Positions 1 through 64,000 of a DNA stretch of 64,000 bases are shown here, in pieces (positions within the stretch are counted from its first letter, which is position 1; each line of letters opens with the position of its first letter). Source of the stretch: Cytophagaceae bacterium (GTDB lineage Bacteria > Bacteroidota > Bacteroidia > Cytophagales > Spirosomataceae); the NCBI GenBank assembly GCA_027491315.1, contig JAIXWL010000004.1, positions 248,001 to 312,000 of the forward strand, read 5' to 3'. A program made the position numbers and the translations under genes. The notes under the pieces were generated by a model. It was given only the letters and a program-made list of their open reading frames with translations, was not told the origin of the DNA and made no database searches.

Positions 1-353
1 GTAAAGTCTTGGATTTGTGCATGAAAGAAGTGGATGTCTTTGATTTTAAAAGTAATCAATGGTCAACCTTGGCGGAAGGTCTTCCTACTTTACGAGCGGG
101 AACCTCTTCGATTGCCCATGGTCCATACCTGGTGGTCATGAATGGAGAAAGTGTGAAGCAAGTACCTGCCCACTCCGAAGTGGAGGTTTTGGATACCCGT
201 ACAGGGAAATGGTCTAGTTTACCTAATTTAATACAAGGAAGGCATGGAACAGGGGTTGTCTATTGGAAAGGAAAAATTTATGTAGTGGCTGGCAGCGCCA
301 ACCGAGGTGGTGGACCAGAACTCAATGAAATGGAATGTTTATCATGGAAATAA
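1..353 (+). CDS. Kelch-repeat protein, C-terminal fragment
   Basis: The reading frame is open to the left edge, so only the last ~117 residues are visible; the first ATG or TTG in the window is not the true start. It shows two kelch-like blades with the pattern VEVLDTRTGKW...PLP followed by RHGTG, GKIYVVAG and a C-terminal ELNEMECL. Kelch motifs build beta-propellers such as galactose oxidase and N-acetylneuraminate epimerase. The stop lies 11 bp before the next gene, so it probably heads or sits within the same operon as the cytochrome and DUF1501 genes. Catalytic residues cannot be judged from this fragment. Confidence is high for the fold, low for any function. Confidence 0.8.
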   Translation, partial: KVLDLCMKEVDVFDFKSNQWSTLAEGLPTLRAGTSSIAHGPYLVVMNGESVKQVPAHSEVEVLDTRTGKWSSLPNLIQGRHGTGVVYWKGKIYVVAGSANRGGGPELNEMECLSWK

Positions 354-364
354 AAATTGAATGA

Positions 365-2695
365 ATGAAAATCACCATGAAAATTAACTCCCTACGTTCT
401 ATATTATTTTTGGCTGCTTTGGGTATTTTAGCCTATACCAGTTGGAGATGTACCAGTGCCCAAGCCGATGATACGGCCATGCCCGATGTAGTTGACTACA
501 ACTACCATATCAGACCTATTTTATCTGATCGATGCTTCAAATGCCATGGGCCAGATGCCAACAAACGAGAAGCCAACCTTCGATTAGATACTCCTGAGGG
601 AGCTTATGCTGCCTTTAAGGATAATGCCAAAGCGCACGCTATCGTTCCTGGGAATCCGGATGCATCGGAATTAATGGCCAGAATCACAGCCAAGGATACC
701 TCTCTGCGTATGCCCCCCATGAAATCCAATTTGACTTTAAGTCCACATGAAATAGAATTACTGGAAAAGTGGATTGAACAAGGGGCAAAATACAAACCTC
801 ACTGGGCCTTTATTGCCCCTAAATCTCCTGAAATACCTGAGGCTGATGCCGCATGGGCTCGGAATCCCATCGATCATTTTACCTATGCTAAAATGAAAGA
901 AAAAGGGCTAAGTCCCAATGAGGAGGCCGATAAAGAGCGACTTTTAAAGCGAGTTTGTTTTGATTTGACTGGACTGCCTCCTAGCTTGGAAATGCAAGAC
1001 CATTTCTTAAAAGATACAAGTCCCCAGGCTTATGAAAAAATAGTGGATGAATTGTTGGCCAATAAGCATTACGGTGAAAAAATGGCCACTTACTGGTTGG
1101 ACGTTGCCAGATATGCGGATTCACATGGCTATCAAGACGATGGCTTAAGAACCATGTGGCCTTGGCGGGATTGGGTCATTCATGCGTTTAATTCGAATTA
1201 TTCCTATTCCAAATTCTTAACTTGGCAGCTGGCTGGTGATCTGATTCCTCATGCCACCAAAGAAATGATTTTAGCCACAGGTTTTAATCGTAATCATAAA
1301 ATCACCCAAGAGGGTGGGGTTATAGATGAAGAATATCGCGTGGAATATGTCAATGACCGGACCAGTACTTTTGGGAAAGCATTTTTGGCGCTCACCTTTG
1401 AATGTTCTAAATGCCATGATCATAAATATGATCCTATTTCTCAAAAGGACTATTATAGTACCTATGCATTTTTTAACCAAGTTCCAGAAAAAGGTCTTTT
1501 TGGAACCATTGATGCCTCTTTTGCCGATCCTCCCAATATCAAAATTACAAGCCAAGAGGTTGCTTCTATTTTGAAATTTATCAATAAAAGGGATACAGCA
1601 GCAGTAGAAGTCATGGTGATGAAGGATTCAAGTAACTGGCGACCTACCTATGTGCTGAACCGGGGAAATTACGATGCTCATGGTGAGCCAGTAGGTGTAG
1701 GAATACCCAAAAGCATTTTACCTTTTTCTCCTCAAAAATATGGCAAAAACCGTTTAGGATTAGCCAAATGGTTGGTTGATGATCAAAATCCGCTTACAGC
1801 CCGTGTATTTGTTAACCGGGTATGGTTTCAGTTTTTTGGTCGGGGAATTGTAAAAACACTGGGCGACTTTGGTATGCAAGGAGAATTACCTACCCATCCT
1901 GAATTATTGGATTGGTTGGCAGTTGATTTTAAGTCGCACCACTGGAATATCAAACGTTTGGTGAAGCAAATTGTGACATCAGCTACCTACCGTCAATCTT
2001 CGACCATTAAATCGGAACATTTGAAAGTAGATCCTGATAATGTTTATTTATCGCATGCTCCCCGCTTGCGCATACCGGCAGAAAATGTGCGGGATCATGT
2101 CTTGGCAAGTGCAGATATATTGAATACCGAAATTGGTGGGCCGAGTATCAAACCTTATCAACCGAGAGGGATTTGGGAAGTGGCATCTTCTGGACGTGGT
2201 TCTTTAATGACTTATGTACAAGATCATAAGCAAGACTTATACCGTAGAGGTATGTATGTGTTCATCAAACGTACGGTTCCTCCTCCATCCATGTTGATTT
2301 TTGATGCCAGTAACCGGGATCAATGCGAAGTTCAGCGAGGTAGAACAAATACCCCATTACAAGCTCTGGTCATGATGAATGACCCACATGTATCTGAAAG
2401 TGCTCGGGTATTGGCAGAGAATATGGCTAAGCTGAAATTACCTGTGGATGAGGTTTTAAGTCAGGTTTTTCGAAAAATAGTTTGTCGAACCCCTCAAGCT
2501 AAAGAATTAGCTATTTTGAAAAAGTATTTAGAGGCTGAGCAGGTCGAATTTCAACAGAAGCCTAAAAAAATCAATCAATTAATGAAGATTGGAGAATATC
2601 AAAAAAATCAAGCATTGGCTAATCCATTTACTGCGGCATTGATGCAAACGATTCAGATGATTTATAATATGGAAGAAACATTAATGCGGGTTTAA
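365..2695 (+). CDS. PSCyt1/DUF1549/DUF1553 (PSD1) domain cytochrome protein
   Basis: 776 residues. After an N-terminal signal segment (about residues 8-32, Sec-type; Cys29 lacks a clear lipobox) comes a c-type heme motif CFKCH (C57, C60, H61) within a planctomycete-cytochrome (PSCyt1) domain. Then comes the DUF1549 domain containing DVARYADSHGYQDD and a second Cys-x-x-Cys-His (ECSKCHDHKYDP), and the C-terminal DUF1553/PSD1 domain (NRVWFQFFGRGIVKT..., RGRTNTPLQAL). Architecture and order match the family first noted in Planctomycetes and also common in Bacteroidota. It is nearly always next to a DUF1501 gene, as here, 12 bp downstream. The biochemical role is unknown; periplasmic oxidation of carbohydrates is often proposed. 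A second in-frame ATG lies 12 bp further on and could be the start. Confidence 0.92.
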   Translation: MKITMKINSLRSILFLAALGILAYTSWRCTSAQADDTAMPDVVDYNYHIRPILSDRCFKCHGPDANKREANLRLDTPEGAYAAFKDNAKAHAIVPGNPDASELMARITAKDTSLRMPPMKSNLTLSPHEIELLEKWIEQGAKYKPHWAFIAPKSPEIPEADAAWARNPIDHFTYAKMKEKGLSPNEEADKERLLKRVCFDLTGLPPSLEMQDHFLKDTSPQAYEKIVDELLANKHYGEKMATYWLDVARYADSHGYQDDGLRTMWPWRDWVIHAFNSNYSYSKFLTWQLAGDLIPHATKEMILATGFNRNHKITQEGGVIDEEYRVEYVNDRTSTFGKAFLALTFECSKCHDHKYDPISQKDYYSTYAFFNQVPEKGLFGTIDASFADPPNIKITSQEVASILKFINKRDTAAVEVMVMKDSSNWRPTYVLNRGNYDAHGEPVGVGIPKSILPFSPQKYGKNRLGLAKWLVDDQNPLTARVFVNRVWFQFFGRGIVKTLGDFGMQGELPTHPELLDWLAVDFKSHHWNIKRLVKQIVTSATYRQSSTIKSEHLKVDPDNVYLSHAPRLRIPAENVRDHVLASADILNTEIGGPSIKPYQPRGIWEVASSGRGSLMTYVQDHKQDLYRRGMYVFIKRTVPPPSMLIFDASNRDQCEVQRGRTNTPLQALVMMNDPHVSESARVLAENMAKLKLPVDEVLSQVFRKIVCRTPQAKELAILKKYLEAEQVEFQQKPKKINQLMKIGEYQKNQALANPFTAALMQTIQMIYNMEETLMRV

Positions 2696-2707
2696 ACCTT
2701 TTCAGCT

Positions 2708-4162
2708 ATGGAAAATGAGTTTTTTAAAAATAGACTGAATATCACCAGAAGGCATTTCTTTGGAAAGGCGGCGGCAGGTATTGGCGGCTTAGCCCTAGGC
2801 TCTTTATTAATTCCCAAGATTTGGAAAGGTGATGGAACAGATCCATCCAGCAGTCCATTGGGAATTGCCCAATACGCTCCAAAGGCCAAAAGGATTATTT
2901 ATTTATGTCAAAATGGAGCGCCTTCCCAGTATGAAACCTTTGATTATAAACCCTTATTGAATAAAATGATGGGGCAGGATTTACCTGAATCCATCCGAGG
3001 GGGGCAGCGTTTAACAGGAATGACAGCCAGTCAAACCAAGTTTCCCTTGATGGGCTCCTATTATAATTTTAGGCAGCATGGACAGTCAGGGGCATACATT
3101 AGTGATTTGTTACCCAACATTGCCAAAATAGCGGATGATATTTGTATCGTTCGAACGATGAATACTGATGCCATTAACCATGATCCGGCCTTGACTTTTT
3201 TACAAACAGGTGCTCAAGTTGGGAATAGACCAAGCATGGGTGCTTGGATGAGTTATGGTTTAGGTAGTGAGAACAAAAATCTTCCCGCATTTTGCGTGTT
3301 ATTATCGCGCGGTAGAGGAAATGGGCAAGGGGTTTATTCTAAATTATGGACGAATGGATTCTTAGACTCGACCCACCAAGGGGTAGTATTTAGTTCTAGC
3401 GAAGACCCTATTTTATACCTCAATGACGCCGAAGGAATTGACAAAAAAGACCGTCGAAGAATGTTAGATCATTTAGCGGAATTAAATCAATTAGGATTTG
3501 ATGAAAGTGGAGATCCCGAAATTCAGGCCAAAGTGCAGCAATATGAAATGGCCTATCGAATGCAAACGGCTGTACCAGAATTGACGGATTTATCTAAGGA
3601 GCCTGATCATATCATTAAAATGTATGGTCCTGAATGCCTAGTACCAGGCACCTATGCGGCCAATGCTTTATTGGCTAGAAAATTATCTGAATCAGGAGTT
3701 CGTTTTGTTCAATTATACCATCAGGGTTGGGATTCCCATGGAAATCTTCCCAATGAAATGGCCATGCAAGCCCAAGATGTAGATCGTGCGTCGGCAGCAT
3801 TGATTACGGATTTAAAGCAAAGAGGATTGTTGGATGAGACCTTAGTGATCTGGGGTGGGGAGTTTGGTCGAACCAATTATTGCCAAGGAAACTTTACGCC
3901 CGATAATTATGGCCGAGATCACCATCCAAGGGCTTACAGTATTTTTATGGCAGGTGGAGGCACGAAGCCGGGTACCGTTTATGGTGAAACAGATGAATTT
4001 GGATACAATGTGGCTAAAGACCCTGTGAATATTCATGATTTTCATGCCACAGTTTTACACCTCATGGGGATCAACCATGAGCAATTAACCTATAAACATT
4101 TGGGAAGAAGATACCGATTAACCGACGTTTCGGGTAATGTTATCCCTGGACTTTTGGCATAA
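2708..4162 (+). CDS. DUF1501 domain protein, Tat-exported, sulfatase-like fold
   Basis: 484 residues. The N-terminus carries a twin-arginine signal (NITRRHFFGKAAAG... followed by a hydrophobic GGLALGSLLIP stretch), so it should be exported folded. The body is a DUF1501 domain, distantly related to sulfatases and alkaline phosphatases: FLQTGAQVGNRPSMGAWMSYGLGS near residue 165, FVQLYHQGWDSHG, VIWGGEFGRT and GRDHHPRAYS are the conserved blocks, with Asp/His residues that could bind metal. It is the usual partner of PSD1 proteins; the gap to the upstream gene is 12 bp and to the downstream gene 5 bp, so co-transcription is very likely. Substrate unknown. Confidence 0.92.
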   Translation: MENEFFKNRLNITRRHFFGKAAAGIGGLALGSLLIPKIWKGDGTDPSSSPLGIAQYAPKAKRIIYLCQNGAPSQYETFDYKPLLNKMMGQDLPESIRGGQRLTGMTASQTKFPLMGSYYNFRQHGQSGAYISDLLPNIAKIADDICIVRTMNTDAINHDPALTFLQTGAQVGNRPSMGAWMSYGLGSENKNLPAFCVLLSRGRGNGQGVYSKLWTNGFLDSTHQGVVFSSSEDPILYLNDAEGIDKKDRRRMLDHLAELNQLGFDESGDPEIQAKVQQYEMAYRMQTAVPELTDLSKEPDHIIKMYGPECLVPGTYAANALLARKLSESGVRFVQLYHQGWDSHGNLPNEMAMQAQDVDRASAALITDLKQRGLLDETLVIWGGEFGRTNYCQGNFTPDNYGRDHHPRAYSIFMAGGGTKPGTVYGETDEFGYNVAKDPVNIHDFHATVLHLMGINHEQLTYKHLGRRYRLTDVSGNVIPGLLA

Positions 4163-4167
4163 ATGGG

Positions 4168-6351
4168 ATGAATAAAGAACAATTATCTTCTTGGTACAGT
4201 GTATTGTTGAGTGGCTTAATCTTTCTACATGCCTTATTGATTTTTCTTCTTTTTTGGCAAGATCAAGTGAATTTACCTTGGGCCTTTCAAGCCACAGGTC
4301 GCCTTCATCCATTGATTCTACATTTACCTATTGGCATGGGCGTTTTATTACCCTTTGTTCATCTTTTACGAAGACCATTAGGTGAGCATGCCTTTTACCT
4401 TTCGTTCCGTTTTGTGCTTTACCTTACCGCTTTTGGATCGGCACTTACTGCCTTATTCGGTTTCTTTTTGTCGCAAGAGCCCGGCTTTGATCCTACGCTT
4501 TTGGTCTTTCATCAATGGGCTGGTTTAGCCGTATCTTGGTTTTATTTGTTACAACTGGTGCTTTTTGACCGATTATTGCTTACTGCTTCACAGGCACTAA
4601 TAGCATCAATTACAGGAGTCCTTTTGTTGAGTTTAGCTGGTCATGGTGGGGCAAATATTACCCATGGGGAGAATTATTTGACGGAATTATGGCAAGAGGA
4701 AAGTGAGCTAAAAGCTCCCACTGGTGATTCTCCATTATTTGAATCGGCCATTCAGCCTATTTTTGAGAAAAAATGTGTCTCTTGCCATAATGACCAAAAA
4801 ACCAAGGGTCAATTGAATATGAGCTCAGTAGCTAAGTTACTACAAGGCGGAAAGCATGGCGACTTTTTGAAAGCGGGCGATGTTAGCAACAGCTTATTTT
4901 TAAAACGAGCCCATTTACCCTTAGACAATAAGGAACATATGCCGCCCAAAGGTAAAAGCCAGCTAAGTGCCGATGAGATATTGCTGTTGGAAGCTTGGGT
5001 AAAAGATGGAGCCTCTTTAGATAAAAAAATCAAGGCCTATGCACCGGCATCGCAAGTGGCTACATTGGTTTCTAAACTTTTTGCTCGACCTGCCACCTTG
5101 GAAATACCGAAAAGAGCATATCCATTTTCGGCGGCTAGTGATGCTGACATCCAAGCAGTCAATACTCCATTTTGTTCCGTTTATCCTATTTCCAGTGACG
5201 TACCTGCTCTGCAAGCTGATTTTTATGTAGCCAAACGATTTGAGCTGAAAAGCTTAGAGAACTTATCCAAAGTTTCGGATCAATTGCTTGGAATCAATTT
5301 GGCAAAAATGCCTGTTAAAGATGAAAATTTGAGTATTCTGTCTCAATTTATCAATCTGGAAAAACTGAATTTGAATTTTACAGAAATCCAAGGAGCTAAT
5401 TTGAAAGCCTTATTAGCCAATAAGAAATTGGTTTCTTTATCCCTATCGGGGACTAAAATTACCGCTAGTCAATTGCAGCCTTTGATAAGCCAATTACCTC
5501 AGTTGAAAGAGGTATTTCTTTGGAACACCCCAATACCATTGGAGCAAATCGAAAGCTGGAAGAAGACCTATCCTAAAATTCATTGGGAGGAGGGCTTTGT
5601 GCCTACCGAGGAAAAATTGATGATTAATCCTCCTATTTTGGTCAATGAAAATTTCTTTTTGGGACCACAAGACAAGGTGAATTTTAAACATACCATTAAA
5701 GGGACAAGCATTCATTATACCCTAGACAAAGAACAAGAACCAGATTCCTTGGGTACCTTAGTTACCCTTGGACCTATTGATATTCCAGCATTTACTGTGG
5801 TAAAAGTTTTGGCTACTAAACCAGGATGGTTGGCGAGTAAGGTGGTAAAAAACACCTTTTATAAGTATCGCTTTGTGCCGGATTCTGTTTATTTGTTTAC
5901 TCAGCCCGAACCTAAATGGCAAGCGAAAGGAGCTAGTACACTGAAGGATTTGATTCAAGGAAAGCGGGATATTCGTGGAATAGCTAATGATACTTGGATA
6001 GGGTTTCAAAAGCAAGATGCGGATGCCTTATTTGAATTTAAACAAGCTAAGGTAGTTAAGGGAGTAACTGTTAGTTATTTGCGCAAGCAAGATTCCAATA
6101 TTTTCCCACCCCTTGAAATAGAATTATGGGCGGGTAATTCACCGAAAACCTTAAAGAAATTAGCAACTGCTAAGCCAGAGCAACCCGAAGAGAATGGAGG
6201 ATATTCGCCACAAGCTATCAATATTCCTTTACCTTCGGGAAATTATACGCATTTCCGAATACTGGCTAAACGTATTAAAAGATTTCCAGCCTATGTGAAA
6301 GACAAAACCAATCCAGCCATTATAAAAATGGATGAGGTCTTGTTTTATTAA
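4168..6351 (+). CDS. Multidomain membrane cytochrome c: 4TM, CxxCH, leucine-rich, chitobiase-C-like and discoidin-like parts
   Basis: 727 residues. Residues ~10-170 hold about four to five hydrophobic segments with the signature RLHPLILHLPIGMGVLLPFVHLLRR, resembling DUF2231-type membrane domains. A PSCyt1-type cytochrome domain follows (CVSCH, C203/C206/H207, then MPPKGKSQLSADE). Next is a short leucine-rich-repeat-like stretch (ILSQFINLEKLNLNF, then LVSLSLSGTKI), a chitobiase/hexosaminidase C-terminal-like domain (~residues 488-570, SIHYTLD), and a C-terminal discoidin-like beta domain ending in IIKMDEVLFY. It would anchor a heme domain and carbohydrate-binding-like modules to the membrane, fitting a redox role with the preceding PSD1/DUF1501 pair. 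The chain is uninterrupted, so this is a genuine fusion. Confidence 0.85.
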   Translation: MNKEQLSSWYSVLLSGLIFLHALLIFLLFWQDQVNLPWAFQATGRLHPLILHLPIGMGVLLPFVHLLRRPLGEHAFYLSFRFVLYLTAFGSALTALFGFFLSQEPGFDPTLLVFHQWAGLAVSWFYLLQLVLFDRLLLTASQALIASITGVLLLSLAGHGGANITHGENYLTELWQEESELKAPTGDSPLFESAIQPIFEKKCVSCHNDQKTKGQLNMSSVAKLLQGGKHGDFLKAGDVSNSLFLKRAHLPLDNKEHMPPKGKSQLSADEILLLEAWVKDGASLDKKIKAYAPASQVATLVSKLFARPATLEIPKRAYPFSAASDADIQAVNTPFCSVYPISSDVPALQADFYVAKRFELKSLENLSKVSDQLLGINLAKMPVKDENLSILSQFINLEKLNLNFTEIQGANLKALLANKKLVSLSLSGTKITASQLQPLISQLPQLKEVFLWNTPIPLEQIESWKKTYPKIHWEEGFVPTEEKLMINPPILVNENFFLGPQDKVNFKHTIKGTSIHYTLDKEQEPDSLGTLVTLGPIDIPAFTVVKVLATKPGWLASKVVKNTFYKYRFVPDSVYLFTQPEPKWQAKGASTLKDLIQGKRDIRGIANDTWIGFQKQDADALFEFKQAKVVKGVTVSYLRKQDSNIFPPLEIELWAGNSPKTLKKLATAKPEQPEENGGYSPQAINIPLPSGNYTHFRILAKRIKRFPAYVKDKTNPAIIKMDEVLFY

Positions 6352-6372
6352 TAGGCATTATAAGCTAAACCT

Positions 6373-7680
6373 ATGACTAACCGAAGAAAATTTGTACAAT
6401 CTTTAGGCCTGATGACCAGTGCCTTTTCAGCCTCTAGTTTATTTCAGCAGGCTCATGCGGCCGACTTCAAACAAATGTTAGATTCCAAGCAGCATTTGTC
6501 GCCCGCTCAAATTGCCGAAGATGAAGATTTTTGGGCATTTGTACAGCAAGGATATACCACTAGCCCTAACATCATCAACTTAAATAATGGAGGTGTAAGT
6601 CCTAGTCCTAGGATTGTTCAAGAAGCGGTGGAACGCTACAATAAGTTATCCAATGAGGGTCCTTCCTATTTTATGTGGCGGGTATTAGATCAAGGAAGAG
6701 AACCATTGAGGGATAAATTAGCAGAATTGGCAGGTTGTGACCGGGAGGAAATTGCCATCAATCGAAACGCCACAGAAGCCTTAAATACGGTCATTTTTGG
6801 ATTGGATTTTAAAGCCGGAGATGAGATTATTGGTACCAAGCAAGATTATCCTAATATGATAAATGCCTGGCGACAAAGAGCCCAGCGAGATGGAATTGTG
6901 TACACGCAGTTGAGTTTTGATTTTCCCATAGAGAATGATGCTCAAATTGTGGATGCTTTTGAAAAGGCTATTACACCCAAGACTAAATTGTTGCATGTCA
7001 CCCACCTCATCAACTGGGTTGGACAAATTATGCCAGTAGCCAAAATATGCGCTATGGCAAAAAAGCATGGTATCGAAGTGTTGGTCGATGGCGCCCATAC
7101 CTTTGGACTATTGGACTTTAAGATTCCTGATTTGGGATGTGATTATTTTGGGACTTCATTACATAAGTTTTTATCTGCTCCCATAGGCTCAGGCATGCTT
7201 TGGATTAAGAAAGATAAAATTGAAAAAGTATGGCCTTTGGTATGCAATGATAAACCTCGAGGCACAGACATTCGTAAGTTTGAAACCTTGGGAACCCGAA
7301 GCTTTCCAATTGAACAGGGAATAGGAGAGGCCATTAATTTCCATAATGCGATAGGTTCTAAAAGAAAGGAAGAACGCATTCGATTCCTTAAAAATTATTG
7401 GACTAGCCAGGTAAAAGATGTTCCCGGTGTCAAAATTCATACTTCTTTTAAGGCGGCATATTCTTGCGCTATTGCCGGGGTAAGTATTGATGGAATGACC
7501 ATTGCTGAACTGGATAGTGCCTTATTTACGAAATATAAAATACATACAGTGGGAATTGTGTGGGAAAATATTTCTTGCGTACGCGTGACTCCTCATGTGT
7601 ATACCCGTTTAAAAGACTTAGACAAAATGGTGCATGCTATCAAAGAACTAGCTGCACAAGCAAAAGCCAAGAAATTATAA
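6373..7680 (+). CDS. Tat-exported PLP-dependent aminotransferase class V-fold enzyme (isopenicillin-N-epimerase-like)
   Basis: 435 residues. It starts with a twin-arginine-like signal (TNRRKFVQSLG, then a hydrophobic stretch ending at QQAHA). The remainder is a fold-type I PLP enzyme: N-terminal INLNNGGVSPSP, substrate/cofactor segment RNATEALNTVIFG, cofactor Asp in VLVDGAHTFG (D239), and the Schiff-base lysine in GTSLHKF (K265). It is most like the cysteine-desulfurase / isopenicillin N epimerase branch. Export of a PLP enzyme is unusual, but homologues with Tat signals are known in operons of this kind. It lies 21 bp after the membrane cytochrome gene and probably closes the operon. Substrate not predictable. 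Confidence 0.88.
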   Translation: MTNRRKFVQSLGLMTSAFSASSLFQQAHAADFKQMLDSKQHLSPAQIAEDEDFWAFVQQGYTTSPNIINLNNGGVSPSPRIVQEAVERYNKLSNEGPSYFMWRVLDQGREPLRDKLAELAGCDREEIAINRNATEALNTVIFGLDFKAGDEIIGTKQDYPNMINAWRQRAQRDGIVYTQLSFDFPIENDAQIVDAFEKAITPKTKLLHVTHLINWVGQIMPVAKICAMAKKHGIEVLVDGAHTFGLLDFKIPDLGCDYFGTSLHKFLSAPIGSGMLWIKKDKIEKVWPLVCNDKPRGTDIRKFETLGTRSFPIEQGIGEAINFHNAIGSKRKEERIRFLKNYWTSQVKDVPGVKIHTSFKAAYSCAIAGVSIDGMTIAELDSALFTKYKIHTVGIVWENISCVRVTPHVYTRLKDLDKMVHAIKELAAQAKAKKL

Positions 7681-7730
7681 TTAATATAGCTAGAATTGAT
7701 TCTTTTATGATTCAAGCTAGTCCATAGAAA

Positions 7731-7738
7731 TAAATTTG
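7731..7738 (+). promoter_or_regulatory. Putative Bacteroidota -7 promoter element (TAAATTTG)
   Basis: Exact match to the TAnnTTTG consensus, 20 bp upstream of the DUF5009 start codon in the 78-bp gap after the PLP-enzyme gene. No convincing TTG-type -33 element is visible at 17-23 bp spacing, so this rests on the -7 box and its position. Confidence 0.45.
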
Positions 7739-7758
7739 TGATATCTAAACCTCATTAA

Positions 7759-8892
7759 ATGACTACTTTACCCAATTTGGATCAAAACAGTTTGAGTGCT
7801 AATCGCCTCTATTCTCTAGATACCTTACGCGGTTTCGACATGTTTTGGATCATGGGAGCTGATGAAATATTTCATACTATGTTCAAGGCTACTGATTCTC
7901 CTATTTGGGGATTCTTTGCGCATCAATTCTCGCATCCTTCTTGGCATGGATTCCGCTTTTACGATTTAATTTTCCCTCTTTTCTTATTTATGGCAGGCGT
8001 GGCCACTCCATTTTCCTTGGGTAAAGAAATAGAGAAAGGGAAAAACCGAGAGCAGCTTTTAATTAAAGTTATCAGAAGAGGTATCGTATTGGCTTTACTG
8101 GGTGTGGTTTACAACAATGGATTGGAGATTAAGCCATTAGAGGAAATTCGCTTCGGAAGCGTATTAGGTCGTATTGGTTTAGGCTATATGTTTGCCAATA
8201 TTATTTATTTATATACCAAAAAGCCTAGCATTCAAGCCATCTGGTTTGGTGGTATTTTAGCCTTTTATTACCTCATGTTGAAGTTTAACGCCGCTCCAGG
8301 ATTCCCTGCCGGAGATTTAAGTCAAGAAGGTAACTTCGCATCTTATTTGGATCGACTGGTCATGCCGGGTCGATTGTACAAAGGGAATCATGATCCTGAA
8401 GGCTTAACCTCGACCATTCCGGCTATTTCTACTGGATTATTAGGGATTTTAACAGGTAATTACTTGAAAAATGACCCAAGTGATGGTATTCAAAAGACCA
8501 AGCGCATGGCCATGTTTGGAGCATTTTTTATCATATTAGCTTTGATTTGGAATTTGGATTTCCCCATCAATAAAAACCTATGGTCGAGTTCCTTTGTCTT
8601 ACTAGTTGGGGGGATTAGTTTATTGTTATTGTCCCTGTTTTATTACATCATTGATGTAAAAGGCTATCAAAAATGGTCTTTTTTCTTCCGAATAATTGGT
8701 ATGAATTCCATCTTGATTTATATGTCAGGCGTATTTATCAATTGGGAATATAGTACGGATAGTGTATTCCATTGGTTGGGTCAATTGTTGGGGAATCCCT
8801 ACAATGCCGTTGCCATGGCTATATGTTATACGGGTATCAAATGGTATTTCCTATATTTTATGTACCAGAAAAAAGTATTTCTTCGGGTGTAA
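7759..8892 (+). CDS. DUF5009 / heparan-alpha-glucosaminide N-acetyltransferase-like membrane protein
   Basis: 377 residues with about ten hydrophobic segments. The opening motif SLDTLRGFDMFWIMGADE is diagnostic of the DUF5009/YeiB-like family related to lysosomal HGSNAT, which moves an acetyl group across a membrane onto sugar amino groups. DLIFPLFLFMAGVATPFSLG and RIGLGYMFANI are further conserved blocks. The family is common near carbohydrate-degradation genes in Bacteroidota. It probably has its own promoter (TAAATTTG at 7731). The stop codon is followed within 7 bp by a tandem heptamer array. Activity is inferred from family only. Confidence 0.88.
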   Translation: MTTLPNLDQNSLSANRLYSLDTLRGFDMFWIMGADEIFHTMFKATDSPIWGFFAHQFSHPSWHGFRFYDLIFPLFLFMAGVATPFSLGKEIEKGKNREQLLIKVIRRGIVLALLGVVYNNGLEIKPLEEIRFGSVLGRIGLGYMFANIIYLYTKKPSIQAIWFGGILAFYYLMLKFNAAPGFPAGDLSQEGNFASYLDRLVMPGRLYKGNHDPEGLTSTIPAISTGLLGILTGNYLKNDPSDGIQKTKRMAMFGAFFIILALIWNLDFPINKNLWSSSFVLLVGGISLLLLSLFYYIIDVKGYQKWSFFFRIIGMNSILIYMSGVFINWEYSTDSVFHWLGQLLGNPYNAVAMAICYTGIKWYFLYFMYQKKVFLRV

Positions 8893-8898
8893 GGAATC

Positions 8899-8989
8899 TA
8901 GAATGTAGAATTAAGAATGTAGAATGTAGAATTAAGAATGTAGAATTAAGAATGTAGAATTAAGAATGTAGAATGTAGAATTAAGAATT
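8899..8989 (+). repeat. Tandem heptamer array 1 (13 units, WAGAATK)
   Basis: Thirteen consecutive 7-bp units fill 91 bp without a gap. The units are TAGAATG, TAGAATT, AAGAATG and a final AAGAATT, so the consensus is WAGAATK. The TAA stop of the DUF5009 gene is at 8890-8892, and the intervening 8892-8898 (AGGAATC) looks like a degenerate first unit. There is no spacer and no hairpin, which excludes a CRISPR. It resembles the short tandemly repeated heptanucleotide sequences described in heterocystous cyanobacteria, but function is unknown. Confidence 0.97.
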
Positions 8990-9083
8990 AAATGCATATA
9001 CGTGCAGTTACTGGTAGGTTTTTTAACTGATTTTGGTAACTTGAACTTGATTAAATGAATTTTTTTTACCCTCATCCATTAAC

Positions 9084-10340
9084 ATGAAAAAAATTAAAAC
9101 GAGTATAGGCCAATGGGCATTGGCAACGCTTTCTTTGGGCATTTTAATGTCCAATAAACCTCTAACTAAATCAGTGGTAGAAGAATCTGCAGTCAAAGTA
9201 CCAGCAGGATTTAAGACCACGATTGTGGGCTCAAATTTGGGTGCTACGCGTCACTTAACTGTAGCTAACAATGGAGATATTTATGCCAAATTATCCAAAT
9301 TTAAGGATGGTAAAGGGATTGTCCATTTAAGAGATACCAATAAGGACGGCGTGGCGGATGAGACAAATTATTTCGGAGATTTTGTAGGAACGGGTATTCA
9401 AATTCAAAATGGTTATTTATATGCTTCTTCAAATTCGGGCGTAAATCGCTTTAAAATGAATGATAAGTTGGAAGTAGTAGATAAGGAGCACTACGAAAAT
9501 ATTGTGAGTGGATTAATCGATAAAGGTCGCGATAATGCCAAACCTTTTGTTTTTGATAAACAGTCCAATATGTATGTGACCATTGGTTCCTGGAACGATG
9601 CATGTCGGGTACCTGGAACTGGTCAAGGCATGGTTCCTTGTACTGTTTTGGATTCAGCTGGCGGTATTTGGAAATTTAAGGCTGATCAATTAGGTCAGAA
9701 ATTTCAAGATGGGAAACGCTATGTTACCGGATTAAAAAATGCGGTGGGTATTACATGGAATAATAAAACAAACAGCTTATTTGCTACCTCACATGGCCGT
9801 GGATTTTTTCATGATTTTTATCCTCAATACTATACACCCAAGCAAAGTGCTGAAATACCTGCCGAGTGTTTGTATGAGATTCATGAAGGAGACGATGGTG
9901 GTTGGCCAATCATCTATTATGATCAATTTCAAAATAAGAAGATTTTAGCACCAGAATACGGTGGAGATGGTAAGAAAACAGCAGGAGAAAAAGCGATTGA
10001 TCCTAAGGTGGCATTTCCAGCACATCTAGGACCTAATGACGTATTGTTTTACACAGGAAATCAATTTCCTGCCAAATATAAAAACGGTGCATTTGTAGCC
10101 TTTCATGGTCAAAACTCGGAATTGAAAAAGGGCTATTTTGTTGCTTTTGTGCCTTTTGTAAATAATAAGCCATCAGGTAAATGGGAAATCTTTGCAGATA
10201 ATTTTTCTGGTATTGATTTAGCAAAACCAACTGGCCCAGTTCAACATCGTCCATGTGGCTTAGCCCAAGGTCCGGATGGTTCATTGTATGTAGCGGATGA
10301 TTTGGGTGGAACCATTTTTAAGATTACGTATAAAAAATAA
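9084..10340 (+). CDS. PQQ-dependent sugar dehydrogenase-like (sorbosone/glucose dehydrogenase) beta-propeller
   Basis: 418 residues with an N-terminal Sec signal (MKKIKTSIGQWALATLSLGIL). The body is a six-bladed propeller of the glucose/sorbosone dehydrogenase type: VPAGFKTTIVGS opening, DTNKDGVADE, GLKNAVGITWNN, LYEIHEGDDGGWP and HRPCGLAQGPDGSLYVADDLGGTIFKITY at the end. In this family the propeller binds PQQ and oxidises aldose sugars in the periplasm. No heme motif is fused, unlike many relatives, so an external electron acceptor is needed. A clear rho-independent terminator follows at 10369-10402. PQQ binding is inferred, not seen. Confidence 0.87.
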   Translation: MKKIKTSIGQWALATLSLGILMSNKPLTKSVVEESAVKVPAGFKTTIVGSNLGATRHLTVANNGDIYAKLSKFKDGKGIVHLRDTNKDGVADETNYFGDFVGTGIQIQNGYLYASSNSGVNRFKMNDKLEVVDKEHYENIVSGLIDKGRDNAKPFVFDKQSNMYVTIGSWNDACRVPGTGQGMVPCTVLDSAGGIWKFKADQLGQKFQDGKRYVTGLKNAVGITWNNKTNSLFATSHGRGFFHDFYPQYYTPKQSAEIPAECLYEIHEGDDGGWPIIYYDQFQNKKILAPEYGGDGKKTAGEKAIDPKVAFPAHLGPNDVLFYTGNQFPAKYKNGAFVAFHGQNSELKKGYFVAFVPFVNNKPSGKWEIFADNFSGIDLAKPTGPVQHRPCGLAQGPDGSLYVADDLGGTIFKITYKK

Positions 10341-10368
10341 TGAACTTGTTTAAATAAGATCCCAAAAG

Positions 10369-10402
10369 ATGAGATGAGCTTTATTGTTCATCTCATTTTT
10401 TT
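10369..10402 (+). terminator. Rho-independent terminator of the sugar dehydrogenase-like gene
   Basis: An 11-bp stem (ATGAGATGAGC at 10369-10379 with GTTCATCTCAT at 10386-10396, one G-T pair), a TTTATT loop and a run of six T. It also argues that the following gene starts at 10416 rather than at an upstream codon at 10374, which would lie inside this hairpin. Confidence 0.85.
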
Positions 10403-10415
10403 AAGCCCCAATGCT

Positions 10416-11519
10416 ATGAAAATCTTTCGTTATTTCCTCTTTAGTTTAGTATGCTTGTTCTTTGTATCGCCATCCATGGCGCAAAATCAAGCGAGCCTCA
10501 AGCGATATTTGTATGTAGCTACTCCAGGTATACGGGATTATTTAGGTTATGGGGGACACGGGATTTTGGTGTTTGATATCAACAACAATCATCGATTTGT
10601 CAAACGAATAAAAACCCAAGGATTACATCCCAATGGAAAGCCTTCCAATGTGAAAGGAATTGCAGTGAGCATTCCATTAAATAGCCTGTATGTAAGTACA
10701 TTGGAATCTTTGCAACGCATTGATCTAAGCACAGAAAAAGTTATTTGGGAAATCCCCTTTGTGGGAGGATGTGACCGCATGTCGATTTCTCCTGATGGGA
10801 AAACCATGTATTTGCCTTCCCTAGAAAAAGATTTCTGGAATGTAGTTAATTGCGAAACAGGGGCAATTATGCAGACTTTAAAAGGATTCAAAAGAGCACA
10901 TAATACCTTATATGGTTTATCTGGTCAATACGTTTATTTGGCTGATATTGGTAATCCATGGTTATACCAAGTGGATGCCCAAAAGCACAGTTTGGTGCAG
11001 AAAATAGGGCCATTTAGCAATTTTGTTCGTCCATTTACTGTCAATGGCAAAGAAAGTATAGGATTAGTTACCGTGGATAGTTTATTGGGCTTTGAAGTAG
11101 GTGATTTAAAAACGGGAAAGAAATTAGCCAGTGTTGTGGTGGAAGGTTGGAATAAAGGACCCGTTCGTCGGCATGGTAATCCTAGTCACGGCATAGCTTT
11201 AACTCCCGATGAAAAAGAAATTTGGTTATGCGATGGCTATAATATGCGCTTGCATGTGTTTCAGGGAAAGGCGCCTTATCAGCAGTTGACCAGTATTCCT
11301 TTAAAAGATATGCCCGGGTGGATTAGTTTCTCCTTAGATGGGAAATATGCCTACCCCTCTAGCGGGGAGGTTATTGACCCAGTTAGCAGAAAGGTTTTAT
11401 ACCACTTAGAAGACGAAGAGCATAACTATGTATCTAGTGAAAAACTAGTTGAGATTGATTTCCAAGGTTCAAAAGCGGTCAGAGCGAGTGATCAATTTGG
11501 AAATGGAAAGGCTCGTTAA
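10416..11519 (+). CDS. Exported YncE-like beta-propeller protein
   Basis: 367 residues from the chosen ATG at 10416; a longer frame from 10374 would begin inside the upstream terminator and delay the signal peptide (MKIFRYFLFSLVCLFFVSPSMAQ). The body contains repeated WD/YVTN-type blades (YLYVATPG, NSLYVSTLESLQRID, MSISPDGKTMYLPS, GIALTPDEKEIWLCDGYN, WISFSLDGKYAYPSSG). Such proteins are periplasmic or surface propellers with mostly unknown ligands. Its stop overlaps the convergent AsmA gene: both TAA codons share TTAA at 11516-11519. No heme or metal motif is visible. Confidence 0.85.
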   Translation: MKIFRYFLFSLVCLFFVSPSMAQNQASLKRYLYVATPGIRDYLGYGGHGILVFDINNNHRFVKRIKTQGLHPNGKPSNVKGIAVSIPLNSLYVSTLESLQRIDLSTEKVIWEIPFVGGCDRMSISPDGKTMYLPSLEKDFWNVVNCETGAIMQTLKGFKRAHNTLYGLSGQYVYLADIGNPWLYQVDAQKHSLVQKIGPFSNFVRPFTVNGKESIGLVTVDSLLGFEVGDLKTGKKLASVVVEGWNKGPVRRHGNPSHGIALTPDEKEIWLCDGYNMRLHVFQGKAPYQQLTSIPLKDMPGWISFSLDGKYAYPSSGEVIDPVSRKVLYHLEDEEHNYVSSEKLVEIDFQGSKAVRASDQFGNGKAR

Positions 11520-14230
11520 TTTTTACGCGCCTTTTCGATTAGTTCTTGCGCCTTTTTATCCGCTTCTTCTAACAAAGCATCCGCTTTTCTGTCGGCCTCC
11601 TTTTTTAGTTTTTCAGCAATCTTCTGAGCAGCTATTTTCATCAATGGATTCTTGGCCTCTTCCAACATTCGGTCAGCATTTGCATAAGCCTCTTGCCTTA
11701 CTTTTTGTGAGAGAGCCGCTGCTTCTTGTTTGATGGTTTCTGCTTTACTTTTTGCCTCATCTAACTGCTTGTTTATCTGCTGTTTAGCTTCTTGCTTCAC
11801 TAATTCTTTTGCTTGTGTGCTCACCGTACTAGTTGGATTTCCCTGCGTATTGATGACATTCACCTTAAATTGAGGATTAAGTATGGAACCTCGAACAGTA
11901 ATTTGCATTTTTAAGGCTTGCTGAATGTTTTCCAAATTTAAGTTGGGATTTAATTTGGCTAATTGTTGATTCAAACTAACCGCTAGGCCTGATTGTAAAG
12001 TTTTAGCTGGGATGTCCGTCAGGATATTGTATTCCAAACTTTGGTCTAATCCATTGGAACCAGTTACTTGAAATTTGGTCAAATTGGAATTGATTTCGAA
12101 TGGTTTGAATTGCAATCTACCTTGACTTATCTTAAAATTTACATGGCTAGGTTTTAATTCCAAATTCTTCAATTGATTCCATTGGGTTAAGCTCACTAAT
12201 TGGTTAAAGCTGTTCGAGTTTTTTACATTGAAATCGATTAAGTCCATGTTCCCTTCCGCGTTGGTGCTCATCAAATTGGGGGATAAATCACTAGTTAAAT
12301 CTCCAGAATAGCTAAAGTCTACGTTGACCTTGCCTTGTGCAGCCCCAGCAATAGGAGCAAATTTTTGAACCAAGCTAAAGTATTTATGTGCTTCTTGGAT
12401 ATTTAAATCATGAATATTGAAGGCGAACTTAAGGGATGGGTTTTGATTCTCTTTTTTACTAAATGTACCTGTTGATTTCCAGTAGGCCTTAGCCAATCGA
12501 AAGGATATACCATCCATGGAAATAACTTGATCTGCTACTCGAATTTTTCCTTGTGCTTCTGTAATCTGAAGGTCTTTAAAAAGTAATCTATCAATGCTCG
12601 ATTGAAGAGTAAAATCGATGTTTTTAGGGATCTCGAAAGTGTTACTAGCTTTCGCTGATTTTGCTTGTGTAGAGTTGCCCTTAGGTATCCATGGGTTTAA
12701 ATCCAGCAAAGGCGAATTTATGGTCAAATTCCCCGTGATTAGGTCATTTTTCAGGAAATACATGACGTAATTTTGTAAACTACCGCTAGCCGAGAATTCG
12801 GTATTAGCTACCTTTCCCTCCAGTGAGCTGATTATTAATGCCTTGGGGTTTATAGAGGCAGAAGCAGTCTTGATGCTAATATGCTGTTGCGTTTCGCTTT
12901 GGCTGTATTGAATTTGATTGGCTTTAAAATAGCCATTGGCTTTTCCTTTAGCTTGCTTAAACGCTTGGACATAGCCATCTAATTGAATATCACTTTGAAT
13001 ACTACCACTCATTTGGGTATTTTTCTGAGGAATAATTTTTGCAATTTCCCCCAAATTTAGCACCCCTGTGAGGCCTGCTTTGAGGTAGGGATTTGAAATA
13101 GGCGTTTTTAAGAGCAAATGGGCCTGTATTGGTTGATTATTTAGCCACACATGAAAGTTTTTTAGGTCTATTACCGTGTGATCAGGTATTCCATCTGGAT
13201 TATCAACTTGTAAGTCCATTTCCATTTTTTTAACTCCAACAGGAACGTTGGCATAGCTAAATGCACCCTTTGAGATACGTAAATCCATTCCAAAGCCAGG
13301 CATAGAGCTACCATTCATTTTACCTTTGACATAGCCTGATAAGGCAAAATCCCCTGATGCCTGCAGGTTTTTAAATGAGTTTTGGTATAAAACAGGAACA
13401 AGAGATAAGAAATCTTTCAAAGGTGATTTTAAGGCATGAAATTTGATGTCCATGTCAATGGTGGTATCGGGCATAGCCACCCTAGCATCAAAATGAATAG
13501 GTAATTCATTTAAATACAAGTCATTGTTTTTAAAGGCAAATTCCATGTTGGCGAAATTCATCTCTATAGGAGCTTCTAGTTTGGCTTGTACCTCTGATAA
13601 ATAGGTTTTACCCAGGAACTCTACACTTAGCTTTTCAACCTGGGTGCTGGTGGTTAAGGTGAAAATTTCCTCTGAAAAATCTCCAGAACCTTCATGATTT
13701 AACTGAATTAATTGGCTTGAAAAGCCCCGCATCTCATCCTTATAAAGAATTTTTGAATCAATCAATTGATAATGATTCAAGGAAATACTCATGCTGGGTT
13801 CTGATTCTTTTTTAGGAGCTTCTTGTGGACCAGCTTGAAAGATATCCCAATTCATTTGACCATTTGGAAGAATGATTAAATTAAACTGTGCTTGTTCAAT
13901 GATGATATCTTGAATGTCTATTTTTTTATTCAAAATATAAGCCAATGGGGCTATTTGAATGCTAAGTTTGGGTATTTGTGAAAGCGTATCATTTTTAAAT
14001 TCATCTTTACCGATTATGCTGCTGTTTTCCACCTCGATACTTAAGCTAGGGAAATGACTTAATATACTTATGGAGGCATCTTGAAATTGAAAGTTTGCTT
14101 TTAGCTTTTCATTGGCTGTTCGCGTGATTAGCTCTTTGATATCATTTTTATAGAGCCTAGATATCCCAATGGCGGCTAGCACAAAGAACAAAAAGATTCC
14201 CAAAAAGGAATAAAGAATTTTTTTCAACAT
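11516..14230 (-). CDS. AsmA family protein with C-terminal helical extension
   Basis: 904 residues. One N-terminal transmembrane anchor (ILYSFLGIFLFFVLAAIGISRLY) is followed by a very long beta-rich region typical of AsmA/YhdP-like bridge proteins, thought to help lipid transport between inner and outer membrane in Gram-negative bacteria. Conserved landmarks include ISRLYKNDIKELITRTANEKL near the start and the AsmA C-terminal region around GLDQSLEYNILTDIPAK (~residue 735). The last ~95 residues are a highly charged Lys/Glu/Ala helix predicted to form a coiled coil, resembling apolipoprotein or ATP synthase b-type helices; this tail is not part of the core family. Divergent from the M48 protease gene. 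Confidence 0.88.
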   Translation of the reverse strand: MLKKILYSFLGIFLFFVLAAIGISRLYKNDIKELITRTANEKLKANFQFQDASISILSHFPSLSIEVENSSIIGKDEFKNDTLSQIPKLSIQIAPLAYILNKKIDIQDIIIEQAQFNLIILPNGQMNWDIFQAGPQEAPKKESEPSMSISLNHYQLIDSKILYKDEMRGFSSQLIQLNHEGSGDFSEEIFTLTTSTQVEKLSVEFLGKTYLSEVQAKLEAPIEMNFANMEFAFKNNDLYLNELPIHFDARVAMPDTTIDMDIKFHALKSPLKDFLSLVPVLYQNSFKNLQASGDFALSGYVKGKMNGSSMPGFGMDLRISKGAFSYANVPVGVKKMEMDLQVDNPDGIPDHTVIDLKNFHVWLNNQPIQAHLLLKTPISNPYLKAGLTGVLNLGEIAKIIPQKNTQMSGSIQSDIQLDGYVQAFKQAKGKANGYFKANQIQYSQSETQQHISIKTASASINPKALIISSLEGKVANTEFSASGSLQNYVMYFLKNDLITGNLTINSPLLDLNPWIPKGNSTQAKSAKASNTFEIPKNIDFTLQSSIDRLLFKDLQITEAQGKIRVADQVISMDGISFRLAKAYWKSTGTFSKKENQNPSLKFAFNIHDLNIQEAHKYFSLVQKFAPIAGAAQGKVNVDFSYSGDLTSDLSPNLMSTNAEGNMDLIDFNVKNSNSFNQLVSLTQWNQLKNLELKPSHVNFKISQGRLQFKPFEINSNLTKFQVTGSNGLDQSLEYNILTDIPAKTLQSGLAVSLNQQLAKLNPNLNLENIQQALKMQITVRGSILNPQFKVNVINTQGNPTSTVSTQAKELVKQEAKQQINKQLDEAKSKAETIKQEAAALSQKVRQEAYANADRMLEEAKNPLMKIAAQKIAEKLKKEADRKADALLEEADKKAQELIEKARKN

Positions 14231-14355
14231 GGAATGGTTATTTGAGGCGGTTTATTACAAAAATAAGAACAACAAGTTATTTAATTGGGTAAATCAGGTG
14301 GCATAGATTAAATTTACATTTTATTTCTGTGTCCAAGCTCAACATTTGTTTGATT

Positions 14356-15186
14356 ATGATAAAACGTTCTACACAAGTAAACGGTATTAGTAGCCTCCTG
14401 ATTCTTTTAATTTCATTGATTGTGATTTCCTGCGCGCAAAATGCCTTAACAGGAAAGAGTCAATTATCCCTTGTCTCAGAGCAGGAAATACAGGCACTTT
14501 CTTTAACGCAGTATCAAGAGTTTTTAAAAACTAGCCAAGTAATTTCCCCTGCTAAAGATGCGCGTGCTCAAATGGTGCAGCGTTTAGGAAAGAAAATCAC
14601 GGCTTCTGTGGAGGCTTATTTTGTTGAGAAAAATAATAAGGATTTTTTAAAAGGGTATCAGTGGGAATATAATTTGGTTAAAAATGATACAACCATCAAT
14701 GCCTGGTGCATGCCTGGGGGTAAAATTGTGGTTTATACTGGCATTTTGCCGGTGACTAAAAATGAAACGGCCTTGGCTTTTGTCATGGGGCATGAGGTAT
14801 CTCACGCTTTATTGCAGCATGGAAATAAGCGGATGAGCGAGTCCATGATACAAGAATTAGGAGGGTCAGTTTTATCTGCAGCTATTTCTAGTAAGCCGAA
14901 AGAAACCCAAGATTTATTTATGCGAGCCTATGGAATAGGTACCACGGTAGGAATCATGTTACCTTTTTCTCGTGAGCAGGAATTAGAAGCCGATAAATTC
15001 GGATTAATGTGGGCTGCCAAAGCAGGGTATGACCCGACCGAGGCCATGGCTTTTTGGGAACGCATGCATCAATCAAAATCAGGAGAGGCTCAACCTGAAT
15101 TTTTAAGTACTCACCCATCTGATGCCACTAGAATTCAAAAGATTAAGGAATATTTGCCAGAGGCAATGAAATATTATAAAAAGTAA
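14356..15186 (+). CDS. M48 family zinc metalloprotease, lipoprotein
   Basis: 276 residues from ATG 14356; a GTG 27 bp upstream is in frame but would place charged residues before the signal peptide. The N-terminal hydrophobic segment LLILLISLIVISC ends in a lipobox-like ISC, so the mature protein should be a lipid-anchored periplasmic protease. Catalytic zinc motif HEVSH (H146, E147, H150) and the third ligand in ELEADKFG (E211) are present, as in BepA/LoiP-type M48 peptidases that survey outer-membrane proteins. CMPGGKIVVYTGIL is the conserved substrate-cleft strand. No TPR domain follows, so it is the short form. Confidence 0.93.
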   Translation: MIKRSTQVNGISSLLILLISLIVISCAQNALTGKSQLSLVSEQEIQALSLTQYQEFLKTSQVISPAKDARAQMVQRLGKKITASVEAYFVEKNNKDFLKGYQWEYNLVKNDTTINAWCMPGGKIVVYTGILPVTKNETALAFVMGHEVSHALLQHGNKRMSESMIQELGGSVLSAAISSKPKETQDLFMRAYGIGTTVGIMLPFSREQELEADKFGLMWAAKAGYDPTEAMAFWERMHQSKSGEAQPEFLSTHPSDATRIQKIKEYLPEAMKYYKK

Positions 15187-15263
15187 AGGGGAGTTTCCTC
15201 TGGAAACGAAAAGAGAAATTCTCTTGAAATTTTAAGTTATTAGCTTGCCAACAATCAACCTTC

Positions 15264-15995
15264 ATGAAGAAAATTTTATTGCTTTTACTTTTGATTCCCG
15301 GCTTAATTTGGGCCCAAAAATCGCCTAAAAATAGTATCAAGGTAAATCTGAGCTCTTTGGTCCTAAGAAATTATAATTTTACTTATGAGCGAAGCCTAAG
15401 CAAGCACCTTTCCTTTTCTTTAGGGTTTAGATCAATGCCTTATGGGGATGTTCCAATGGAAGGTTTTATTTCGGATCAAATAAATGATCAATCGATCAAT
15501 TTATCTCGATTGAAGCTGGGTAATTTCGCTATTACACCTGAAATTAGATACTATTTTAGCAGTAAGGGTAACCAAGGATTTTATGCCGCTCCTTATGCCA
15601 GATATTTGGTTTATGATTTGACAGCCCCTATTACCGTGGAAGATAAAACCAGTGGTCAATTCATGCAGGTGGATCGTGATTTTAAAGGAAAAATTACTTC
15701 CATGAATGGGGGGCTGATGTTTGGTGTACAATATCCACTTTGGAAGAATCGTTTGGTAGTTGACTTTTGGATTGTCGGAGCTCATTTTGGGACCAGCAAG
15801 GGTATTTTAACGGCGGAATTTCAGCCATCCTTGAATGCTGATGATCAAGCTATTTTACAAAGAGAAGTAGATAATTTGGATACAGCTCCCTTTAAATCCG
15901 TAGGAAAAGTTACCGCTAATTCAGCTCAAATTAATACAGAAGGACCGTGGTTAGGACTAAGAGGCTTAGGACTTAATTTGGGCTTTAAGTTTTAA
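15264..15995 (+). CDS. Outer-membrane beta-barrel protein (DUF3575-like)
   Basis: 243 residues with a signal peptide (MKKILLLLLLIPGLIWAQ). The rest is alternating hydrophobic beta-strand sequence: NSIKVNLSSLVLRNYNFTYERSLSKHLSFSLGFR, FAITPEIRYYF, FYAAPYARYLVYD, and a C-terminal strand ending GLRGLGLNLGFKF, with a terminal Phe as usual for outer-membrane barrels. The pattern matches the DUF3575/OmpW-like small-barrel group common in Bacteroidota. No ligand can be predicted. It lies 77 bp after the protease gene on the same strand. Confidence 0.8.
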   Translation: MKKILLLLLLIPGLIWAQKSPKNSIKVNLSSLVLRNYNFTYERSLSKHLSFSLGFRSMPYGDVPMEGFISDQINDQSINLSRLKLGNFAITPEIRYYFSSKGNQGFYAAPYARYLVYDLTAPITVEDKTSGQFMQVDRDFKGKITSMNGGLMFGVQYPLWKNRLVVDFWIVGAHFGTSKGILTAEFQPSLNADDQAILQREVDNLDTAPFKSVGKVTANSAQINTEGPWLGLRGLGLNLGFKF

Positions 15996-16060
15996 TAGAA
16001 AGCTAGGGGAATTAGAGTATTTTTAGGTAATATTTCGGTATAATTTTATCTATTTAACTC

Positions 16061-17227
16061 ATGAAACCTTTACGCTGTTATGTAATTTTTTACGTCTGCC
16101 TACTTTTCCTTAGTACTTCCTTGGCAGCCCAAGTTCCTGGAGTTGTCATTGCCCATAGTCCTGCTTCTAGTGGACAATACATTGGATCTCCAAGTATTTG
16201 CATTCTCTCCAATGGAAATTATTTAGCATCGCATGATTTTTTTGGTCCAAAATCTACGGAGCACACCTCAGCCGTCTCAGAGGTCTATTTATCGAAGAAT
16301 AAGGGTAAAACTTGGGTGAAGATAAGTCAAATTCAAGGTCAATTTTGGTCTAAATTAGTCGAGATTCAAGGAAAATTATTTATCATGGGCACCAACAAAC
16401 ACCATGGTAATACCATCATTCGAAATTCGCAGGATGGGGGTTATACCTGGACCGAGCCTATTGATGCAGAACATGGCCTCTTGTTAGCAGGGGAGTATCA
16501 TTGTGCTCCTATGCCCTTTTTAGAGCACAATGGCCGTTTATGGAGAGCCATGGAGGATGCCATGGGGCCAATCAAGACATGGGGCAAACGATATGGTACT
16601 TTTATGATGTCGATGCCCTTAGATGCAGATCCCATGAAAGCCGCTAGTTGGACTAAAACGAATGTTCTTCGCTATGATTCAACGTATTTGAATCATCAAT
16701 TTGGTGCTTGGATTGAAGGTAACGCAGTCGCAGATCCCCAGGGGCAAGTTTGGAATATCTTGCGCGTGGATAATAAATCGACTATGGATGAATTTGCGGC
16801 TATGGTCAAGATTAGTGCGGATGGGAAAGAGGCTAGTTTTGATACGACAAGGGGATTTATCCGTTTTCCGGGTGGAGCGAAAAAGTTTTCGATCCGTTAT
16901 GATGCCAAGTCAAAGCTATATTGGACTATTTCTAATGTCATTCCAGAGGAAATTAAGGCTCAAAACCAGGGTAAGAATACAGCTTCATTTAGAAATACCT
17001 TGGGCCTATTTTTTTCGAAGGATTTACAAATTTGGGAAGTCAAAAAAATCATATTTCACCACCCAGACGAGATAAAACATGGTTTTCAGTATGTCGACTG
17101 GCAGTTTCAAGGTAAACACATCGTTTTAGCTAGTAGGACCGCTTATGACGATGAGGAAGGTGGAGCACATCGCAGTCATGATGCCAATTATTTGACTTTT
17201 TACCGCATCAAACGATTTAGAAAATAG
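16061..17227 (+). CDS. Sialidase-like BNR/Asp-box propeller protein
   Basis: 388 residues with a Sec signal (ending at STSLAAQ). Asp-box motifs are visible: YLSKNKGKTWVKI and NSQDGGYTWTEP, the S-x-D-x-G-x-T-W signature of sialidase propellers. An early G-x-P-S segment (YIGSPSICILSNGNYLASHD) matches the first strand of exo-alpha-sialidase-like glycosidases. The Arg triad and Tyr nucleophile of true sialidases could not be assigned with confidence, so the substrate may be another sugar. A bidirectional terminator at 17370-17399 separates it from the convergent type IX genes. Confidence 0.8.
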   Translation: MKPLRCYVIFYVCLLFLSTSLAAQVPGVVIAHSPASSGQYIGSPSICILSNGNYLASHDFFGPKSTEHTSAVSEVYLSKNKGKTWVKISQIQGQFWSKLVEIQGKLFIMGTNKHHGNTIIRNSQDGGYTWTEPIDAEHGLLLAGEYHCAPMPFLEHNGRLWRAMEDAMGPIKTWGKRYGTFMMSMPLDADPMKAASWTKTNVLRYDSTYLNHQFGAWIEGNAVADPQGQVWNILRVDNKSTMDEFAAMVKISADGKEASFDTTRGFIRFPGGAKKFSIRYDAKSKLYWTISNVIPEEIKAQNQGKNTASFRNTLGLFFSKDLQIWEVKKIIFHHPDEIKHGFQYVDWQFQGKHIVLASRTAYDDEEGGAHRSHDANYLTFYRIKRFRK

Positions 17228-17369
17228 GTTTATTTGCTCAGGAGGAATAAGCTTCTGGGGGCTATTTTTTGATTCTAAGCTGCTTACCTAATAGATGAAA
17301 TTCTAGGATACATAGCTTCATGAAATATGAATAGTTAGCCTAGGTTTTTTGAGGTATTTTTAAGCATAA

Positions 17370-17399
17370 AAAAAGCGATTTCTTGAGAGATCGCTTTTT
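17370..17399. terminator. Bidirectional rho-independent terminator
   Basis: AAAAAGCGAT at 17370-17379 pairs with ATCGCTTTTT at 17390-17399 around a 10-nt loop, with A and T runs on both sides. It serves the sialidase-like gene (+) and the PorP/SprF gene (-). Confidence 0.85.
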
Positions 17400-17418
17400 G
17401 TTTATTGATGAGGTTTTA

Positions 17419-18399
17419 TTATTTAACCGCTGGCTCGCTAGCTGGTGCTACAACTTCTTTTTTGAAGAAGGAGAATCTTAAGGCGATTTCATGCGTTTGT
17501 GTACTTACTTTACTGATATTAGAGATAGGTAACTCATACACGTATCCTAAATAGATTTTTTTACTGGCTTGCATACCTAAACGTAAACCGTAACTGTCTT
17601 TATGGCGGTAGCTTAATCCTACATCTAATTTATCCTTGATTTGCGCATTTAAATTAATGTCCCAACTTAAAGGTACGTCAGAAGCCAATCTTAATAATGT
17701 ACTAGGATATAAGTTGATGTTATTTCCCATCTTAATCTTGGTACCTACCATAGTGTAGAAATAATCCACGTCTTTATATGCTCCGCTAGCGGCGCCAAAA
17801 TCGTATTTAAACACACGTGGTTGTGAGATACTCAAAAACAGACCATCTCCTTTGCTGAAGCGTAAGCCCCAACCAGTATTGAATTTTAAACCTGTCGAAA
17901 TATCTTGGGCAAAAAGTGCATCATTTTGATTCACTAAGCGAATGGATGACCAGTTTAAGGCTAAATTCGAAAATCCACCACGAATACCACCTGACATTCT
18001 CCATTTATCGTTTAATGATACGTGGTAAGCAAAATCAGCACCGATGTTAGTTGTTTTAACAGGACCAGCTTGATCGACCATGGCTAAAAAACCTAAGCCT
18101 TTCTTTTCACCCCATTTGATATTGGCTGTAGCAGCTATCGTTTTAGGTGCACCTTCTACGCCAATCCATTGTTGTCTATTGATAAACACTACTTCGGAGT
18201 TCTCGGTGGATCCAGAATGCGCAGGAGTAATGATTTGAGGGTTGAATCGGTACAAATTGTACATGCTTTCGATTTGAGCATGCGATGAATAACTCCATGA
18301 AAGCATGAATCCAAGAAGGAGGTAAGTTAGGGCCAAGCGGCCCCAACTTTGCCTTTTTTGATCTACTCTCAGTTTAATATGTATATAATTATAGAACAT
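17419..18399 (-). CDS. PorP/SprF family type IX secretion membrane protein, copy 1
   Basis: 326 residues. After a signal segment (LALTYLLLGFMLSWSYSSHAQ) comes the family hallmark MYNLYRFNPQIITPAHSGS, then a PorP/SprF barrel: NRQQWIGVEGAPKT, TNIGADFAYHVSLNDKW, MSGGIRGG and YVYELPIS near the C-terminus. SprF-type proteins are outer-membrane partners that help the type IX secretion system deliver and anchor type B (CHU_C) cargo such as SprB. It sits 4 bp after a small CHU_C gene, so the pair is an operon. It is clearly paralogous to the protein at 19749-20711 over almost the whole length. Confidence 0.93.
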   Translation of the reverse strand: MFYNYIHIKLRVDQKRQSWGRLALTYLLLGFMLSWSYSSHAQIESMYNLYRFNPQIITPAHSGSTENSEVVFINRQQWIGVEGAPKTIAATANIKWGEKKGLGFLAMVDQAGPVKTTNIGADFAYHVSLNDKWRMSGGIRGGFSNLALNWSSIRLVNQNDALFAQDISTGLKFNTGWGLRFSKGDGLFLSISQPRVFKYDFGAASGAYKDVDYFYTMVGTKIKMGNNINLYPSTLLRLASDVPLSWDINLNAQIKDKLDVGLSYRHKDSYGLRLGMQASKKIYLGYVYELPISNISKVSTQTHEIALRFSFFKKEVVAPASEPAVK

Positions 18400-18403
18400 T
18401 GTT

Positions 18404-18934
18404 TTACTTTACTGCTAATCTATTTATAAGTACGTATGTTGATATGTTTTCCCTTTGTCCATAAAAATCTACTACGTAATAATAGATTCCGTCTGGAAGG
18501 AGTTTCGCATCGCTGTTTGAATTGGAACTAAGATATTCTCCGCTCCAATCATTGGTGTAGTTTTCTTTTTCAAAAACTAAATTTCCCCAGCGATTAAAAA
18601 TGCTCAGCTTATTTTTGAGCCCCGCTATTCCGTCAATAACTAGTTTATCATTCTTACCATCGCCATTTGGAGTAATTCCTTGAGGAATAATACCTATGGC
18701 TTCCATGTTTTCTGTGCGGAACTTGTTTTTGTCACCAGTAGGAATAACAAATTGCCCTTTTAAGGTAGAATCTGCTAGGATAATGGTTTTTGCTAATGAA
18801 TAGCTTTGAGATGAACGTTGACTAGTTAGAGCCTCAGCGGTAATCGTTACACACGCAGCTATACACACAAACGAGAACGTTTTGATCGCTGTACTGTAAG
18901 GTGAAATCGACTTGAGGTTGAATTTAGAATTCAT
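18404..18934 (-). CDS. Small protein with C-terminal gliding-motility sorting domain (CHU_C, T9SS type B)
   Basis: 176 residues. A hydrophobic N-terminal segment (FSFVCIAACVTITAEA) may be a signal peptide. About half the protein, from GIIPQGITPNGDGKND to the end (YVLINRLAVK), is the CHU_C/TIGR04131 domain, with SIFNRWGNLVFE and LPDGIYYYVVDF as conserved blocks. This domain normally terminates adhesins of 1000 or more residues and targets them to type IX secretion; here only ~60 residues of mature sequence precede it. It could be a deletion remnant of a large adhesin or a genuine mini-cargo. PorP/SprF follows after 4 bp. The domain closely resembles that of the 1705-residue protein at 20740-25857. 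Confidence 0.88.
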   Translation of the reverse strand: MNSKFNLKSISPYSTAIKTFSFVCIAACVTITAEALTSQRSSQSYSLAKTIILADSTLKGQFVIPTGDKNKFRTENMEAIGIIPQGITPNGDGKNDKLVIDGIAGLKNKLSIFNRWGNLVFEKENYTNDWSGEYLSSNSNSDAKLLPDGIYYYVVDFYGQRENISTYVLINRLAVK

Positions 18935-19212
18935 TTAATCTTTATTAGAACACGTTTTAATATTTCAAAAGCTAGGTTTCACAATCAAACGAACAATCAC
19001 ACCTACATGGATGGTTTGTTTGATTGGGCAGTTTTAAAAATGTTTTAAAGCAAGCGAACTAGATTTTAGCGGAATTAAAGTTTTCTGTAGTTTTAGTACA
19101 AAGTAGCTGAACCGTGAGTTAAGCTGAGAGATAGATTTTTTCATATTAATTTAGAACATTGTAGAACACTAAGCCAGAGTAAAATCCTATTTTTCTTCTC
19201 TGATTTACTCTA

Positions 19213-19220
19213 CAAAGGTA
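19213..19220 (-). promoter_or_regulatory. Putative -7 promoter element for the small CHU_C gene (TACCTTTG)
   Basis: Reads TACCTTTG on the minus strand, an exact TAnnTTTG match, 279 bp upstream of the start at 18934. If used, it implies a leader of about 270 nt. It is identical to the box at 39341-39348. No clear -33 element. Confidence 0.35.
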
Positions 19221-19678
19221 CTCTAAAGCATTAATTTAAAAAATAGAACATTGCTAATATTTGTTCTTAATTTTAAATTCAAAACAAAGTTATTGCTCAG
19301 TCTTTCAGAATGGCCTTTCGTTGATTTTTCGGCAGGTTGATTTATAAAAATTCTGTACTGTGTATCGAATTCTGTACTGCGATTTTTACTTGATTTTTTG
19401 CCAGAAATTTAAGCTTTTCTTTACAAAAGCGTCCTGGAATCATGCATTTTGCACCAATTTAGGCATTTAAACTGATAAAAAGTACAAGTATTTTTGTGAA
19501 ATTCCCTGAATCAAGTATGTAAAGTTAATTTAAAATGGCCATATTGATTGTTTCTATTTAGCATAAAAATAACCCATTTTGTAATTGAAAAATAGTTTAC
19601 AAAGCTGTTCTATCTAATGATTTTATAAAATCAAGTTAAAATAGTTTGTGAAATTAAAATTTAAATAGAAAAAGGGCA

Positions 19679-19713
19679 TAAAAAAAAGCTAGATCAAAAA
19701 TTAACCTAGCTTT
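19679..19713 (-). terminator. Rho-independent terminator of the adhesin/PorP copy 2 operon
   Basis: On the minus strand AAAGCTAG (19713-19706) pairs with CTAGCTTT (19692-19685), followed by a run of T. It ends transcription after the gene at 19749-20711. Confidence 0.8.
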
Positions 19714-19748
19714 CCACTTTTCGTTCTCTAATCTACTGTCTTAAATAT

Positions 19749-20711
19749 CTATTTCGTTTCAACGCTTTCTTTCTTCTTAAACGTGAATCTTAATGCGATT
19801 TCATGTGTTTGTGTAGTTACTTTACTAATGGCTGATATAGGTAGTTCATATACGTAACCAGCATAAAGGTTTTTTGTTGCCTGAAATCCTAAACGAATTC
19901 CATAACTATCACTTTTTCTGTAACTAAGCCCTAAATCAAACCTCTCGCGGATACGGCTATTTATGTTGATATCATAACTTAAAGGTACATCGGTAGCTAT
20001 GCGAAATAATGCACTTGGATATAAGGTAACTTGTGATCCTAGACGCACTTTTGTACCCACCATGGTGTAGTAGTAATCCACATCTTTATAGGCTCCAGAA
20101 GCTGTTCCAAAATCATATTTAAGTACCCTTGGTTGAGAAACACTTAAAAATAATCCGTCTCCTTTAGAGAAGCGTAGTCCCCAACCGGTATTGAATTTTA
20201 AACCGCTTGAAATGTCTTCTTGGAAATTATCATCACCGCCGTGTGTTAAACGGATGGCAGACCACTCAATGGCCAAATTAGCTAATCCTCCACGGATACC
20301 ACCAGACATCGTCCACTTGTCGTTTAAGGCCACATGGTAAGCAAAATCAGCACTGATGTTCGTCATTTTAATTGGGCCTGCTTGGTCCATTAATGCAATT
20401 ACACCAATACCTTTATTCTCTCCCCATTTTTGGTTTAGACTTGCGGCAAAGGTAGTTGGTGCTCCTTCGAAGCCTACCCACTGACGTCTATTTATAACCG
20501 TGATGTCAGATACTTCTGATGATCCTACATGAGCAGGAGTAACGATTTGAGGGTTAAAGCGATATAAACTGTACATCGTTTCAATTTGCCCTTTAGATTC
20601 GTATGAACAAACGCCTAATAACATCGCTACTAGGGTAGTCATCAACATACCCTTTACAGGTATGTTGATGAGCTTAGAGATGTTTGAGATACTATATTGT
20701 TTCGTATTCAT
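19749..20711 (-). CDS. PorP/SprF family type IX secretion membrane protein, copy 2
   Basis: 320 residues. Signal region VKGMLMTTLVAMLLGVCSYESKGQ, then MYSLYRFNPQIVTPAHVGSSE and the PorP/SprF barrel (NRRQWVGFEGAPTTF, MSGGIRGGLANL, GLRFSKGDGLFLSVSQPR, YVYELPISAISKV). By eye about two thirds of residues match copy 1 at 17419-18399. It lies 28 bp after the 1705-residue CHU_C adhesin with no terminator between, so both are probably co-transcribed, as in the SprB/SprF arrangement of gliding Bacteroidota. Its likely role is secretion or anchoring of that adhesin at the cell surface. Confidence 0.93.
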   Translation of the reverse strand: MNTKQYSISNISKLINIPVKGMLMTTLVAMLLGVCSYESKGQIETMYSLYRFNPQIVTPAHVGSSEVSDITVINRRQWVGFEGAPTTFAASLNQKWGENKGIGVIALMDQAGPIKMTNISADFAYHVALNDKWTMSGGIRGGLANLAIEWSAIRLTHGGDDNFQEDISSGLKFNTGWGLRFSKGDGLFLSVSQPRVLKYDFGTASGAYKDVDYYYTMVGTKVRLGSQVTLYPSALFRIATDVPLSYDININSRIRERFDLGLSYRKSDSYGIRLGFQATKNLYAGYVYELPISAISKVTTQTHEIALRFTFKKKESVETK

Positions 20712-20739
20712 TTTTCCTTTCAGTTTTCAGTGGTGGGTC

Positions 20740-23700
20740 TTATTTAACTTTTAGTCTATTAATGAAGATGTAAGTTGATATATTTGGTTTAACACCATAG
20801 AAATCAACGATGTAGTAGTAAACCCCATCAGGAAGTAAACCATCTTTTAAAATAAACACGTTAGAGCTTTCGCCACCCCAATCATTTTTGTAGTCTTTGG
20901 TTTCGTACACAATCTCACCCCAACGGTTGAAAATGGTCAATGTATTCTTGAATCCTAAGATTCCTGGAATAATCAATTTGTCATTTTTACCGTCACCATT
21001 TGGTGAAATACCTTGTGGAATAAACGAAGGACATACATCTGGATCTAAACGATTTGGAATTCCATCATTATCACAGTCAGGTAATCCGCCGTAATCTAGA
21101 TTGTCTTCCATGATATCTAGGATACCATCGTTATCATCATCTGTATCTTGGAAATCTGGTTTACCGTCTTTGTCTGTGTCTAATGGGGTAGAAGGGTTAG
21201 CACCAGCTTCTACTTTGTCCACCACGCCATCATTATCTGAATCCAAATCACGGAAGTCTGGTGTTCCATCTTTATCCGTGTCAACTGGTACAGATGGATT
21301 AGAACCGGCTTCTATTTTATCTGGGATACCATCATTATCTGTATCAGTATCTTGGAAATCTGGATTGCCGTCAGAATCTGTATCAATTGGGTTATTCGGG
21401 TTATTACCAGCTTCTACTTTATCAGGAATGCTGTCGTTATCCGAATCCAATTCACGGAAATCTGGAATACCATCTTTGTCGGTATCAGTTGGATTGCTTG
21501 GGTTTTTACCAGCTTCCACTTTATCCGGGATACCATCATTATCCGAATCTAAGTCACGGAAATCAGGTGTACCATCCTTATCTGTATCTACAGGATTGAT
21601 TGGGTCTTTACCCGCCTCAATGCTATCTGGGATACCATCATTATCCGAGTCTAAATCGCGGTAATCAGGTGTACCATCTTTATCGGTATCTACAGGGTTG
21701 TTTGGATCTACACCTGCCTCAAATAAATCTGGGATACCATCATTGTCCGAATCGGTATCACGGAAATCTGGCGTACCATCTTTGTCCGTATCTACTGGAT
21801 TATTAGGATCAGCACCTGCCTCTATTTTATCCGGGATACCATCATTATCAGAATCAAGATCACGGAAATCAGGTGTACCATCATTATCTGTATCTACTGG
21901 ATTATTTGGATCAGCACCAGCTTCAATTTTATCTGGGATACCATCGTTGTCAGAATCTAAATCCCTGAAATCAGGTGTGCCATCTTTATCTGTGTCAACA
22001 GGGTTATTTGGATCAGCACCGGCTTCAATTTTATCCGGAATACCGTCATTATCTGAATCTAAATCGCGGTAATCAGGCGTACCATCTTTGTCTGTATCCA
22101 CTGGATTATTTGGATCAGCACCAGCTTCTATTTTATCTGGGATACCATCATTATCTGAATCGATATCTCTGAAATCAGGTGTACCATCTTTATCCGTATC
22201 AACTGGATTAGTTGGATCAGCACCCGCTTCTACTTTATCAGGTATACCGTCATTGTCTGAATCTAAATCACGGAAGTCAGGTGTACCGTCTTTATCTGTA
22301 TCCACTGGATTAGTAGGATCAGCACCCGCTTCTATCTTGTCAGGGATGCCATCATTATCAGAATCTAAATCCTCAAAGTCTTTAGCTCCGTCATTATCTG
22401 TATCTACTGGTGAGTTACATGAAACAGCTTCTAAGGCATCTGGGATACCATCATTATCTGAATCAAGATCACGGAAGTTAGGTTTGTCATCACCATCGAT
22501 GTCACCGCCTAATTCAACTCGATCAGGAATACAATCATTGTCAGAATCTAAATCTAAGAAGTCTGGAGATCCGTCTTTGTCTGTGTCAATCACAGCAACA
22601 TATTGTCCGCGATCATCCCAACCATCTCCATTACCATCATTTAAGTTGGTACATGTAGCACATTTGTTCTTACCTTCCCAAGCATCTGGAATGGTATCAC
22701 CATCTGAATCTAGATCTAGGTAATTAGGGATTTTATCTCCATCATTATCTCCGTCTCTTTCATCACTATCTCCTAACCAATCACCGTCAGAATCTAAATC
22801 GCGGTAGTTAGGACGACCATCTCCATCTGGATCTGCGGTTAATTCTTTGCTATCTAATAAAGAATCACCGTCTGAATCTAAATCTAAATAATCAGGCGTA
22901 CCGTCTTTATCTGTATCTGGAATTGGAGCAGGATTAGACTCTAAGAAATCGGCTAAACCGTTTTTGTTAGCATCTATGAACGCGCCATTTACATCTACGC
23001 GACCATTGTAATTCGGGTCAATCACACCACGTCTTGAATCGGTTGCTTCCCATGCATCTAAGATAGAATCACCATCAGAATCAAGATCTAAGTAGTTTGG
23101 AATACCATCACCATCGCGGTCAGAATTTTTTTCTGTACTATCTAAGATACCATCATTATCAGAATCTAAATCTAAGTAGTTTGGAATACCGTCGCCATCA
23201 GAGTCAATGTTTTTCTCGATGCTATCTGGGATACCATCATTATCTGAATCTGGATCTTGGAAGTTTGGTAGACCGTCAGAATCGTAATCTTGGCAGTTAG
23301 GACCACCAGAAGCACATTCTACGCTGTTTGGTAGACCGTCATTATCACAGTCATTGGCTCCGAAAATCACATAACTTGGAGATCCAATAGCTGGAGGATT
23401 TCCACCTGCACCACCCACACAATAGTTAAGCGGTTGCGGATCAGTACCATTATTAGTTCCGTCACCATCACAATCGGTATTTCTCCAAGTCAAGGTCGTA
23501 TTCGCAAAAATTTGACTTGCAGGATTATAAGAACATCCATCATTTGGATTAGTTCCGTCAAGGGCTTCTTGCGCATCTGAAACTCCGTCACCATCAGTAT
23601 CTAATGGCGTTGGGGCGTTCACTACAATGGTAAAGGTATTAGATACAACACTTCCACCTGAATTAGTGGCAGTTACAGTGAAACTACTTATAGAAGTTAC

Positions 23701-25857
23701 AGCAGTAGGAGTACCGGTAATTTTTCCGTCAACTGTACTGAAAGATAAACCTGCTGGAAGTGTTCCACTTGTTAAAGCATAAGATACCACATTACCTGTA
23801 ACCGAAGGATTCAGCGATGGAATCGCAGTACCTACTGTATATACATTAGTAGTATTATAGGTTAATCCTGTAGGTGCTGGGTCATTAACAGTAATACTAA
23901 ATGTGTTGGAAACCGCATCACCACCTGCATTAGTAGCTGTTACAGTAAAGTTTCTTAAAGCAGTAACTGCCGTTGGAGTTCCTGTAATTTTACCATCTGC
24001 AGTATTAAAGCTTAAACCACTTGGTAAAGTACCTGATGTTAATGCATAAGTGTCAACCGTACCTGTTACAGCAGGGTTAAGCGAGGGAATCGCTGTACCG
24101 ACTGTGTAAACATTAGGTGTATTATAAGATAAACCAGTAGGAGCTGGTGGGGCTGTAGCAATTACGGTAATAGAAAAAGTATTAGATAGAATACTTCCAC
24201 CCGTGTTGGTTGCCGTTACAGTGAAATTTCTTATGGCTGTAACTGCCGTTGGAGTACCTGTGATTTTACCATTTGCCGTGTTGAACGATAATCCATCAGG
24301 TAAAGTTCCTGAAGTTAAGGCGTAGGAAACTACATTCCCTGTTACCGAAGGATCTAAGGAGGTAATCGCATTGTTTACTACATAAACTCGTGGTGTTGGG
24401 TAGCTTAAATTGCTAGGAGCTACATCGTTTACTGTTATAGTAAAGGTATTAGACACGGTACTACCGCCTGAATTTGTTGCCGTAACAGTAAAGCTTCTTA
24501 ACGCTGTAACTGTTGTTGGAGTACCTGTAATTTTACCATCAACTGTGCTAAAAGATAATCCAGCAGGCAATGTTCCTGAGGTTAATGCATAAGAAACTAC
24601 ATTACCTGTAACTGAAGGATTAAGCGAAGTAATGGCTGAGCCCGCAGTATATACATTAGTCGTATTATAAGTTAATCCTGTTGGTGCTACATCATTTACC
24701 GTGATAGAAAATGTGTTGGATGTAGTGCTTCCTAAGGCATTGGTCGCTGTTACCGTAAAGTTTCTTAATGCGGTAACTGCTGTAGGAGTTCCAGTAATTT
24801 TACCATTTGCTGTGTTAAATGATAAACCGGTTGGTAAGGTACCCGAAGCTAGTGCATAGGAAACAACTGGTCCTGTTACCGTAAGTGGATCAAGGGAAGT
24901 AATGGCGGATCCAACAGTATAAACATTAGGAGTTGGATAAGTTAAATTACTTGGAGCTGTTTCATTGTCGAGGATTGAAACAACCGTTGTATTGGTTACA
25001 ATGGCTGCGTTAACAGCGTCCGCAATTACAATATTGAATGTCTCTGTTCCTTCCGCTAATAAATCATCTAAAACGGGTACTGTGATAGTTTTGGAAGATT
25101 CTCCAATAGCAAATGTTAAGGTACCGCTAGTATTGGTATAATCCGTTCCATTGGTAGCTGTTCCACCAGAAGTGGTATAATTTACCGTAGTGGCAACCGT
25201 TGCAGCTGCACTTAACGTCACTGTGGATACAGCATTTACTCCTGCTACAGTTTCTGTTACACTAAGTGTAGAGGTAATGTTAAGTTTAGGCTGGGCTGCT
25301 AGGTAATCATTTAAACTTGATAACATTTGAGCTGGTGTAGCAGCATTTCCAGAAACTTCTCCAGCAACTAAATTTAATATTTGACCATTAAATGTCAAAC
25401 CTATGGCACTAGTAGCTAAGATGTTATAGTTTCCAGATGTAGTTGCAATGGTTACGTTGGTTCCCGTGGCAGGTCTAAAAACTATGGTTCTAATTGTTGC
25501 TCCCTGCGTTTCACGCCAATTTAAGAAGCCAGCAATAGAATGACTTACATTGTTGTTGTCTGTGAAAGTAACAGTTCCAGGTAAATCATTTCCTTGCAAT
25601 TCAAAAACGTTAGAACTTGAATTTTGCCCAAATGATAACTTGGTAATTCCACTAGTAGATGTAGCAAATGCCCCAGTAGCGTTGGGTTGGTTATTCGTAT
25701 TTGCTCCAATGAAACCATTGTTGAAGGATACAGACACAAAACCTGCCAAGGCAGGTGTGGCTGCTGAAAGTGAGATTAAAAAGGTGGCTAAAAATAAAAT
25801 CTTCAACAGGAAGGGTCGTTTTTTAGCCTCTTTGTTTGAGTTGAGGTTTTTGTGCAT
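20740..25857 (-). CDS. Giant repeat adhesin: Calx-beta, five putative-Ig repeats, thrombospondin type 3 calcium repeats, CHU_C sorting domain
   Basis: 1705 residues. Signal peptide ends near ATPALA (~residue 38). An N-terminal unassigned beta domain (~40-190) is followed by a Calx-beta domain (~195-300, LDDLLAEGTETFNIVI) and five ~85-residue putative-Ig (He_PIG-like) repeats (~300-740, each with SGTLPxGLSF and GKITGTPT). A thrombospondin type 3-like calcium-binding region (~750-1600) is built of DxDxDG motifs, including twelve regular 34-residue units. The C-terminal CHU_C domain (IPQGISPNGDGKND to INRLKVK) directs type IX secretion. It is therefore a surface adhesin or cell-wall-spanning rod stiffened by Ca2+. 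PorP/SprF copy 2 follows. Upstream lies an 18-bp poly-A tract (26179-26196). Confidence 0.95.
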   Translation of the reverse strand: MHKNLNSNKEAKKRPFLLKILFLATFLISLSAATPALAGFVSVSFNNGFIGANTNNQPNATGAFATSTSGITKLSFGQNSSSNVFELQGNDLPGTVTFTDNNNVSHSIAGFLNWRETQGATIRTIVFRPATGTNVTIATTSGNYNILATSAIGLTFNGQILNLVAGEVSGNAATPAQMLSSLNDYLAAQPKLNITSTLSVTETVAGVNAVSTVTLSAAATVATTVNYTTSGGTATNGTDYTNTSGTLTFAIGESSKTITVPVLDDLLAEGTETFNIVIADAVNAAIVTNTTVVSILDNETAPSNLTYPTPNVYTVGSAITSLDPLTVTGPVVSYALASGTLPTGLSFNTANGKITGTPTAVTALRNFTVTATNALGSTTSNTFSITVNDVAPTGLTYNTTNVYTAGSAITSLNPSVTGNVVSYALTSGTLPAGLSFSTVDGKITGTPTTVTALRSFTVTATNSGGSTVSNTFTITVNDVAPSNLSYPTPRVYVVNNAITSLDPSVTGNVVSYALTSGTLPDGLSFNTANGKITGTPTAVTAIRNFTVTATNTGGSILSNTFSITVIATAPPAPTGLSYNTPNVYTVGTAIPSLNPAVTGTVDTYALTSGTLPSGLSFNTADGKITGTPTAVTALRNFTVTATNAGGDAVSNTFSITVNDPAPTGLTYNTTNVYTVGTAIPSLNPSVTGNVVSYALTSGTLPAGLSFSTVDGKITGTPTAVTSISSFTVTATNSGGSVVSNTFTIVVNAPTPLDTDGDGVSDAQEALDGTNPNDGCSYNPASQIFANTTLTWRNTDCDGDGTNNGTDPQPLNYCVGGAGGNPPAIGSPSYVIFGANDCDNDGLPNSVECASGGPNCQDYDSDGLPNFQDPDSDNDGIPDSIEKNIDSDGDGIPNYLDLDSDNDGILDSTEKNSDRDGDGIPNYLDLDSDGDSILDAWEATDSRRGVIDPNYNGRVDVNGAFIDANKNGLADFLESNPAPIPDTDKDGTPDYLDLDSDGDSLLDSKELTADPDGDGRPNYRDLDSDGDWLGDSDERDGDNDGDKIPNYLDLDSDGDTIPDAWEGKNKCATCTNLNDGNGDGWDDRGQYVAVIDTDKDGSPDFLDLDSDNDCIPDRVELGGDIDGDDKPNFRDLDSDNDGIPDALEAVSCNSPVDTDNDGAKDFEDLDSDNDGIPDKIEAGADPTNPVDTDKDGTPDFRDLDSDNDGIPDKVEAGADPTNPVDTDKDGTPDFRDIDSDNDGIPDKIEAGADPNNPVDTDKDGTPDYRDLDSDNDGIPDKIEAGADPNNPVDTDKDGTPDFRDLDSDNDGIPDKIEAGADPNNPVDTDNDGTPDFRDLDSDNDGIPDKIEAGADPNNPVDTDKDGTPDFRDTDSDNDGIPDLFEAGVDPNNPVDTDKDGTPDYRDLDSDNDGIPDSIEAGKDPINPVDTDKDGTPDFRDLDSDNDGIPDKVEAGKNPSNPTDTDKDGIPDFRELDSDNDSIPDKVEAGNNPNNPIDTDSDGNPDFQDTDTDNDGIPDKIEAGSNPSVPVDTDKDGTPDFRDLDSDNDGVVDKVEAGANPSTPLDTDKDGKPDFQDTDDDNDGILDIMEDNLDYGGLPDCDNDGIPNRLDPDVCPSFIPQGISPNGDGKNDKLIIPGILGFKNTLTIFNRWGEIVYETKDYKNDWGGESSNVFILKDGLLPDGVYYYIVDFYGVKPNISTYIFINRLKVK
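21187..22410 (-). repeat. In-frame tandem 102-bp repeat (12 units) in the adhesin gene
   Basis: Twelve head-to-tail 102-bp units encode 34-residue thrombospondin type 3-like repeats, each starting Pro-x-Asp-Thr-Asp (e.g. PVDTDKDG) and containing DLDSDNDGIPD and an EAGxxP spacer. A thirteenth unit (21085-21186) is degenerate. Middle units are nearly identical in protein, so copy number may vary by recombination and is prone to misassembly. Confidence 0.95.
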
Positions 25858-26854
25858 ACAATATAATTTAGTTAACTATTTGGTTAATGAAATAGTAGGG
25901 TTTGAGAATAAAACCCGGGCCTTGCTTGCGCAAGGACTTCATTACCATTGGGAAGACTTATTGAGAAAAATTAGATTGCGCCAGAAGGCTAAATAGACAA
26001 AAATGTCAAAACAAAACGGTCTAGAACGATGAACGTCTGGTTTAATTTAAGTTTATTAGAACAAGGAGTAATCTGTTTTTAATCAAAAGAAATCCTAATT
26101 GGGGTTTTCTTCGATGCGAAATAACTTCAAATTGTTGCCAAATTATAATTGTTACCTACTAATAAAGTTTCCAATTACAAAAAAAAAAAAAAAAAAGTGC
26201 GCTGGGTGTTTTTAAAGCCAAGGTCCGAAAATTGACCTGATCGATAATTTTTCGGGTCGAAATTTGAAAATGTTTACTAAGCTGATTTGGCCGTAAAAAC
26301 AAGCTAAGTTTAATTGATGTAAATAATAGTTTAAAATTGATTTAACTTTACAATTTTTCTTTAAATTACATAAGTAATTGATAATGAATTAGTTGTGCGT
26401 ATATTTTTAAAAATGTAGATTTGATTTTTTTGAATATTTTTTTACAATTTATGTTTGTTCATATTCAGTAAATATTCATCCCCTGTTTATGCCTGTTAAT
26501 CTCAATTATTTAATAGAAATAGAAATATCCATCGCTAAAGTTACAACTTAGCCTAAATTGCCTTCCTCCGTTTTTATCCTCCTGAAAGTAGCTACCATTT
26601 TAAATAACTATGTTCTATGTATGAATTATCTTGATTCCAAATCATTAAAATCGGACTTAGAAAAATTTATGTTTTCGTGCCTAAGTTCGAGTTTAGGTTT
26701 TCGGTAAAATTGTTACATGACTTATTAACTTGATTCCTATTTATCTATCAAAGTAGTAGTTACCTGCTTTATTACATCCAAACTATTGGATTTTTGGGTA
26801 AAAATAAATTAATAGAGTATATTGAGAATCAATTCTAAACCTTCAAAATTTAAC
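25858..26854. other. Long AT-rich intergenic region between divergent adhesin and PqaA-like genes
   Basis: About 1 kb without a supportable gene. It contains the palindrome CTTGCGCAAG (25925-25934), the poly-A tract at 26179-26196, and an imperfect inverted repeat CCGAAAATT/AATTTTTCGG around 26224-26256. It must hold the promoters of both flanking genes, but no exact TAnnTTTG element was recognised near either start. Confidence 0.6.
26179..26196. repeat. Homopolymeric A tract, 18 bp
   Basis: Eighteen consecutive A (T on the adhesin coding strand), about 320 bp upstream of the adhesin start. Such tracts are slippage-prone. It stands out even in this AT-rich spacer. Confidence 0.9.
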
Positions 26855-28204
26855 ATGTACACATCAATTAAAAAAGTAGTATTAAGTATTGCTACCCTTT
26901 GCCTACTAGCCTTTACCAGCTTTGGACAGAAAGTAAATCCTGAAACGGCCTTAAAAAGTTATATGGCCAATGGAGATAAGACTTATCAGTGGGAATTAAA
27001 GGATTCAGTTTCTTTAGGAACATCCAAAGGGTATAATGTCTTATTAACTTCACAAAAGTGGCAAAATATCACTTGGAAGCACCAATTGACCATCATCATA
27101 CCTGCCAAAGTAAATTATGAAGGAGCTATGCTCTTTATTACGGGTGGTAGCAATAAGGATGAACAACCAAATTGGAGCAAAGAAGATAAAATGTGGAATT
27201 ACTTGTCGATGGTGGCCGCAAAAAACCATGCGGTGGTAGCCTTAATTAAGCAAGTACCCAATCAACCACTTTATGGTGGTAAAACTGAGGATGAGTTAAT
27301 CTCCTACACTTTACATCAATTTAGAGAAACAGGAGATCATTCTTGGCCATTATTGTTTCCGATGGTAAAATCAGCGGTGAGGGGAATGGATGCCATTCAA
27401 GAATTTGCTAATAAAAATGCAGGAATTCAAATTAAGGACTTTGTCATTTCAGGAGCATCAAAAAGGGGATGGACTACGTGGTTATCATCTGCCATTGGGG
27501 ATAAGCGAGTGAAGGCCATTGGGCCTATGGTGATTGATATGTTAAATATGCCCGCTACTTTGAATTATCAAAAAGATACCTATGGTGAATACAGTGACCA
27601 AATTGAAGACTATGTAAAATTGGGAATTCCGCAGGGCACTGGTACACCTACTGGTAAGGCTATTACTTCCATGATTGATCCCTACTCGTATCGAGCTTCC
27701 ATGACCATTCCGAAAATTATTTTTATAGGTACTAATGACCCATATTGGACAGCTGATGCTATCAAACATTATTTTGATCAAATTCCTGGTAAAAACCTTA
27801 TCCATTATGTACCCAATGCAGGCCATGATTTGGCTGGAGGCAAACAGGCCATTGAAGCATTAAGTGCTTTCTTTGGATTAAGTCTTCAAAATAAAGAAGT
27901 GCCGGTACCTACTTGGAATGTGGTGAAAGGTAAAGATGGTTTTGAATTAACTGTAAATGCTAATCCTACCGATTTAGAAGATGCGGCTATTTGGGGTACA
28001 ACTTCCGCAGACCGTGATTTTAGGAATAATTTATGGCTAACTCAGCGGGTTAAACCTGTGGGGAATACGGTTAAATACGTGATTCCTTATGTTAAAAAGG
28101 GCTATCAAGCATTTTATATGGATTTAAAATACAAAGATCCTAATGGGGGAAGCTATACCATTAGTACAAGGATATTCACTACGGATACCGACAAAGTTTT
28201 GTAA
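26855..28204 (+). CDS. PhoPQ-activated pathogenicity-related (PqaA) family protein
   Basis: 449 residues from ATG 26855 (a TTG 33 bp upstream is in frame but precedes the signal peptide TSIKKVVLSIATLCLLAFTSFGQ). It matches the PhoPQ_related family: KWQNITWKHQLTIIIP, GGSNKDEQP, SAVRGMDAIQEF, the nucleophile-elbow-like ISGASKRGWTTWLS, FIGTNDPYWTADA and VPNAGHDLAGG give an alpha/beta-hydrolase layout with Ser (GASKRG), Asp and His candidates. Function is unknown beyond the PhoPQ regulation of the founding Salmonella gene pqaA. It is secreted or periplasmic here. A strong terminator follows directly (28219-28253). Confidence 0.9.
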   Translation: MYTSIKKVVLSIATLCLLAFTSFGQKVNPETALKSYMANGDKTYQWELKDSVSLGTSKGYNVLLTSQKWQNITWKHQLTIIIPAKVNYEGAMLFITGGSNKDEQPNWSKEDKMWNYLSMVAAKNHAVVALIKQVPNQPLYGGKTEDELISYTLHQFRETGDHSWPLLFPMVKSAVRGMDAIQEFANKNAGIQIKDFVISGASKRGWTTWLSSAIGDKRVKAIGPMVIDMLNMPATLNYQKDTYGEYSDQIEDYVKLGIPQGTGTPTGKAITSMIDPYSYRASMTIPKIIFIGTNDPYWTADAIKHYFDQIPGKNLIHYVPNAGHDLAGGKQAIEALSAFFGLSLQNKEVPVPTWNVVKGKDGFELTVNANPTDLEDAAIWGTTSADRDFRNNLWLTQRVKPVGNTVKYVIPYVKKGYQAFYMDLKYKDPNGGSYTISTRIFTTDTDKVL

Positions 28205-28218
28205 TTCAAATTTTTTCC

Positions 28219-28253
28219 AAACACCCGATTGGTATACATTCGGGTGTTTTTTT
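28219..28253 (+). terminator. Rho-independent terminator of the PqaA-like gene
   Basis: AAACACCCGA (28219-28228) pairs with TCGGGTGTTT (28240-28249) around an 11-nt loop and runs into T residues. Confidence 0.88.
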
Positions 28254-28419
28254 ATGCCCATTCATTTCAATGATAGCTTTAATGTGAACACCTTGAATAG
28301 GCTCAATTTTGGCCATTACTATTCTTAAATGCGAATTTATCTAAACCCACCAAAGATGTATGGTTATTTAGATTTCATGATTAGCCTGTTTTATTACCTT
28401 ATGTTCCATAATTTTTCCA

Positions 28420-28427
28420 TAAGTTTG
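28420..28427 (+). promoter_or_regulatory. Putative -7 promoter element (TAAGTTTG)
   Basis: Exact TAnnTTTG match 25 bp before the heparinase-like start codon. Directly after it lies a 6-bp inverted repeat, GGTTCC (28427-28432) and GGAACC (28444-28449), that could be an operator or a leader hairpin. Confidence 0.45.
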
Positions 28428-28452
28428 GTTCCTCAAAACCTATGGAACCTAC

Positions 28453-30261
28453 ATGAAAAAAGTATTTTTATTTTGTTGCGTTTTACTAGCTCAAACTGCT
28501 TGGGCACAGGAATTTAAAACTTTGATTCCCGCTGCACAAGGACATCCGCGCTTATTATTTTTCAAGGAAGATGAAGCTATTATTCTTAAGAACATTCAAC
28601 AGGATACGCTTTGGGCAAATTTACATAGACAAATTTTGCAAGAGGCTGATGCATTGCTCTTAAAGGAGCCTTTGATTCGTAAGCAAATTGGTCGTAGACT
28701 CTTAGGAGTTTCCCGTGAAATGCTACGAAGAACCTTGTTTTGGTCCTATGCTTACCGCTTGACAAAGCAGGCTAAATATGCTCAGAGGGCCGAAAGGGAA
28801 TTGCTTCAAATTTGTCAATTTTCTGATTGGAACCCATCTCATTTTTTAGATGTGGCTGAAATGACGACGGCAGTGGCTATTGGCTATGATTGGTTATTTG
28901 AGGTATTATCTGCTGAATCAAAAAAAGTAATACAGTCGGCTATTCTGACCAAAGGAATTGAACCTTCCTATGATGAGCGTTATACCTCCTGGTTAAAAGC
29001 TAGCCATAATTGGAATCAAGTATGTAATGCCGGAATAAGTTTAGGTATTTTGGCCATTCAAGAGGATTATCCCGATAAAGCCAAAGAATTAATTCAGCGT
29101 GCCCAAAAATCCATCGTATTACCCATGAAAGATTATGCTCCCGACGGGGCTTATCCAGAGGGCTATGCCTATTGGGGATATGGAACTTCCTTTCAAGTAT
29201 TATACAATGATGCCATTGAAAAGGTTTACGGCTCAGATTTTGGGCTAAATCAATTACCTGGTTTTTATGCCAGTGCCAATTATTTGTTGCACATGACCGG
29301 ACCTTCACAGAAAAATTTCAATTACTCCGATTCTGGAGATGGGATTGATTTTCATCCAGCCATGTTTTGGTTCGCCTCCAAAACAAAAAACACTAGTTTA
29401 TTATTTACAGAAATCAACACACTAAAAACTAGTAAGAATTTGGTGTCGGATAGGCTTTTACCCTTGGTAATGATTTGGGGTAAGGACTTATCCTTGGTCA
29501 ATCAAGAAATACCCCAGCAATTAACTTATGTAGGTGGTGGCCCTAATCCTGTGGCCATGATGCGGACTTCTTGGACAGATAAAAATGCGCTTTATGTGGG
29601 TATAAAAGGTGGATCTCCATCCGTCAATCACGGGCACATGGATGTTGGTTCTTTTGTTTTTGATGCAATGGGAGAGCGTTGGGCTATGGATTTTGGTATG
29701 CAGAATTATGAGTCTTTAGAATCCAAAGGCGTGGGCATTTGGGGAAAAGAACAGAATTCCCAGCGTTGGGATGTTTTTCGGTATCATAATATGTCGCACA
29801 ATACCATAACCTTGAACAATCAATTACAAGCTGTTAAAGGCAAGGCTGAGGTAGTGACAAAACAAAATTCCAATAATCGAATGGCATTTAATCTAGATCT
29901 AAGTTCCCTATATCCCGAGCAAGCCACTGCGGTACATCGAGAAATAGCTATTGTCCAACAAAAACAGGTTGAAATAAGTGATGAGGTTTCCTCCATAAAA
30001 CAAGGGGGAGAATTAGTTTGGACCATGCTAACTACAGCTGAGTTTCATGAAAATGGAGGCGGAAAAGCTTATTTGACTCAACATGGAAAGCGGTTGAATC
30101 TGAAGTTGACAGGCTTAAAAGGAAAATGGATTACTTGGTCTACACAGCCCAATCACGATTATGATGCTCCCAATCCTGGTACCCGATTTGTAGGTTTTAA
30201 AATAGCCACACAAACAGGTCAAAATTTGAAATATCAAGTAGTATTAGAACCCCAAAACTAG
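28453..30261 (+). CDS. Heparinase II/III family polysaccharide lyase-like protein
   Basis: 602 residues. Signal peptide MKKVFLFCCVLLAQTAWAQ. The N-terminal alpha/alpha toroid region carries HPRLLFFKEDE, then YDWLFEVLSAESKK, LKASHNWNQVCNAG (candidate catalytic Asn/His) and DGAYPEGYAYWGYGT. The C-terminal beta-sandwich starts about residue 390 with VNHGHMDVGSFVFDAMGERWAMDFG and RYHNMSHNTI, both typical of heparinase II/III-type lyases that cleave uronic-acid polysaccharides such as alginate or glycosaminoglycans. Substrate cannot be told. Its stop codon overlaps that of the convergent esterase gene through CTAG at 30258-30261. No SusC/D pair is nearby, so this is not a classical polysaccharide-utilisation locus. 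Confidence 0.88.
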   Translation: MKKVFLFCCVLLAQTAWAQEFKTLIPAAQGHPRLLFFKEDEAIILKNIQQDTLWANLHRQILQEADALLLKEPLIRKQIGRRLLGVSREMLRRTLFWSYAYRLTKQAKYAQRAERELLQICQFSDWNPSHFLDVAEMTTAVAIGYDWLFEVLSAESKKVIQSAILTKGIEPSYDERYTSWLKASHNWNQVCNAGISLGILAIQEDYPDKAKELIQRAQKSIVLPMKDYAPDGAYPEGYAYWGYGTSFQVLYNDAIEKVYGSDFGLNQLPGFYASANYLLHMTGPSQKNFNYSDSGDGIDFHPAMFWFASKTKNTSLLFTEINTLKTSKNLVSDRLLPLVMIWGKDLSLVNQEIPQQLTYVGGGPNPVAMMRTSWTDKNALYVGIKGGSPSVNHGHMDVGSFVFDAMGERWAMDFGMQNYESLESKGVGIWGKEQNSQRWDVFRYHNMSHNTITLNNQLQAVKGKAEVVTKQNSNNRMAFNLDLSSLYPEQATAVHREIAIVQQKQVEISDEVSSIKQGGELVWTMLTTAEFHENGGGKAYLTQHGKRLNLKLTGLKGKWITWSTQPNHDYDAPNPGTRFVGFKIATQTGQNLKYQVVLEPQN

Positions 30262-31145
30262 TTTTTATGTCCGCTTGGGTAAACTTGATCTAACCAGATA
30301 CCCATTTTCATGAAAACGCTAAAGAGGCTTTTTCTCATTTCATGCGATTCATTGGGGTACAATTCTAATTGTGTTTTGACGCCCAATTGACTTAGTTTGG
30401 TATACAAGTTTTTGGCTTGTTGAACATGGACAACCTCATCATTTTCACCGTGAAAAATGATGGTTGGCACTGCGCTGGATGCCGTCACACGTAGCAGAGG
30501 ACTAGATTCTTTCGCTAGGGGGGCGTTGGGGTCAGCTACCCCCAAAAAGTTGGTAATGGTTTTGTCTGCTTCTATATTTTTGCCTCGCACCATAGGATCT
30601 GTAAAGTCAGTTGGCCCTACGATATCAATCACGGTTTTAATTTCCTTGTTTTTGTCGGCCGTGTAAGCATACATCAAAGCTAAATAGGCCCCTGCACTAG
30701 CACCTAAAAGCCCAAATTCCCCTTTTTTATATCCCAGGCTGTCTGCTTTTGAATTCAGGAAATTGATGGCTTGTTGAATATCCTCTAATTGGGCTGGAAA
30801 GCGGTATTGATCATTTTTTACCAATCGGTAATTGATGGATGCCAGGGCATAACCCTTTTTACCTGTTAGTAATTCAATCAAAGGTTTTGGTAATTGGTTT
30901 TTACTTCCTTTGGTCCAATATCCTCCATGGATGAATACCAGCATTTTGGTATGGGCATTTACTTGATTGGGTAAAAATATATCCAATAAATTTCTGCCAT
31001 CCTCTGCGCTTCCATAGGCTATATTTAGTATGGATTTATATGCAGCGGAATCGGCTCCTGTTTTTCCTATGGATGGAAAAGAGAGGAAAAGAAACAGTGG
31101 TAAAAGGTAAATACTACAGGTACGAAGCAAGCATTTTTTTATCAT
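30258..31145 (-). CDS. Exported alpha/beta hydrolase (carboxylesterase, BD-FAE-like)
   Basis: 295 residues with an N-terminal signal peptide (SIYLLPLFLFLSFPSIGKTGA). Oxyanion-hole motif FIHGGYW (residues 71-77), nucleophile elbow GASAG with S150, acid in FHGENDEVVH, and catalytic His in PNESHEM. The layout fits hormone-sensitive-lipase/BD-FAE-type esterases, which in Bacteroidota often remove acetyl or feruloyl groups from polysaccharides. It is convergent with the heparinase-like gene and would fit as an accessory deacylase, but that link is inference. Confidence 0.9.
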   Translation of the reverse strand: MIKKCLLRTCSIYLLPLFLFLSFPSIGKTGADSAAYKSILNIAYGSAEDGRNLLDIFLPNQVNAHTKMLVFIHGGYWTKGSKNQLPKPLIELLTGKKGYALASINYRLVKNDQYRFPAQLEDIQQAINFLNSKADSLGYKKGEFGLLGASAGAYLALMYAYTADKNKEIKTVIDIVGPTDFTDPMVRGKNIEADKTITNFLGVADPNAPLAKESSPLLRVTASSAVPTIIFHGENDEVVHVQQAKNLYTKLSQLGVKTQLELYPNESHEMRKSLFSVFMKMGIWLDQVYPSGHKN

Positions 31146-31200
31146 ATCAACGAGTTACCTTTTACCATGTGCCCATGTGTTTTGTTACAGCCTTCCCTTA

Positions 31201-32919
31201 TTACAGGTTTTTCTTTTTTAATTCAGCTACCGCATAATTTGCTGCACGTGCCGTTAAAGCCATGTAGGTTAATGATGGATTCTGAGTGGAATTCGATGTC
31301 ATACTAGCCCCATCCGTAACAAATACATTTTTACAATGATGTAACTGATTCCATTTATTTAATTGGGAGGTTTTAGGGTCATTTCCCATGATGACACCGC
31401 CCATTTCATGAATATCCAATCCCGGATTCCAAGTTTTCTTAGGGTTGGCTTTGATGTTTTTAAAGCCTGCCAAAGTCAACATTTCCGTCATTTGGTCTTG
31501 ATAATCTTGCTCCATTTTGCGGTCATTATCATCAAAATCTACATGTAGGCGTGCCAACGGTACTCCCCAGTCGTCTTTTTGTGTGGCATCTAATTTGACA
31601 TAATTAGCATGCTTAGGAATGGTTTCACCCATGAAATGAGAGCCAACGACCCAATTGCCATATTTCTTTTTGAATAAATTATCTTTTAATTCTTGGCCTA
31701 AACCATCTTGATTGCTTAAGATAGGTCGGCGGGCACTGAAGCCCGCTGCATAACCACGCAGGAAGTCGGTCTCCTGCTTAAATACATTTCGGAAGCGAGG
31801 AATATAACTTCCGTTTGGACGAATACCTTCTGTTTTACTTTCAAGCATACCTTCATATTCGGCCGACATCCCAGTGTGGAAATTATGGAAATGGATGTAA
31901 TGCCCCATAAGCCCATTATCATTGCCTAATCCATTAGGGAAACGGTGCGACTTAGAATTTAGTAAAATCAGGTTGGTGTTGATGGTAGCGGCATTTAAGA
32001 AGATAATTTTAGCATAAAAATGTATTTCTTCTTTGGTTTTACTATCAATGACTTTCACTCCAGAGGCCTTTCCCGATTTTTCATCGTAAATGATGGAATG
32101 AACAACTGAATTAGGTCTAAGTGTTAAATTTCCTGTTTTTTCGGCCCAAGGTAGGGTAGAAGAGTTACTGGAAAAATAGCCCCCATAAGGACAGCCCCTT
32201 TGGCATAAATCACGTTGCTGGCATTGTGCTCTACCTTGTTGAAAGTGGATAGGCTGAGGGTCAGTTAAGTGGGCGCATCGACCGATAATAACGGGACGAG
32301 TACCTTTATAATGTTTTTTCATCTCGGCAGAAAAATGTTTTTCTACGCAAGATTGTTCGTGCGGCCGTAAAAACTCGCCGTCAGGCAATTGCTCCAAGCC
32401 ATCTTTGTTCCCACTGATACCTGCAAATATTTCCACATGGCTGTACCAAGGAGCTAGGTCTTGATAAGTGATGGGCCAGTGATTATCGAATCCATCACGC
32501 GCGGGTCCTTCAAAATCATATTTAGACCAGCGTTGGGTACCGCGAGCCCACAGAAGGGATTTTCCGCCTACTTGGTAGCCACGTATCCAATCAAAAGGTT
32601 TCTCTTGAATGTAAGGGTGTTCCTTATCCTTAACAAAAAAATGAGATGAATCTTCATTAAACGCATAGCATTTGGTGGCGATGGGATTGGCATCCTTCAT
32701 TTCTTTGGTTAAAGCACCTAAATGATCAAATTCCCAGGGTTCCTTTAAGGTAGTCGGGTAATCTACTATATGCTTAACATCGCGACCGCGTTCTAATACG
32801 AGCGTTTTTAATCCATTGTCGCATAATTCTTTGGCTGCCCAGCCACCGCTTATTCCTGAACCCACCACAATGGCGTCAAAGGTTCTTTGTTTTTTTGAAT
32901 CTATATTGAAATTAGACAT
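31201..32919 (-). CDS. GMC family FAD oxidoreductase (gluconate/glucose dehydrogenase large-subunit-like)
   Basis: 572 residues. FAD-binding glycine motif VVGSGISGGWAAKEL with the ribose acid in VLERG lies at residues 18-45. YQVGGKSLLWARGTQRW is the second FAD contact. The C-terminal GMC domain carries the catalytic His in IHEMGG and the partner Asn in NPSLTYMAL. Around residue 235 is the cysteine motif C-x5-C-x3-C (QCQQRDLCQRGCPYG), the spacing seen for the iron-sulfur cluster of bacterial FAD-dependent glucose dehydrogenase. No own signal peptide: it is probably co-exported with the Tat-bearing small subunit encoded 18 bp upstream. Likely oxidises a sugar or sugar acid in the periplasm. Confidence 0.92.
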   Translation of the reverse strand: MSNFNIDSKKQRTFDAIVVGSGISGGWAAKELCDNGLKTLVLERGRDVKHIVDYPTTLKEPWEFDHLGALTKEMKDANPIATKCYAFNEDSSHFFVKDKEHPYIQEKPFDWIRGYQVGGKSLLWARGTQRWSKYDFEGPARDGFDNHWPITYQDLAPWYSHVEIFAGISGNKDGLEQLPDGEFLRPHEQSCVEKHFSAEMKKHYKGTRPVIIGRCAHLTDPQPIHFQQGRAQCQQRDLCQRGCPYGGYFSSNSSTLPWAEKTGNLTLRPNSVVHSIIYDEKSGKASGVKVIDSKTKEEIHFYAKIIFLNAATINTNLILLNSKSHRFPNGLGNDNGLMGHYIHFHNFHTGMSAEYEGMLESKTEGIRPNGSYIPRFRNVFKQETDFLRGYAAGFSARRPILSNQDGLGQELKDNLFKKKYGNWVVGSHFMGETIPKHANYVKLDATQKDDWGVPLARLHVDFDDNDRKMEQDYQDQMTEMLTLAGFKNIKANPKKTWNPGLDIHEMGGVIMGNDPKTSQLNKWNQLHHCKNVFVTDGASMTSNSTQNPSLTYMALTARAANYAVAELKKKNL

Positions 32920-32937
32920 GTCTTGAGAGAATAAAAC

Positions 32938-33441
32938 TTATTGAACAGGAACACAACCATGAAAAAAACCTGGAGCCATGGTATAATTTCTATGCTGAGT
33001 AAGGAAGTACTCAGAACTCATGTAGGAGGCCAGGGTTAATCCTTTTAAACGCTTGAAAAACTGGCTTTCCTCGGGTATGGAAGAATTTTGTAGGCTGGTC
33101 AAAAGACTGATTTGTTCCTGAGTGCTCAGCTGAGGAAATGTTTTTTGATAGCTTTGCTTTGCCGTATTACTAACCTTTTGCAAACCGTTTTGAAAGGCTT
33201 TTTGCTCCTCAAGGCTCATACAGTCTTTCACCATGCGTTCGATATAGAGATGAGCACCAATGGTTTTAGCACCTGGGCTATCTGTCTCTGGAATAATGGC
33301 ATTGACAATGGACCCTAATAAATCAGTGTTGGGGCCATGTAAAGCGGTAAAAGATTGGGTATTCCACTGGTAAGCCCAATTGGGTAAAGCGGAAGTTCCC
33401 AAGACTAAACTCAGGTTTTTTAATGCGCTTCTTCTGTTCAT
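32938..33441 (-). CDS. Gluconate 2-dehydrogenase subunit 3 family protein, Tat signal
   Basis: 167 residues. Twin-arginine signal NRRSALKNLSLVLGTSALP, then the subunit-3 fold (IVNAIIPETDSPGAKTIGAHLYIERMVKDCM, LTLASYMSSEYFLTQ). In gluconate, fructose and glucose dehydrogenases the small subunit escorts the FAD subunit through the Tat pathway. It precedes the GMC gene by 18 bp in the same operon. A third, cytochrome c subunit found in the proteobacterial enzymes is not encoded next to it. Confidence 0.92.
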   Translation of the reverse strand: MNRRSALKNLSLVLGTSALPNWAYQWNTQSFTALHGPNTDLLGSIVNAIIPETDSPGAKTIGAHLYIERMVKDCMSLEEQKAFQNGLQKVSNTAKQSYQKTFPQLSTQEQISLLTSLQNSSIPEESQFFKRLKGLTLASYMSSEYFLTQHRNYTMAPGFFHGCVPVQ

Positions 33442-33483
33442 GAGAATAGGTAGAGTGATGAAATTCTTTTCAAATTAGCTAAA

Positions 33484-33491
33484 CAAAAATA
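33484..33491 (-). promoter_or_regulatory. Putative promoter of the GMC operon (TATTTTTG)
   Basis: Minus-strand TATTTTTG matches TAnnTTTG, 42 bp before the start at 33441. A TTG-type -33 triplet (33514-33512) lies 20 bp further upstream, which is acceptable spacing. Confidence 0.5.
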
Positions 33492-33528
33492 TTGAAATAA
33501 AAGCCAATTGTCAACCTGATTTACAGGC

Positions 33529-34755
33529 TTATAGCCCGGAATGTTTTCCCGCAATATACCCTGTTGTCCAGGCGGCTTGGAAATTAAATCCTCCTGTTAT
33601 TCCGTCAATATCGAGCAATTCTCCGGCAAAGTATAAGCCTGGAATTACTTTGCTTTCCATGCTTTGTACATCTATTTCAGCCAGGTCAATTCCTCCGGCT
33701 GTCACGAATTCTTCTTTAAATGTTGTTTTGCCCATGACCTGATAGCGATCATTCAGTAAGGTATTAACTAATTTGTTTACTTGTTTTGGGTTGACCTCAT
33801 TCCAACGGGAAGCGGGTAAAATTTCGTTTTTGGTGAGTAAGAAGTTCCAAAGACGAGTTGGTATAGGAAATGGACAATGATTGCTCATCATTTTGCCACC
33901 ATGGATTTTCCTTGTCTGATCTAAGATGAGGCGAAGTTCTGCTTCTTTCATCTCATCTAACCAATTTACTAAAATGGAAAATTGGTAATTTAATTCAGCT
34001 AGGATTCTAGCTCCCCAGGCGGATAATTGCAAAATAGCCGGACCGCTCATACCCCAGTGTGTTATTAGCAAAGGGCCCTTACCCAATAATTTTTGACCTT
34101 CAATGCGGACTGTTGCTTTCTCCACCACAAGTCCCATGAATTCCTTAATGGCTTCATTTGGCATGTTGAAAGTGAAAAGGGAAGGAACTGGAGGAATAAC
34201 AGTATGTCCTAGTGCCGACAGCCAAGCTAATCCACTTAATTTAGGTTGTCCACCGGTGGTGACAATCACCCGGTCTGCGGTGATGATTTTGTCTTTGCTG
34301 CGTAAGGTGAAACTTCCGTCTTCATGTTTTTCCATAGTATCTATACTATGGTGCAACAATAATTCGATATCGAGTTTTTTTGATTCTCTTAAAAAACAAT
34401 CCATGATGCTTTGCGAGCTATTTGATAGAGGGAAAACGCAGCCGTCTGGATAGGTTTTTAAAACCACATTTCTTTGCTCAAACCACTCCATGGTATTGGC
34501 CGCATTGAATTGTTCAAAGGCCTTTTTTAGGAATTTCTCTCCTCTGGGATAATGTTCAGCTAATTTTCTGTTGTTAAATTCAGCATGACATACATTACAC
34601 CTGCCGCCACCCGAAATTTTCACTTTAGCCAAAAAGTGCGAGGTTTTTTCCAAGATTTGCACATGGGCTTGTGGATGGTGGTATTTTGCCGATAAGGCCG
34701 CAAAAAAACCTGCTGCACCACCCCCAATAACACTAATTCGTAAATCCTTTGACAT
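33529..34755 (-). CDS. BaiN/HI0933 family flavoprotein (NAD(P)/FAD-dependent oxidoreductase)
   Basis: 408 residues. The N-terminal dinucleotide motif VIGGGAAGFFAALSA, then ISGGGRCNVCHAEF, VTTGGQPKLSG, LFTFNMPNEA, THWGMSGPAIL and the C-terminal FAD motif LYFAGELLDIDGITGGFNFQAAWTTGY are all signature blocks of the HI0933/YhiN family. The physiological reaction is unknown in most bacteria; BaiN of gut Clostridia reduces bile acid intermediates. It is cytoplasmic. The 17-unit heptamer array lies directly upstream, ending 18 bp before this start, so any promoter must lie within or beyond the array. Confidence 0.9.
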   Translation of the reverse strand: MSKDLRISVIGGGAAGFFAALSAKYHHPQAHVQILEKTSHFLAKVKISGGGRCNVCHAEFNNRKLAEHYPRGEKFLKKAFEQFNAANTMEWFEQRNVVLKTYPDGCVFPLSNSSQSIMDCFLRESKKLDIELLLHHSIDTMEKHEDGSFTLRSKDKIITADRVIVTTGGQPKLSGLAWLSALGHTVIPPVPSLFTFNMPNEAIKEFMGLVVEKATVRIEGQKLLGKGPLLITHWGMSGPAILQLSAWGARILAELNYQFSILVNWLDEMKEAELRLILDQTRKIHGGKMMSNHCPFPIPTRLWNFLLTKNEILPASRWNEVNPKQVNKLVNTLLNDRYQVMGKTTFKEEFVTAGGIDLAEIDVQSMESKVIPGLYFAGELLDIDGITGGFNFQAAWTTGYIAGKHSGL

Positions 34756-34773
34756 TATTTTCTACCGTGCAAA

Positions 34774-34892
34774 ATCCCTAATCCCTAATCCCTAAAACCT
34801 AATCCCTAAAACCTAATCCCTAAAACCTAATCCCTAATCCCTAACCCCTAATCCCTAACCCCTAATCCCTAATCCCTAACCCCTAATCCCTA
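34774..34892 (-). repeat. Tandem heptamer array 2 (17 units, TAGGGAT type)
   Basis: Seventeen perfect-length 7-bp units (119 bp). Read on the minus strand they are TAGGGAT, TAGGTTT and TAGGGGT; on the plus strand ATCCCTA, AAACCTA and ACCCCTA. A degenerate eighteenth unit (34893-34899) contains the TAG stop codon of mgtC. The CCCTAA look is telomere-like only by chance. There are no spacers. Confidence 0.97.
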
Positions 34893-34896
34893 TTTT

Positions 34897-35523
34897 CTAA
34901 AATTCCAAATGCTTGATTTTATCATTTTTCAGCAATTGACTGGCAATCAAATGATGCGCTTTTTCTGAACCTTGAACCGTAAGATTGAAGGTGAAATCTT
35001 TGCCAGATTTTATTTTTTGAGAATATAGAATTTTCATTTTTAGCTTTTTGAAAAGCAGTTCCACATGTTTATAATCAAAGCTTTCAGAATATTCAAATAT
35101 CAACGTATATACACGTACGTGATTTAGTTTACTGATAAAATTTTGAACCAAAATAAAGGCGCTCAATATGATAATGACGATGGCCGATGTGAAACAAGCT
35201 AATAATTCAAATCCTGCTCCAATGGTCATCCCCAAGGCTGAAACCACCCAAATGGTGGTGGCTGTGGTTATACCGGTAACCCGATCTTTTTCTCTGAATA
35301 TCACTCCAGCTCCCAGGAAACCTATACCTGTCAATACGTTAGCCGCAATTCTATCTTGGCTTCCTATGCCTATTTTGTAGGAAAGTATGGTGAAAATACA
35401 TGATCCCACACACACCAAAATCATGGTTCTTAAACCGGCAGATTTGGAACGATATTCCCTTTCAAGGCCTATGATGGCCCCTATCAGGATAGAAAGTAAA
35501 ATTCGTTCTAGGTCGATATACAT
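34897..35523 (-). CDS. MgtC/SapB family membrane protein
   Basis: 208 residues. Conserved N-terminal block LERILLSILIGAIIGLEREYRSKSAGLRTMILVCVG, and NVLTGIGFLGAGVIFRE, with four to five transmembrane segments up to residue ~125. The C-terminal soluble region (RVYTLIFEYSESFDYKHVELLFKKLKM) is ACT-like. MgtC proteins inhibit F-type ATP synthase or aid growth at low Mg2+ in pathogens; in environmental bacteria the role is unclear. The TAG stop is embedded in the degenerate end of the heptamer array. Confidence 0.93.
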   Translation of the reverse strand: MYIDLERILLSILIGAIIGLEREYRSKSAGLRTMILVCVGSCIFTILSYKIGIGSQDRIAANVLTGIGFLGAGVIFREKDRVTGITTATTIWVVSALGMTIGAGFELLACFTSAIVIIILSAFILVQNFISKLNHVRVYTLIFEYSESFDYKHVELLFKKLKMKILYSQKIKSGKDFTFNLTVQGSEKAHHLIASQLLKNDKIKHLEF

Positions 35524-35844
35524 GAGAAATTAAATTTTCAATACAAACGGAATTTAACTCAATTTGTTGGATTTTTAGCCATGTTTGTTTCAAGCTTTAA
35601 GGATTTAAAATGGAATAGGGATGGGGTCAATGTTCTTTACTAGGAATAATTTTAAATTCCGTTTAAACATAAAAATTCTTGGTCTATGCTTTCTCGAGGC
35701 TTATTTATTTCCAACCATTTATTAAGTACTCATTTTTAAATAATTTATTAAACGGTTTTTGATTTATAGTATCATTTTGATAAAATTTTGCCAATATTGC
35801 AGCATATTCTACTCTTTAATAATAATTGATTAAATTTTAACTTT
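35524..35844. other. AT-rich intergenic region between divergent mgtC and DUF6526 genes
   Basis: About 320 bp; it must hold both promoters, but I recognise no exact TAnnTTTG box, RNA or coding sequence here. Confidence 0.5.
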
Positions 35845-36267
35845 ATGAATCAAGATTACGAAAACCACACCCGGTACTATCATTTGCATCATTTTATTGT
35901 AATACCACTAACCTTTTTCTTATTTATATGGACCATTGAATTGACTCTGGAAAATCCAGTCGACAATTGGCTTTATTTAGTGGTAGGCGTTTTATTTATT
36001 TTAATTTCATTCATTACTCGCATTTATGCGAACAAAAACCAAGATCGCATCATTCGCTTAGAAATGCGCTTGCGTTACTTTCAATTAACTAATATGCCTT
36101 TTACAGAAAAGGAAAATTTACTGAGTATCAATCAAATTGTTGCCCTTCGATTTGCCAGCGACAACGAGTTGTTGGGTTTAATTGACAAGTCTATCCTTCA
36201 GGATTTAAAACCTAAAGAAATCAAGAAGTCCATTGTGGAATGGCAAGGTGATTTTTTGAGGGTTTAA
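35845..36267 (+). CDS. DUF6526 family small membrane protein
   Basis: 140 residues. Opening QDYENHTRYYHLHHFIVIPLTFFLFIWTIEL is the DUF6526 signature, and two transmembrane helices (about 17-36 and 46-67) follow one another. The C-terminal half is soluble and helical (RLEMRLRYFQLTNMPF, QIVALRFASDNELLGLIDKSI). The family is widespread in Bacteroidota with no known function. A bidirectional terminator follows. Confidence 0.85.
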   Translation: MNQDYENHTRYYHLHHFIVIPLTFFLFIWTIELTLENPVDNWLYLVVGVLFILISFITRIYANKNQDRIIRLEMRLRYFQLTNMPFTEKENLLSINQIVALRFASDNELLGLIDKSILQDLKPKEIKKSIVEWQGDFLRV

Positions 36268-36294
36268 TTTACCCTATTGAAATTTCTTAAGAAC

Positions 36295-36324
36295 AAAAAA
36301 GGCCAATGTCACATTGGCCTTTTT
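36295..36324. terminator. Bidirectional rho-independent terminator
   Basis: AAAAAAGGCCAATGT and ACATTGGCCTTTTT form a long stem at 36295-36324 between the convergent DUF6526 and propeller/cytochrome genes. Confidence 0.88.
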
Positions 36325-36327
36325 GAT

Positions 36328-38979
36328 TTATTTTTTCTGTTCCGACAGGAAGGTAATCAGGGAAGCAAACTCCTCATAGGATAGTTCATTGGTTAATCCA
36401 TCGGGCATCATGGATGTTTCCATTTCTTTTCTAGAGCGTATATCAGCAGTGCGAATGCTAGTGATTTGTCCGCTTATATCTCTCATCACAATTCGCTCTG
36501 GAGATTCAGCTGTCACAAATCCCATGTGCTCTTTTTTATCCTTGGTTGTGATTAATACGGTAACAAAACCTTGGGAAATGGATGCATTTGGTTTTAAAAT
36601 GGATTCGGCAATTTGCTCCCGACTCATGATTGCTCCAATTTGACCCATGAATGGCCCCTTTAAGGTTTCACCACTTTTCAAACTATGACAAACTACGCAA
36701 CCTTGTTTAGTAAATAGGGCTCTTCCTGTTGCGGGATTTCCTTTGATTTGAGCCATAGCTAACATGACGTCTTCTATGGATGCATTTCCGATTTGTCCTT
36801 TTTTATTACGGATTGAGGCCAAGTCGATTTTCGGTTCATCTTTGGCAAGGATATTGGTATTACTACCTAATTCAGCAATTTCCATTTGATTCTTTTCATT
36901 TAAATCAACGAAATACGCTTTTTCAGACTCTTTTGCTTGTTGGAATTCATTCAATAAAAAACTCTTGATAATAGGGCTAGACTCCCAGTCGACCGTCTTA
37001 TAATATGGACCATGTCCATTAGGCTTAGTGCTCCACCAATACTCTCCCTCATAGTCTGCTTCTTTTTTGTACAAGCGGGCTATATTAGCTAATAACTGTT
37101 TTTTTAAGCTAGGGTCAGTCGATTTTTTGTAGGCGGCGATTAAACCATTCACCGCTTTTGGTTGGTGTAAATAACGTAATGCCCAAAAGGCGATGGTCGA
37201 ATTCGGACCAGCGATGGCCTTCACACAAGCATCCACCGCATTTAGCTTCACTAGGGCTTGAACGGCAACGTGGGCAGGAATGATAGCTGAATTGGGTGTA
37301 GCATGAGGGCCCTCTTGATCTTTGGGAGGAGCTACAAAAGAATTGGGTACTTTAACTTGTAAAAGAGCTGGAATAGCTTCCGCTTTGCCTAAACGACCCA
37401 GTGCGATGGCGGCACTCACACGAACTCTAGGTGAGGTATCCTTTAAAGCAGCGATGATTGCTTGGGTAGGTACTAACTTATTTTTGGTTTTGCGGTCTGC
37501 CATAGCTCTAATAGCCAATTCTTTGACATCCTTGTCAGTCAATAATTTAACTAATTGCAATATACCCTGTTCATTAGTTGCTTGAGCATAGGTGAATATA
37601 CCGGCTGAACGTGCATAAAGTGGGGCCTTTTTATCTGTGGCCAATTTCCATGCTAGGGAAGAAGTTACTTTTAAATCCCTGTTTAAAAGTTCTTGTTGAG
37701 CGTTTAATCGAGCTACCGCACTATTCGACTGTAATAATTGGGCTAATTCATTCGTCGATAATTGACTAAGCTGTGGGAATGCTTTGTAGGTCCAGCCTTT
37801 AGGGACAGCACGCACGACGAAACCTTTATTGGGATTTCCTGAATATCCGGCACCATCCCAAGCCGCTAAATACAGTCGGCCTGAACCATCGACATCTAAA
37901 TCCGTGATTTGCTTTAACTTTATAAAAGTCTCATCTTTCTGCGTATAGCTAGCACCGTCCGGACTTACTCGATGAATGTATAACATACTGTTTCCCCAAT
38001 CTGCCATCATAGGTACTTGGTTGTATTTAGCTGGCCAAGTAGGTTCATCCATGAACAGGGAACCCGTTCCTGAACCACCCCCAACATCCACCAAAGCAGG
38101 GAGGATTTCTTCTGTAAAATGTTTAAATAACAAAGGATAACCATATTCTCCAGATTGAATGTGGTGGCTGAAACGGATATTCCATCCAGCGCCATCATTG
38201 GTATTGTCACGGGTGAAAATATTCATGTAGGGGTCAATTGCCACATCATAGATATTTCTTGTTCCATGCGTATATACTTCCATTTCAGTGCCATCAGGTC
38301 TTACTCGGACAATTCCTCCGCCAAGCATGGTGATTTTCTTTCCACTGCGATCTGTAGCATTATGAAATCCAAAATCGCCCGCTGCAATGTATATCCAGCC
38401 ATCTATACCCATCCTGATGCCATTGGTAGCATGGTCAGTTCCTCTACTCTGTAAAAATTTAGGTGAACTGATGTGTTGAATTAAGGGACTTGAAGGTCCA
38501 TCGGCCACGCCGTCTTTGTTTTTATCTTCAAAAACCACTAAATCCATACCAGTTGCTTTCTTGGTTTCTGGCGAGAAAACAGTGTGAAGGACATATAGTT
38601 TATCCCCCAATGAAATGATTCCTCGAGGGTTATCAACCATGGCAAATTTACTTTGCTGGTCTACTCGGCCATCATTATTGGAATCAATTAATTTTAAGAT
38701 ATAACCTTTACCGGGTGTTTTACCCAAAGAGCCGATTTGGTCAATTCCTACAAAAACCTCTCCCGTGGCGGCTACAGCAATACAAGCTGGACTTGGAGTA
38801 AGATCTGCCGAAGCAAAATTACTTACCTGAATATCCTGAGTAGGCCAAGCTGAGGCATTGGATAGGGTATCTGCTACAAAGTGAGTATTGGTTTTTTTAT
38901 TTGAAACTGAAGTTGGAAGGAATTGGAAACCCCAGAAAATCAGAAATGAATAAATTAAACTCAGTGACAATTTTAACAT
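36328..38979 (-). CDS. Propeller-HEAT-cytochrome c protein (PVC-type membrane-bound dehydrogenase family)
   Basis: 883 residues from ATG 38979; the longer frame to 39018 adds 13 residues before the signal peptide (MLKLSLSLIYSFLIFWGF). Domain order: NHL/sorbosone-dehydrogenase-type propeller (~residues 45-390, with GYILKLIDSNNDGRVDQ, GIRMGIDGWIYIAAGDFGFHN, DLDVDGSGRLYLAAWDG), HEAT-like alpha repeats (~400-640, LKDTSPRVRVSAAIALGRLG), and a C-terminal heme domain with CVVCH near residue 761 plus a HEAVHG-like LITFLSEQ tail. This architecture is known from Planctomycetes/Verrucomicrobia and Bacteroidota and is assumed to be a periplasmic dehydrogenase passing electrons to its own heme. Confidence 0.9.
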   Translation of the reverse strand: MLKLSLSLIYSFLIFWGFQFLPTSVSNKKTNTHFVADTLSNASAWPTQDIQVSNFASADLTPSPACIAVAATGEVFVGIDQIGSLGKTPGKGYILKLIDSNNDGRVDQQSKFAMVDNPRGIISLGDKLYVLHTVFSPETKKATGMDLVVFEDKNKDGVADGPSSPLIQHISSPKFLQSRGTDHATNGIRMGIDGWIYIAAGDFGFHNATDRSGKKITMLGGGIVRVRPDGTEMEVYTHGTRNIYDVAIDPYMNIFTRDNTNDGAGWNIRFSHHIQSGEYGYPLLFKHFTEEILPALVDVGGGSGTGSLFMDEPTWPAKYNQVPMMADWGNSMLYIHRVSPDGASYTQKDETFIKLKQITDLDVDGSGRLYLAAWDGAGYSGNPNKGFVVRAVPKGWTYKAFPQLSQLSTNELAQLLQSNSAVARLNAQQELLNRDLKVTSSLAWKLATDKKAPLYARSAGIFTYAQATNEQGILQLVKLLTDKDVKELAIRAMADRKTKNKLVPTQAIIAALKDTSPRVRVSAAIALGRLGKAEAIPALLQVKVPNSFVAPPKDQEGPHATPNSAIIPAHVAVQALVKLNAVDACVKAIAGPNSTIAFWALRYLHQPKAVNGLIAAYKKSTDPSLKKQLLANIARLYKKEADYEGEYWWSTKPNGHGPYYKTVDWESSPIIKSFLLNEFQQAKESEKAYFVDLNEKNQMEIAELGSNTNILAKDEPKIDLASIRNKKGQIGNASIEDVMLAMAQIKGNPATGRALFTKQGCVVCHSLKSGETLKGPFMGQIGAIMSREQIAESILKPNASISQGFVTVLITTKDKKEHMGFVTAESPERIVMRDISGQITSIRTADIRSRKEMETSMMPDGLTNELSYEEFASLITFLSEQKK

Positions 38980-39015
38980 ATTGGATAAGTTGAGTGTTTT
39001 TTGGACAATGGAAGG

Positions 39016-39023
39016 CAAAAATA
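39016..39023 (-). promoter_or_regulatory. Putative -7 promoter element (TATTTTTG)
   Basis: Minus-strand TATTTTTG, 36 bp upstream of the preferred start at 38979. The nearest TTTG upstream is too close (10 bp) to be a proper -33 element. Confidence 0.4.
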
Positions 39024-39510
39024 AGATTTTTCCTCAAAAAACATTCAGGTGCTTACCGGGTATATAAAGTATTTATTTTACGGAGGGATTTGATTTTTTG
39101 GCTAATTCAAAAGGTAAAAATGAAATAGACTCTCTTCTCATTTCCATTTTTACTAAGCTATTTTGTGTAAGAAATAAGTATATTTTATTGATTTTTTGAT
39201 GCAAATAAAATAGCTAATCAGCAGGATAAAAATGAATATTTTACACTTATTTGGCCAATAAAAGGATTTTTGACCTATTTTTAATTTGTCCAAGAAGACA
39301 AAAATTTCTGAAAAAAATTAGGCTAATTTAAAAATCAAATTACCTTTGCATTTACCATTCTATAATAAAGTTTGAGCTGTTCTATAATAAGTATTCCTCC
39401 GGTTATTTCACCTGCGAAGCTTCAGAGTATTTTGCTGTTGTCCCTACCGACATTGGAGCGTATTTTTTTCCAGCCATGCTAATGTCAAACCGAAATAATT
39501 GAATTAGAAA
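39019..39510. other. Divergent control region of the propeller-cytochrome and AraC genes
   Basis: About 490 bp, AT-rich, no gene. It contains a promoter-like box for each direction (39016-39023 minus, 39341-39348 plus) and an 11-bp direct repeat, TTCTATAATAA, at 39358-39368 and 39380-39390 (22 bp start to start, about two helical turns), just downstream of the plus-strand box. Confidence 0.55.
39341..39348 (+). promoter_or_regulatory. Putative -7 promoter element of the AraC-type gene (TACCTTTG)
   Basis: Exact TAnnTTTG match 162 bp before the start codon; the direct repeat TTCTATAATAA lies immediately downstream, where a bound protein could block transcription. Confidence 0.4.
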
Positions 39511-40695
39511 ATGTTAATTTACATAGTCGCTTTCAAACTCATTATTTCACTGGTATTGGCGGTGTTTAACTTTCGAGTAAACAAAAACACCATTTATCTA
39601 ACAGGATTTTTAGTAACCATTGCCTTATCCGGTCTTTTGCATTACTTTGCTTTTATGGGGGACAATGAGTCCTTGATGGCGGTATTTAATTACCATATTA
39701 CCCCAACCTATTATCTGTTTGGACCATTTTTGTTCTTTTATGTTCGAGGAACCCTGACAGACCGAAACAAGCTTTCTCAAAAAGACTATTTACATTTCAT
39801 ACCGGCTGTATTTTCCTTTTTATCGATTTTGCCATTCTATTTTAAAGATTGGGACTATAAACTTATTGTTGCTCGAAAGATAATTGATAATCCGGAGGTG
39901 CTTAAAGTTTGGAATGAAGGGGTGCTCTATCCTAGTTATTTTAATGTATTAGGTCGGCCTTTCTTTTTCATGATTTATTTGATTGCGACCCTTGCCTTAT
40001 TTCTCAGGTATAATCGCACTTTAGGTAAATATGGCCCGGTATCTGCTCAAAAGACTTTAATAAAGCGGTGGTTGATTTGGTTGATTTCTTTATCTACCCT
40101 AGCCTGTGCAAGCTATCTGATAGGGGCTCTCATGTTTATCTTCTCAGATGTGGTCAACAAAGAAATGGTCAATTCATCCCCTCTGGGTTATTTGACAGGC
40201 GTATTTTTCTTAACCATTCCTTTATTGATTTTAGCATTTCCTCCCATCCTTTATGGAATTCCTATCCACAAAAAGGGTAGAAGAAGAAGTTTTGAACATA
40301 AAGTCAATGCAAGTGATGTCTATTCTTTTGTGGGTAAAACAGATGATTCATTTCAACAGGATGCCATTTATATTTTAGATCAAATTCATCAAGAAAAATG
40401 GTATTTAGATCCTGATTTTAATGTTGATTTCTTAGCCTTGAAATTGGATATTCCCAAACACCATATTTATTATTGTTTCAATTATATCATCAAATCAAAG
40501 TTTACCAAATTAAGAGCGCAGTTGCGTATTGCGCATGCAAAGGCTCTTTTGGAGGAAAACAAGTCGGTTAATCTTAGCCAAGAGGAAATGGAAGCTATTG
40601 CTATGGCTTCAGGCTTTGGAACCTTATATCGTTTTATTAGTGCTTTTCAAGAGGAGGAAGGTACTACACCAATGGAATACATTCGGAAATTATAA
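39511..40695 (+). CDS. Membrane-anchored AraC family transcriptional regulator
   Basis: 394 residues. The first ~260 form about seven transmembrane helices (IVAFKLIISLVLAVFNF, TYYLFGPFLFFYVRG, FFFMIYLIATLALFLRY and others). The last ~105 form the AraC/XylS DNA-binding domain: WYLDPDFNVDFLALKLDIPKHHIYY (first helix-turn-helix), AIAMASGFGTLYRFISAFQEEEGTTPMEYIRKL (second). Membrane AraC proteins of this type are frequent in Bacteroidota and presumably sense external or membrane signals. It lies 173 bp before the sugar cluster at 40869-44010 on the same strand and is a natural candidate regulator of it. Confidence 0.92.
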   Translation: MLIYIVAFKLIISLVLAVFNFRVNKNTIYLTGFLVTIALSGLLHYFAFMGDNESLMAVFNYHITPTYYLFGPFLFFYVRGTLTDRNKLSQKDYLHFIPAVFSFLSILPFYFKDWDYKLIVARKIIDNPEVLKVWNEGVLYPSYFNVLGRPFFFMIYLIATLALFLRYNRTLGKYGPVSAQKTLIKRWLIWLISLSTLACASYLIGALMFIFSDVVNKEMVNSSPLGYLTGVFFLTIPLLILAFPPILYGIPIHKKGRRRSFEHKVNASDVYSFVGKTDDSFQQDAIYILDQIHQEKWYLDPDFNVDFLALKLDIPKHHIYYCFNYIIKSKFTKLRAQLRIAHAKALLEENKSVNLSQEEMEAIAMASGFGTLYRFISAFQEEEGTTPMEYIRKL

Positions 40696-40868
40696 ATCAT
40701 TCCTGGTTTAAGATGGCGACGTATTTTTGAATCCTAGCTGGCGCCTCCTTAATTCTATTTCAATATTTATACCCTATTTTGAATAATTTTCTTTGGGAAA
40801 GGATAGAAATTACTAATTTTTCATGTAGCTTAATTTCATAATTGACCAAACAATAATTTCATTGAAAT

Positions 40869-41813
40869 ATGCGCTACCGTCGTCTAGGCAAAACGAATTT
40901 GCAAGTATCCATTCTCGGTTTTGGAGCCTCTCCCTTGGGAAATGTTTTTGAGGAATGTGATGAAAAAGAAGGTATTGCTGCGGTTCATTATGCCCTAGAT
41001 CATGGGGTTAATTTTGTGGATGTGGCTCCTTTTTACGGGATTACTCTTGCAGAAACACGCTTAGGAAAAGCTTTAAAAGGAAAAAGACAGGATGTGTATT
41101 TGGCCACCAAAGCGGGGCGTTATGATTTGCATGAATTTGATTTTTCTTATCAAAAAATACTCAGCAGCATTGATGATTCATTACGAAGGCTACAAACTGA
41201 TTATGTAGATTTATACCAATTGCATGATATAGAGTTTGGTTCTAAAGAACAAGTACTTAATGAGGCAATACCAGCCATAGAGGCGGTAAAAAAATCTGGT
41301 AAAGCTAGGTTTGTGGGAATTACAGGATTGCCTGTCAATTATTTAGCGGCAATAGCCCGTGAAGTAGAAATAGATACCGTTCTTTCCTGGGCCCATTATA
41401 ATTTATTGCAAGATGAAATAAATGCAGAATTAGTCCCACTATCTAAAGAGTTAGATTTTGGTTTAATGAATGCAGCTCCGTTGATGCAAAGAATTCTCTC
41501 GGATGCCGCTTTGCCTGTTTGGCATAATGCGCCTGAAGAAGTAAAATCTCTTCAACCTCATCTATTAGCTATTTGTCAAAAGTATCAGGTTCGCCTAAGT
41601 GATGTTGCTTTGAGGTTTGCCATGGATCACCCTGATATTGCGACCACCATTGTGGGCATGTGTGACATGAAAACCATCCGTGAAAATGTGTCAGCTGTGG
41701 ATTTTATCATTCCTGATGGTTTATTATTTGAATTAGAACAAGTTATTGCTCCTGTAAAAAACCGGATGTGGTTTGAAGGGAGACCAGAAAATAATATCGC
41801 TAGAAAGCACTAA
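40869..41813 (+). CDS. Aldo/keto reductase, L-galactose/L-fucose dehydrogenase-like
   Basis: 314 residues. TIM-barrel AKR with MRYRRLGKTNLQVSILGFGASPLGNVF, catalytic Asp/Tyr in NFVDVAPFYG, Lys in LATKAGRY, His in YQLHDIEF. The arrangement NFVDVAPFYGxTLAETRLGKAL is characteristic of the L-galactose dehydrogenase / bacterial L-fucose dehydrogenase branch, which oxidises C1 of L-sugars to lactones with NAD(P). First gene of a four-gene operon (gaps of 12, 3 and 10 bp) with a zinc dehydrogenase, an isomerase and a mutarotase, which supports a role in catabolism of an L-sugar such as L-fucose or L-galactose. Confidence 0.9.
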   Translation: MRYRRLGKTNLQVSILGFGASPLGNVFEECDEKEGIAAVHYALDHGVNFVDVAPFYGITLAETRLGKALKGKRQDVYLATKAGRYDLHEFDFSYQKILSSIDDSLRRLQTDYVDLYQLHDIEFGSKEQVLNEAIPAIEAVKKSGKARFVGITGLPVNYLAAIAREVEIDTVLSWAHYNLLQDEINAELVPLSKELDFGLMNAAPLMQRILSDAALPVWHNAPEEVKSLQPHLLAICQKYQVRLSDVALRFAMDHPDIATTIVGMCDMKTIRENVSAVDFIIPDGLLFELEQVIAPVKNRMWFEGRPENNIARKH

Positions 41814-41825
41814 ACCTAGAATTCA

Positions 41826-42845
41826 ATGAAAGCATTGTTTTTGACCGAAATAGGTAAAACAGAAGTAAGAGAAATAGAAAAACCCGTACCCAAAGCAGGA
41901 GAAGTATTACTTCGAATTGGTATGGTGGGTTTTTGTGGGGGAGATTTGAATGGCTTTAAAGGGCTTTTTGAATTACAAGAATATCCCAATGTCCTGGGTC
42001 ATGAAGTGGGTGCCACCATTGAAGAGATTGGACCCGAGGTTCCAGCAACATGGCAGGTAGGTCAGCGGGTAACCATATACCCATATTTAAACTGCGGCAC
42101 CTGTGTTTCATGTCGAAAAGGCCGCAGAAATGCCTGTCAAGATAACAAAACGATGGGGGTTCGGAGGCCAGGAGCTATGACACGCTACATTACCATTTCA
42201 TGGCAGGATTTATATACATCTTCAACTTTGTCCCTGCAAGAGTTGGCTTTGGTAGAGCCTTTGACCGTAGGTTTCCATGCGGCGGCAAGGGGGCAAGTGA
42301 CCGGAACTGATACCGTAGCTGTTATGGGTTGTGGTATTGTGGGTATGGGCGCTATTGCATCAGCTGTTCATCGAGGAGCGAAGGTGATAGCGATTGATTT
42401 GGATGATTCAAAATTAGAAATTGCTAAAAAAATAGGTGTTCAATACACCATCAACCCTGCTAAGGATGATTTGCACGAGGCTTTAGTCAAGGTGACACAA
42501 GGCGATGGTCCGGATGTAATCATTGAAGCGGTGGGTAGCCATATTACTTACCGGGCTGCCGTAGAAGAGGTAGCTTATACCGGTAGGGTCGTGTGTATTG
42601 GATATGCCAAAAAGCCTGTAGAATTTAATACTGGGGTATTTGTGAGAAAAGAAATTGAAATTGTAGGATCTCGCAATTGTACGAATGAATTCCCTGAGGT
42701 GATCGCATATTTAGAATCTGGAAAATTCCCAATAGATGCGGTTATCAGTCAGGTGGTTCCAATAGAAGAAGCAGGAAAGGCTTTAGCCGACTGGGCAAAA
42801 GATGCGCAGGGCATAGTAAAAATTATGGTGAATTTTGGAGAATAA
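41826..42845 (+). CDS. Zinc-dependent alcohol dehydrogenase (L-galactonate 5-dehydrogenase-like)
   Basis: 339 residues. Medium-chain dehydrogenase: catalytic zinc ligands in GFCGGDLN (Cys) and LGHEVGATIEE (His, Glu), structural zinc Cys4 set in YLNCGTCVSCRKGRRNACQ, and Rossmann motif VMGCGIVGMGAIASA with the NAD-specific acid in VIAIDLDD. The closest recognisable relatives are sugar-acid and polyol dehydrogenases such as L-galactonate-5-dehydrogenase and sorbitol dehydrogenase. It probably acts on the product of the neighbouring aldo/keto reductase, but substrate is inferred from context. Confidence 0.9.
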   Translation: MKALFLTEIGKTEVREIEKPVPKAGEVLLRIGMVGFCGGDLNGFKGLFELQEYPNVLGHEVGATIEEIGPEVPATWQVGQRVTIYPYLNCGTCVSCRKGRRNACQDNKTMGVRRPGAMTRYITISWQDLYTSSTLSLQELALVEPLTVGFHAAARGQVTGTDTVAVMGCGIVGMGAIASAVHRGAKVIAIDLDDSKLEIAKKIGVQYTINPAKDDLHEALVKVTQGDGPDVIIEAVGSHITYRAAVEEVAYTGRVVCIGYAKKPVEFNTGVFVRKEIEIVGSRNCTNEFPEVIAYLESGKFPIDAVISQVVPIEEAGKALADWAKDAQGIVKIMVNFGE

Positions 42846-42851
42846 TATATG

Positions 42852-43664
42852 ATGCAGTCTTGTGCCACCATAGCATTAGTACCTCAAATAAAGGCAGGGC
42901 CTTGGATATTTTGGGAAGATTTAGACGCCAGTATGGCCCAGGCTGCCAGCTTGGGTTTTAATGCCATCGAACTTTTTACGGCAGATGCCCAAAGTATTGA
43001 TCAAGGCCGACTTCAAGAATTATTAAGTAGCTATCAATTAAAATTAGCGGCTGTAGGTAGTGGAGCTGGAAAAGTCATACATGGTTTAACACTCAGTGAC
43101 CCTAATCCCGCCATCCGTCAGCAAGCAATTTCTTTTGTTGAATCCATGATGGATTTTGGATCTAAATTCGGTGCCGTATGCATCATTGGTTCTATGCAGG
43201 GAAATGCATTGCCAGATCGTAGGGAGGAATCGTTAGCTTATTTGCAAGAGGCCTTGGAATATTTGGGGACGCATGCAGGACAACTAGGAGTTCCTTTGAT
43301 TTATGAACCTCTGAATCGATATGAGACTAATCTTTTTAACACCTTGGGTGCAGGTAGGGCATTTTTAGAGGGATTATCTACCCGACATATCCTTTTGCTG
43401 GCAGATTTATTCCATATGAACATTGAGGAAGTAGATATAGCCCAAAGTATCTTGGATAATGGGCCTTGGATAGGTCATGTACATTTAGCCGATTCTAATC
43501 GTAGACCTATGGGAATGGGACATACCTCGATGCAAGAAATTGCAGAAGCCTTGAAGCAAATTAATTACCAGGGTGCCATTTCAGCGGAGGCTTTCCCTTG
43601 GCCAAATCCTTTAGAGGCTGGGAAACAAACCATGAAAACCTATCGTCAATATTTTAAAAATTAA
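42852..43664 (+). CDS. Sugar phosphate isomerase/epimerase family TIM barrel
   Basis: 270 residues from ATG 42852 (ATG 42849 is equally possible). Xylose-isomerase-like barrel with metal-binding residues in IYEPLNRYE (Glu), LLADLFHM (Asp), IGHVHLADSNRRPMGMGH (His) and ISAEAFPW (Glu), the pattern of D-tagatose/L-ribulose 3-epimerases and related enzymes. It lies 3-6 bp after the zinc dehydrogenase and 10 bp before the mutarotase. Likely interconverts ketose or keto-acid intermediates of the same pathway. Confidence 0.88.
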   Translation: MQSCATIALVPQIKAGPWIFWEDLDASMAQAASLGFNAIELFTADAQSIDQGRLQELLSSYQLKLAAVGSGAGKVIHGLTLSDPNPAIRQQAISFVESMMDFGSKFGAVCIIGSMQGNALPDRREESLAYLQEALEYLGTHAGQLGVPLIYEPLNRYETNLFNTLGAGRAFLEGLSTRHILLLADLFHMNIEEVDIAQSILDNGPWIGHVHLADSNRRPMGMGHTSMQEIAEALKQINYQGAISAEAFPWPNPLEAGKQTMKTYRQYFKN

Positions 43665-43674
43665 ACTTTTACCT

Positions 43675-44010
43675 ATGCAGCGATTTTGTTTAGCCTTAGA
43701 CCTTGTGGATGATCCCATGCTAATTCAAGAATATGAACAATACCATGCCCCTGGAAGTGCTTGGCCAGAAGTAACGCAGCATGATATAGATGCCGGCATT
43801 ACGAACATTGAGATATTTCGCACTGGGAATCGAATGTTTATGATATTGGAAACAGACGATGCTTTCACCTTTGAGAAAAAAGCAATCTTTGATGCGACAA
43901 ATCCAAAAATAGCCGCTTGGGAAGAATTAATGTGGAAGTTTCAAAAGCCACTCCCTTGGGCTAAGCCCGGTCAGAAGTGGGTCTTGATGGATCGTATATT
44001 TAAGTCATAA
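43675..44010 (+). CDS. L-rhamnose/L-fucose mutarotase (RhaM-type)
   Basis: 111 residues, full length for the family. RFCLALDLVDDPMLIQEYEQYH, then ITNIEIFRTGNRMFMILETDD and MWKFQKPLPWAKPGQKWVLMDRIFK match the COG3254 mutarotase family, with catalytic His in the YHA segment. It interconverts alpha and beta anomers of 6-deoxy-L-sugars. Its presence strengthens the idea that the operon handles L-fucose or L-rhamnose-like sugars. Terminator at 44011-44041. Confidence 0.9.
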   Translation: MQRFCLALDLVDDPMLIQEYEQYHAPGSAWPEVTQHDIDAGITNIEIFRTGNRMFMILETDDAFTFEKKAIFDATNPKIAAWEELMWKFQKPLPWAKPGQKWVLMDRIFKS

Positions 44011-44042
44011 AAATAGGCCAGCAGGTAATGCTGGCCTATTTT
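44011..44042. terminator. Bidirectional rho-independent terminator
   Basis: AAATAGGCCAGCA (44011-44023) pairs with TGCTGGCCTATTT (44029-44041), 13 bp, loop GGTAA, T run. It ends the sugar operon and lies at the stop of the convergent DUF3500 gene. Confidence 0.9.
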
Positions 44043-44043
44043 T

Positions 44044-45075
44044 TTAATGTTGGTGATGCTCTGCGGTTCTGTAATGTTCTTTGAGTAAATCAGTTCCAAA
44101 ATCCCCTCTGAAATCTCTCCAAACGGTATGGATGTGGTTGGCATTATCTTGGGTATTGTCAAATTCTACTAAAAATGACTTTCCTTGAATTCGGTAATAA
44201 TGTGCTTTTTTACGTTCTGTATTACCTGCCCAGGCAAATTTGACGGCATTGAAATCTTCATTGGCAATATGCTTTAAGCGCATCTCCGCTATTTTCGGAG
44301 GCATTGCCGACAAATAATGCATGATTAATTGGTTCAAGCTAGCTTTTTGTTGGACGCTCATTTCTTTCACAGAAATACCTTCATCGGGTAGTGGTCCTAC
44401 ATGTACCGAATTGGTAGTCACCACTTCATTGAAAGTGCTTAAACTAAAAATGGCTTTGGCTTTTTGTTTATCCGACATGGAATTAATTAATTCCAAGGCC
44501 ATGTCTTCTTCTTCCTTCATTAATCGAGTTCCTTTTCTTTCGCCGGATTCGGCTTCAGCAGGGTATACCCCAAAGAAGAAAGGAGCATAGGATAATTTAT
44601 CATCCACGATGGTAAAGTTGAGTGCTATGTGATGTCCTCCAAATTTCCATCCCCAAACATTATCTTTACTGGGGTCACCGTAAAAAGCTACGAATTGATT
44701 TTCAGGAATTCTACTCGGGTTTTTGGGTTGAATTTCTTTCAAATAATATTCAAAATCCATGATGTCGCGTGTTTTCTTAAAGCCTTTTTCACTTAAATAA
44801 ACTTGCATGAAATCATAGAGCAATTGTTTCTGGTTGGCATCCATATCCTTCACCACGGTTCCATGTCGAGCTACCATGGTAGGAGGCAGAAAGTGCCAGT
44901 TGAAACGGGTCACGGCATCAAAGGGATACAATGCCCTACTTTTTTGTGCGTCGCTCAGGGATTGGATAAAAGCCATGGCTTTCTGTACTCCCGGACTGTT
45001 GGATTGGGCTATACTCCAAAATGGAGCTATGCCCAAGAACAAACAGCCTAGTAAAAAAATGCATTTTCTTTTCAT
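44044..45075 (-). CDS. DUF3500 domain exported protein
   Basis: 343 residues from ATG 45075 (an upstream TTG would add 8 residues before the signal MKRKCIFLLGCLFLGIAPFWSIAQ). The body is a DUF3500 domain: RFNWHFLPPTMVARHGTVVKDM, FVAFYGDPSKDNVWGWKFGGHHIALNFTIVDDKLSYAPFFFGVYPAE and HYYRIQGKSFLVEFDNTQDNANHIHTVWRDFRGDFGTDLL, which has several His/Asp/Glu that could bind metal. Function unknown; often near esterase or hydrolase genes. It follows the Gfo/Idh/MocA gene by 27 bp. Confidence 0.9.
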   Translation of the reverse strand: MKRKCIFLLGCLFLGIAPFWSIAQSNSPGVQKAMAFIQSLSDAQKSRALYPFDAVTRFNWHFLPPTMVARHGTVVKDMDANQKQLLYDFMQVYLSEKGFKKTRDIMDFEYYLKEIQPKNPSRIPENQFVAFYGDPSKDNVWGWKFGGHHIALNFTIVDDKLSYAPFFFGVYPAEAESGERKGTRLMKEEEDMALELINSMSDKQKAKAIFSLSTFNEVVTTNSVHVGPLPDEGISVKEMSVQQKASLNQLIMHYLSAMPPKIAEMRLKHIANEDFNAVKFAWAGNTERKKAHYYRIQGKSFLVEFDNTQDNANHIHTVWRDFRGDFGTDLLKEHYRTAEHHQH

Positions 45076-45102
45076 GTAAATGGTTGATTGAGGTTTCAAT
45101 AT

Positions 45103-46215
45103 TTAGTATTTGATGGATACTTTTTTGCCAGTTTTTACCGCTTCAAAGATGGCTTCAATGATTTTCATATCTTTTAAGCCTTCTTCTCCATCCACAGGTA
45201 TTTTGGGAACGCGGCCATCGTGTATGATCCCGGCAAATTCATCCATTTGTGTGGTTTGATGTGTTATGTGTGGAAAGCTCAATTCCCCTTTATTGGTTTT
45301 CGCTTTGATAGGCCCATAGCCTGTCGATGGCATCATTTCAGCAAATCCTTTGGTGCCATTCAAATAAAATTTGTCCAAATTGTTGAGAGCGTAGGTCGAT
45401 AAACATGAAGCCACCGCCCCACTCGGGAATCCCATTTGGAATTGTATGGTTTCATCCACTCCTTCCTTGAATTTCTCTGGATCGGTTTTGGTTTCTTGGG
45501 CAGTAACCCAGCTAGGTTCTTCACCTACCATGTACCGTGCGCCGTTGATGGAATAAATACCAATGTCCATCATGGAGCCTCCCCCTGCTAATTGTTTGTT
45601 TAGTCGCCATTGTTTAGGGTCACCAATGATAAAACCTGATAGGCCTTGGAAGAATAAAATTTTACCAAATTCACCTGCTTCTCTTTTCTTGATGATTTCT
45701 AAGGTATTAGGCTCAAAGTGCATGCGATAGCCAATCAGTAATTTGACACCTGCTTTTTTGCAAGCATCAATCATGCGTTGAGCATCTTTCACATTCGTGG
45801 CCATTGGTTTTTCACTAATGACATGTTTTCCTAGATTGGCGACTTGAATGGCAAACTCTGGATGTCGACTATTTGGAGTCATGATGTACACGGCATCGAT
45901 GTCCGGATTATTCTTGATTTTATTTAACTCTTCATACGAAAAGCGATGGGATTTTGGGACATTGTATTTATCACCCCATTGATCTAATTTGCTCGGAGTA
46001 CCACTGATTAATGCTGTTATCTTGGCCCTTTTACAATTTTGCATAGCTTTCGCTACGATATTGGCATAGCCCCCTAGACCTAATAAGGCCACTTTTAACA
46101 CAGGTCCATCTTCAAGGGTATTGAGACTTTCTGCCTTGGATTCACTGGGAGAGATAAATGGTATGGCTAATAATGGAGCAGAGACCATTTGAATGAAATT
46201 TCTACGAGAACTCAT
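45103..46215 (-). CDS. Gfo/Idh/MocA family oxidoreductase, Tat-exported
   Basis: 370 residues from ATG 46215, which begins a twin-arginine signal (SSRRNFIQMVSAPLLAIP); the longer frame to 46308 runs through the promoter region. N-terminal Rossmann motif VALLGLGGYANIVAKAM, family hallmark VISEKPMATN, YRMHFEPNTL and GGGSMMDIGIYSINGARYM for the C-terminal domain. Relatives such as glucose-fructose oxidoreductase are exported with bound NADP and act on sugars in the periplasm. It sits 27 bp upstream of the DUF3500 gene in one transcription unit. Divergent from the GDPD gene. Confidence 0.9.
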   Translation of the reverse strand: MSSRRNFIQMVSAPLLAIPFISPSESKAESLNTLEDGPVLKVALLGLGGYANIVAKAMQNCKRAKITALISGTPSKLDQWGDKYNVPKSHRFSYEELNKIKNNPDIDAVYIMTPNSRHPEFAIQVANLGKHVISEKPMATNVKDAQRMIDACKKAGVKLLIGYRMHFEPNTLEIIKKREAGEFGKILFFQGLSGFIIGDPKQWRLNKQLAGGGSMMDIGIYSINGARYMVGEEPSWVTAQETKTDPEKFKEGVDETIQFQMGFPSGAVASCLSTYALNNLDKFYLNGTKGFAEMMPSTGYGPIKAKTNKGELSFPHITHQTTQMDEFAGIIHDGRVPKIPVDGEEGLKDMKIIEAIFEAVKTGKKVSIKY

Positions 46216-46332
46216 CGTTGATTCAAAATTTAAATAGGTGATGATTAATGCCTTAAAACTAAAGAATTTAAAGATAAAATGGATGTAAATTTTATTTATC
46301 CTTCTCAAATGGGCTTTGTGAGCAATATGCGC

Positions 46333-46340
46333 TATTTTTG
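46333..46340 (+). promoter_or_regulatory. Putative -7 promoter element (TATTTTTG)
   Basis: Exact TAnnTTTG match 30 bp upstream of the GDPD start; a TTTG lies 14 bp before it, shorter than usual spacing. Confidence 0.45.
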
Positions 46341-46370
46341 TTTTTACTATTTGACTAAACCTAGATAAAA

Positions 46371-47231
46371 ATGATGAAAATTTGCCATTACTTGGGCCTA
46401 TTCTTGTGCCTGATAATTACGCCAATACAAGCTCAAAAAAGTACAGCGTATTTTAAGAAAATTCAAAAATCTTACCTTAATACACAGGAGCCTTTGGTGA
46501 TGATTGCTGCTCATCGAGGAGCTCATTTGGATGAACCAGAAAACTCCTTGGCTGCTTTGCGAAAAACCATAGAATTAGGTGTAGACATCATGGAATTGGA
46601 TGTGCGCTTTACCAAGGATAAGAAAATGGTCTTAATGCATGATAAAAAAGTGGATAGAACTACCAATGCCAAGGGTTTGGTATCGGATTTCACCTTTGAG
46701 GAAATCAGAAAATTACGTTTGAAGCATCGGGAAAATTTAAGCAATGAGCAAATCCCGACCTTGGAGGAGGCTTTTCAATTAGCCAAAGGAAAAGTATTAA
46801 TTGATTTGGATATCAAAGATGACGCTACCTTGGATTCCATCATTGTACTCGTGAATCGAATGAAAATGGAGAAGAATTGCTTCTTTTTTGTCTATGAACC
46901 AGAAGAGATTTTCATGTTACAAAAGCAGAATAAGAACTTTCAAATCATGATTCGTACTGAAAATGAGGAGGCGGTTAAAAAACTAGTAGCCTCAGGTGCC
47001 AAGCCGCAGGCCGTTCACATTGATCCCAGTCATTATACAACGGAGGTAGTTAATGCCATCAAAAAAATTCCTGCACGCGTCTGGATTAATTCCTTGGGAG
47101 CAGTAGATTTTAAGGCATCCCAACAGCCTCAGGCATTTGAGGAAGTATTGAAATTGGGTGCCAACATGATTCAAACAGATCAACCAGCTAAATTAAAGGA
47201 ATACTTAAAAAGCCAAGGGAAATATAGATGA
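46371..47231 (+). CDS. Glycerophosphodiester phosphodiesterase family protein, exported
   Basis: 286 residues with a signal peptide (ICHYLGLFLCLIITPIQAQ). GDPD active-site blocks are visible: IAAHRGAHLDEPENSLAAL (His, Glu), GVDIMELDVRFTKDKKMVLMHDKKVDRTTNAKG (Glu, Asp, His), and LIDLDIKD. The enzyme hydrolyses glycerophosphodiesters to glycerol 3-phosphate and an alcohol in the periplasm. The second codon is also ATG. The TGA stop is followed directly by heptamer array 3 and then by a 56-bp palindrome. Confidence 0.92.
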   Translation: MMKICHYLGLFLCLIITPIQAQKSTAYFKKIQKSYLNTQEPLVMIAAHRGAHLDEPENSLAALRKTIELGVDIMELDVRFTKDKKMVLMHDKKVDRTTNAKGLVSDFTFEEIRKLRLKHRENLSNEQIPTLEEAFQLAKGKVLIDLDIKDDATLDSIIVLVNRMKMEKNCFFFVYEPEEIFMLQKQNKNFQIMIRTENEEAVKKLVASGAKPQAVHIDPSHYTTEVVNAIKKIPARVWINSLGAVDFKASQQPQAFEEVLKLGANMIQTDQPAKLKEYLKSQGKYR

Positions 47232-47232
47232 G

Positions 47233-47267
47233 GGATTAGTGATTAGTTTTTAGTGATTAGGGATTGG
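47233..47267 (+). repeat. Tandem heptamer array 3 (5 units, GATTAG type)
   Basis: GGATTAG, TGATTAG, TTTTTAG, TGATTAG and GGATTGG follow one another from 47233, 1 bp after the GDPD stop codon. In phase with the other arrays this reads TAGTGAT, TAGTTTT, TAGTGAT, TAGGGAT, the same family as array 2 (TAGGGAT) in inverted genomic orientation. It is short and degenerate. Confidence 0.85.
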
Positions 47268-47273
47268 GGTTTG

Positions 47274-47329
47274 TGTTCCGTCCTGAAAAAGTAGATAGTT
47301 AAAACTATTTATTTTTTCAGGACGGTACA
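47274..47329. repeat. 56-bp near-perfect palindrome with TG...CA ends
   Basis: The outer 17 bp (47274-47290, TGTTCCGTCCTGAAAAA) match the reverse complement of 47313-47329 at 16 of 17 positions. The inner part GATAGTT/AACTATT continues the symmetry, so about 24 of 27 arm positions pair around a tiny AA centre. The A and T runs lie inside the stem, not outside, unlike all other terminators in this window. It may be an abutted pair of insertion-sequence ends, a MITE, or a hairpin element. It lies between convergent GDPD and kbl genes. Confidence 0.85.
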
Positions 47330-47370
47330 GGAGTTGATTAATTCCTCATTTAAATAGCTAGCTTTTGCCT

Positions 47371-48558
47371 TTAAATCACCTTAAGTTCTTTTCCAACCTT
47401 GGTAAAAGCAGCGATGGCTTTGTCTAAATGCGATTTGTCATGTGCAGCAGATAGTTGAACACGAATTCTCGCTTTCCCTTGAGCCACTACTGGGTAGAAG
47501 AAACCAACCACATAGATACCCTCTTCCAACATACGTGCTGCAAAAGTCTGAGCTATTTTAGCATCATACAACATCACAGGGACAATCGGATGAAAGCCTG
47601 GTTTAATATCAAAGCCTGCTGCAGTCATTTTCTCCCTGAAATAGGCGGTGTTTTCGGCTAATTTATCCCGTAGGGCAGTGGATTCTGTCAATAGGTCCAA
47701 GACCTCTATTGAGGCAGCCGTAATGGCAGGAGCTAAGGTATTAGAAAATAAATAAGGTCTTGAGCGTTGACGTAATAGCTCAATAATCTCTTTTCTGCCG
47801 GAGGTAAATCCTCCAGATGCACCACCCAAGGCTTTTCCCAAGGTTCCAGTGATGATATCAATTCTACCCATCACATTAAAATGCTCATGTGTCCCTCTTC
47901 CTGTTTTGCCGATAAATCCGCTAGCATGGCATTCGTCAATCATGACTAATGCTTGGTATTTATCAGCCAAATCACAAATTTTATCCAATGGAGCCACGGA
48001 GCCATCCATGGAGAATGCCCCATCGCTCACAATGATGCGGTGGCGACAATCCTTAGCAGCTATTAATTGCTTTTCTAGGTCCTCCATGTCGATGTTCTTA
48101 TAACGGAAACGTTGAGCCTTGCACAATCGAACTCCGTCTATGATGGAAGCATGGTTAAGTTCATCCGAAATAATGGCATCTTCTGCCGAAAACAAGGGTT
48201 CAAAAACACCCCCATTGGCATCAAATGCTGCCGCATATAAAATAGTGTCTTCTGTCCCCAAAAATTCGGAGATTTTTTGTTCTAAAGCTTTGTGTATGTC
48301 CTGCGTTCCACAAATAAAACGAACTGAGGATAAGCCAAATCCATGCGTATCAATACCCTTTTTACCAGCCTCTATCACCCGAGGATGGGAGGATAATCCC
48401 AAATAATTATTGGCGCAAAAATTAATAACTTCTTGTCCAGTATTTAATTGTATATCAGCGCCTTGTGGGCTAGTGATGATGCGTTCTTGTTTGAATAATC
48501 CAGCGTCTTTGATGGATTGTAATTCTTCTTGTAAAGGTCCTTGTAATGTCTGGTACAT
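47371..48558 (-). CDS. kbl: Glycine C-acetyltransferase (2-amino-3-ketobutyrate CoA ligase)
   Basis: 395 residues, the normal length. Fold-type I PLP enzyme of the alpha-oxoamine synthase family: [58 protein letters not shown] and the Schiff-base lysine in [10 protein letters not shown] (K242). It converts 2-amino-3-oxobutanoate and CoA to glycine and acetyl-CoA. The threonine dehydrogenase gene lies 13 bp+ upstream on the same strand at 48572, which makes the classical threonine-to-glycine route. Cytoplasmic. Confidence 0.95.
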
Positions 48559-48571
48559 AGTTGTTGAAGTA

Positions 48572-49516
48572 TTATTTTCGAAGGTTACTGATCATATCTT
48601 GGGTTAATTTGCTCAGGTCAAATTCAGGTTTCCAAGCCCAATCACGTTGTGCCATTTGGTCGTCGATGGAGGCTGGCCATGAATCCGCTATCGCTTGCCT
48701 TGGGTCGTGTGAAGCATACTTTAATTGAAAATGTGGTATATGCTTTTTGATTTCCTCGGCTAAGATTTCGGGTGTAAAACTTAATCCAGCAAAATTATAA
48801 CTGGAGCGTATTTGTATTTTATCTGCAGGAGCATCCATGAGTTCGATAGTTCCTCGGATGGCATCATCCATGTACATCATGGGTAGTTCTGTACCTTCAG
48901 ATAAAAAAGATGAATAAGATCCCTTTTTCAAGGCTTCATGGAAAATATGGATGGCATAGTCGGTAGTACCGCCCCCTGGGGCTGCTTTCCAAGAAATTAA
49001 ACCAGGATAGCGTATACTGCGCACGTCTAATTGGTACTTCTGGTGGTAATATTCACACCAGCGCTCTCCGGCCAACTTACTGATGCCATAAACCGTATTC
49101 GGGTCCATGGTGCTGTATTGAGGGGTTTGCTGTTTGGGTGAATTAGGACCAAATACCGCAATGGAACTAGGCCAATACACTTTAGCTGTTTTATAGGCTA
49201 AAGAGAAATCAAGTACATTTAAAAGGCCGTTCATATTTAAATCCCAAGCCAATTTTGGGTTTTGTTCACCCGTGGCAGAGAGCAATGCAGCTAATAAATA
49301 AACTTGAGTTGGCTGGTATTTTTGATATATATCTTTCAGCATGTCTTTGTCCAAGACATTGACAAATTCAAAAGGTCCAGCATGTAAGGTTTCGTAATCC
49401 GGGCGGCGAATATCACAAGCTACGACGTTGTCGTTATGATAAGCCTTTCGTAGGGAGTTGACTAGTTCAGTACCAATTTGACCATTGGAACCCAGAACCA
49501 AAATTTTTTCTGACAT
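48572..49516 (-). CDS. L-threonine 3-dehydrogenase, short-chain (epimerase-like) type
   Basis: 314 residues from ATG 49516 ([15 protein letters not shown]); the longer frame to 49636 gives an implausible hydrophobic leader. Extended SDR fold: NAD motif [11 protein letters not shown], Ser/Tyr/Lys catalytic set in [10 protein letters not shown] and [12 protein letters not shown], then [20 protein letters not shown] and [15 protein letters not shown]. The block [12 protein letters not shown] is characteristic of the NAD-dependent UDP-galactose-epimerase-like threonine dehydrogenases. It oxidises L-threonine to 2-amino-3-oxobutanoate, the substrate of the adjacent Kbl. The operon is tdh then kbl. 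Confidence 0.93.
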
Positions 49517-49656
49517 ATGCTTGTTGATGAGTAGGTAGGCAAAGGTAGAAAAATTGTAAGTCCATTGTGTCCTAAGATGAAGGGAAAAAACAGGAAAAGG
49601 TAAAAGGTGATTAAAATCGTAAAAGAAAATGATCACCCATTACCTGAGTATCAAAA

Positions 49657-49764
49657 TCAATAGCTCGACTTATTTTTCTTCTCTTTTTTTGCTTCCTTTT
49701 TCTCCTTTGGAGTTTTGGTTGCTTCTTTTTTCTCCGTTTTTTTGGAATTCATTCCCTTGGCCAT
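49657..49764 (-). CDS. Lysine-rich micro-protein, 35 residues
   Basis: An ATG at 49764 opens a 35-codon frame ending in TGA: MAKGMNSKKTEKKEATK... KNKSSY. About 43 percent of residues are Lys and there are no aromatic residues except the last Tyr. Small MAKG/MAKK-type Lys-Glu-rich proteins are widespread in Bacteroidota genomes and are usually unannotated; I recall the family but no function, though basic composition suggests nucleic-acid contact. It lies on the minus strand between tdh (start 49516) and a divergent CBM-like gene. The A-rich coding strand could also arise by chance, so confidence is moderate. Confidence 0.65.
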   Translation of the reverse strand: MAKGMNSKKTEKKEATKTPKEKKEAKKEKKNKSSY

Positions 49765-49905
49765 ATCAGTGTAGGTTTGATGGTTTCATAATGACTGCAA
49801 GGAAGGTAAAATATGATGAATTGCCAAGGTTTAGCTCGTCCTTGGTATGGACTTTTCAGATTATTGGCTAATTTTAATTCAATTTCTAAACCTAATTCAT
49901 ACCAT

Positions 49906-50421
49906 ATGTTTCTTGTCTTACTTACTTTCACCTTGTTCTTTGGTGGACCTTCTTCTACCTTTTTTGACTTTTCAGTTCAAGCCAATCAAGCTAAAAATAA
50001 TTTTCCTGTAAATCGGCCAGCTCGAGTTCAAAAGAATGGCCAAGGTATATACTTACTTAGCGCTGCCAAGGGTAAGGCCATTGGACCTGATATTAAGTTC
50101 ATGCCCGAATACCAGGCCTTCGGTTGGTTTACCGCTAAGGACCGTGTAGAATGGGAGGTGGATATTCAGAAAGAGGGAGATTACCAGGTAGAAATTGAAT
50201 ATTCTGTCGATAATGCGGAGGCTGGAAAAGAATTTGTTTTGTCGAGCCCTCATGCACAATTAGTCAGTAAAGTGTTGCCAAGTGGGAGTTGGGAAACCTA
50301 TAAAACCCTAAAACCCGGGAAAATACATTTAAAACAGGGAATTCAGAAAATCGTATGTAAGTCCAAAACTCAATTCAAATCAGGCGCTGTGCTGGATTTA
50401 CGAGCTGTAATATTGAAATAA
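49906..50421 (+). CDS. Exported carbohydrate-binding-module-like protein (hypothetical)
   Basis: 171 residues from ATG 49906, which starts a signal peptide (MFLVLLTFTLFFGGPSSTFFDFSVQA); the frame extends 93 bp upstream to 49813 but that part overlaps the micro-protein promoter region. The mature part looks like a CBM6/35-type beta-sandwich used with alpha-L-fucosidases and DUF5077 proteins: AKGKAIGPDIKFMPEYQAFGWFTAKDRVEWEVDIQKEGDYQVEIEYS and GSWETYKTLKPGKIHLKQGIQKIVCKS. It has no catalytic domain. Role inferred only as sugar binding at the cell surface. Confidence 0.75.
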   Translation: MFLVLLTFTLFFGGPSSTFFDFSVQANQAKNNFPVNRPARVQKNGQGIYLLSAAKGKAIGPDIKFMPEYQAFGWFTAKDRVEWEVDIQKEGDYQVEIEYSVDNAEAGKEFVLSSPHAQLVSKVLPSGSWETYKTLKPGKIHLKQGIQKIVCKSKTQFKSGAVLDLRAVILK

Positions 50422-50425
50422 TTCC

Positions 50426-50459
50426 TTGTAGACAGGCAGCATATGTTGCCTGTCTACAA
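50426..50459. other. Perfect 13-bp hairpin between convergent genes, no T-run
   Basis: TTGTAGACAGGCA (50426-50438) is perfectly complementary to TGCCTGTCTACAA (50447-50459), extendable by G-T and C-G pairs to an ATAT loop. It starts 5 bp after the CBM-like stop. It may terminate both genes, but no run of T follows on either side, unlike the other terminators here. Confidence 0.6.
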
Positions 50460-50478
50460 ACTAATTTAAAACTAGATA

Positions 50479-52390
<1,912 letters not shown>

Positions 52391-52395
52391 GTTTC

Positions 52396-53211
52396 TTAAA
52401 ATGCCTTAAATTTCTTTTGAAATTGATATGTCACGGCAATGTTCCAAACAAAGTCATTTCCTGGAATTGTGGATTTAATTTTCTGATTTAAAATAGAACT
52501 AATGGAAAAGGGTAAATGGCTGTTTGTTAGGCTCATGTTTAGTGTAGCATAAGAACCAGCCTGATTATCCATGATAAGGTAAAACACTTGTGGGTTTAGG
52601 CGCAAGTACGTATTTTTTATTATAGGAATGGAGGATATGTTACTATTGATTGTTACAAAATGTGTATTGTTTGTGGCCCCTTCAGTCATACCATGTGAAT
52701 ATAAATAATAGGCTCCTAGGCTAAGTTTTTTAGATAAGATCCAATTGGGTGCAAATTCACTAGCTACATATTGATGAGGAGTTAATAATTCCTTTGAATT
52801 TCCCAAGCGGTCATAGCTTATATAATTTCTAAATGCTACTGAGGGGTGCATACCCATGGTAAATCGGAATTTTGGTTTAGCAATTGCCTTGTATCGAAAC
52901 CAAAATAAGAATGACCAGGGCTTACCTTCCATTGAAAAACGCAATTGAGGTTCAAAAGCAAATTTTTCGGTTCCCACGGATAGGTCAAATATAGTGGCAG
53001 GTTTTCCCAAAGTGAACGTAGGAATTACCGAAATTCCGGAATTAGTAATCAATGCACTTCCAGCAATATGGTATATGGTTTTACTACTATCACTTGTATT
53101 TTCTGCTGCTTGGAGTGGTCGGGTACAAGTAAATAGTAGGAAGGTAATCCCAATGGTTATGATAGTGTTATAGCTAGAATAGTTGTTGGGCGGATGTTTC
53201 ATATCAAACAT
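52396..53211 (-). CDS. Hypothetical outer-membrane-type protein
   Basis: About 271 residues from ATG 53211; ATG 53202 or TTG 53232 are alternatives. Signal region TIITIGITFLLFTCTRPLQA, then alternating strands (ISVIPTFTLGKPATIFDLSVG, FEPQLRFSMEGKPWSFLFWFRYK, PKFRFTMGMHPSVAFRNY, LRLNPQVFYLIMDNQAGSYATLNMS) ending in FVWNIAVTYQFQKKF, a plausible outer-membrane barrel. I do not recognise the family. The stop lies 5 bp before the AraC gene, so the two are probably co-transcribed. Confidence 0.7.
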   Translation of the reverse strand: MFDMKHPPNNYSSYNTIITIGITFLLFTCTRPLQAAENTSDSSKTIYHIAGSALITNSGISVIPTFTLGKPATIFDLSVGTEKFAFEPQLRFSMEGKPWSFLFWFRYKAIAKPKFRFTMGMHPSVAFRNYISYDRLGNSKELLTPHQYVASEFAPNWILSKKLSLGAYYLYSHGMTEGATNNTHFVTINSNISSIPIIKNTYLRLNPQVFYLIMDNQAGSYATLNMSLTNSHLPFSISSILNQKIKSTIPGNDFVWNIAVTYQFQKKFKAF

Positions 53212-53412
53212 AGAATAGTTATTTAGATGCAAATTTCTTTTAAATTTTACGTTTAAACCCCATATGAATCAAATAGAAAATTATAAAATTCAAACAATTC
53301 TATATGTGTAATCAAGAAAGTCTACTCAAACCTATTAATTATTTCAAAAGTGCATATTGGTTTTGTTCCTAATTTTTACCAATTTCCTTTAAAACCTATT
53401 GATAAAAGAACC

Positions 53413-54237
53413 ATGAAAAAGATTTTATTCCTCTGTTTGTTTGTCTTATTACACAGCTCATTTACTCCTAAAGAGTTAACCTGGGTGGCTTTGGGTGATT
53501 CCATTACCTATTTAAATGAGCATCCAGATGAAACGGGAAATCGGATAAGCAAGGGATATATGACAGGTGTGGTGGAAAAACTTCCCCAATTCCGTTACAT
53601 CAATAAAGGGTATAATGGTTGGACAGCCGTAAAAATTGCTACTGAAATAGAGAAGCTGAATATTCCTTCAGCAGATGTTTATTCTATATTTTTAGGTACC
53701 AACGATTGGTGGGGTTCTAAGCCATTGGGGACCTTGGCGGATTATCAGAATAATACTGGAGTGGCCACGGTTCAAGGCTCTTTTCGGGTAATTATAAACA
53801 AATTAAAAAGTCTGAATCCTCAGGCCAAAATCGTTTTAATTACACCCATGCAGCGGGTGGATTTTGTCTACATTAATAATTTTAAGAATAATGCATTTGG
53901 CTCTTATAAGGAGAAAAATGGACAGCGATTGGAGCAATTTGCCAATGCGCTTGTTGAGATAGGTAAACTAGAAGGAATTCCAGTGGTAGATTTATACCAT
54001 AAAAAAGGAATGGGTCATGCCCATTTGGTTCGTTTTAAGTACTTGAAAGATCCTGCCACGGGAAATTATAAGAAATTCACCTATCCTGATTTTGTAGATG
54101 TGCCATTTAACCCCGCTACTGACGAGTACCCATATCCAGTGGAGGCCTCCCATGTGACTTACGATGGACTACATCCGGCAGATAAAGGATATGAAATGAT
54201 TACCAAGGAGTTGGTCAAGATTTTCAAAAAGTGGTAA
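53413..54237 (+). CDS. SGNH/GDSL hydrolase family protein, exported
   Basis: 274 residues from ATG 53413 (MKKILFLCLFVLLHSSF is the signal peptide; the frame extends 63 bp upstream without support). SGNH motifs: block I ALGDSITYL with nucleophile S30, block II Gly in NKGYNGWT, block III IFLGTNDWWG (Asn), and block V YDGLHPADKG with the catalytic Asp and His. Such hydrolases act as lipases, acetylxylan or rhamnogalacturonan acetylesterases. The insert after block III is somewhat longer than usual. Confidence 0.9.
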   Translation: MKKILFLCLFVLLHSSFTPKELTWVALGDSITYLNEHPDETGNRISKGYMTGVVEKLPQFRYINKGYNGWTAVKIATEIEKLNIPSADVYSIFLGTNDWWGSKPLGTLADYQNNTGVATVQGSFRVIINKLKSLNPQAKIVLITPMQRVDFVYINNFKNNAFGSYKEKNGQRLEQFANALVEIGKLEGIPVVDLYHKKGMGHAHLVRFKYLKDPATGNYKKFTYPDFVDVPFNPATDEYPYPVEASHVTYDGLHPADKGYEMITKELVKIFKKW

Positions 54238-54257
54238 ATCAGGGCTTTTATATTGGT

Positions 54258-54533
54258 TTAGCGGTCGATGTGCCCTAACGACTTTTCAGGGCAAATTTTA
54301 TCCCTCAAGGATTGTTTTAATTCTTTGATTTCCGCAAATCCTCCATGGCTTTTTCGGTCAAACAAAAGTTCATCATTAACGTATAGGGAAAACTCACCGG
54401 AAATTTCACTAGGCTTCAAGGTCACGGCTCCTAATTCGGCTTCGAATGTACTTAACATTTCTTGGGCCACATAGGCTGCTCGAAGTAGCCAATGGCATTT
54501 AGGGCAATAGGAAATGGTTAGGCTTGGTTTCAT
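54258..54533 (-). CDS. SelT/SelW/SelH family (Rdx) redox protein
   Basis: 91 residues. CPKC at residues 11-14 (SYCPKCHWLLRAAYVAQEML) is the redox CxxC that replaces Cys-x-x-Sec in animal selenoprotein W, followed by the family's thioredoxin-like strands (LGAVTLKPSEISGEFSLYVNDELLFDRKSHGGFAEIKELKQSLRD). It is a cytoplasmic oxidoreductase of unknown target. It converges with the SGNH hydrolase gene with 20 bp between stops and no terminator visible. Confidence 0.9.
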   Translation of the reverse strand: MKPSLTISYCPKCHWLLRAAYVAQEMLSTFEAELGAVTLKPSEISGEFSLYVNDELLFDRKSHGGFAEIKELKQSLRDKICPEKSLGHIDR

Positions 54534-54647
54534 ATCAAAATGCTTGAAAAAATTGCAAGATTAATTTTTGATTCATTCAAATAAAATTAACTAAATTATT
54601 GAAAAATTACCCCTTCCTTTATTTTTATACACGCTACCTATTTACTC

Positions 54648-55544
54648 ATGAAAACTATTTCTTGTCTTCTACTGCTTAGTTTATTTAGTTTCTGCCATGC
54701 AGTAACAGCCCAAGGCCCCAAAGTATTGGTGGTTACGGCGCATCCCGATGATGAAACTGGATTTTCAGTGAGTTTATTCAAAATTACGCATGAGTTAAAA
54801 GGTATAGTAGATATGGCAGTTATGACCGATGGGGGAGGTGGTTTTGCCGATTCTCAATTAGGTGCCATGTATTATGGTTTGAATCTTACAGATTCTCTGG
54901 TAGCCCGTACTCATTTGCCCATGATTAGAAAACAAGAGATTTTAGATGCCGCTAAAATCATGGGTTTGAGAAATATCTATTTCATGGAGCAGCCGGATGA
55001 CTGGTATACACTAGATCCAACACCTTATATTTCAGGTAAAAATTGGGATATTCCTTTCATTGAAAAGCGATTGGATTTGATATTGGCAGAGCGGCAATAC
55101 GATTTTATTATTACGATGTTGCCGCATGCGGGTCAGCATGGTCACCATAAAACAGCAGTTTTAATGGCACTGCGAGCAGTGCAACGTTTTAAAGGAGCTC
55201 ATAAGCCAATTATTATCGCGGGAAGTCCTTTGTCAGCAAATGCCAAACCGATTGAATTTACCATGTTAGAGGGCTTTCCTGAAACTAAGATTAAAGCCAA
55301 TGCGCCTACATTTACACTAAATCGGGTATTTCGTTTTAAAGAGAATGACAAAGTGAGTTATAAGATTGTGGCCGATTGGGTCATAGCAGCCTATAAATCG
55401 CAAGGGGCCATTCAAGAAAATGGTATCCACAAAACGGATTTTGAGCATTATCGCTATTTTGATATCAATGATTCCCAGGGTATCCCCCAAGTGCAAAGTC
55501 TATTCAAGCAATTAGCCAATAGTGGCTTTGCTGCTCCCCATTAA
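54648..55544 (+). CDS. PIG-L family deacetylase, exported
   Basis: 298 residues with signal peptide MKTISCLLLLSLFSFCHAVTAQ. The zinc-binding AHPDDE motif is at residues 31-36, and the third ligand His lies in ITMLPHAGQHGHHKTAVL. PIG-L/LmbE enzymes remove acetyl groups from N-acetylglucosamine-containing molecules. A periplasmic location suggests action on imported or cell-wall amino sugars. No terminator is obvious after it. Confidence 0.92.
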   Translation: MKTISCLLLLSLFSFCHAVTAQGPKVLVVTAHPDDETGFSVSLFKITHELKGIVDMAVMTDGGGGFADSQLGAMYYGLNLTDSLVARTHLPMIRKQEILDAAKIMGLRNIYFMEQPDDWYTLDPTPYISGKNWDIPFIEKRLDLILAERQYDFIITMLPHAGQHGHHKTAVLMALRAVQRFKGAHKPIIIAGSPLSANAKPIEFTMLEGFPETKIKANAPTFTLNRVFRFKENDKVSYKIVADWVIAAYKSQGAIQENGIHKTDFEHYRYFDINDSQGIPQVQSLFKQLANSGFAAPH

Positions 55545-55848
55545 TTTTTTGAATTCCTTTCTTGAAAAAAATAGGCCATAGCACATAATCCATTGGCCAA
55601 AGCCTTCGTTTGCATACAAGCTCATGCATTGTATTCCGCTGCTAATTTCTTTCTGGCAAAACCAAAAAAATTCAAGTTTAGCTATTGAAAATGCCGTTGG
55701 TACTAATTTTTGAGGAATTCAAAAAAAATATCTGAATTTGATGTGCTTCATGCCTATGGTATTATTTTTCTACCAACTCAATCAGCCTAACTAGATAGAA
55801 ATCTAAGAAGGGTGGGAAAATTAACCAGACGCTTTAAAACAAATCATA
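55545..55848. other. Intergenic region before the DUF4407 module
   Basis: About 300 bp, AT-rich. Only a weak GGCCA/TGGCC inverted repeat near 55575-55600, which could be a poor terminator of the PIG-L gene, is visible. Confidence 0.4.
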
Positions 55849-56406
55849 ATGGGAATTTGGAATAATTTATTTGGAAGGAATAAACCTGAGGAGAGGCTTA
55901 TTCTTACCGATTCATTGGAGGAAAAGGCCAATGAATTGGATCATCGTTTACACCCTAATTTTGCTGAGAGAAAGCCTCAATTTGGCGGTAGGTCGGAATC
56001 TACTTGGCAACGGATTTTTGATCGAATTCGGCATGATTATGAAATGGAGGGCTATCAAGATGCCTTAACTACTGCCGATAATAAATACCGCGATGATAAT
56101 ATTTCAATCATTCAATTAGACTTACAAGCGGATATACATGAGGCTGAAATTGCCATCAAAGAATACCTAAAAGAAATAGAATTTCATATTAATTCTCGCA
56201 GAAAAGCTGATTTACATGATTTAGTGGAAGAGCTCGAATCCAGGCGAGAAATTTGTTTGGATCGACTTAAAGTCATGGAAGAAATTAAGAGCGATGTTGC
56301 CAATAATACAGGGACCTCTTTTCGGATTATTTTAGCCTACAAGCGAGGCTTTAACAAGGGTTTAGTTGCTCTTTCTATGGCTAATATCATCAACCGTCAT
56401 GTATAA
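55849..56406 (+). CDS. Conserved-looking hypothetical protein, partner of DUF4407
   Basis: 185 residues, no signal peptide or membrane helix. Highly charged and helical: NELDHRLHPNFAER, STWQRIFDRIRHDYEMEGYQDAL near residue 50-70, and a long coiled-coil-like helix (~85-160, IQLDLQADIHEAEIAIKEYLKEIEFHINSRRKADLHDLVEELESRRE). The C-terminus YKRGFNKGLVALSMANIINRH is more basic. I do not recognise the family. The stop lies 4 bp before the DUF4407 start at 56411, so the two form a translationally close pair and may be a complex of a cytoplasmic helical protein and a membrane protein. Confidence 0.8.
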   Translation: MGIWNNLFGRNKPEERLILTDSLEEKANELDHRLHPNFAERKPQFGGRSESTWQRIFDRIRHDYEMEGYQDALTTADNKYRDDNISIIQLDLQADIHEAEIAIKEYLKEIEFHINSRRKADLHDLVEELESRREICLDRLKVMEEIKSDVANNTGTSFRIILAYKRGFNKGLVALSMANIINRHV

Positions 56407-56410
56407 TACT

Positions 56411-57463
56411 ATGGAAAAGAAATATATGCCTTCCGATTTATGGCTTCGTTTTGGTTGTTTCCTTTCAGGACATAATTACCAGATATTGTCGGAATGCTCT
56501 GAAGCTAGTAAACGTGATCAAAAGAAAATCACTTCCGCCTTGGTCATCATCACCTTAATCTGGTCCATTATTGGATATATTTTTTCCAATAAGTACCTCA
56601 ATTTTGGTCCTTGGTTTTCTCTTTTTGGTTCGCTTTTTATGGCGGTGTTGATTGTACAAATTGAGCGACAAATCATTCTTTCGGCCAAACTGAATCATTG
56701 GGCTAAGTTTTTCCGTGTCTTGTTGGGGATTATCGTCGCTGTGATTGGTGCCAGTATCATTGACCAATACCTTTTTGCCAATGATATAGAGAAAATTGCT
56801 CAGGCTTCTGTGGAGGCCAAGGCCTTAAAGGAAAGCAATATAGCCAGGAATTCCTATCAAACATCGGTAGCGCAGTTGGACAGCACGATTCTGGTGGAGA
56901 AATTGAACTTTCAAAAATTACAAAGCCAGATTTTGCGATTACCTGCTACCTTGGCTGGGGGCGGAGGCGGAAAGAAATATGATTCTGCAGGTAATTTGAT
57001 CAGTGAGCAGCAAAGTAGTCGGATTCCTAATCCGGAGATATCTAATTTGCGAACCTTTCAGGCAGCCATTGCCTCCAAAATTAGTGTGTTGGAAAATGAG
57101 AAGATGCAGAAAGGGCAACAATATGCCGCGGAAGTTAAAAATAAAGCAAAGGAAATTTTAAGCCGAAAACCCGGATTTTTGGATGAATTAAATGCCTTGA
57201 TTAATTACTTGTTGGAGTTTGATCCATATCCTACCGCATTAATCTTTTATTTGATTTGGTTCTTCTTTTTCCTGCTCATAGAATCTTTGGTCTTAATTAT
57301 TAAAAGTAATCACCATGAAAATGATTACGAGAAGGTGGTAGACTACCAGCAACATATTCGTATTCGTCGATTAATGGCTTTAGAAGATCAGCGCAACGCT
57401 GCTTTAGGTTATAATTCAATGATTAGCTCATCATCTAATTTAATCCATAATCTACCTAAATAA
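56411..57463 (+). CDS. DUF4407 membrane protein
   Basis: 350 residues from ATG 56411; the frame extends upstream over the previous gene but MEKKYMPSDLWLRFGCFLSGHNYQIL is the family start. Three transmembrane helices (ITSALVIITLIWSIIGYIFS, WFSLFGSLFMAVLIVQIE, FFRVLLGIIVAVIGASIIDQYLF), a ~150-residue coiled-coil-rich soluble loop, and a fourth helix (PTALIFYLIWFFFFLLIESLVLII), then a short basic tail. The family is common in Bacteroidota and Actinobacteria with unknown function. Terminated by 57478-57511. Confidence 0.9.
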   Translation: MEKKYMPSDLWLRFGCFLSGHNYQILSECSEASKRDQKKITSALVIITLIWSIIGYIFSNKYLNFGPWFSLFGSLFMAVLIVQIERQIILSAKLNHWAKFFRVLLGIIVAVIGASIIDQYLFANDIEKIAQASVEAKALKESNIARNSYQTSVAQLDSTILVEKLNFQKLQSQILRLPATLAGGGGGKKYDSAGNLISEQQSSRIPNPEISNLRTFQAAIASKISVLENEKMQKGQQYAAEVKNKAKEILSRKPGFLDELNALINYLLEFDPYPTALIFYLIWFFFFLLIESLVLIIKSNHHENDYEKVVDYQQHIRIRRLMALEDQRNAALGYNSMISSSSNLIHNLPK

Positions 57464-57477
57464 TCTTCATTGCTCAT

Positions 57478-57511
57478 AAAAAAGCCTCCTGAAAAATCAG
57501 GAGGCTTTTTA
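57478..57511. terminator. Bidirectional rho-independent terminator
   Basis: A-run plus GCCTCCTGA pairs with TCAGGAGGC plus T-run (57478-57492 with 57497-57511) around AAAA; serves the DUF4407 gene and the convergent metzincin gene. Confidence 0.9.
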
Positions 57512-57527
57512 TTTAAAACCATTTCTA

Positions 57528-60104
57528 TTATTTCTTTGGATCTAAAGCTTTGTCGATTCGAGCCATTAAATCTAAAAGATGCAATTTACTTAAGCGGTCA
57601 GCTGAGCCAGCAGATGCGGCTTTTAAGCTATCTTTTAAACTAAGTAATTGACCTCTGGCGATAGAAGGCAAATCGGTTTGGTTTAGATTAACGACTCTTG
57701 TCTTGTAGCCGTAGGTGACACCCACGGGAACGGATCTAACTTGAGCGGAACCTGGATTCAATAAAGTGGCTACTTTATCAATGAATAATTTCTGAAGATT
57801 TCTTCTGAAAATATCGATCGAAGCTTGGCTCTTTAATTCGGCAAAAATACCTAAGCGTAAATCGGTCATTAGTTCATCAACAGAATAATTGTTTTTGTTG
57901 ATAGAAGAAGCTTCCATTAAACGAACCATGCGATCGCCCATCAATAAATTTGTCAAGGTCGCATCTTGCATCGATTTTATGGATTCAAGTCCATTTTCCG
58001 GATTAATTTTTGCTAAAATATTTTGATCCAGTAACCAAGTTGGTGTAGCAAACAATTGTTTATTTAAGAAAGCTACAGCATCTTTTTGTAGGTTTTTGGG
58101 AACTATTTCAAATTGATTCCCAGCCATATCATATGTTTTGGGAGTATCATAAATACCTCCTACATTTTTGGTAACATGACCTAGGTACCTTCTAAATTGA
58201 CCAGTTACATTGCTGTATAATTCATCTAGCTCTGAATAACTTTCTCCATTTTCTTTGGTCCAATCTATCAAGTTTGGCAGGATTCGCTGTAGGTTTTTAA
58301 TTCCGTAAGTAGAGGCAAGCATGGCATTGTCTCCTATATCTTCTGTTTGGTAACGAGGGTCATAAGGACTAACTTCAGTTCCAAACCAAAGTCTACGGTT
58401 TTTGTAAGCCTCTTTGGTTAATTCATTCAGAATGGCTTTTTCTTCTTTTTCGCTTTTGGCATCTTCAAAATAAGAATATCCCCATTTGATAGCCCATTTG
58501 TCATAATCACCAATTTTTGGGAATAGATGTTTTACTCCATCTTCGGGTTGAGCTACATAGTTAAAACGGGCATAATCCATGATGGAGGAAGTATGTCCAT
58601 TTTTCTCTTGAAAATCTTTATCCCTTAATTTTTCCACGGGTGTGGCTGAGCTTGCTCCCATGTTATGACGTAAACCTAAGGTATGACCCACTTCATGAGA
58701 AGACACAAAACGGATTAACTCGCCCATCAGGGCGTCATCAAATTGTTTTTTGCGGGCATTAGGGTCTACAGCTCCGGTTTGAACCATATACCAATTACGT
58801 AGAAGCGACATAATGTTATGGTACCAGCCGATATGGCTTTCTAGGATTTCGCCGGTTCTTGGATCATGAACATTGGGGCCGTACGCATTTTGAATATCGG
58901 CAGCGAAATAACGTACTACCGAGAAGCGAGCATCTTCTAAACTCATGCTAGGGTCATTTTCAGGCCAATATTCTCCGCGAATGGCATTTTTCCAACCAGC
59001 ATGTTCGAATGCCACTTTCCAGTCATCTATACCCGCTTTAATGTATTTTTTCCATTTATCAGGAGTAGCTGGGTCGATGTAATAAACAATGGGTTTAGCT
59101 GGTTCAATCAATTCACCTTTTTTCTGCTTTTCAGCATCCTCTTTTGATTTAGGCTCCAGTCGCCATCTAACCGCAAATACATCGGTTTCTGCTTTTTGTG
59201 ATTCCTCTTCAAATACCCCATATTGATTGGCAAAATATCCTACACGCGCATCAAAGCTTCTTTTTCGCATGGGTTTTTTAGGAAGAGCTATCATGGAAGT
59301 GTTTAATTCCAAAGTCACTAAACCTGCATCCAATCCAGCGGGTAAATTGGTGCCAATTCTAGGTACCGGACTTAAGGAAATCAAAGCAGGGACCGTAGAA
59401 TAGGTTTTTACCGACCTAATTTCTGTATTAATAGGATAAGTGCTTATTTTTTGAATGAATGACTTGTCCTTTTGAAATGCCTGTAAGCTCAGTGTTTGTT
59501 TTCTAACTGGATCTAAAGAAAATGTCTGAATGTCGGAATCAAAGGTACTCGTCATGTCGATGACGTAGGATAAATCCTTTTTGCCGCTAGAATCTTTCTT
59601 GATAGCAAGAATGTCATATATGCCAATGATTGGGTTAGCAGAGGAGTTTTTAACGGCCTGAGCTAGGGGCTTTCCTTCATCGGGCGAAATAATGACATAA
59701 CTAATGGAACGAAGTAATAAATTTTGGTTATTACCTTTTTCAAATTGAATGACTTGTCGGTTTACTTCTTCGCCCCCAAAAATACCACCGCCAGCCGGTG
59801 TTTTGGAAAAGCGCGTGATGGTCATGATTTCCTGTTCAATTAAAGTGGCAGGTATTTCAAAAAGGTATTTTTGATCCATTTTATGGACGTCTATTAATCC
59901 TTTTTGGGTGACCGCGGTGCTGTCAACTACTTTATTATAGGGTTTAGGTCCTTTTTTGGCATCAGCTTTGGGGGCTTCTGCTTTTGGAGTGGCGGCTACG
60001 GGTGCCTTTAGTGGTTCTACTTTTTTATTGCTTTGTGCGAATGCTGAGGGAGTTTGACTCAATAACATGGCCGCTACAAGCAATTTTAGTTGTAATTTTT
60101 TCAT
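57528..60104 (-). CDS. Zinc-dependent metalloprotease (DUF5117/DUF5118/DUF4953 metzincin)
   Basis: 858 residues. Signal peptide MKKLQLKLLVAAMLLSQTPSAFAQ, then a Pro/Lys/Ala-rich linker (VEPLKAPVAATPKAEAPKADAKKGPKP), DUF5118 and DUF5117 domains (YLFEIPATLIEQEIMTITRFS onward, ~75-380), and a metzincin catalytic domain. The zinc motif HEVGHTLGLRH has H470, E471, H474 and H480, and the Met-turn is SIMDYARFNY. C-terminal ~350 residues are the DUF4953-type helical region. The family is a large periplasmic or secreted protease group of Bacteroidota. It follows the subtilase gene on the same strand, separated by a terminator at 60234-60265. Confidence 0.93.
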   Translation of the reverse strand: MKKLQLKLLVAAMLLSQTPSAFAQSNKKVEPLKAPVAATPKAEAPKADAKKGPKPYNKVVDSTAVTQKGLIDVHKMDQKYLFEIPATLIEQEIMTITRFSKTPAGGGIFGGEEVNRQVIQFEKGNNQNLLLRSISYVIISPDEGKPLAQAVKNSSANPIIGIYDILAIKKDSSGKKDLSYVIDMTSTFDSDIQTFSLDPVRKQTLSLQAFQKDKSFIQKISTYPINTEIRSVKTYSTVPALISLSPVPRIGTNLPAGLDAGLVTLELNTSMIALPKKPMRKRSFDARVGYFANQYGVFEEESQKAETDVFAVRWRLEPKSKEDAEKQKKGELIEPAKPIVYYIDPATPDKWKKYIKAGIDDWKVAFEHAGWKNAIRGEYWPENDPSMSLEDARFSVVRYFAADIQNAYGPNVHDPRTGEILESHIGWYHNIMSLLRNWYMVQTGAVDPNARKKQFDDALMGELIRFVSSHEVGHTLGLRHNMGASSATPVEKLRDKDFQEKNGHTSSIMDYARFNYVAQPEDGVKHLFPKIGDYDKWAIKWGYSYFEDAKSEKEEKAILNELTKEAYKNRRLWFGTEVSPYDPRYQTEDIGDNAMLASTYGIKNLQRILPNLIDWTKENGESYSELDELYSNVTGQFRRYLGHVTKNVGGIYDTPKTYDMAGNQFEIVPKNLQKDAVAFLNKQLFATPTWLLDQNILAKINPENGLESIKSMQDATLTNLLMGDRMVRLMEASSINKNNYSVDELMTDLRLGIFAELKSQASIDIFRRNLQKLFIDKVATLLNPGSAQVRSVPVGVTYGYKTRVVNLNQTDLPSIARGQLLSLKDSLKAASAGSADRLSKLHLLDLMARIDKALDPKK

Positions 60105-60233
60105 GTATGTTGGTTGTTTATAAGGTATGATACCTATCCCTCAATTTCAGAGAAATAAGCTACTAGGTAATTTAACGGCGAGGATTTTAAATCAAGCCAT
60201 TTTAAATTAACTGCCTTACCTTAAAATTGTTAT

Positions 60234-60265
60234 AAAAAAAGCCTCTCACGAATGGAGAGGCTTTT
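60234..60265 (-). terminator. Rho-independent terminator of the subtilase gene
   Basis: AAAAGCCTCTC and GAGAGGCTTTT form an 11-bp stem; on the minus strand the second arm runs into seven T. Confidence 0.85.
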
Positions 60266-60296
60266 AAAACACGGGTTAATGGGTAACAATCAGAAA

Positions 60297-61697
60297 TTAA
60301 TAAAATCCTACTACTCCCACATTTAATCGACCACCAGTAATGGTTTTACCACTTAAAGAAGGGGTAGGAATGGTATTATTTAGAATGGCTTTTTTAATGG
60401 CCTGAGAGTTTATTTGTGTGGTGCTAGAAGGGAAATTTTTAGCTGCATATAGTGCTACTGCGGCACTAACATGTGGCGTTGCCATAGATGTACCATTGTA
60501 TGCTGCATAACCAACTCCATTTGGTCCAGGCACAGTTGAGATTATATTGGCACCGGGAGCACCTAAAGCTACTGTTTTTACACCAAAATTTGACCAAGAA
60601 GGTACTAGTCCATTTGCATCAATGGCTGAAACAGCAATCACGTTGGGTGAAGCATAGCTGGCAGGGTATGATTTAACATTATCAATATTTGATCCGGCAT
60701 TTCCAGCTGCTGCAATAAATAAGATTCCTGCTTTATCAGCACGCTGGATGGCAGCTAATAATAACTTGGAATAGCCACCGCCACCCCAGGAATTATTACT
60801 GGCAACTATATTGATACCTTTACTTTTTTTCAAGTTTGTCAAATAATCAATGGCTTTAATGGCATTAGATGTAGACCCTCCTGTTGCTCCTAGAAATTTA
60901 GAAGGTATAATTTTTACGTTCCAATTCATACCTACTACTCCGATTGAATTATTACCTAATCCTCCGATGGTTCCAGAAACGTGAGTCCCATGAGAATCTA
61001 TATCGTTGGTGGAGAGTCCGTCATAAACGCTAGCGTCATTATTGGCAAAATCCCATCCACGAACATCATCGATAAACCCGTTTCTGTCATTGTCAAGACC
61101 ATCAACAATCTCATTAGGATTGATCCATATATTGTCTATTAAATCGGGGTGATTGAACATGACACCTTCGTCAATTACGCCGATGTATACAGTTGAACGT
61201 CCTGTATTATTATTGGCCCAAGCTACGTTTGCATTACTTCCATAGGTACCATTTAATCCCCACAATTGTCCAGTTCCATAATATAAGTCATTAGGAGTAG
61301 TAGTGGTTTGTTGGTGGGTATATAATTGATTGGGTTCAGCTATCTCAATCAAAGAATTTCCAGCAGCGCGGTTAATGGCCTCAATGGCATTGATATTCGT
61401 TTTGACTACATAGAATCCTTCGTCCCCTTCATTTTTCATTTCTTGGGTGACGATTTGTTCTTTGATGGTACCAGTGATTGCCTTCAAAGCATTAAGTTTT
61501 CCTGCTTCGGAGGTTCCACTTTTGAATTTAATTAGAACTTCGTTGGAACTGATTTTTCCAACATTTGAATTTTGTGTTAATCCTAGAGCAGATGAATTAC
61601 CGTTATTTCCATTAGGAGATAAAGCTAAATCATCCATTTGCATTTGGCAGGAAAAAGCAACTGCAGCCAAAAGCACAAGAGCAATTTTCGATTTCAT
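60297..61697 (-). CDS. S8 family subtilisin-like serine protease, lipoprotein
   Basis: 466 residues. Lipoprotein signal MKSKIALVLLAAVAFSCQMQ. An inhibitor_I9/fervidolysin-like propeptide follows (NEVLIKFKSGTSEAGKLNALKAI, ~50-125). Catalytic triad: D176 in VIDEGVMFNHPDL, H236 in SHGTHVSGT and S404 in NGTSMATPHVSAA; oxyanion Asn in ASNNSWGGGGY. The mature enzyme ends soon after the catalytic domain, so there is no type IX sorting domain. It is likely tethered at the periplasmic or surface face of a membrane. Confidence 0.94.
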   Translation of the reverse strand: MKSKIALVLLAAVAFSCQMQMDDLALSPNGNNGNSSALGLTQNSNVGKISSNEVLIKFKSGTSEAGKLNALKAITGTIKEQIVTQEMKNEGDEGFYVVKTNINAIEAINRAAGNSLIEIAEPNQLYTHQQTTTTPNDLYYGTGQLWGLNGTYGSNANVAWANNNTGRSTVYIGVIDEGVMFNHPDLIDNIWINPNEIVDGLDNDRNGFIDDVRGWDFANNDASVYDGLSTNDIDSHGTHVSGTIGGLGNNSIGVVGMNWNVKIIPSKFLGATGGSTSNAIKAIDYLTNLKKSKGINIVASNNSWGGGGYSKLLLAAIQRADKAGILFIAAAGNAGSNIDNVKSYPASYASPNVIAVSAIDANGLVPSWSNFGVKTVALGAPGANIISTVPGPNGVGYAAYNGTSMATPHVSAAVALYAAKNFPSSTTQINSQAIKKAILNNTIPTPSLSGKTITGGRLNVGVVGFY

Positions 61698-62089
61698 TAT
61701 TCGATTTTTTAAAGGTTTTAAGTTTCATATTTTTATCTAGAACACTTCTTAAAAAATTTCGAACACGTGGTAAATGTAATAATTAGATTGAATTATTTTC
61801 ATATTTAAATCTAAATTATCTTAAATTTTTACCATTTTTTTGCTTAAAAAGCCATTTTTTTGATATATACCATCAATTTTGTTCAAAAATTAAATGGTTT
61901 TTTAGGTATTTTTTTTCAAATAAATTTAGATTTATATCTAATTATCTAATCAAAATCGTTTCATATTTATACGATTATCTAATAATAAAGCTTTCCAAAA
62001 TTCCGTATTTTTTTTAATCCTACTGAAGAATAAAAAAAGCCTCCCATGCATGTCACAGGAGGCTCTGTTTTTTAACAAATTAGCTTATT
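61698..62089. other. AT-rich intergenic region upstream of the subtilase gene
   Basis: About 390 bp, very AT-rich and without a recognisable gene. It holds the leader and promoter of the subtilase gene (no exact TAnnTTTG box seen) and the terminator 62032-62064 of the esterase gene. Confidence 0.55.
62032..62064 (-). terminator. Rho-independent terminator of the esterase gene
   Basis: AGCCTCC (62038-62044) pairs with GGAGGCT (62058-62064); on the minus strand it is followed by seven T. Confidence 0.8.
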
Positions 62090-63367
62090 TTATTTACCTT
62101 TTTTCTGGGCCGCCATCCAATCCATGATGCTGACGGGTTTACCATTCCATTTGACCAATGATCCATCAAAATCTGTTCTCGGTAAATTCTCATGTAAATA
62201 CACCCATGACCAATGGCCATTGTAGGTAAATCCTTTTCCACCATAAAAATTGGTAATATCATGTACATGGTCATAATAGGTGAAATGTACATTTTTAGCT
62301 CCTGCCGCTTGTAATCTCTTAAATACAGGTACGACGGTTAAATCCGGTTGCGTGGTGGCATCGTCTTTGGAATGAACAAACCAAATGGGTACTTGCTTGA
62401 TTTTTTGAATATCAGCATCGCTGATGTATTCTGAACGATAGGCTAAGGCACTAATGTAGCCTGCCGCAAAATAATCTGGATAAAGTAATATCAGTTTCAA
62501 TGCCATATATCCTCCATTGGAACATCCTCCTACATAGATTCTACTAGGGTCTATGTTGGGGTTGGACTTAACATAATCCTTAATCAAGGCCATTAAACCT
62601 TCATTATACACATCATTTTCCTTACCCTGTGTACTTACTTTTTGAGCATTATGCATCCAAGCACCTGGACATTGTGGCGATAAAACATAGGCACCTTCAA
62701 AGATGGATTGAATGGATTCTGAGGCATAATTGGCTGCTTTATTGCCCAATAAAGGTATGGTGGGGTCAAAACCTCCTTCTCCACCTCCATGTAACCATAT
62801 AATCAGTGGGGCTTTATCCTTTTTGACTGTCGGACTAAAGGTCGCATAGGACATAGTTAATTGATCATTGAACTTAAATTTCCCATTTAAATCAAATTGA
62901 TCAATCAAAGGCATGATTTTTCCCAAATTAGTATCCCAAACTTGTTGAGATTTTGAGTCAATGATGGTCAATTGGTAATCAACCCACACATTTCCTTTGC
63001 TACGAAAATATTGAATGGGAGAGCTAATGGCTAATTGTGGGCCCACGGATAAAACCAAAGTAATGTTTTTGCCCGTTTTCACTCGGTTCCCTTTCTCATC
63101 GGAGACATAAGCTCCAATCACCTCTCTTTTTCCAGAGGATTGTTCATCAGCAATAGGTCCTGCGGCCGATTTTCTCGATGCGAAAACCGTATAATCTGCC
63201 GCGCGAACTTGAGACGTGGTATCGGATAAGGATAAAATAACCTTGTTAACACCTGCTCCCCAGTCAAAACCTTCTACTACCAGTTTGTAGGATCCAGTGG
63301 GTTTGGCAGTCAGATTACAGGTTAAAGTCGTTACTAAAAGTGCTATTAGGTAAAGTGTTTTCTTCAT
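62090..63367 (-). CDS. Exported prolyl-oligopeptidase/PHB-depolymerase-like alpha/beta hydrolase
   Basis: 425 residues from ATG 63367, at signal peptide MKKTLYLIALLVTTLTCNLTA; the frame extends 51 bp upstream. An N-terminal beta domain (~30-190) precedes the hydrolase: oxyanion motif LIIWLHGGGEGGFD, nucleophile elbow YVGGCSNGGYMALKL (Ser), acid in HSKDDATTQ and catalytic His in DHVHDITNFYGG. The type matches esterases and putative peptidases annotated as prolyl oligopeptidase family or PHB-depolymerase-like in Bacteroidota polysaccharide loci. Substrate unknown. Confidence 0.88.
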   Translation of the reverse strand: MKKTLYLIALLVTTLTCNLTAKPTGSYKLVVEGFDWGAGVNKVILSLSDTTSQVRAADYTVFASRKSAAGPIADEQSSGKREVIGAYVSDEKGNRVKTGKNITLVLSVGPQLAISSPIQYFRSKGNVWVDYQLTIIDSKSQQVWDTNLGKIMPLIDQFDLNGKFKFNDQLTMSYATFSPTVKKDKAPLIIWLHGGGEGGFDPTIPLLGNKAANYASESIQSIFEGAYVLSPQCPGAWMHNAQKVSTQGKENDVYNEGLMALIKDYVKSNPNIDPSRIYVGGCSNGGYMALKLILLYPDYFAAGYISALAYRSEYISDADIQKIKQVPIWFVHSKDDATTQPDLTVVPVFKRLQAAGAKNVHFTYYDHVHDITNFYGGKGFTYNGHWSWVYLHENLPRTDFDGSLVKWNGKPVSIMDWMAAQKKGK

Positions 63368-63526
63368 TGTTTTAGGTATTTTTTTATCAATGTAGCTATA
63401 ATTTGGAAATTCCTTCACCTTTAAATCATCCTAAATAGGTATGAGGTACAAGTATCGATTGATTTTAAGGGGGATGAATTAATAGTAAAACCTAAAAATG
63501 TCATTCCATTATGAAAGATTTACTTC

Positions 63527-63534
63527 TACATTTG
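63527..63534 (+). promoter_or_regulatory. Putative -7 promoter element (TACATTTG)
   Basis: Exact TAnnTTTG match 22 bp upstream of the NTF2-like start; no clear -33 triplet. Confidence 0.45.
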
Positions 63535-63556
63535 AAAAAAAAATAGGCTTTCACGC

Positions 63557-64000
63557 ATGAATCATCGACTACTTATTACCGGCATTATTTTGGTCACACT
63601 GCTTACAGGAACAAGGAATGTTCAAGCCCAGGCTCCATTAGATAGCCTTCATCAACCGATCATTCAATTTTTTGATGGGTTTTCTCAAGTAAAGGAAAGT
63701 TTGTTCCGAGAGAATACCACCCCAGATTTTGTGCTGTATGAAGCGGGCATGATTTGGACCAACGATACCTTAGCACTAAAAATTAAAGGGAATCCTAGTG
63801 CCAATTTTGAGCGAAAAAATACTTTTACATTTTTGAAAACGGAGCAAAAGGGAGATATGGCATGGGTTTCATATTGGAATCAAGCTATTATCCGAAGGGA
63901 AGATAAAATCAGGAATGTTCGTTGGCTAGAAACTGTGGTTTTAGTCCGACAGGCTGGAAGATGGAAAATTAGGATGATGCATTCTACTCCGATGCGCTAA
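63557..64000 (+). CDS. Exported NTF2-like (DUF4440/SnoaL) small protein
   Basis: 147 residues; the TAA stop is the last codon of the window. Signal peptide MNHRLLITGIILVTLLTGTRNVQAQ. The mature part has an alpha+beta cone layout: helix at SLHQPIIQFFDGFSQVKES, DFVLYEAGMIWTNDTLAL, and strands MAWVSYWNQAIIRRE, RWLETVVLVRQAGRWKIRMMHSTPM, a pattern shared by DUF4440/SnoaL-like proteins. Often a ketosteroid-isomerase-like fold with varied ligands. Function not predictable. Confidence 0.85.
   Translation: MNHRLLITGIILVTLLTGTRNVQAQAPLDSLHQPIIQFFDGFSQVKESLFRENTTPDFVLYEAGMIWTNDTLALKIKGNPSANFERKNTFTFLKTEQKGDMAWVSYWNQAIIRREDKIRNVRWLETVVLVRQAGRWKIRMMHSTPMR

Follow-up and report, generated by a model that had tools for sequence, protein, structure and literature searches.

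The window, the whole 64,000-nucleotide stretch analysed here, derives from a freshwater bacterium related to Aquirufa (genome label G000). Tandem Repeats Finder located three period-7 arrays in it, at 8894-8991, 34773-34892 and 47234-47265, and a period-7 scan extended the third to 47227-47273. The arrays and their neighbours are as follows.

7759..8892, + strand, DUF5009 protein gene (Pfam), whose stop precedes array 1
8894..8991, + strand, array 1, family A (TAGAATT / TAGAATG / AAGAATG), about 13 units
9084..10340, + strand, glucose/sorbosone dehydrogenase-like gene, after array 1
33529..34755, - strand, HI0933-like flavoprotein gene, after array 2
34773..34892, - strand, array 2, family G (TAGGGAT / TAGGGGT / TAGGTTT), 17 units
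34897..35523, - strand, MgtC family gene (Pfam), whose stop precedes array 2
46371..47231, + strand, GDPD gene (Pfam), whose stop lies inside array 3
47227..47273, + strand, array 3, family G (TAGTGAT / TAGTTTT / TAGGGAT), about 6 units
47278..47325, no strand assigned, palindrome CCGTCCTGAAAAA...TTTTTTCAGGACGG, immediately past array 3
47371..48558, - strand, class I/II aminotransferase gene, convergent, after array 3

The sequence-only reading of this DNA had noted that each array, read in the direction of the gene before it, adjoins that gene's stop codon, and this was borne out. Array 1, a single arm in a tandem (++) gap, has its 5' edge 1 bp past the DUF5009 stop (TAA, ending at 8892). 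Array 2, a single arm in a tandem (--) gap, begins 4 bp past the mgtC stop (TAG, from 34897), which is in register with the array. The GDPD stop (TGA, ending at 47231) falls within array 3, the lone arm of a convergent (+-) gap. Read in phase, the units that start with TAG number 8 of 13 in array 1, 17 of 17 in array 2 and 4 of 6 in array 3. All three arrays carry stops in all three sense frames, as that reading had said, and all three carry them in all three frames of the other strand too. The palindrome past array 3 looks like the two ends of one IS element, similar IS ends being seen by eye elsewhere in the genome (L052, L058 and L023); it occupies the spot where the facing arm of array 3 would be expected. 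No terminator-like sites were called inside the gaps that hold the three arrays, and an Rfam search of five array loci returned two tRNAs and no other RNA family.

Periodicity was scanned over 464 kb of this genome (the window plus 20 blind stretches). Segments scoring at least 14 numbered seven for period 7, nine for period 14 and 0 to 1 for any of the remaining periods between 4 and 15. Gene calls throughout came from our own codon model. The 400-kb blind sample was sparser than the window, with four arrays in two gaps and one weaker array. The search for families A and G, by BLAST and pattern, covered the whole genome (one search had 203 matches, of which those listed were used), and that for other families covered the 464 kb; at least 73 arrays were collected. 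The score threshold was 13 for early counts (the 73-array set) and 12 for the four-species and later counts. In the relatives G045, G020 and G017, the stretches were picked among listed BLAST matches to family A or G arrays, leaving aside 11, 3 and 2 period-7 segments, respectively, of neither family. The two families recur at dozens of sites. The family A unit, GAATGTA, has no G-tract, and family G includes units with GGG (TAGGGAT, TAGGGGT) and without it (TAGTGAT, TAGTTAT). Units found in other Aquirufa were AGTCGAT and AAAGCAT, and in another family AGTTCTT.

A scan of array distance and strand relative to stops, which the sequence-only reading had called for, showed that the excess near sense stops extends beyond the window. 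Among arrays with two known neighbours, 33 of 55 had a 5' edge no more than 8 bp past a sense stop, against 1.5 expected under random intergenic placement (maximum 7 in 3000 trials), and the median distance between array and stop was 1 bp. In the three relatives, the 5' edge of stop-facing arrays lay from 25 bp before to 8 bp past the stop in 20/25, 11/12 and 7/10 cases. Where the 5' neighbour was known, 51 of 66 arrays faced a stop on their 5' side and the other 15 faced a START, on the same strand. The nearer gene was on the 5' side for 54 of 60 arrays, and none of 78 arrays lay within coding DNA. One array (L055) follows a 5S rRNA gene at a distance of about 50 bp, past what looks like the terminator of that gene. 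When blind stretches from four genomes were scanned with a regex for two-unit motifs, intergenic matches were few (14, 6, 2 and 1) and the pattern was weaker, the 5' edge being nearer in 10/14 (G000) and 4/6 (G045). A general base skew behind stops was rejected as the source of the polarity, as plain gene ends are almost free of it: the GC skew over the first 20 bp was 0.06 past convergent and 0.00 past tandem plain ends, against 0.87 at array ends.

The rule that governs the arrays is geometric, and the arrays are arms of intergenic elements. Scored arms were present on both strands in 43 gaps, tandem gaps included, and in every one of them the left arm was on the + strand and the right arm on the - strand. 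These gaps come from four species and include orthologous sites that are not independent; this genome alone gave 22/22. Thirty-eight of them are complete (23 convergent, 14 tandem and 1 divergent) and five touch a contig end. When short arms were included, complete gaps of up to 900 bp, away from contig ends, comprised 45 with facing arms, none back-to-back, none mixed and 26 with arms on one strand. Across the four species, facing arms were present in 28/35 convergent, 16/29 tandem and 1/7 divergent array-bearing gaps, and none of the 29 tandem gaps was reversed. The two outer arms shared a family in 39 of the 43 pairs and were of mixed families in 4, and scored same-family arms in G000 were separated by spacers of 13-444 bp. 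Copying of the arms from each other was rejected, as unit patterns were not significantly more alike within gaps than between gaps (P values of 0.057, 0.42 and 0.82); few units are common to the G-type arms (mean cosine of 0.30). One-strand gaps, which cannot form a hairpin between arms, accounted for 15 of the 37 complete array-bearing gaps in G000; all three gaps in the window are of this kind.

Orthologous sites were compared in five relatives. At two of four sites the facing arms were kept in all five, with 2-18 units, and at the other two the relatives either differed in the sequence enclosed by the anchors or showed no clear array. One kept site was G-type on both arms in G017 and A-type on both arms in the other five genomes. 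Between genomes, an arm at one and the same site could have as few as 2 or as many as 22 units. As for the window sites, array 1 was absent from four named Aquirufa relatives (L061-L064), with flanks that appeared alike by eye, and was present in A. ecclesiirivi (L060) as a short degenerate form. The array 2 site carried degenerate G-type arms in three relatives (L141-L143) and none in G005 (L144). Behind GDPD, inspection by eye found a G-type arm in 3/5 relatives, a vestigial one in a fourth and none in G005. The aminotransferase end, again by eye, has a G-type pair in G020, a pair of a third family in G017, mixed arms in G045 and a GC-rich hairpin in G005; in the window it has one G arm and the IS palindrome.

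Array-bearing gene ends were short of intrinsic terminators. A terminator-like hairpin was present in the gap at 3 of 31 convergent ends with their own array, compared with 37 of 74 without arrays, and the length-matched expectation for the 31 ends was 11.8 (P = 0.0005). The corresponding counts in the relatives were 0/10 in G045 (5.8 expected, P = 0.00015), 0/9 in G020 (6.0 expected, with only 8 plain ends for comparison) and 0/5 in G017 (no matched plain ends). Earlier forms of the test gave 1/31 versus 21/57 within 110 bp of the stop and 3/31 versus 28/48 for gaps of 60-700 bp. At tandem array ends the shortage was not significant (0/12, 1.6 expected). The three array ends that also have a terminator-like hairpin are at L042 and, twice, L046. 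Four of five two-arm pieces from G000 were predicted to fold with z scores of -6.8 to -11.7, and the fifth (L059), whose second arm was cut short, gave -1.4. The G017 and G020 forms gave -3.6 and -4.2, and the short forms of G005 and G024 folded no better than shuffles (-1.6 and -0.8). The arrays do not have the G+C-rich stem, short loop and U-tract of an intrinsic terminator; no U-tract was found behind the stems. Bidirectional intrinsic terminators between convergent genes are inverted repeats that have, in either direction, a purine/A-rich 5' side and a U-rich 3' side. The arrays resemble them in all of this and in their location but differ in the low G+C content of the stem and the long, variable loop.

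Among known heptamer repeats, the STRR of heterocystous cyanobacteria are degenerate, heptanucleotide and intergenic, and the arrays share that type, a likeness by description only. As described for Xanthomonas and Nostoc, GGGNATC-type repeats have a period of 7, are degenerate and mostly intergenic and have 2-26 units (Rehm et al. 2015, PMC4692102). According to the same account, those of Xanthomonas lie nearer the 5' ORF whatever its orientation (28 versus 160 nt on average), and the repeats are found no more than 50 bp from a stop if on the coding strand, or from a start if on the non-coding strand. Convergent (facing) pairs number 70 and 75 in two Xanthomonas genomes and are few in Nostoc; repeat length differs between species, and the single or pair type is usually kept (PMC4692102). 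Facing heptamer pairs as such are thus already published for Xanthomonas. The arrays described here share with these repeats the period (7 or 14 only), the intergenic location, the nearer 5' ORF and the facing pairs, but they belong to another phylum, contact the stop more tightly and form most of their pairs between convergent genes. They are not built of the G-quadruplex-capable units GGGNATC or GGGGA(C/T)T, and family A, having no G-tract, cannot form a G-quadruplex, for which reason the G-quadruplex was rejected as a common basis. New relative to Rehm et al. 2015 are the terminator shortage and the one site where both arms changed family; the word "terminator" is absent from the main text of PMC4692102. 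TAACTGA direct repeats, described from Beggiatoaceae, Cyanobacteria and a few Bacteroidetes (MacGregor 2015, PMC4679880), are intergenic heptamers with stop codons on one strand and indels mostly in 7-nt steps. In the Beggiatoaceae strain treated there, they mostly precede start codons by a few nucleotides, and 169 direct sets include a single "indirect" repeat (PMC4679880). The arrays here have other units, and in 51/66 the 5' neighbour presents its stop. PMC4679880 was the only literature found on heptamer repeats in Bacteroidetes, none was found on Aquirufa tandem repeats, and among the papers listed nothing was nearer to these arrays than PMC4692102 and PMC4679880.

We tentatively favor, as quite possible though short of probable, the hypothesis that the facing arms are expandable, hairpin-like bidirectional transcription terminators or insulators. 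The element consists of two facing (inverted) heptamer arrays, sometimes a lone arm, with a variable spacer, and would act where transcription units end. Its polarity is fixed: on either side of the gap the TAG/G-rich strand, read 5' to 3', leads away from the gene edge, and transcripts thus meet the G-rich, C-poor arm first and the C/U-rich arm last. In read-through RNA the two arms would pair as a long hairpin with a U/C-rich 3' half, and the G-free 3' arm may additionally load Rho. The arms lengthen and shorten and can switch repeat family while position and symmetry are retained. Contact with the stop codon would be a by-product, an arm simply beginning as soon as the functional part of the gene is over.

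The sequence-only reading had instead suggested that the arrays grew out of stop-codon regions or were selected as stop cassettes behind genes. Its observations of sense-strand abutment and of likeness to other bacterial heptamer repeats stood, but the stop cassette as cause did not, and we consider it very unlikely. Stops in three sense frames do occur in 45/48 arrays of at least 42 bp, and TAG ends 22/51 array-adjacent genes versus 70/362 genes overall (12/32 for array-adjacent genes that do not overlap the array). However, all 20 G-type arrays of at least 42 bp carry three-frame stops on both strands and still keep their polarity. There were 24 both-strand-stop arrays of this length, and of the 20 with both neighbours known, 19 were nearer at the 5' edge; in 13 the 5' edge was no more than 8 bp past a sense stop, and 1 had its 3' edge equally near an antisense stop. 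Arms beside a START, where no stop is needed, keep the same strand rule, and facing pairs also occur between tandem genes, both of which disfavor the cassette. The stop was in register with the adjacent array in 14/47 cases (6.7 expected, P = 0.005) and out of register in 33/47; none of the relatives gave a significant excess (6/22, 3/11 and 3/8). Since an array that overlaps a gene end has its stop in register automatically, the excess is largely automatic, and seeding from a stop codon was set aside as weak. Growth out of stop-codon regions would also leave the same two families at dozens of sites unexplained.

Neutral expansion, in which short inverted seeds between transcription units grow by slippage and inter-array recombination, serve no function and halt at the gene edge only since further growth would harm the gene, is possible but doubtful. 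The spread in arm length at a single site, the lack of detailed co-adaptation between arms of one gap, the in-register stops, the empty array 1 site in four of five named relatives and the IS-end motifs within 25 bp of the array edge in 7/78 arrays are all consistent with it. Alone, it does not account for the single polarity in every two-strand gap, starts included, for the same-family arms or the family switch on both arms, or for the terminator shortage. We regard as improbable a reading in which the arrays are Rho-loading insulators, where a transcript entering the gene from the gap would carry the G-free, C-containing strand (CATTCTA, CCCTAAT) and Rho, recruited there, would end antisense or read-through transcription. 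Such a role would extend to single arms and agrees with the identical polarity beside stops and starts and with the presence of a Rho gene. Published rut criteria, as given in PMC6407284, include C>G over 78 nt and regular C. A 78-nt window with C/G above 2 was found on transcripts leaving via pairs at 24/24 ends and at 12/16 single-arm ends of convergent gaps, versus 19/48 ends without arrays, but this composition is set by the unit sequence and so is no independent test. Moreover, AGTCGAT, AAAGCAT and AGTTCTT are not G-free on the opposite strand. It is hardly credible that the arms are MITE-like long terminal inverted repeats of a mobile element, or repeats added by a reverse transcriptase or telomerase-like enzyme. 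Two families at dozens of sites would suit this, and facing arms would be the expected product of terminal inverted repeats, or of repeats being added onto both 3' ends at a break; by eye, however, no common spacer sequence was noticed in the listed gaps and no target duplication at the empty site of array 1. Enzymatic addition was rejected, as a search with one family model, the PF00078 reverse transcriptase, gave no match in G000, G019, G005 or the array-rich G045 (matches were obtained in G013 and G024).

The accounts of heptamer repeats in PMC4692102 and PMC4679880 leave their function open, one of them centering on G-quadruplexes. The same layout in repeats without a G-tract makes the layout itself the thing to explain. 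It is conceivable, though unlikely, that these elements represent a phyla-wide 3'-end element conserved in geometry and not in sequence, with two facing period-7 arms, free turnover of the unit within and between species on the two arms jointly, and the work of an intrinsic terminator or transcriptional insulator. If so, the G-richer strand would lead away from each gene in every such element, and G-quadruplexes, stop codons and particular motifs would be side features of single repeat families. The terminator shortage at array ends makes a role in transcription termination concretely testable.

The three heptamer arrays of the window adjoin stop codons, as the sequence-only reading had claimed, and their positions are as follows.

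8894-8991, + strand: array 1, starting 1 bp past the TAA of the DUF5009 gene
34773-34892, - strand: array 2, starting 4 bp past the TAG of mgtC
47227-47273, + strand: array 3, spanning the TGA of the GDPD gene

The names of the three preceding genes (DUF5009, MgtC, GDPD) were backed by Pfam. Most units were also found to begin with TAG, as had been proposed (8/13 in array 1, 17/17 in array 2 and 4/6 in array 3). The window derives from contig C2 of a 2.92-Mb genome in 17 contigs (G000). Comparison of the DUF5009 protein, from which records of this genome itself may be missing, placed five Aquirufa species nearest among named relatives, at 91-93% identity. A 1705-residue open reading frame on the minus strand of the window carries long tandem repeats at 21114-22483 and 23626-24945 (units of 102 bp and 267 bp).

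In 464 kb of G000, comprising the window and 20 blind 20-kb stretches, period 7 and its double 14 alone stood out among periods 4 to 15. A whole-genome search with the window arrays as queries, followed by inspection of the surroundings, yielded at least 73 arrays in two families. The family A unit is GAATG followed by T, A or G and then A (that is, TAGAATG, AAGAATG and GAGAATG), and the family G unit is TTAG plus three variable bases. The 5' neighbour was known for 66 arrays; read in the TAG sense, their 5' edge faced a sense stop in 51 (median distance, 1 bp) and a start codon in the other 15 (median, 42 bp). The 3' edge of 40 arrays also faced a stop, the median distance there being 150 bp. 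Of the two edges, the 5' one was closer to a gene in 50/55 arrays. The expectation that distance and strand relative to stops would hold beyond the window was confirmed, 33 of 55 arrays having a 5' edge no more than 8 bp past a sense stop, where random placement expects 1.5. Among stop-facing arrays of relatives, the 5' edge lay between -25 and +8 bp of the stop in 20/25 in A. ecclesiirivi (G045), 11/12 in G020 and 7/10 in G017.

Some arrays had other surroundings. One (locus L055, 3311-3363) follows a 5S rRNA gene, identified with Rfam, at a distance of about 50 bp, and another (L034, 122-168) is preceded by the same terminator-like sequence, with no 5S match above the Rfam threshold. A 1.2-kb gap (L051, 10440-11697) is a nested mosaic of heptamer arms and the repeated block ggctgaggctctcgaagccaa. 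Of 78 arrays, 7 had the IS-end motifs GTCCTGA/TCAGGAC at most 25 bp from an edge (L043, L045, L048, L049, L052, L058 and window position 47274). Several contigs terminate at such IS-end/array points, and thus the assembly seems to have been broken by arrays and IS copies.

The rule that governs the arrays is geometry and not stop codons. The + arm was on the left and the - arm on the right in each of the 43 gaps whose scored arms occupied both strands (22 in G000; 11, 5 and 5 in relatives); 38 of these gaps were complete (23 convergent, 14 tandem and 1 divergent) and 5 reached a contig end. When short arms were counted in complete gaps of up to 900 bp, 45 gaps were facing, none reversed, none mixed and 26 one-stranded, with facing pairs in 28/35 convergent, 16/29 tandem and 1/7 divergent gaps. 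Gene ends without arrays showed no base skew able to produce this polarity.

It had been suggested that the arrays were selected as stop cassettes. The reverse strand of G-type arrays contains TAA, and 20 arrays with both neighbours known carry stops in three frames of each strand, so that selection for a sense stop would be blind to their orientation. Polarity was nevertheless kept in 19 of these 20; in 13 the 5' edge lay no more than 8 bp past a sense stop, and in 1 the 3' edge was equally close to an antisense stop. This result, together with the 15/66 arrays that face starts, led us to reject the stop cassette as the cause. Of 47 gene stops next to an array, 14 shared its register (6.7 expected), and TAG was the stop of 22/51 array-adjacent genes vs 70/362 genes overall; the array overlapped the gene end in 10 of these 22, and non-overlapping genes ended in TAG in 12/32. 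The arrays therefore often supply or favour the stop codon, but their polarity is set otherwise.

A pattern search for TAG-heptamer runs was conducted in 39 genomes with the reversed pattern as control. At least 10 runs, and at least 3 times the control, were found in 15 of the 24 other genomes of the genus. The 14 genomes of other families included two clearly above the control (G034 and G038), one weakly above it (G026) and one below it (G037). In G038 (loci L190-L204) the CTAGNNN heptamers are identical on both strands and so lack polarity, which makes them a natural control. Period-7 arrays with other units were present in the Aquirufa relatives G019 and G013 (AGTCGAT, AGAGTAT and AAAGCAT/AAAGCAC) and in G034 (AGTTCTT), and none was found within the 60 kb examined of G022. 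By eye, facing pairs were seen, uncounted, among the G019, G013 and G034 loci (e.g., L179, L186 and L207), and one arm in L205 did not fit the facing rule.

Four G000 sites were compared with five relatives (G005, G017, G020, G024 and G045). At 52.8 kb of contig C3, facing arms occurred at the same gene edges in all five; the units were A-type on both arms in G000 and four relatives (2-18 units) and G-type on both arms in G017 (3 and 4 units). At C3 45.2 kb, all six genomes had facing G-type arms, with 22 and 20 units in G000 and 2-5 in the relatives. At C2 162.9 kb, the arms of G005 had only about one unit each, and 2.2-2.7 kb separated the matched flanks in the other four. The single arm of G000 at C2 167.2 kb corresponded to A-type beginnings in G017, G024 and G045, followed by about 0.5 kb of other sequence, in some cases with IS-like ends, to no clear array in G005 and to a contig break in G020. 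Of the window arrays, array 1 had no counterpart in four named relatives, and that of A. ecclesiirivi was short and degenerate. No scored array occupied the place of array 2 among 27 other loci examined, three of which had degenerate G-type stretches, with none in G005.

G-type arms were seen by eye behind GDPD in G020, G024 and G045; G017 had a vestige there, and G005 lacked the arm. The facing aminotransferase end, also inspected by eye, had a G-type pair in G020, a third-family pair in G017, mixed arms in G045, a degenerate arm in G024 and, in G005, a GC-rich hairpin that has a weak T-run; in the window, a G arm stands there with an IS-like palindrome behind it. This palindrome (47278-47325), directly behind array 3, resembles both IS ends by eye and looks like an internally deleted IS remnant; similar ends were seen in L052 (about 3217-3323) and L058 (about 1265-1310). 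The GDPD-aminotransferase gap is 139 bp in the window (47232-47370), 1.7-4.6 kb separate the same two matches in four relatives, and the matches lie on two separate contigs in the fifth. Genes were probably lost beside array 3.

With regard to transcription termination, the whole gap, after removal of the array sequence, was searched for intrinsic-terminator-like hairpins. Such hairpins were found at 3 of 31 G000 convergent ends with their own array (length-matched expectation, 11.8; P = 0.0005) and at 37/74 without arrays. Array-bearing ends had 0/10 in G045 (5.8 expected), 0/9 in G020 (6.0 expected, from 8 plain ends only) and 0/5 in G017, which had no matched plain ends for comparison. Tandem array ends of G000 pointed in the same direction, without significance (0/12 vs 1.6 expected). 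Among two-armed G000 pieces, picked like all folded pieces for short spacers, four of five folded strongly (z, -6.8 to -11.7); the fifth, with its second arm cut short, did not (z, -1.4). Two of four forms from relatives folded well (z, -3.6 and -4.2); the other two did not surpass shuffles (z, -1.6 and -0.8). Given the array polarity, a transcript in either direction contains the purine-rich arm first and the U/C-rich one last, the same arm order as in bidirectional terminators, and any transcript entering a gene carries a G-free, C-containing stretch. Rho, whose gene is present, prefers such RNA; over the 78 nt of a published criterion (PMC6407284), C/G exceeded 2 at 24/24 pair ends, 12/16 single-arm ends and 19/48 ends without arrays.

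The terminator shortage, the folding and the arm polarity lead us to suggest, tentatively and from sequence, that the elements may act as expandable bidirectional terminators or insulators. The hairpin part of this reading does not fit single arms, the three window arrays included. Neutral expansion of the arrays is a serious rival, which we consider only somewhat less likely. Both outer arms of a gap were of the same family in 39/43 cases, and the likeness of unit pattern between arms within one gap was not significantly above chance, so the two arms seem to lengthen separately.

The layout of these elements, here read as putative terminators or insulators, is the same as that described for the G-rich heptamer repeats of Xanthomonas and Nostoc (Rehm et al. 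2015, PMC4692102). In that account, two Xanthomonas genomes carry 70 and 75 facing pairs, the mean distance to the 5' ORF is 28 nt, the repeats lie in sense orientation no more than 50 bp from stops, and quadruplexes form in vitro; its authors found no function. TAACTGA heptamers have been described close to starts (MacGregor 2015, PMC4679880). Relative to the repeats as Rehm et al. describe them, what is new in the Aquirufa elements is that the G-tract is dispensable, that they adjoin the stop more closely and that the elements are located where intrinsic terminators are scarce.
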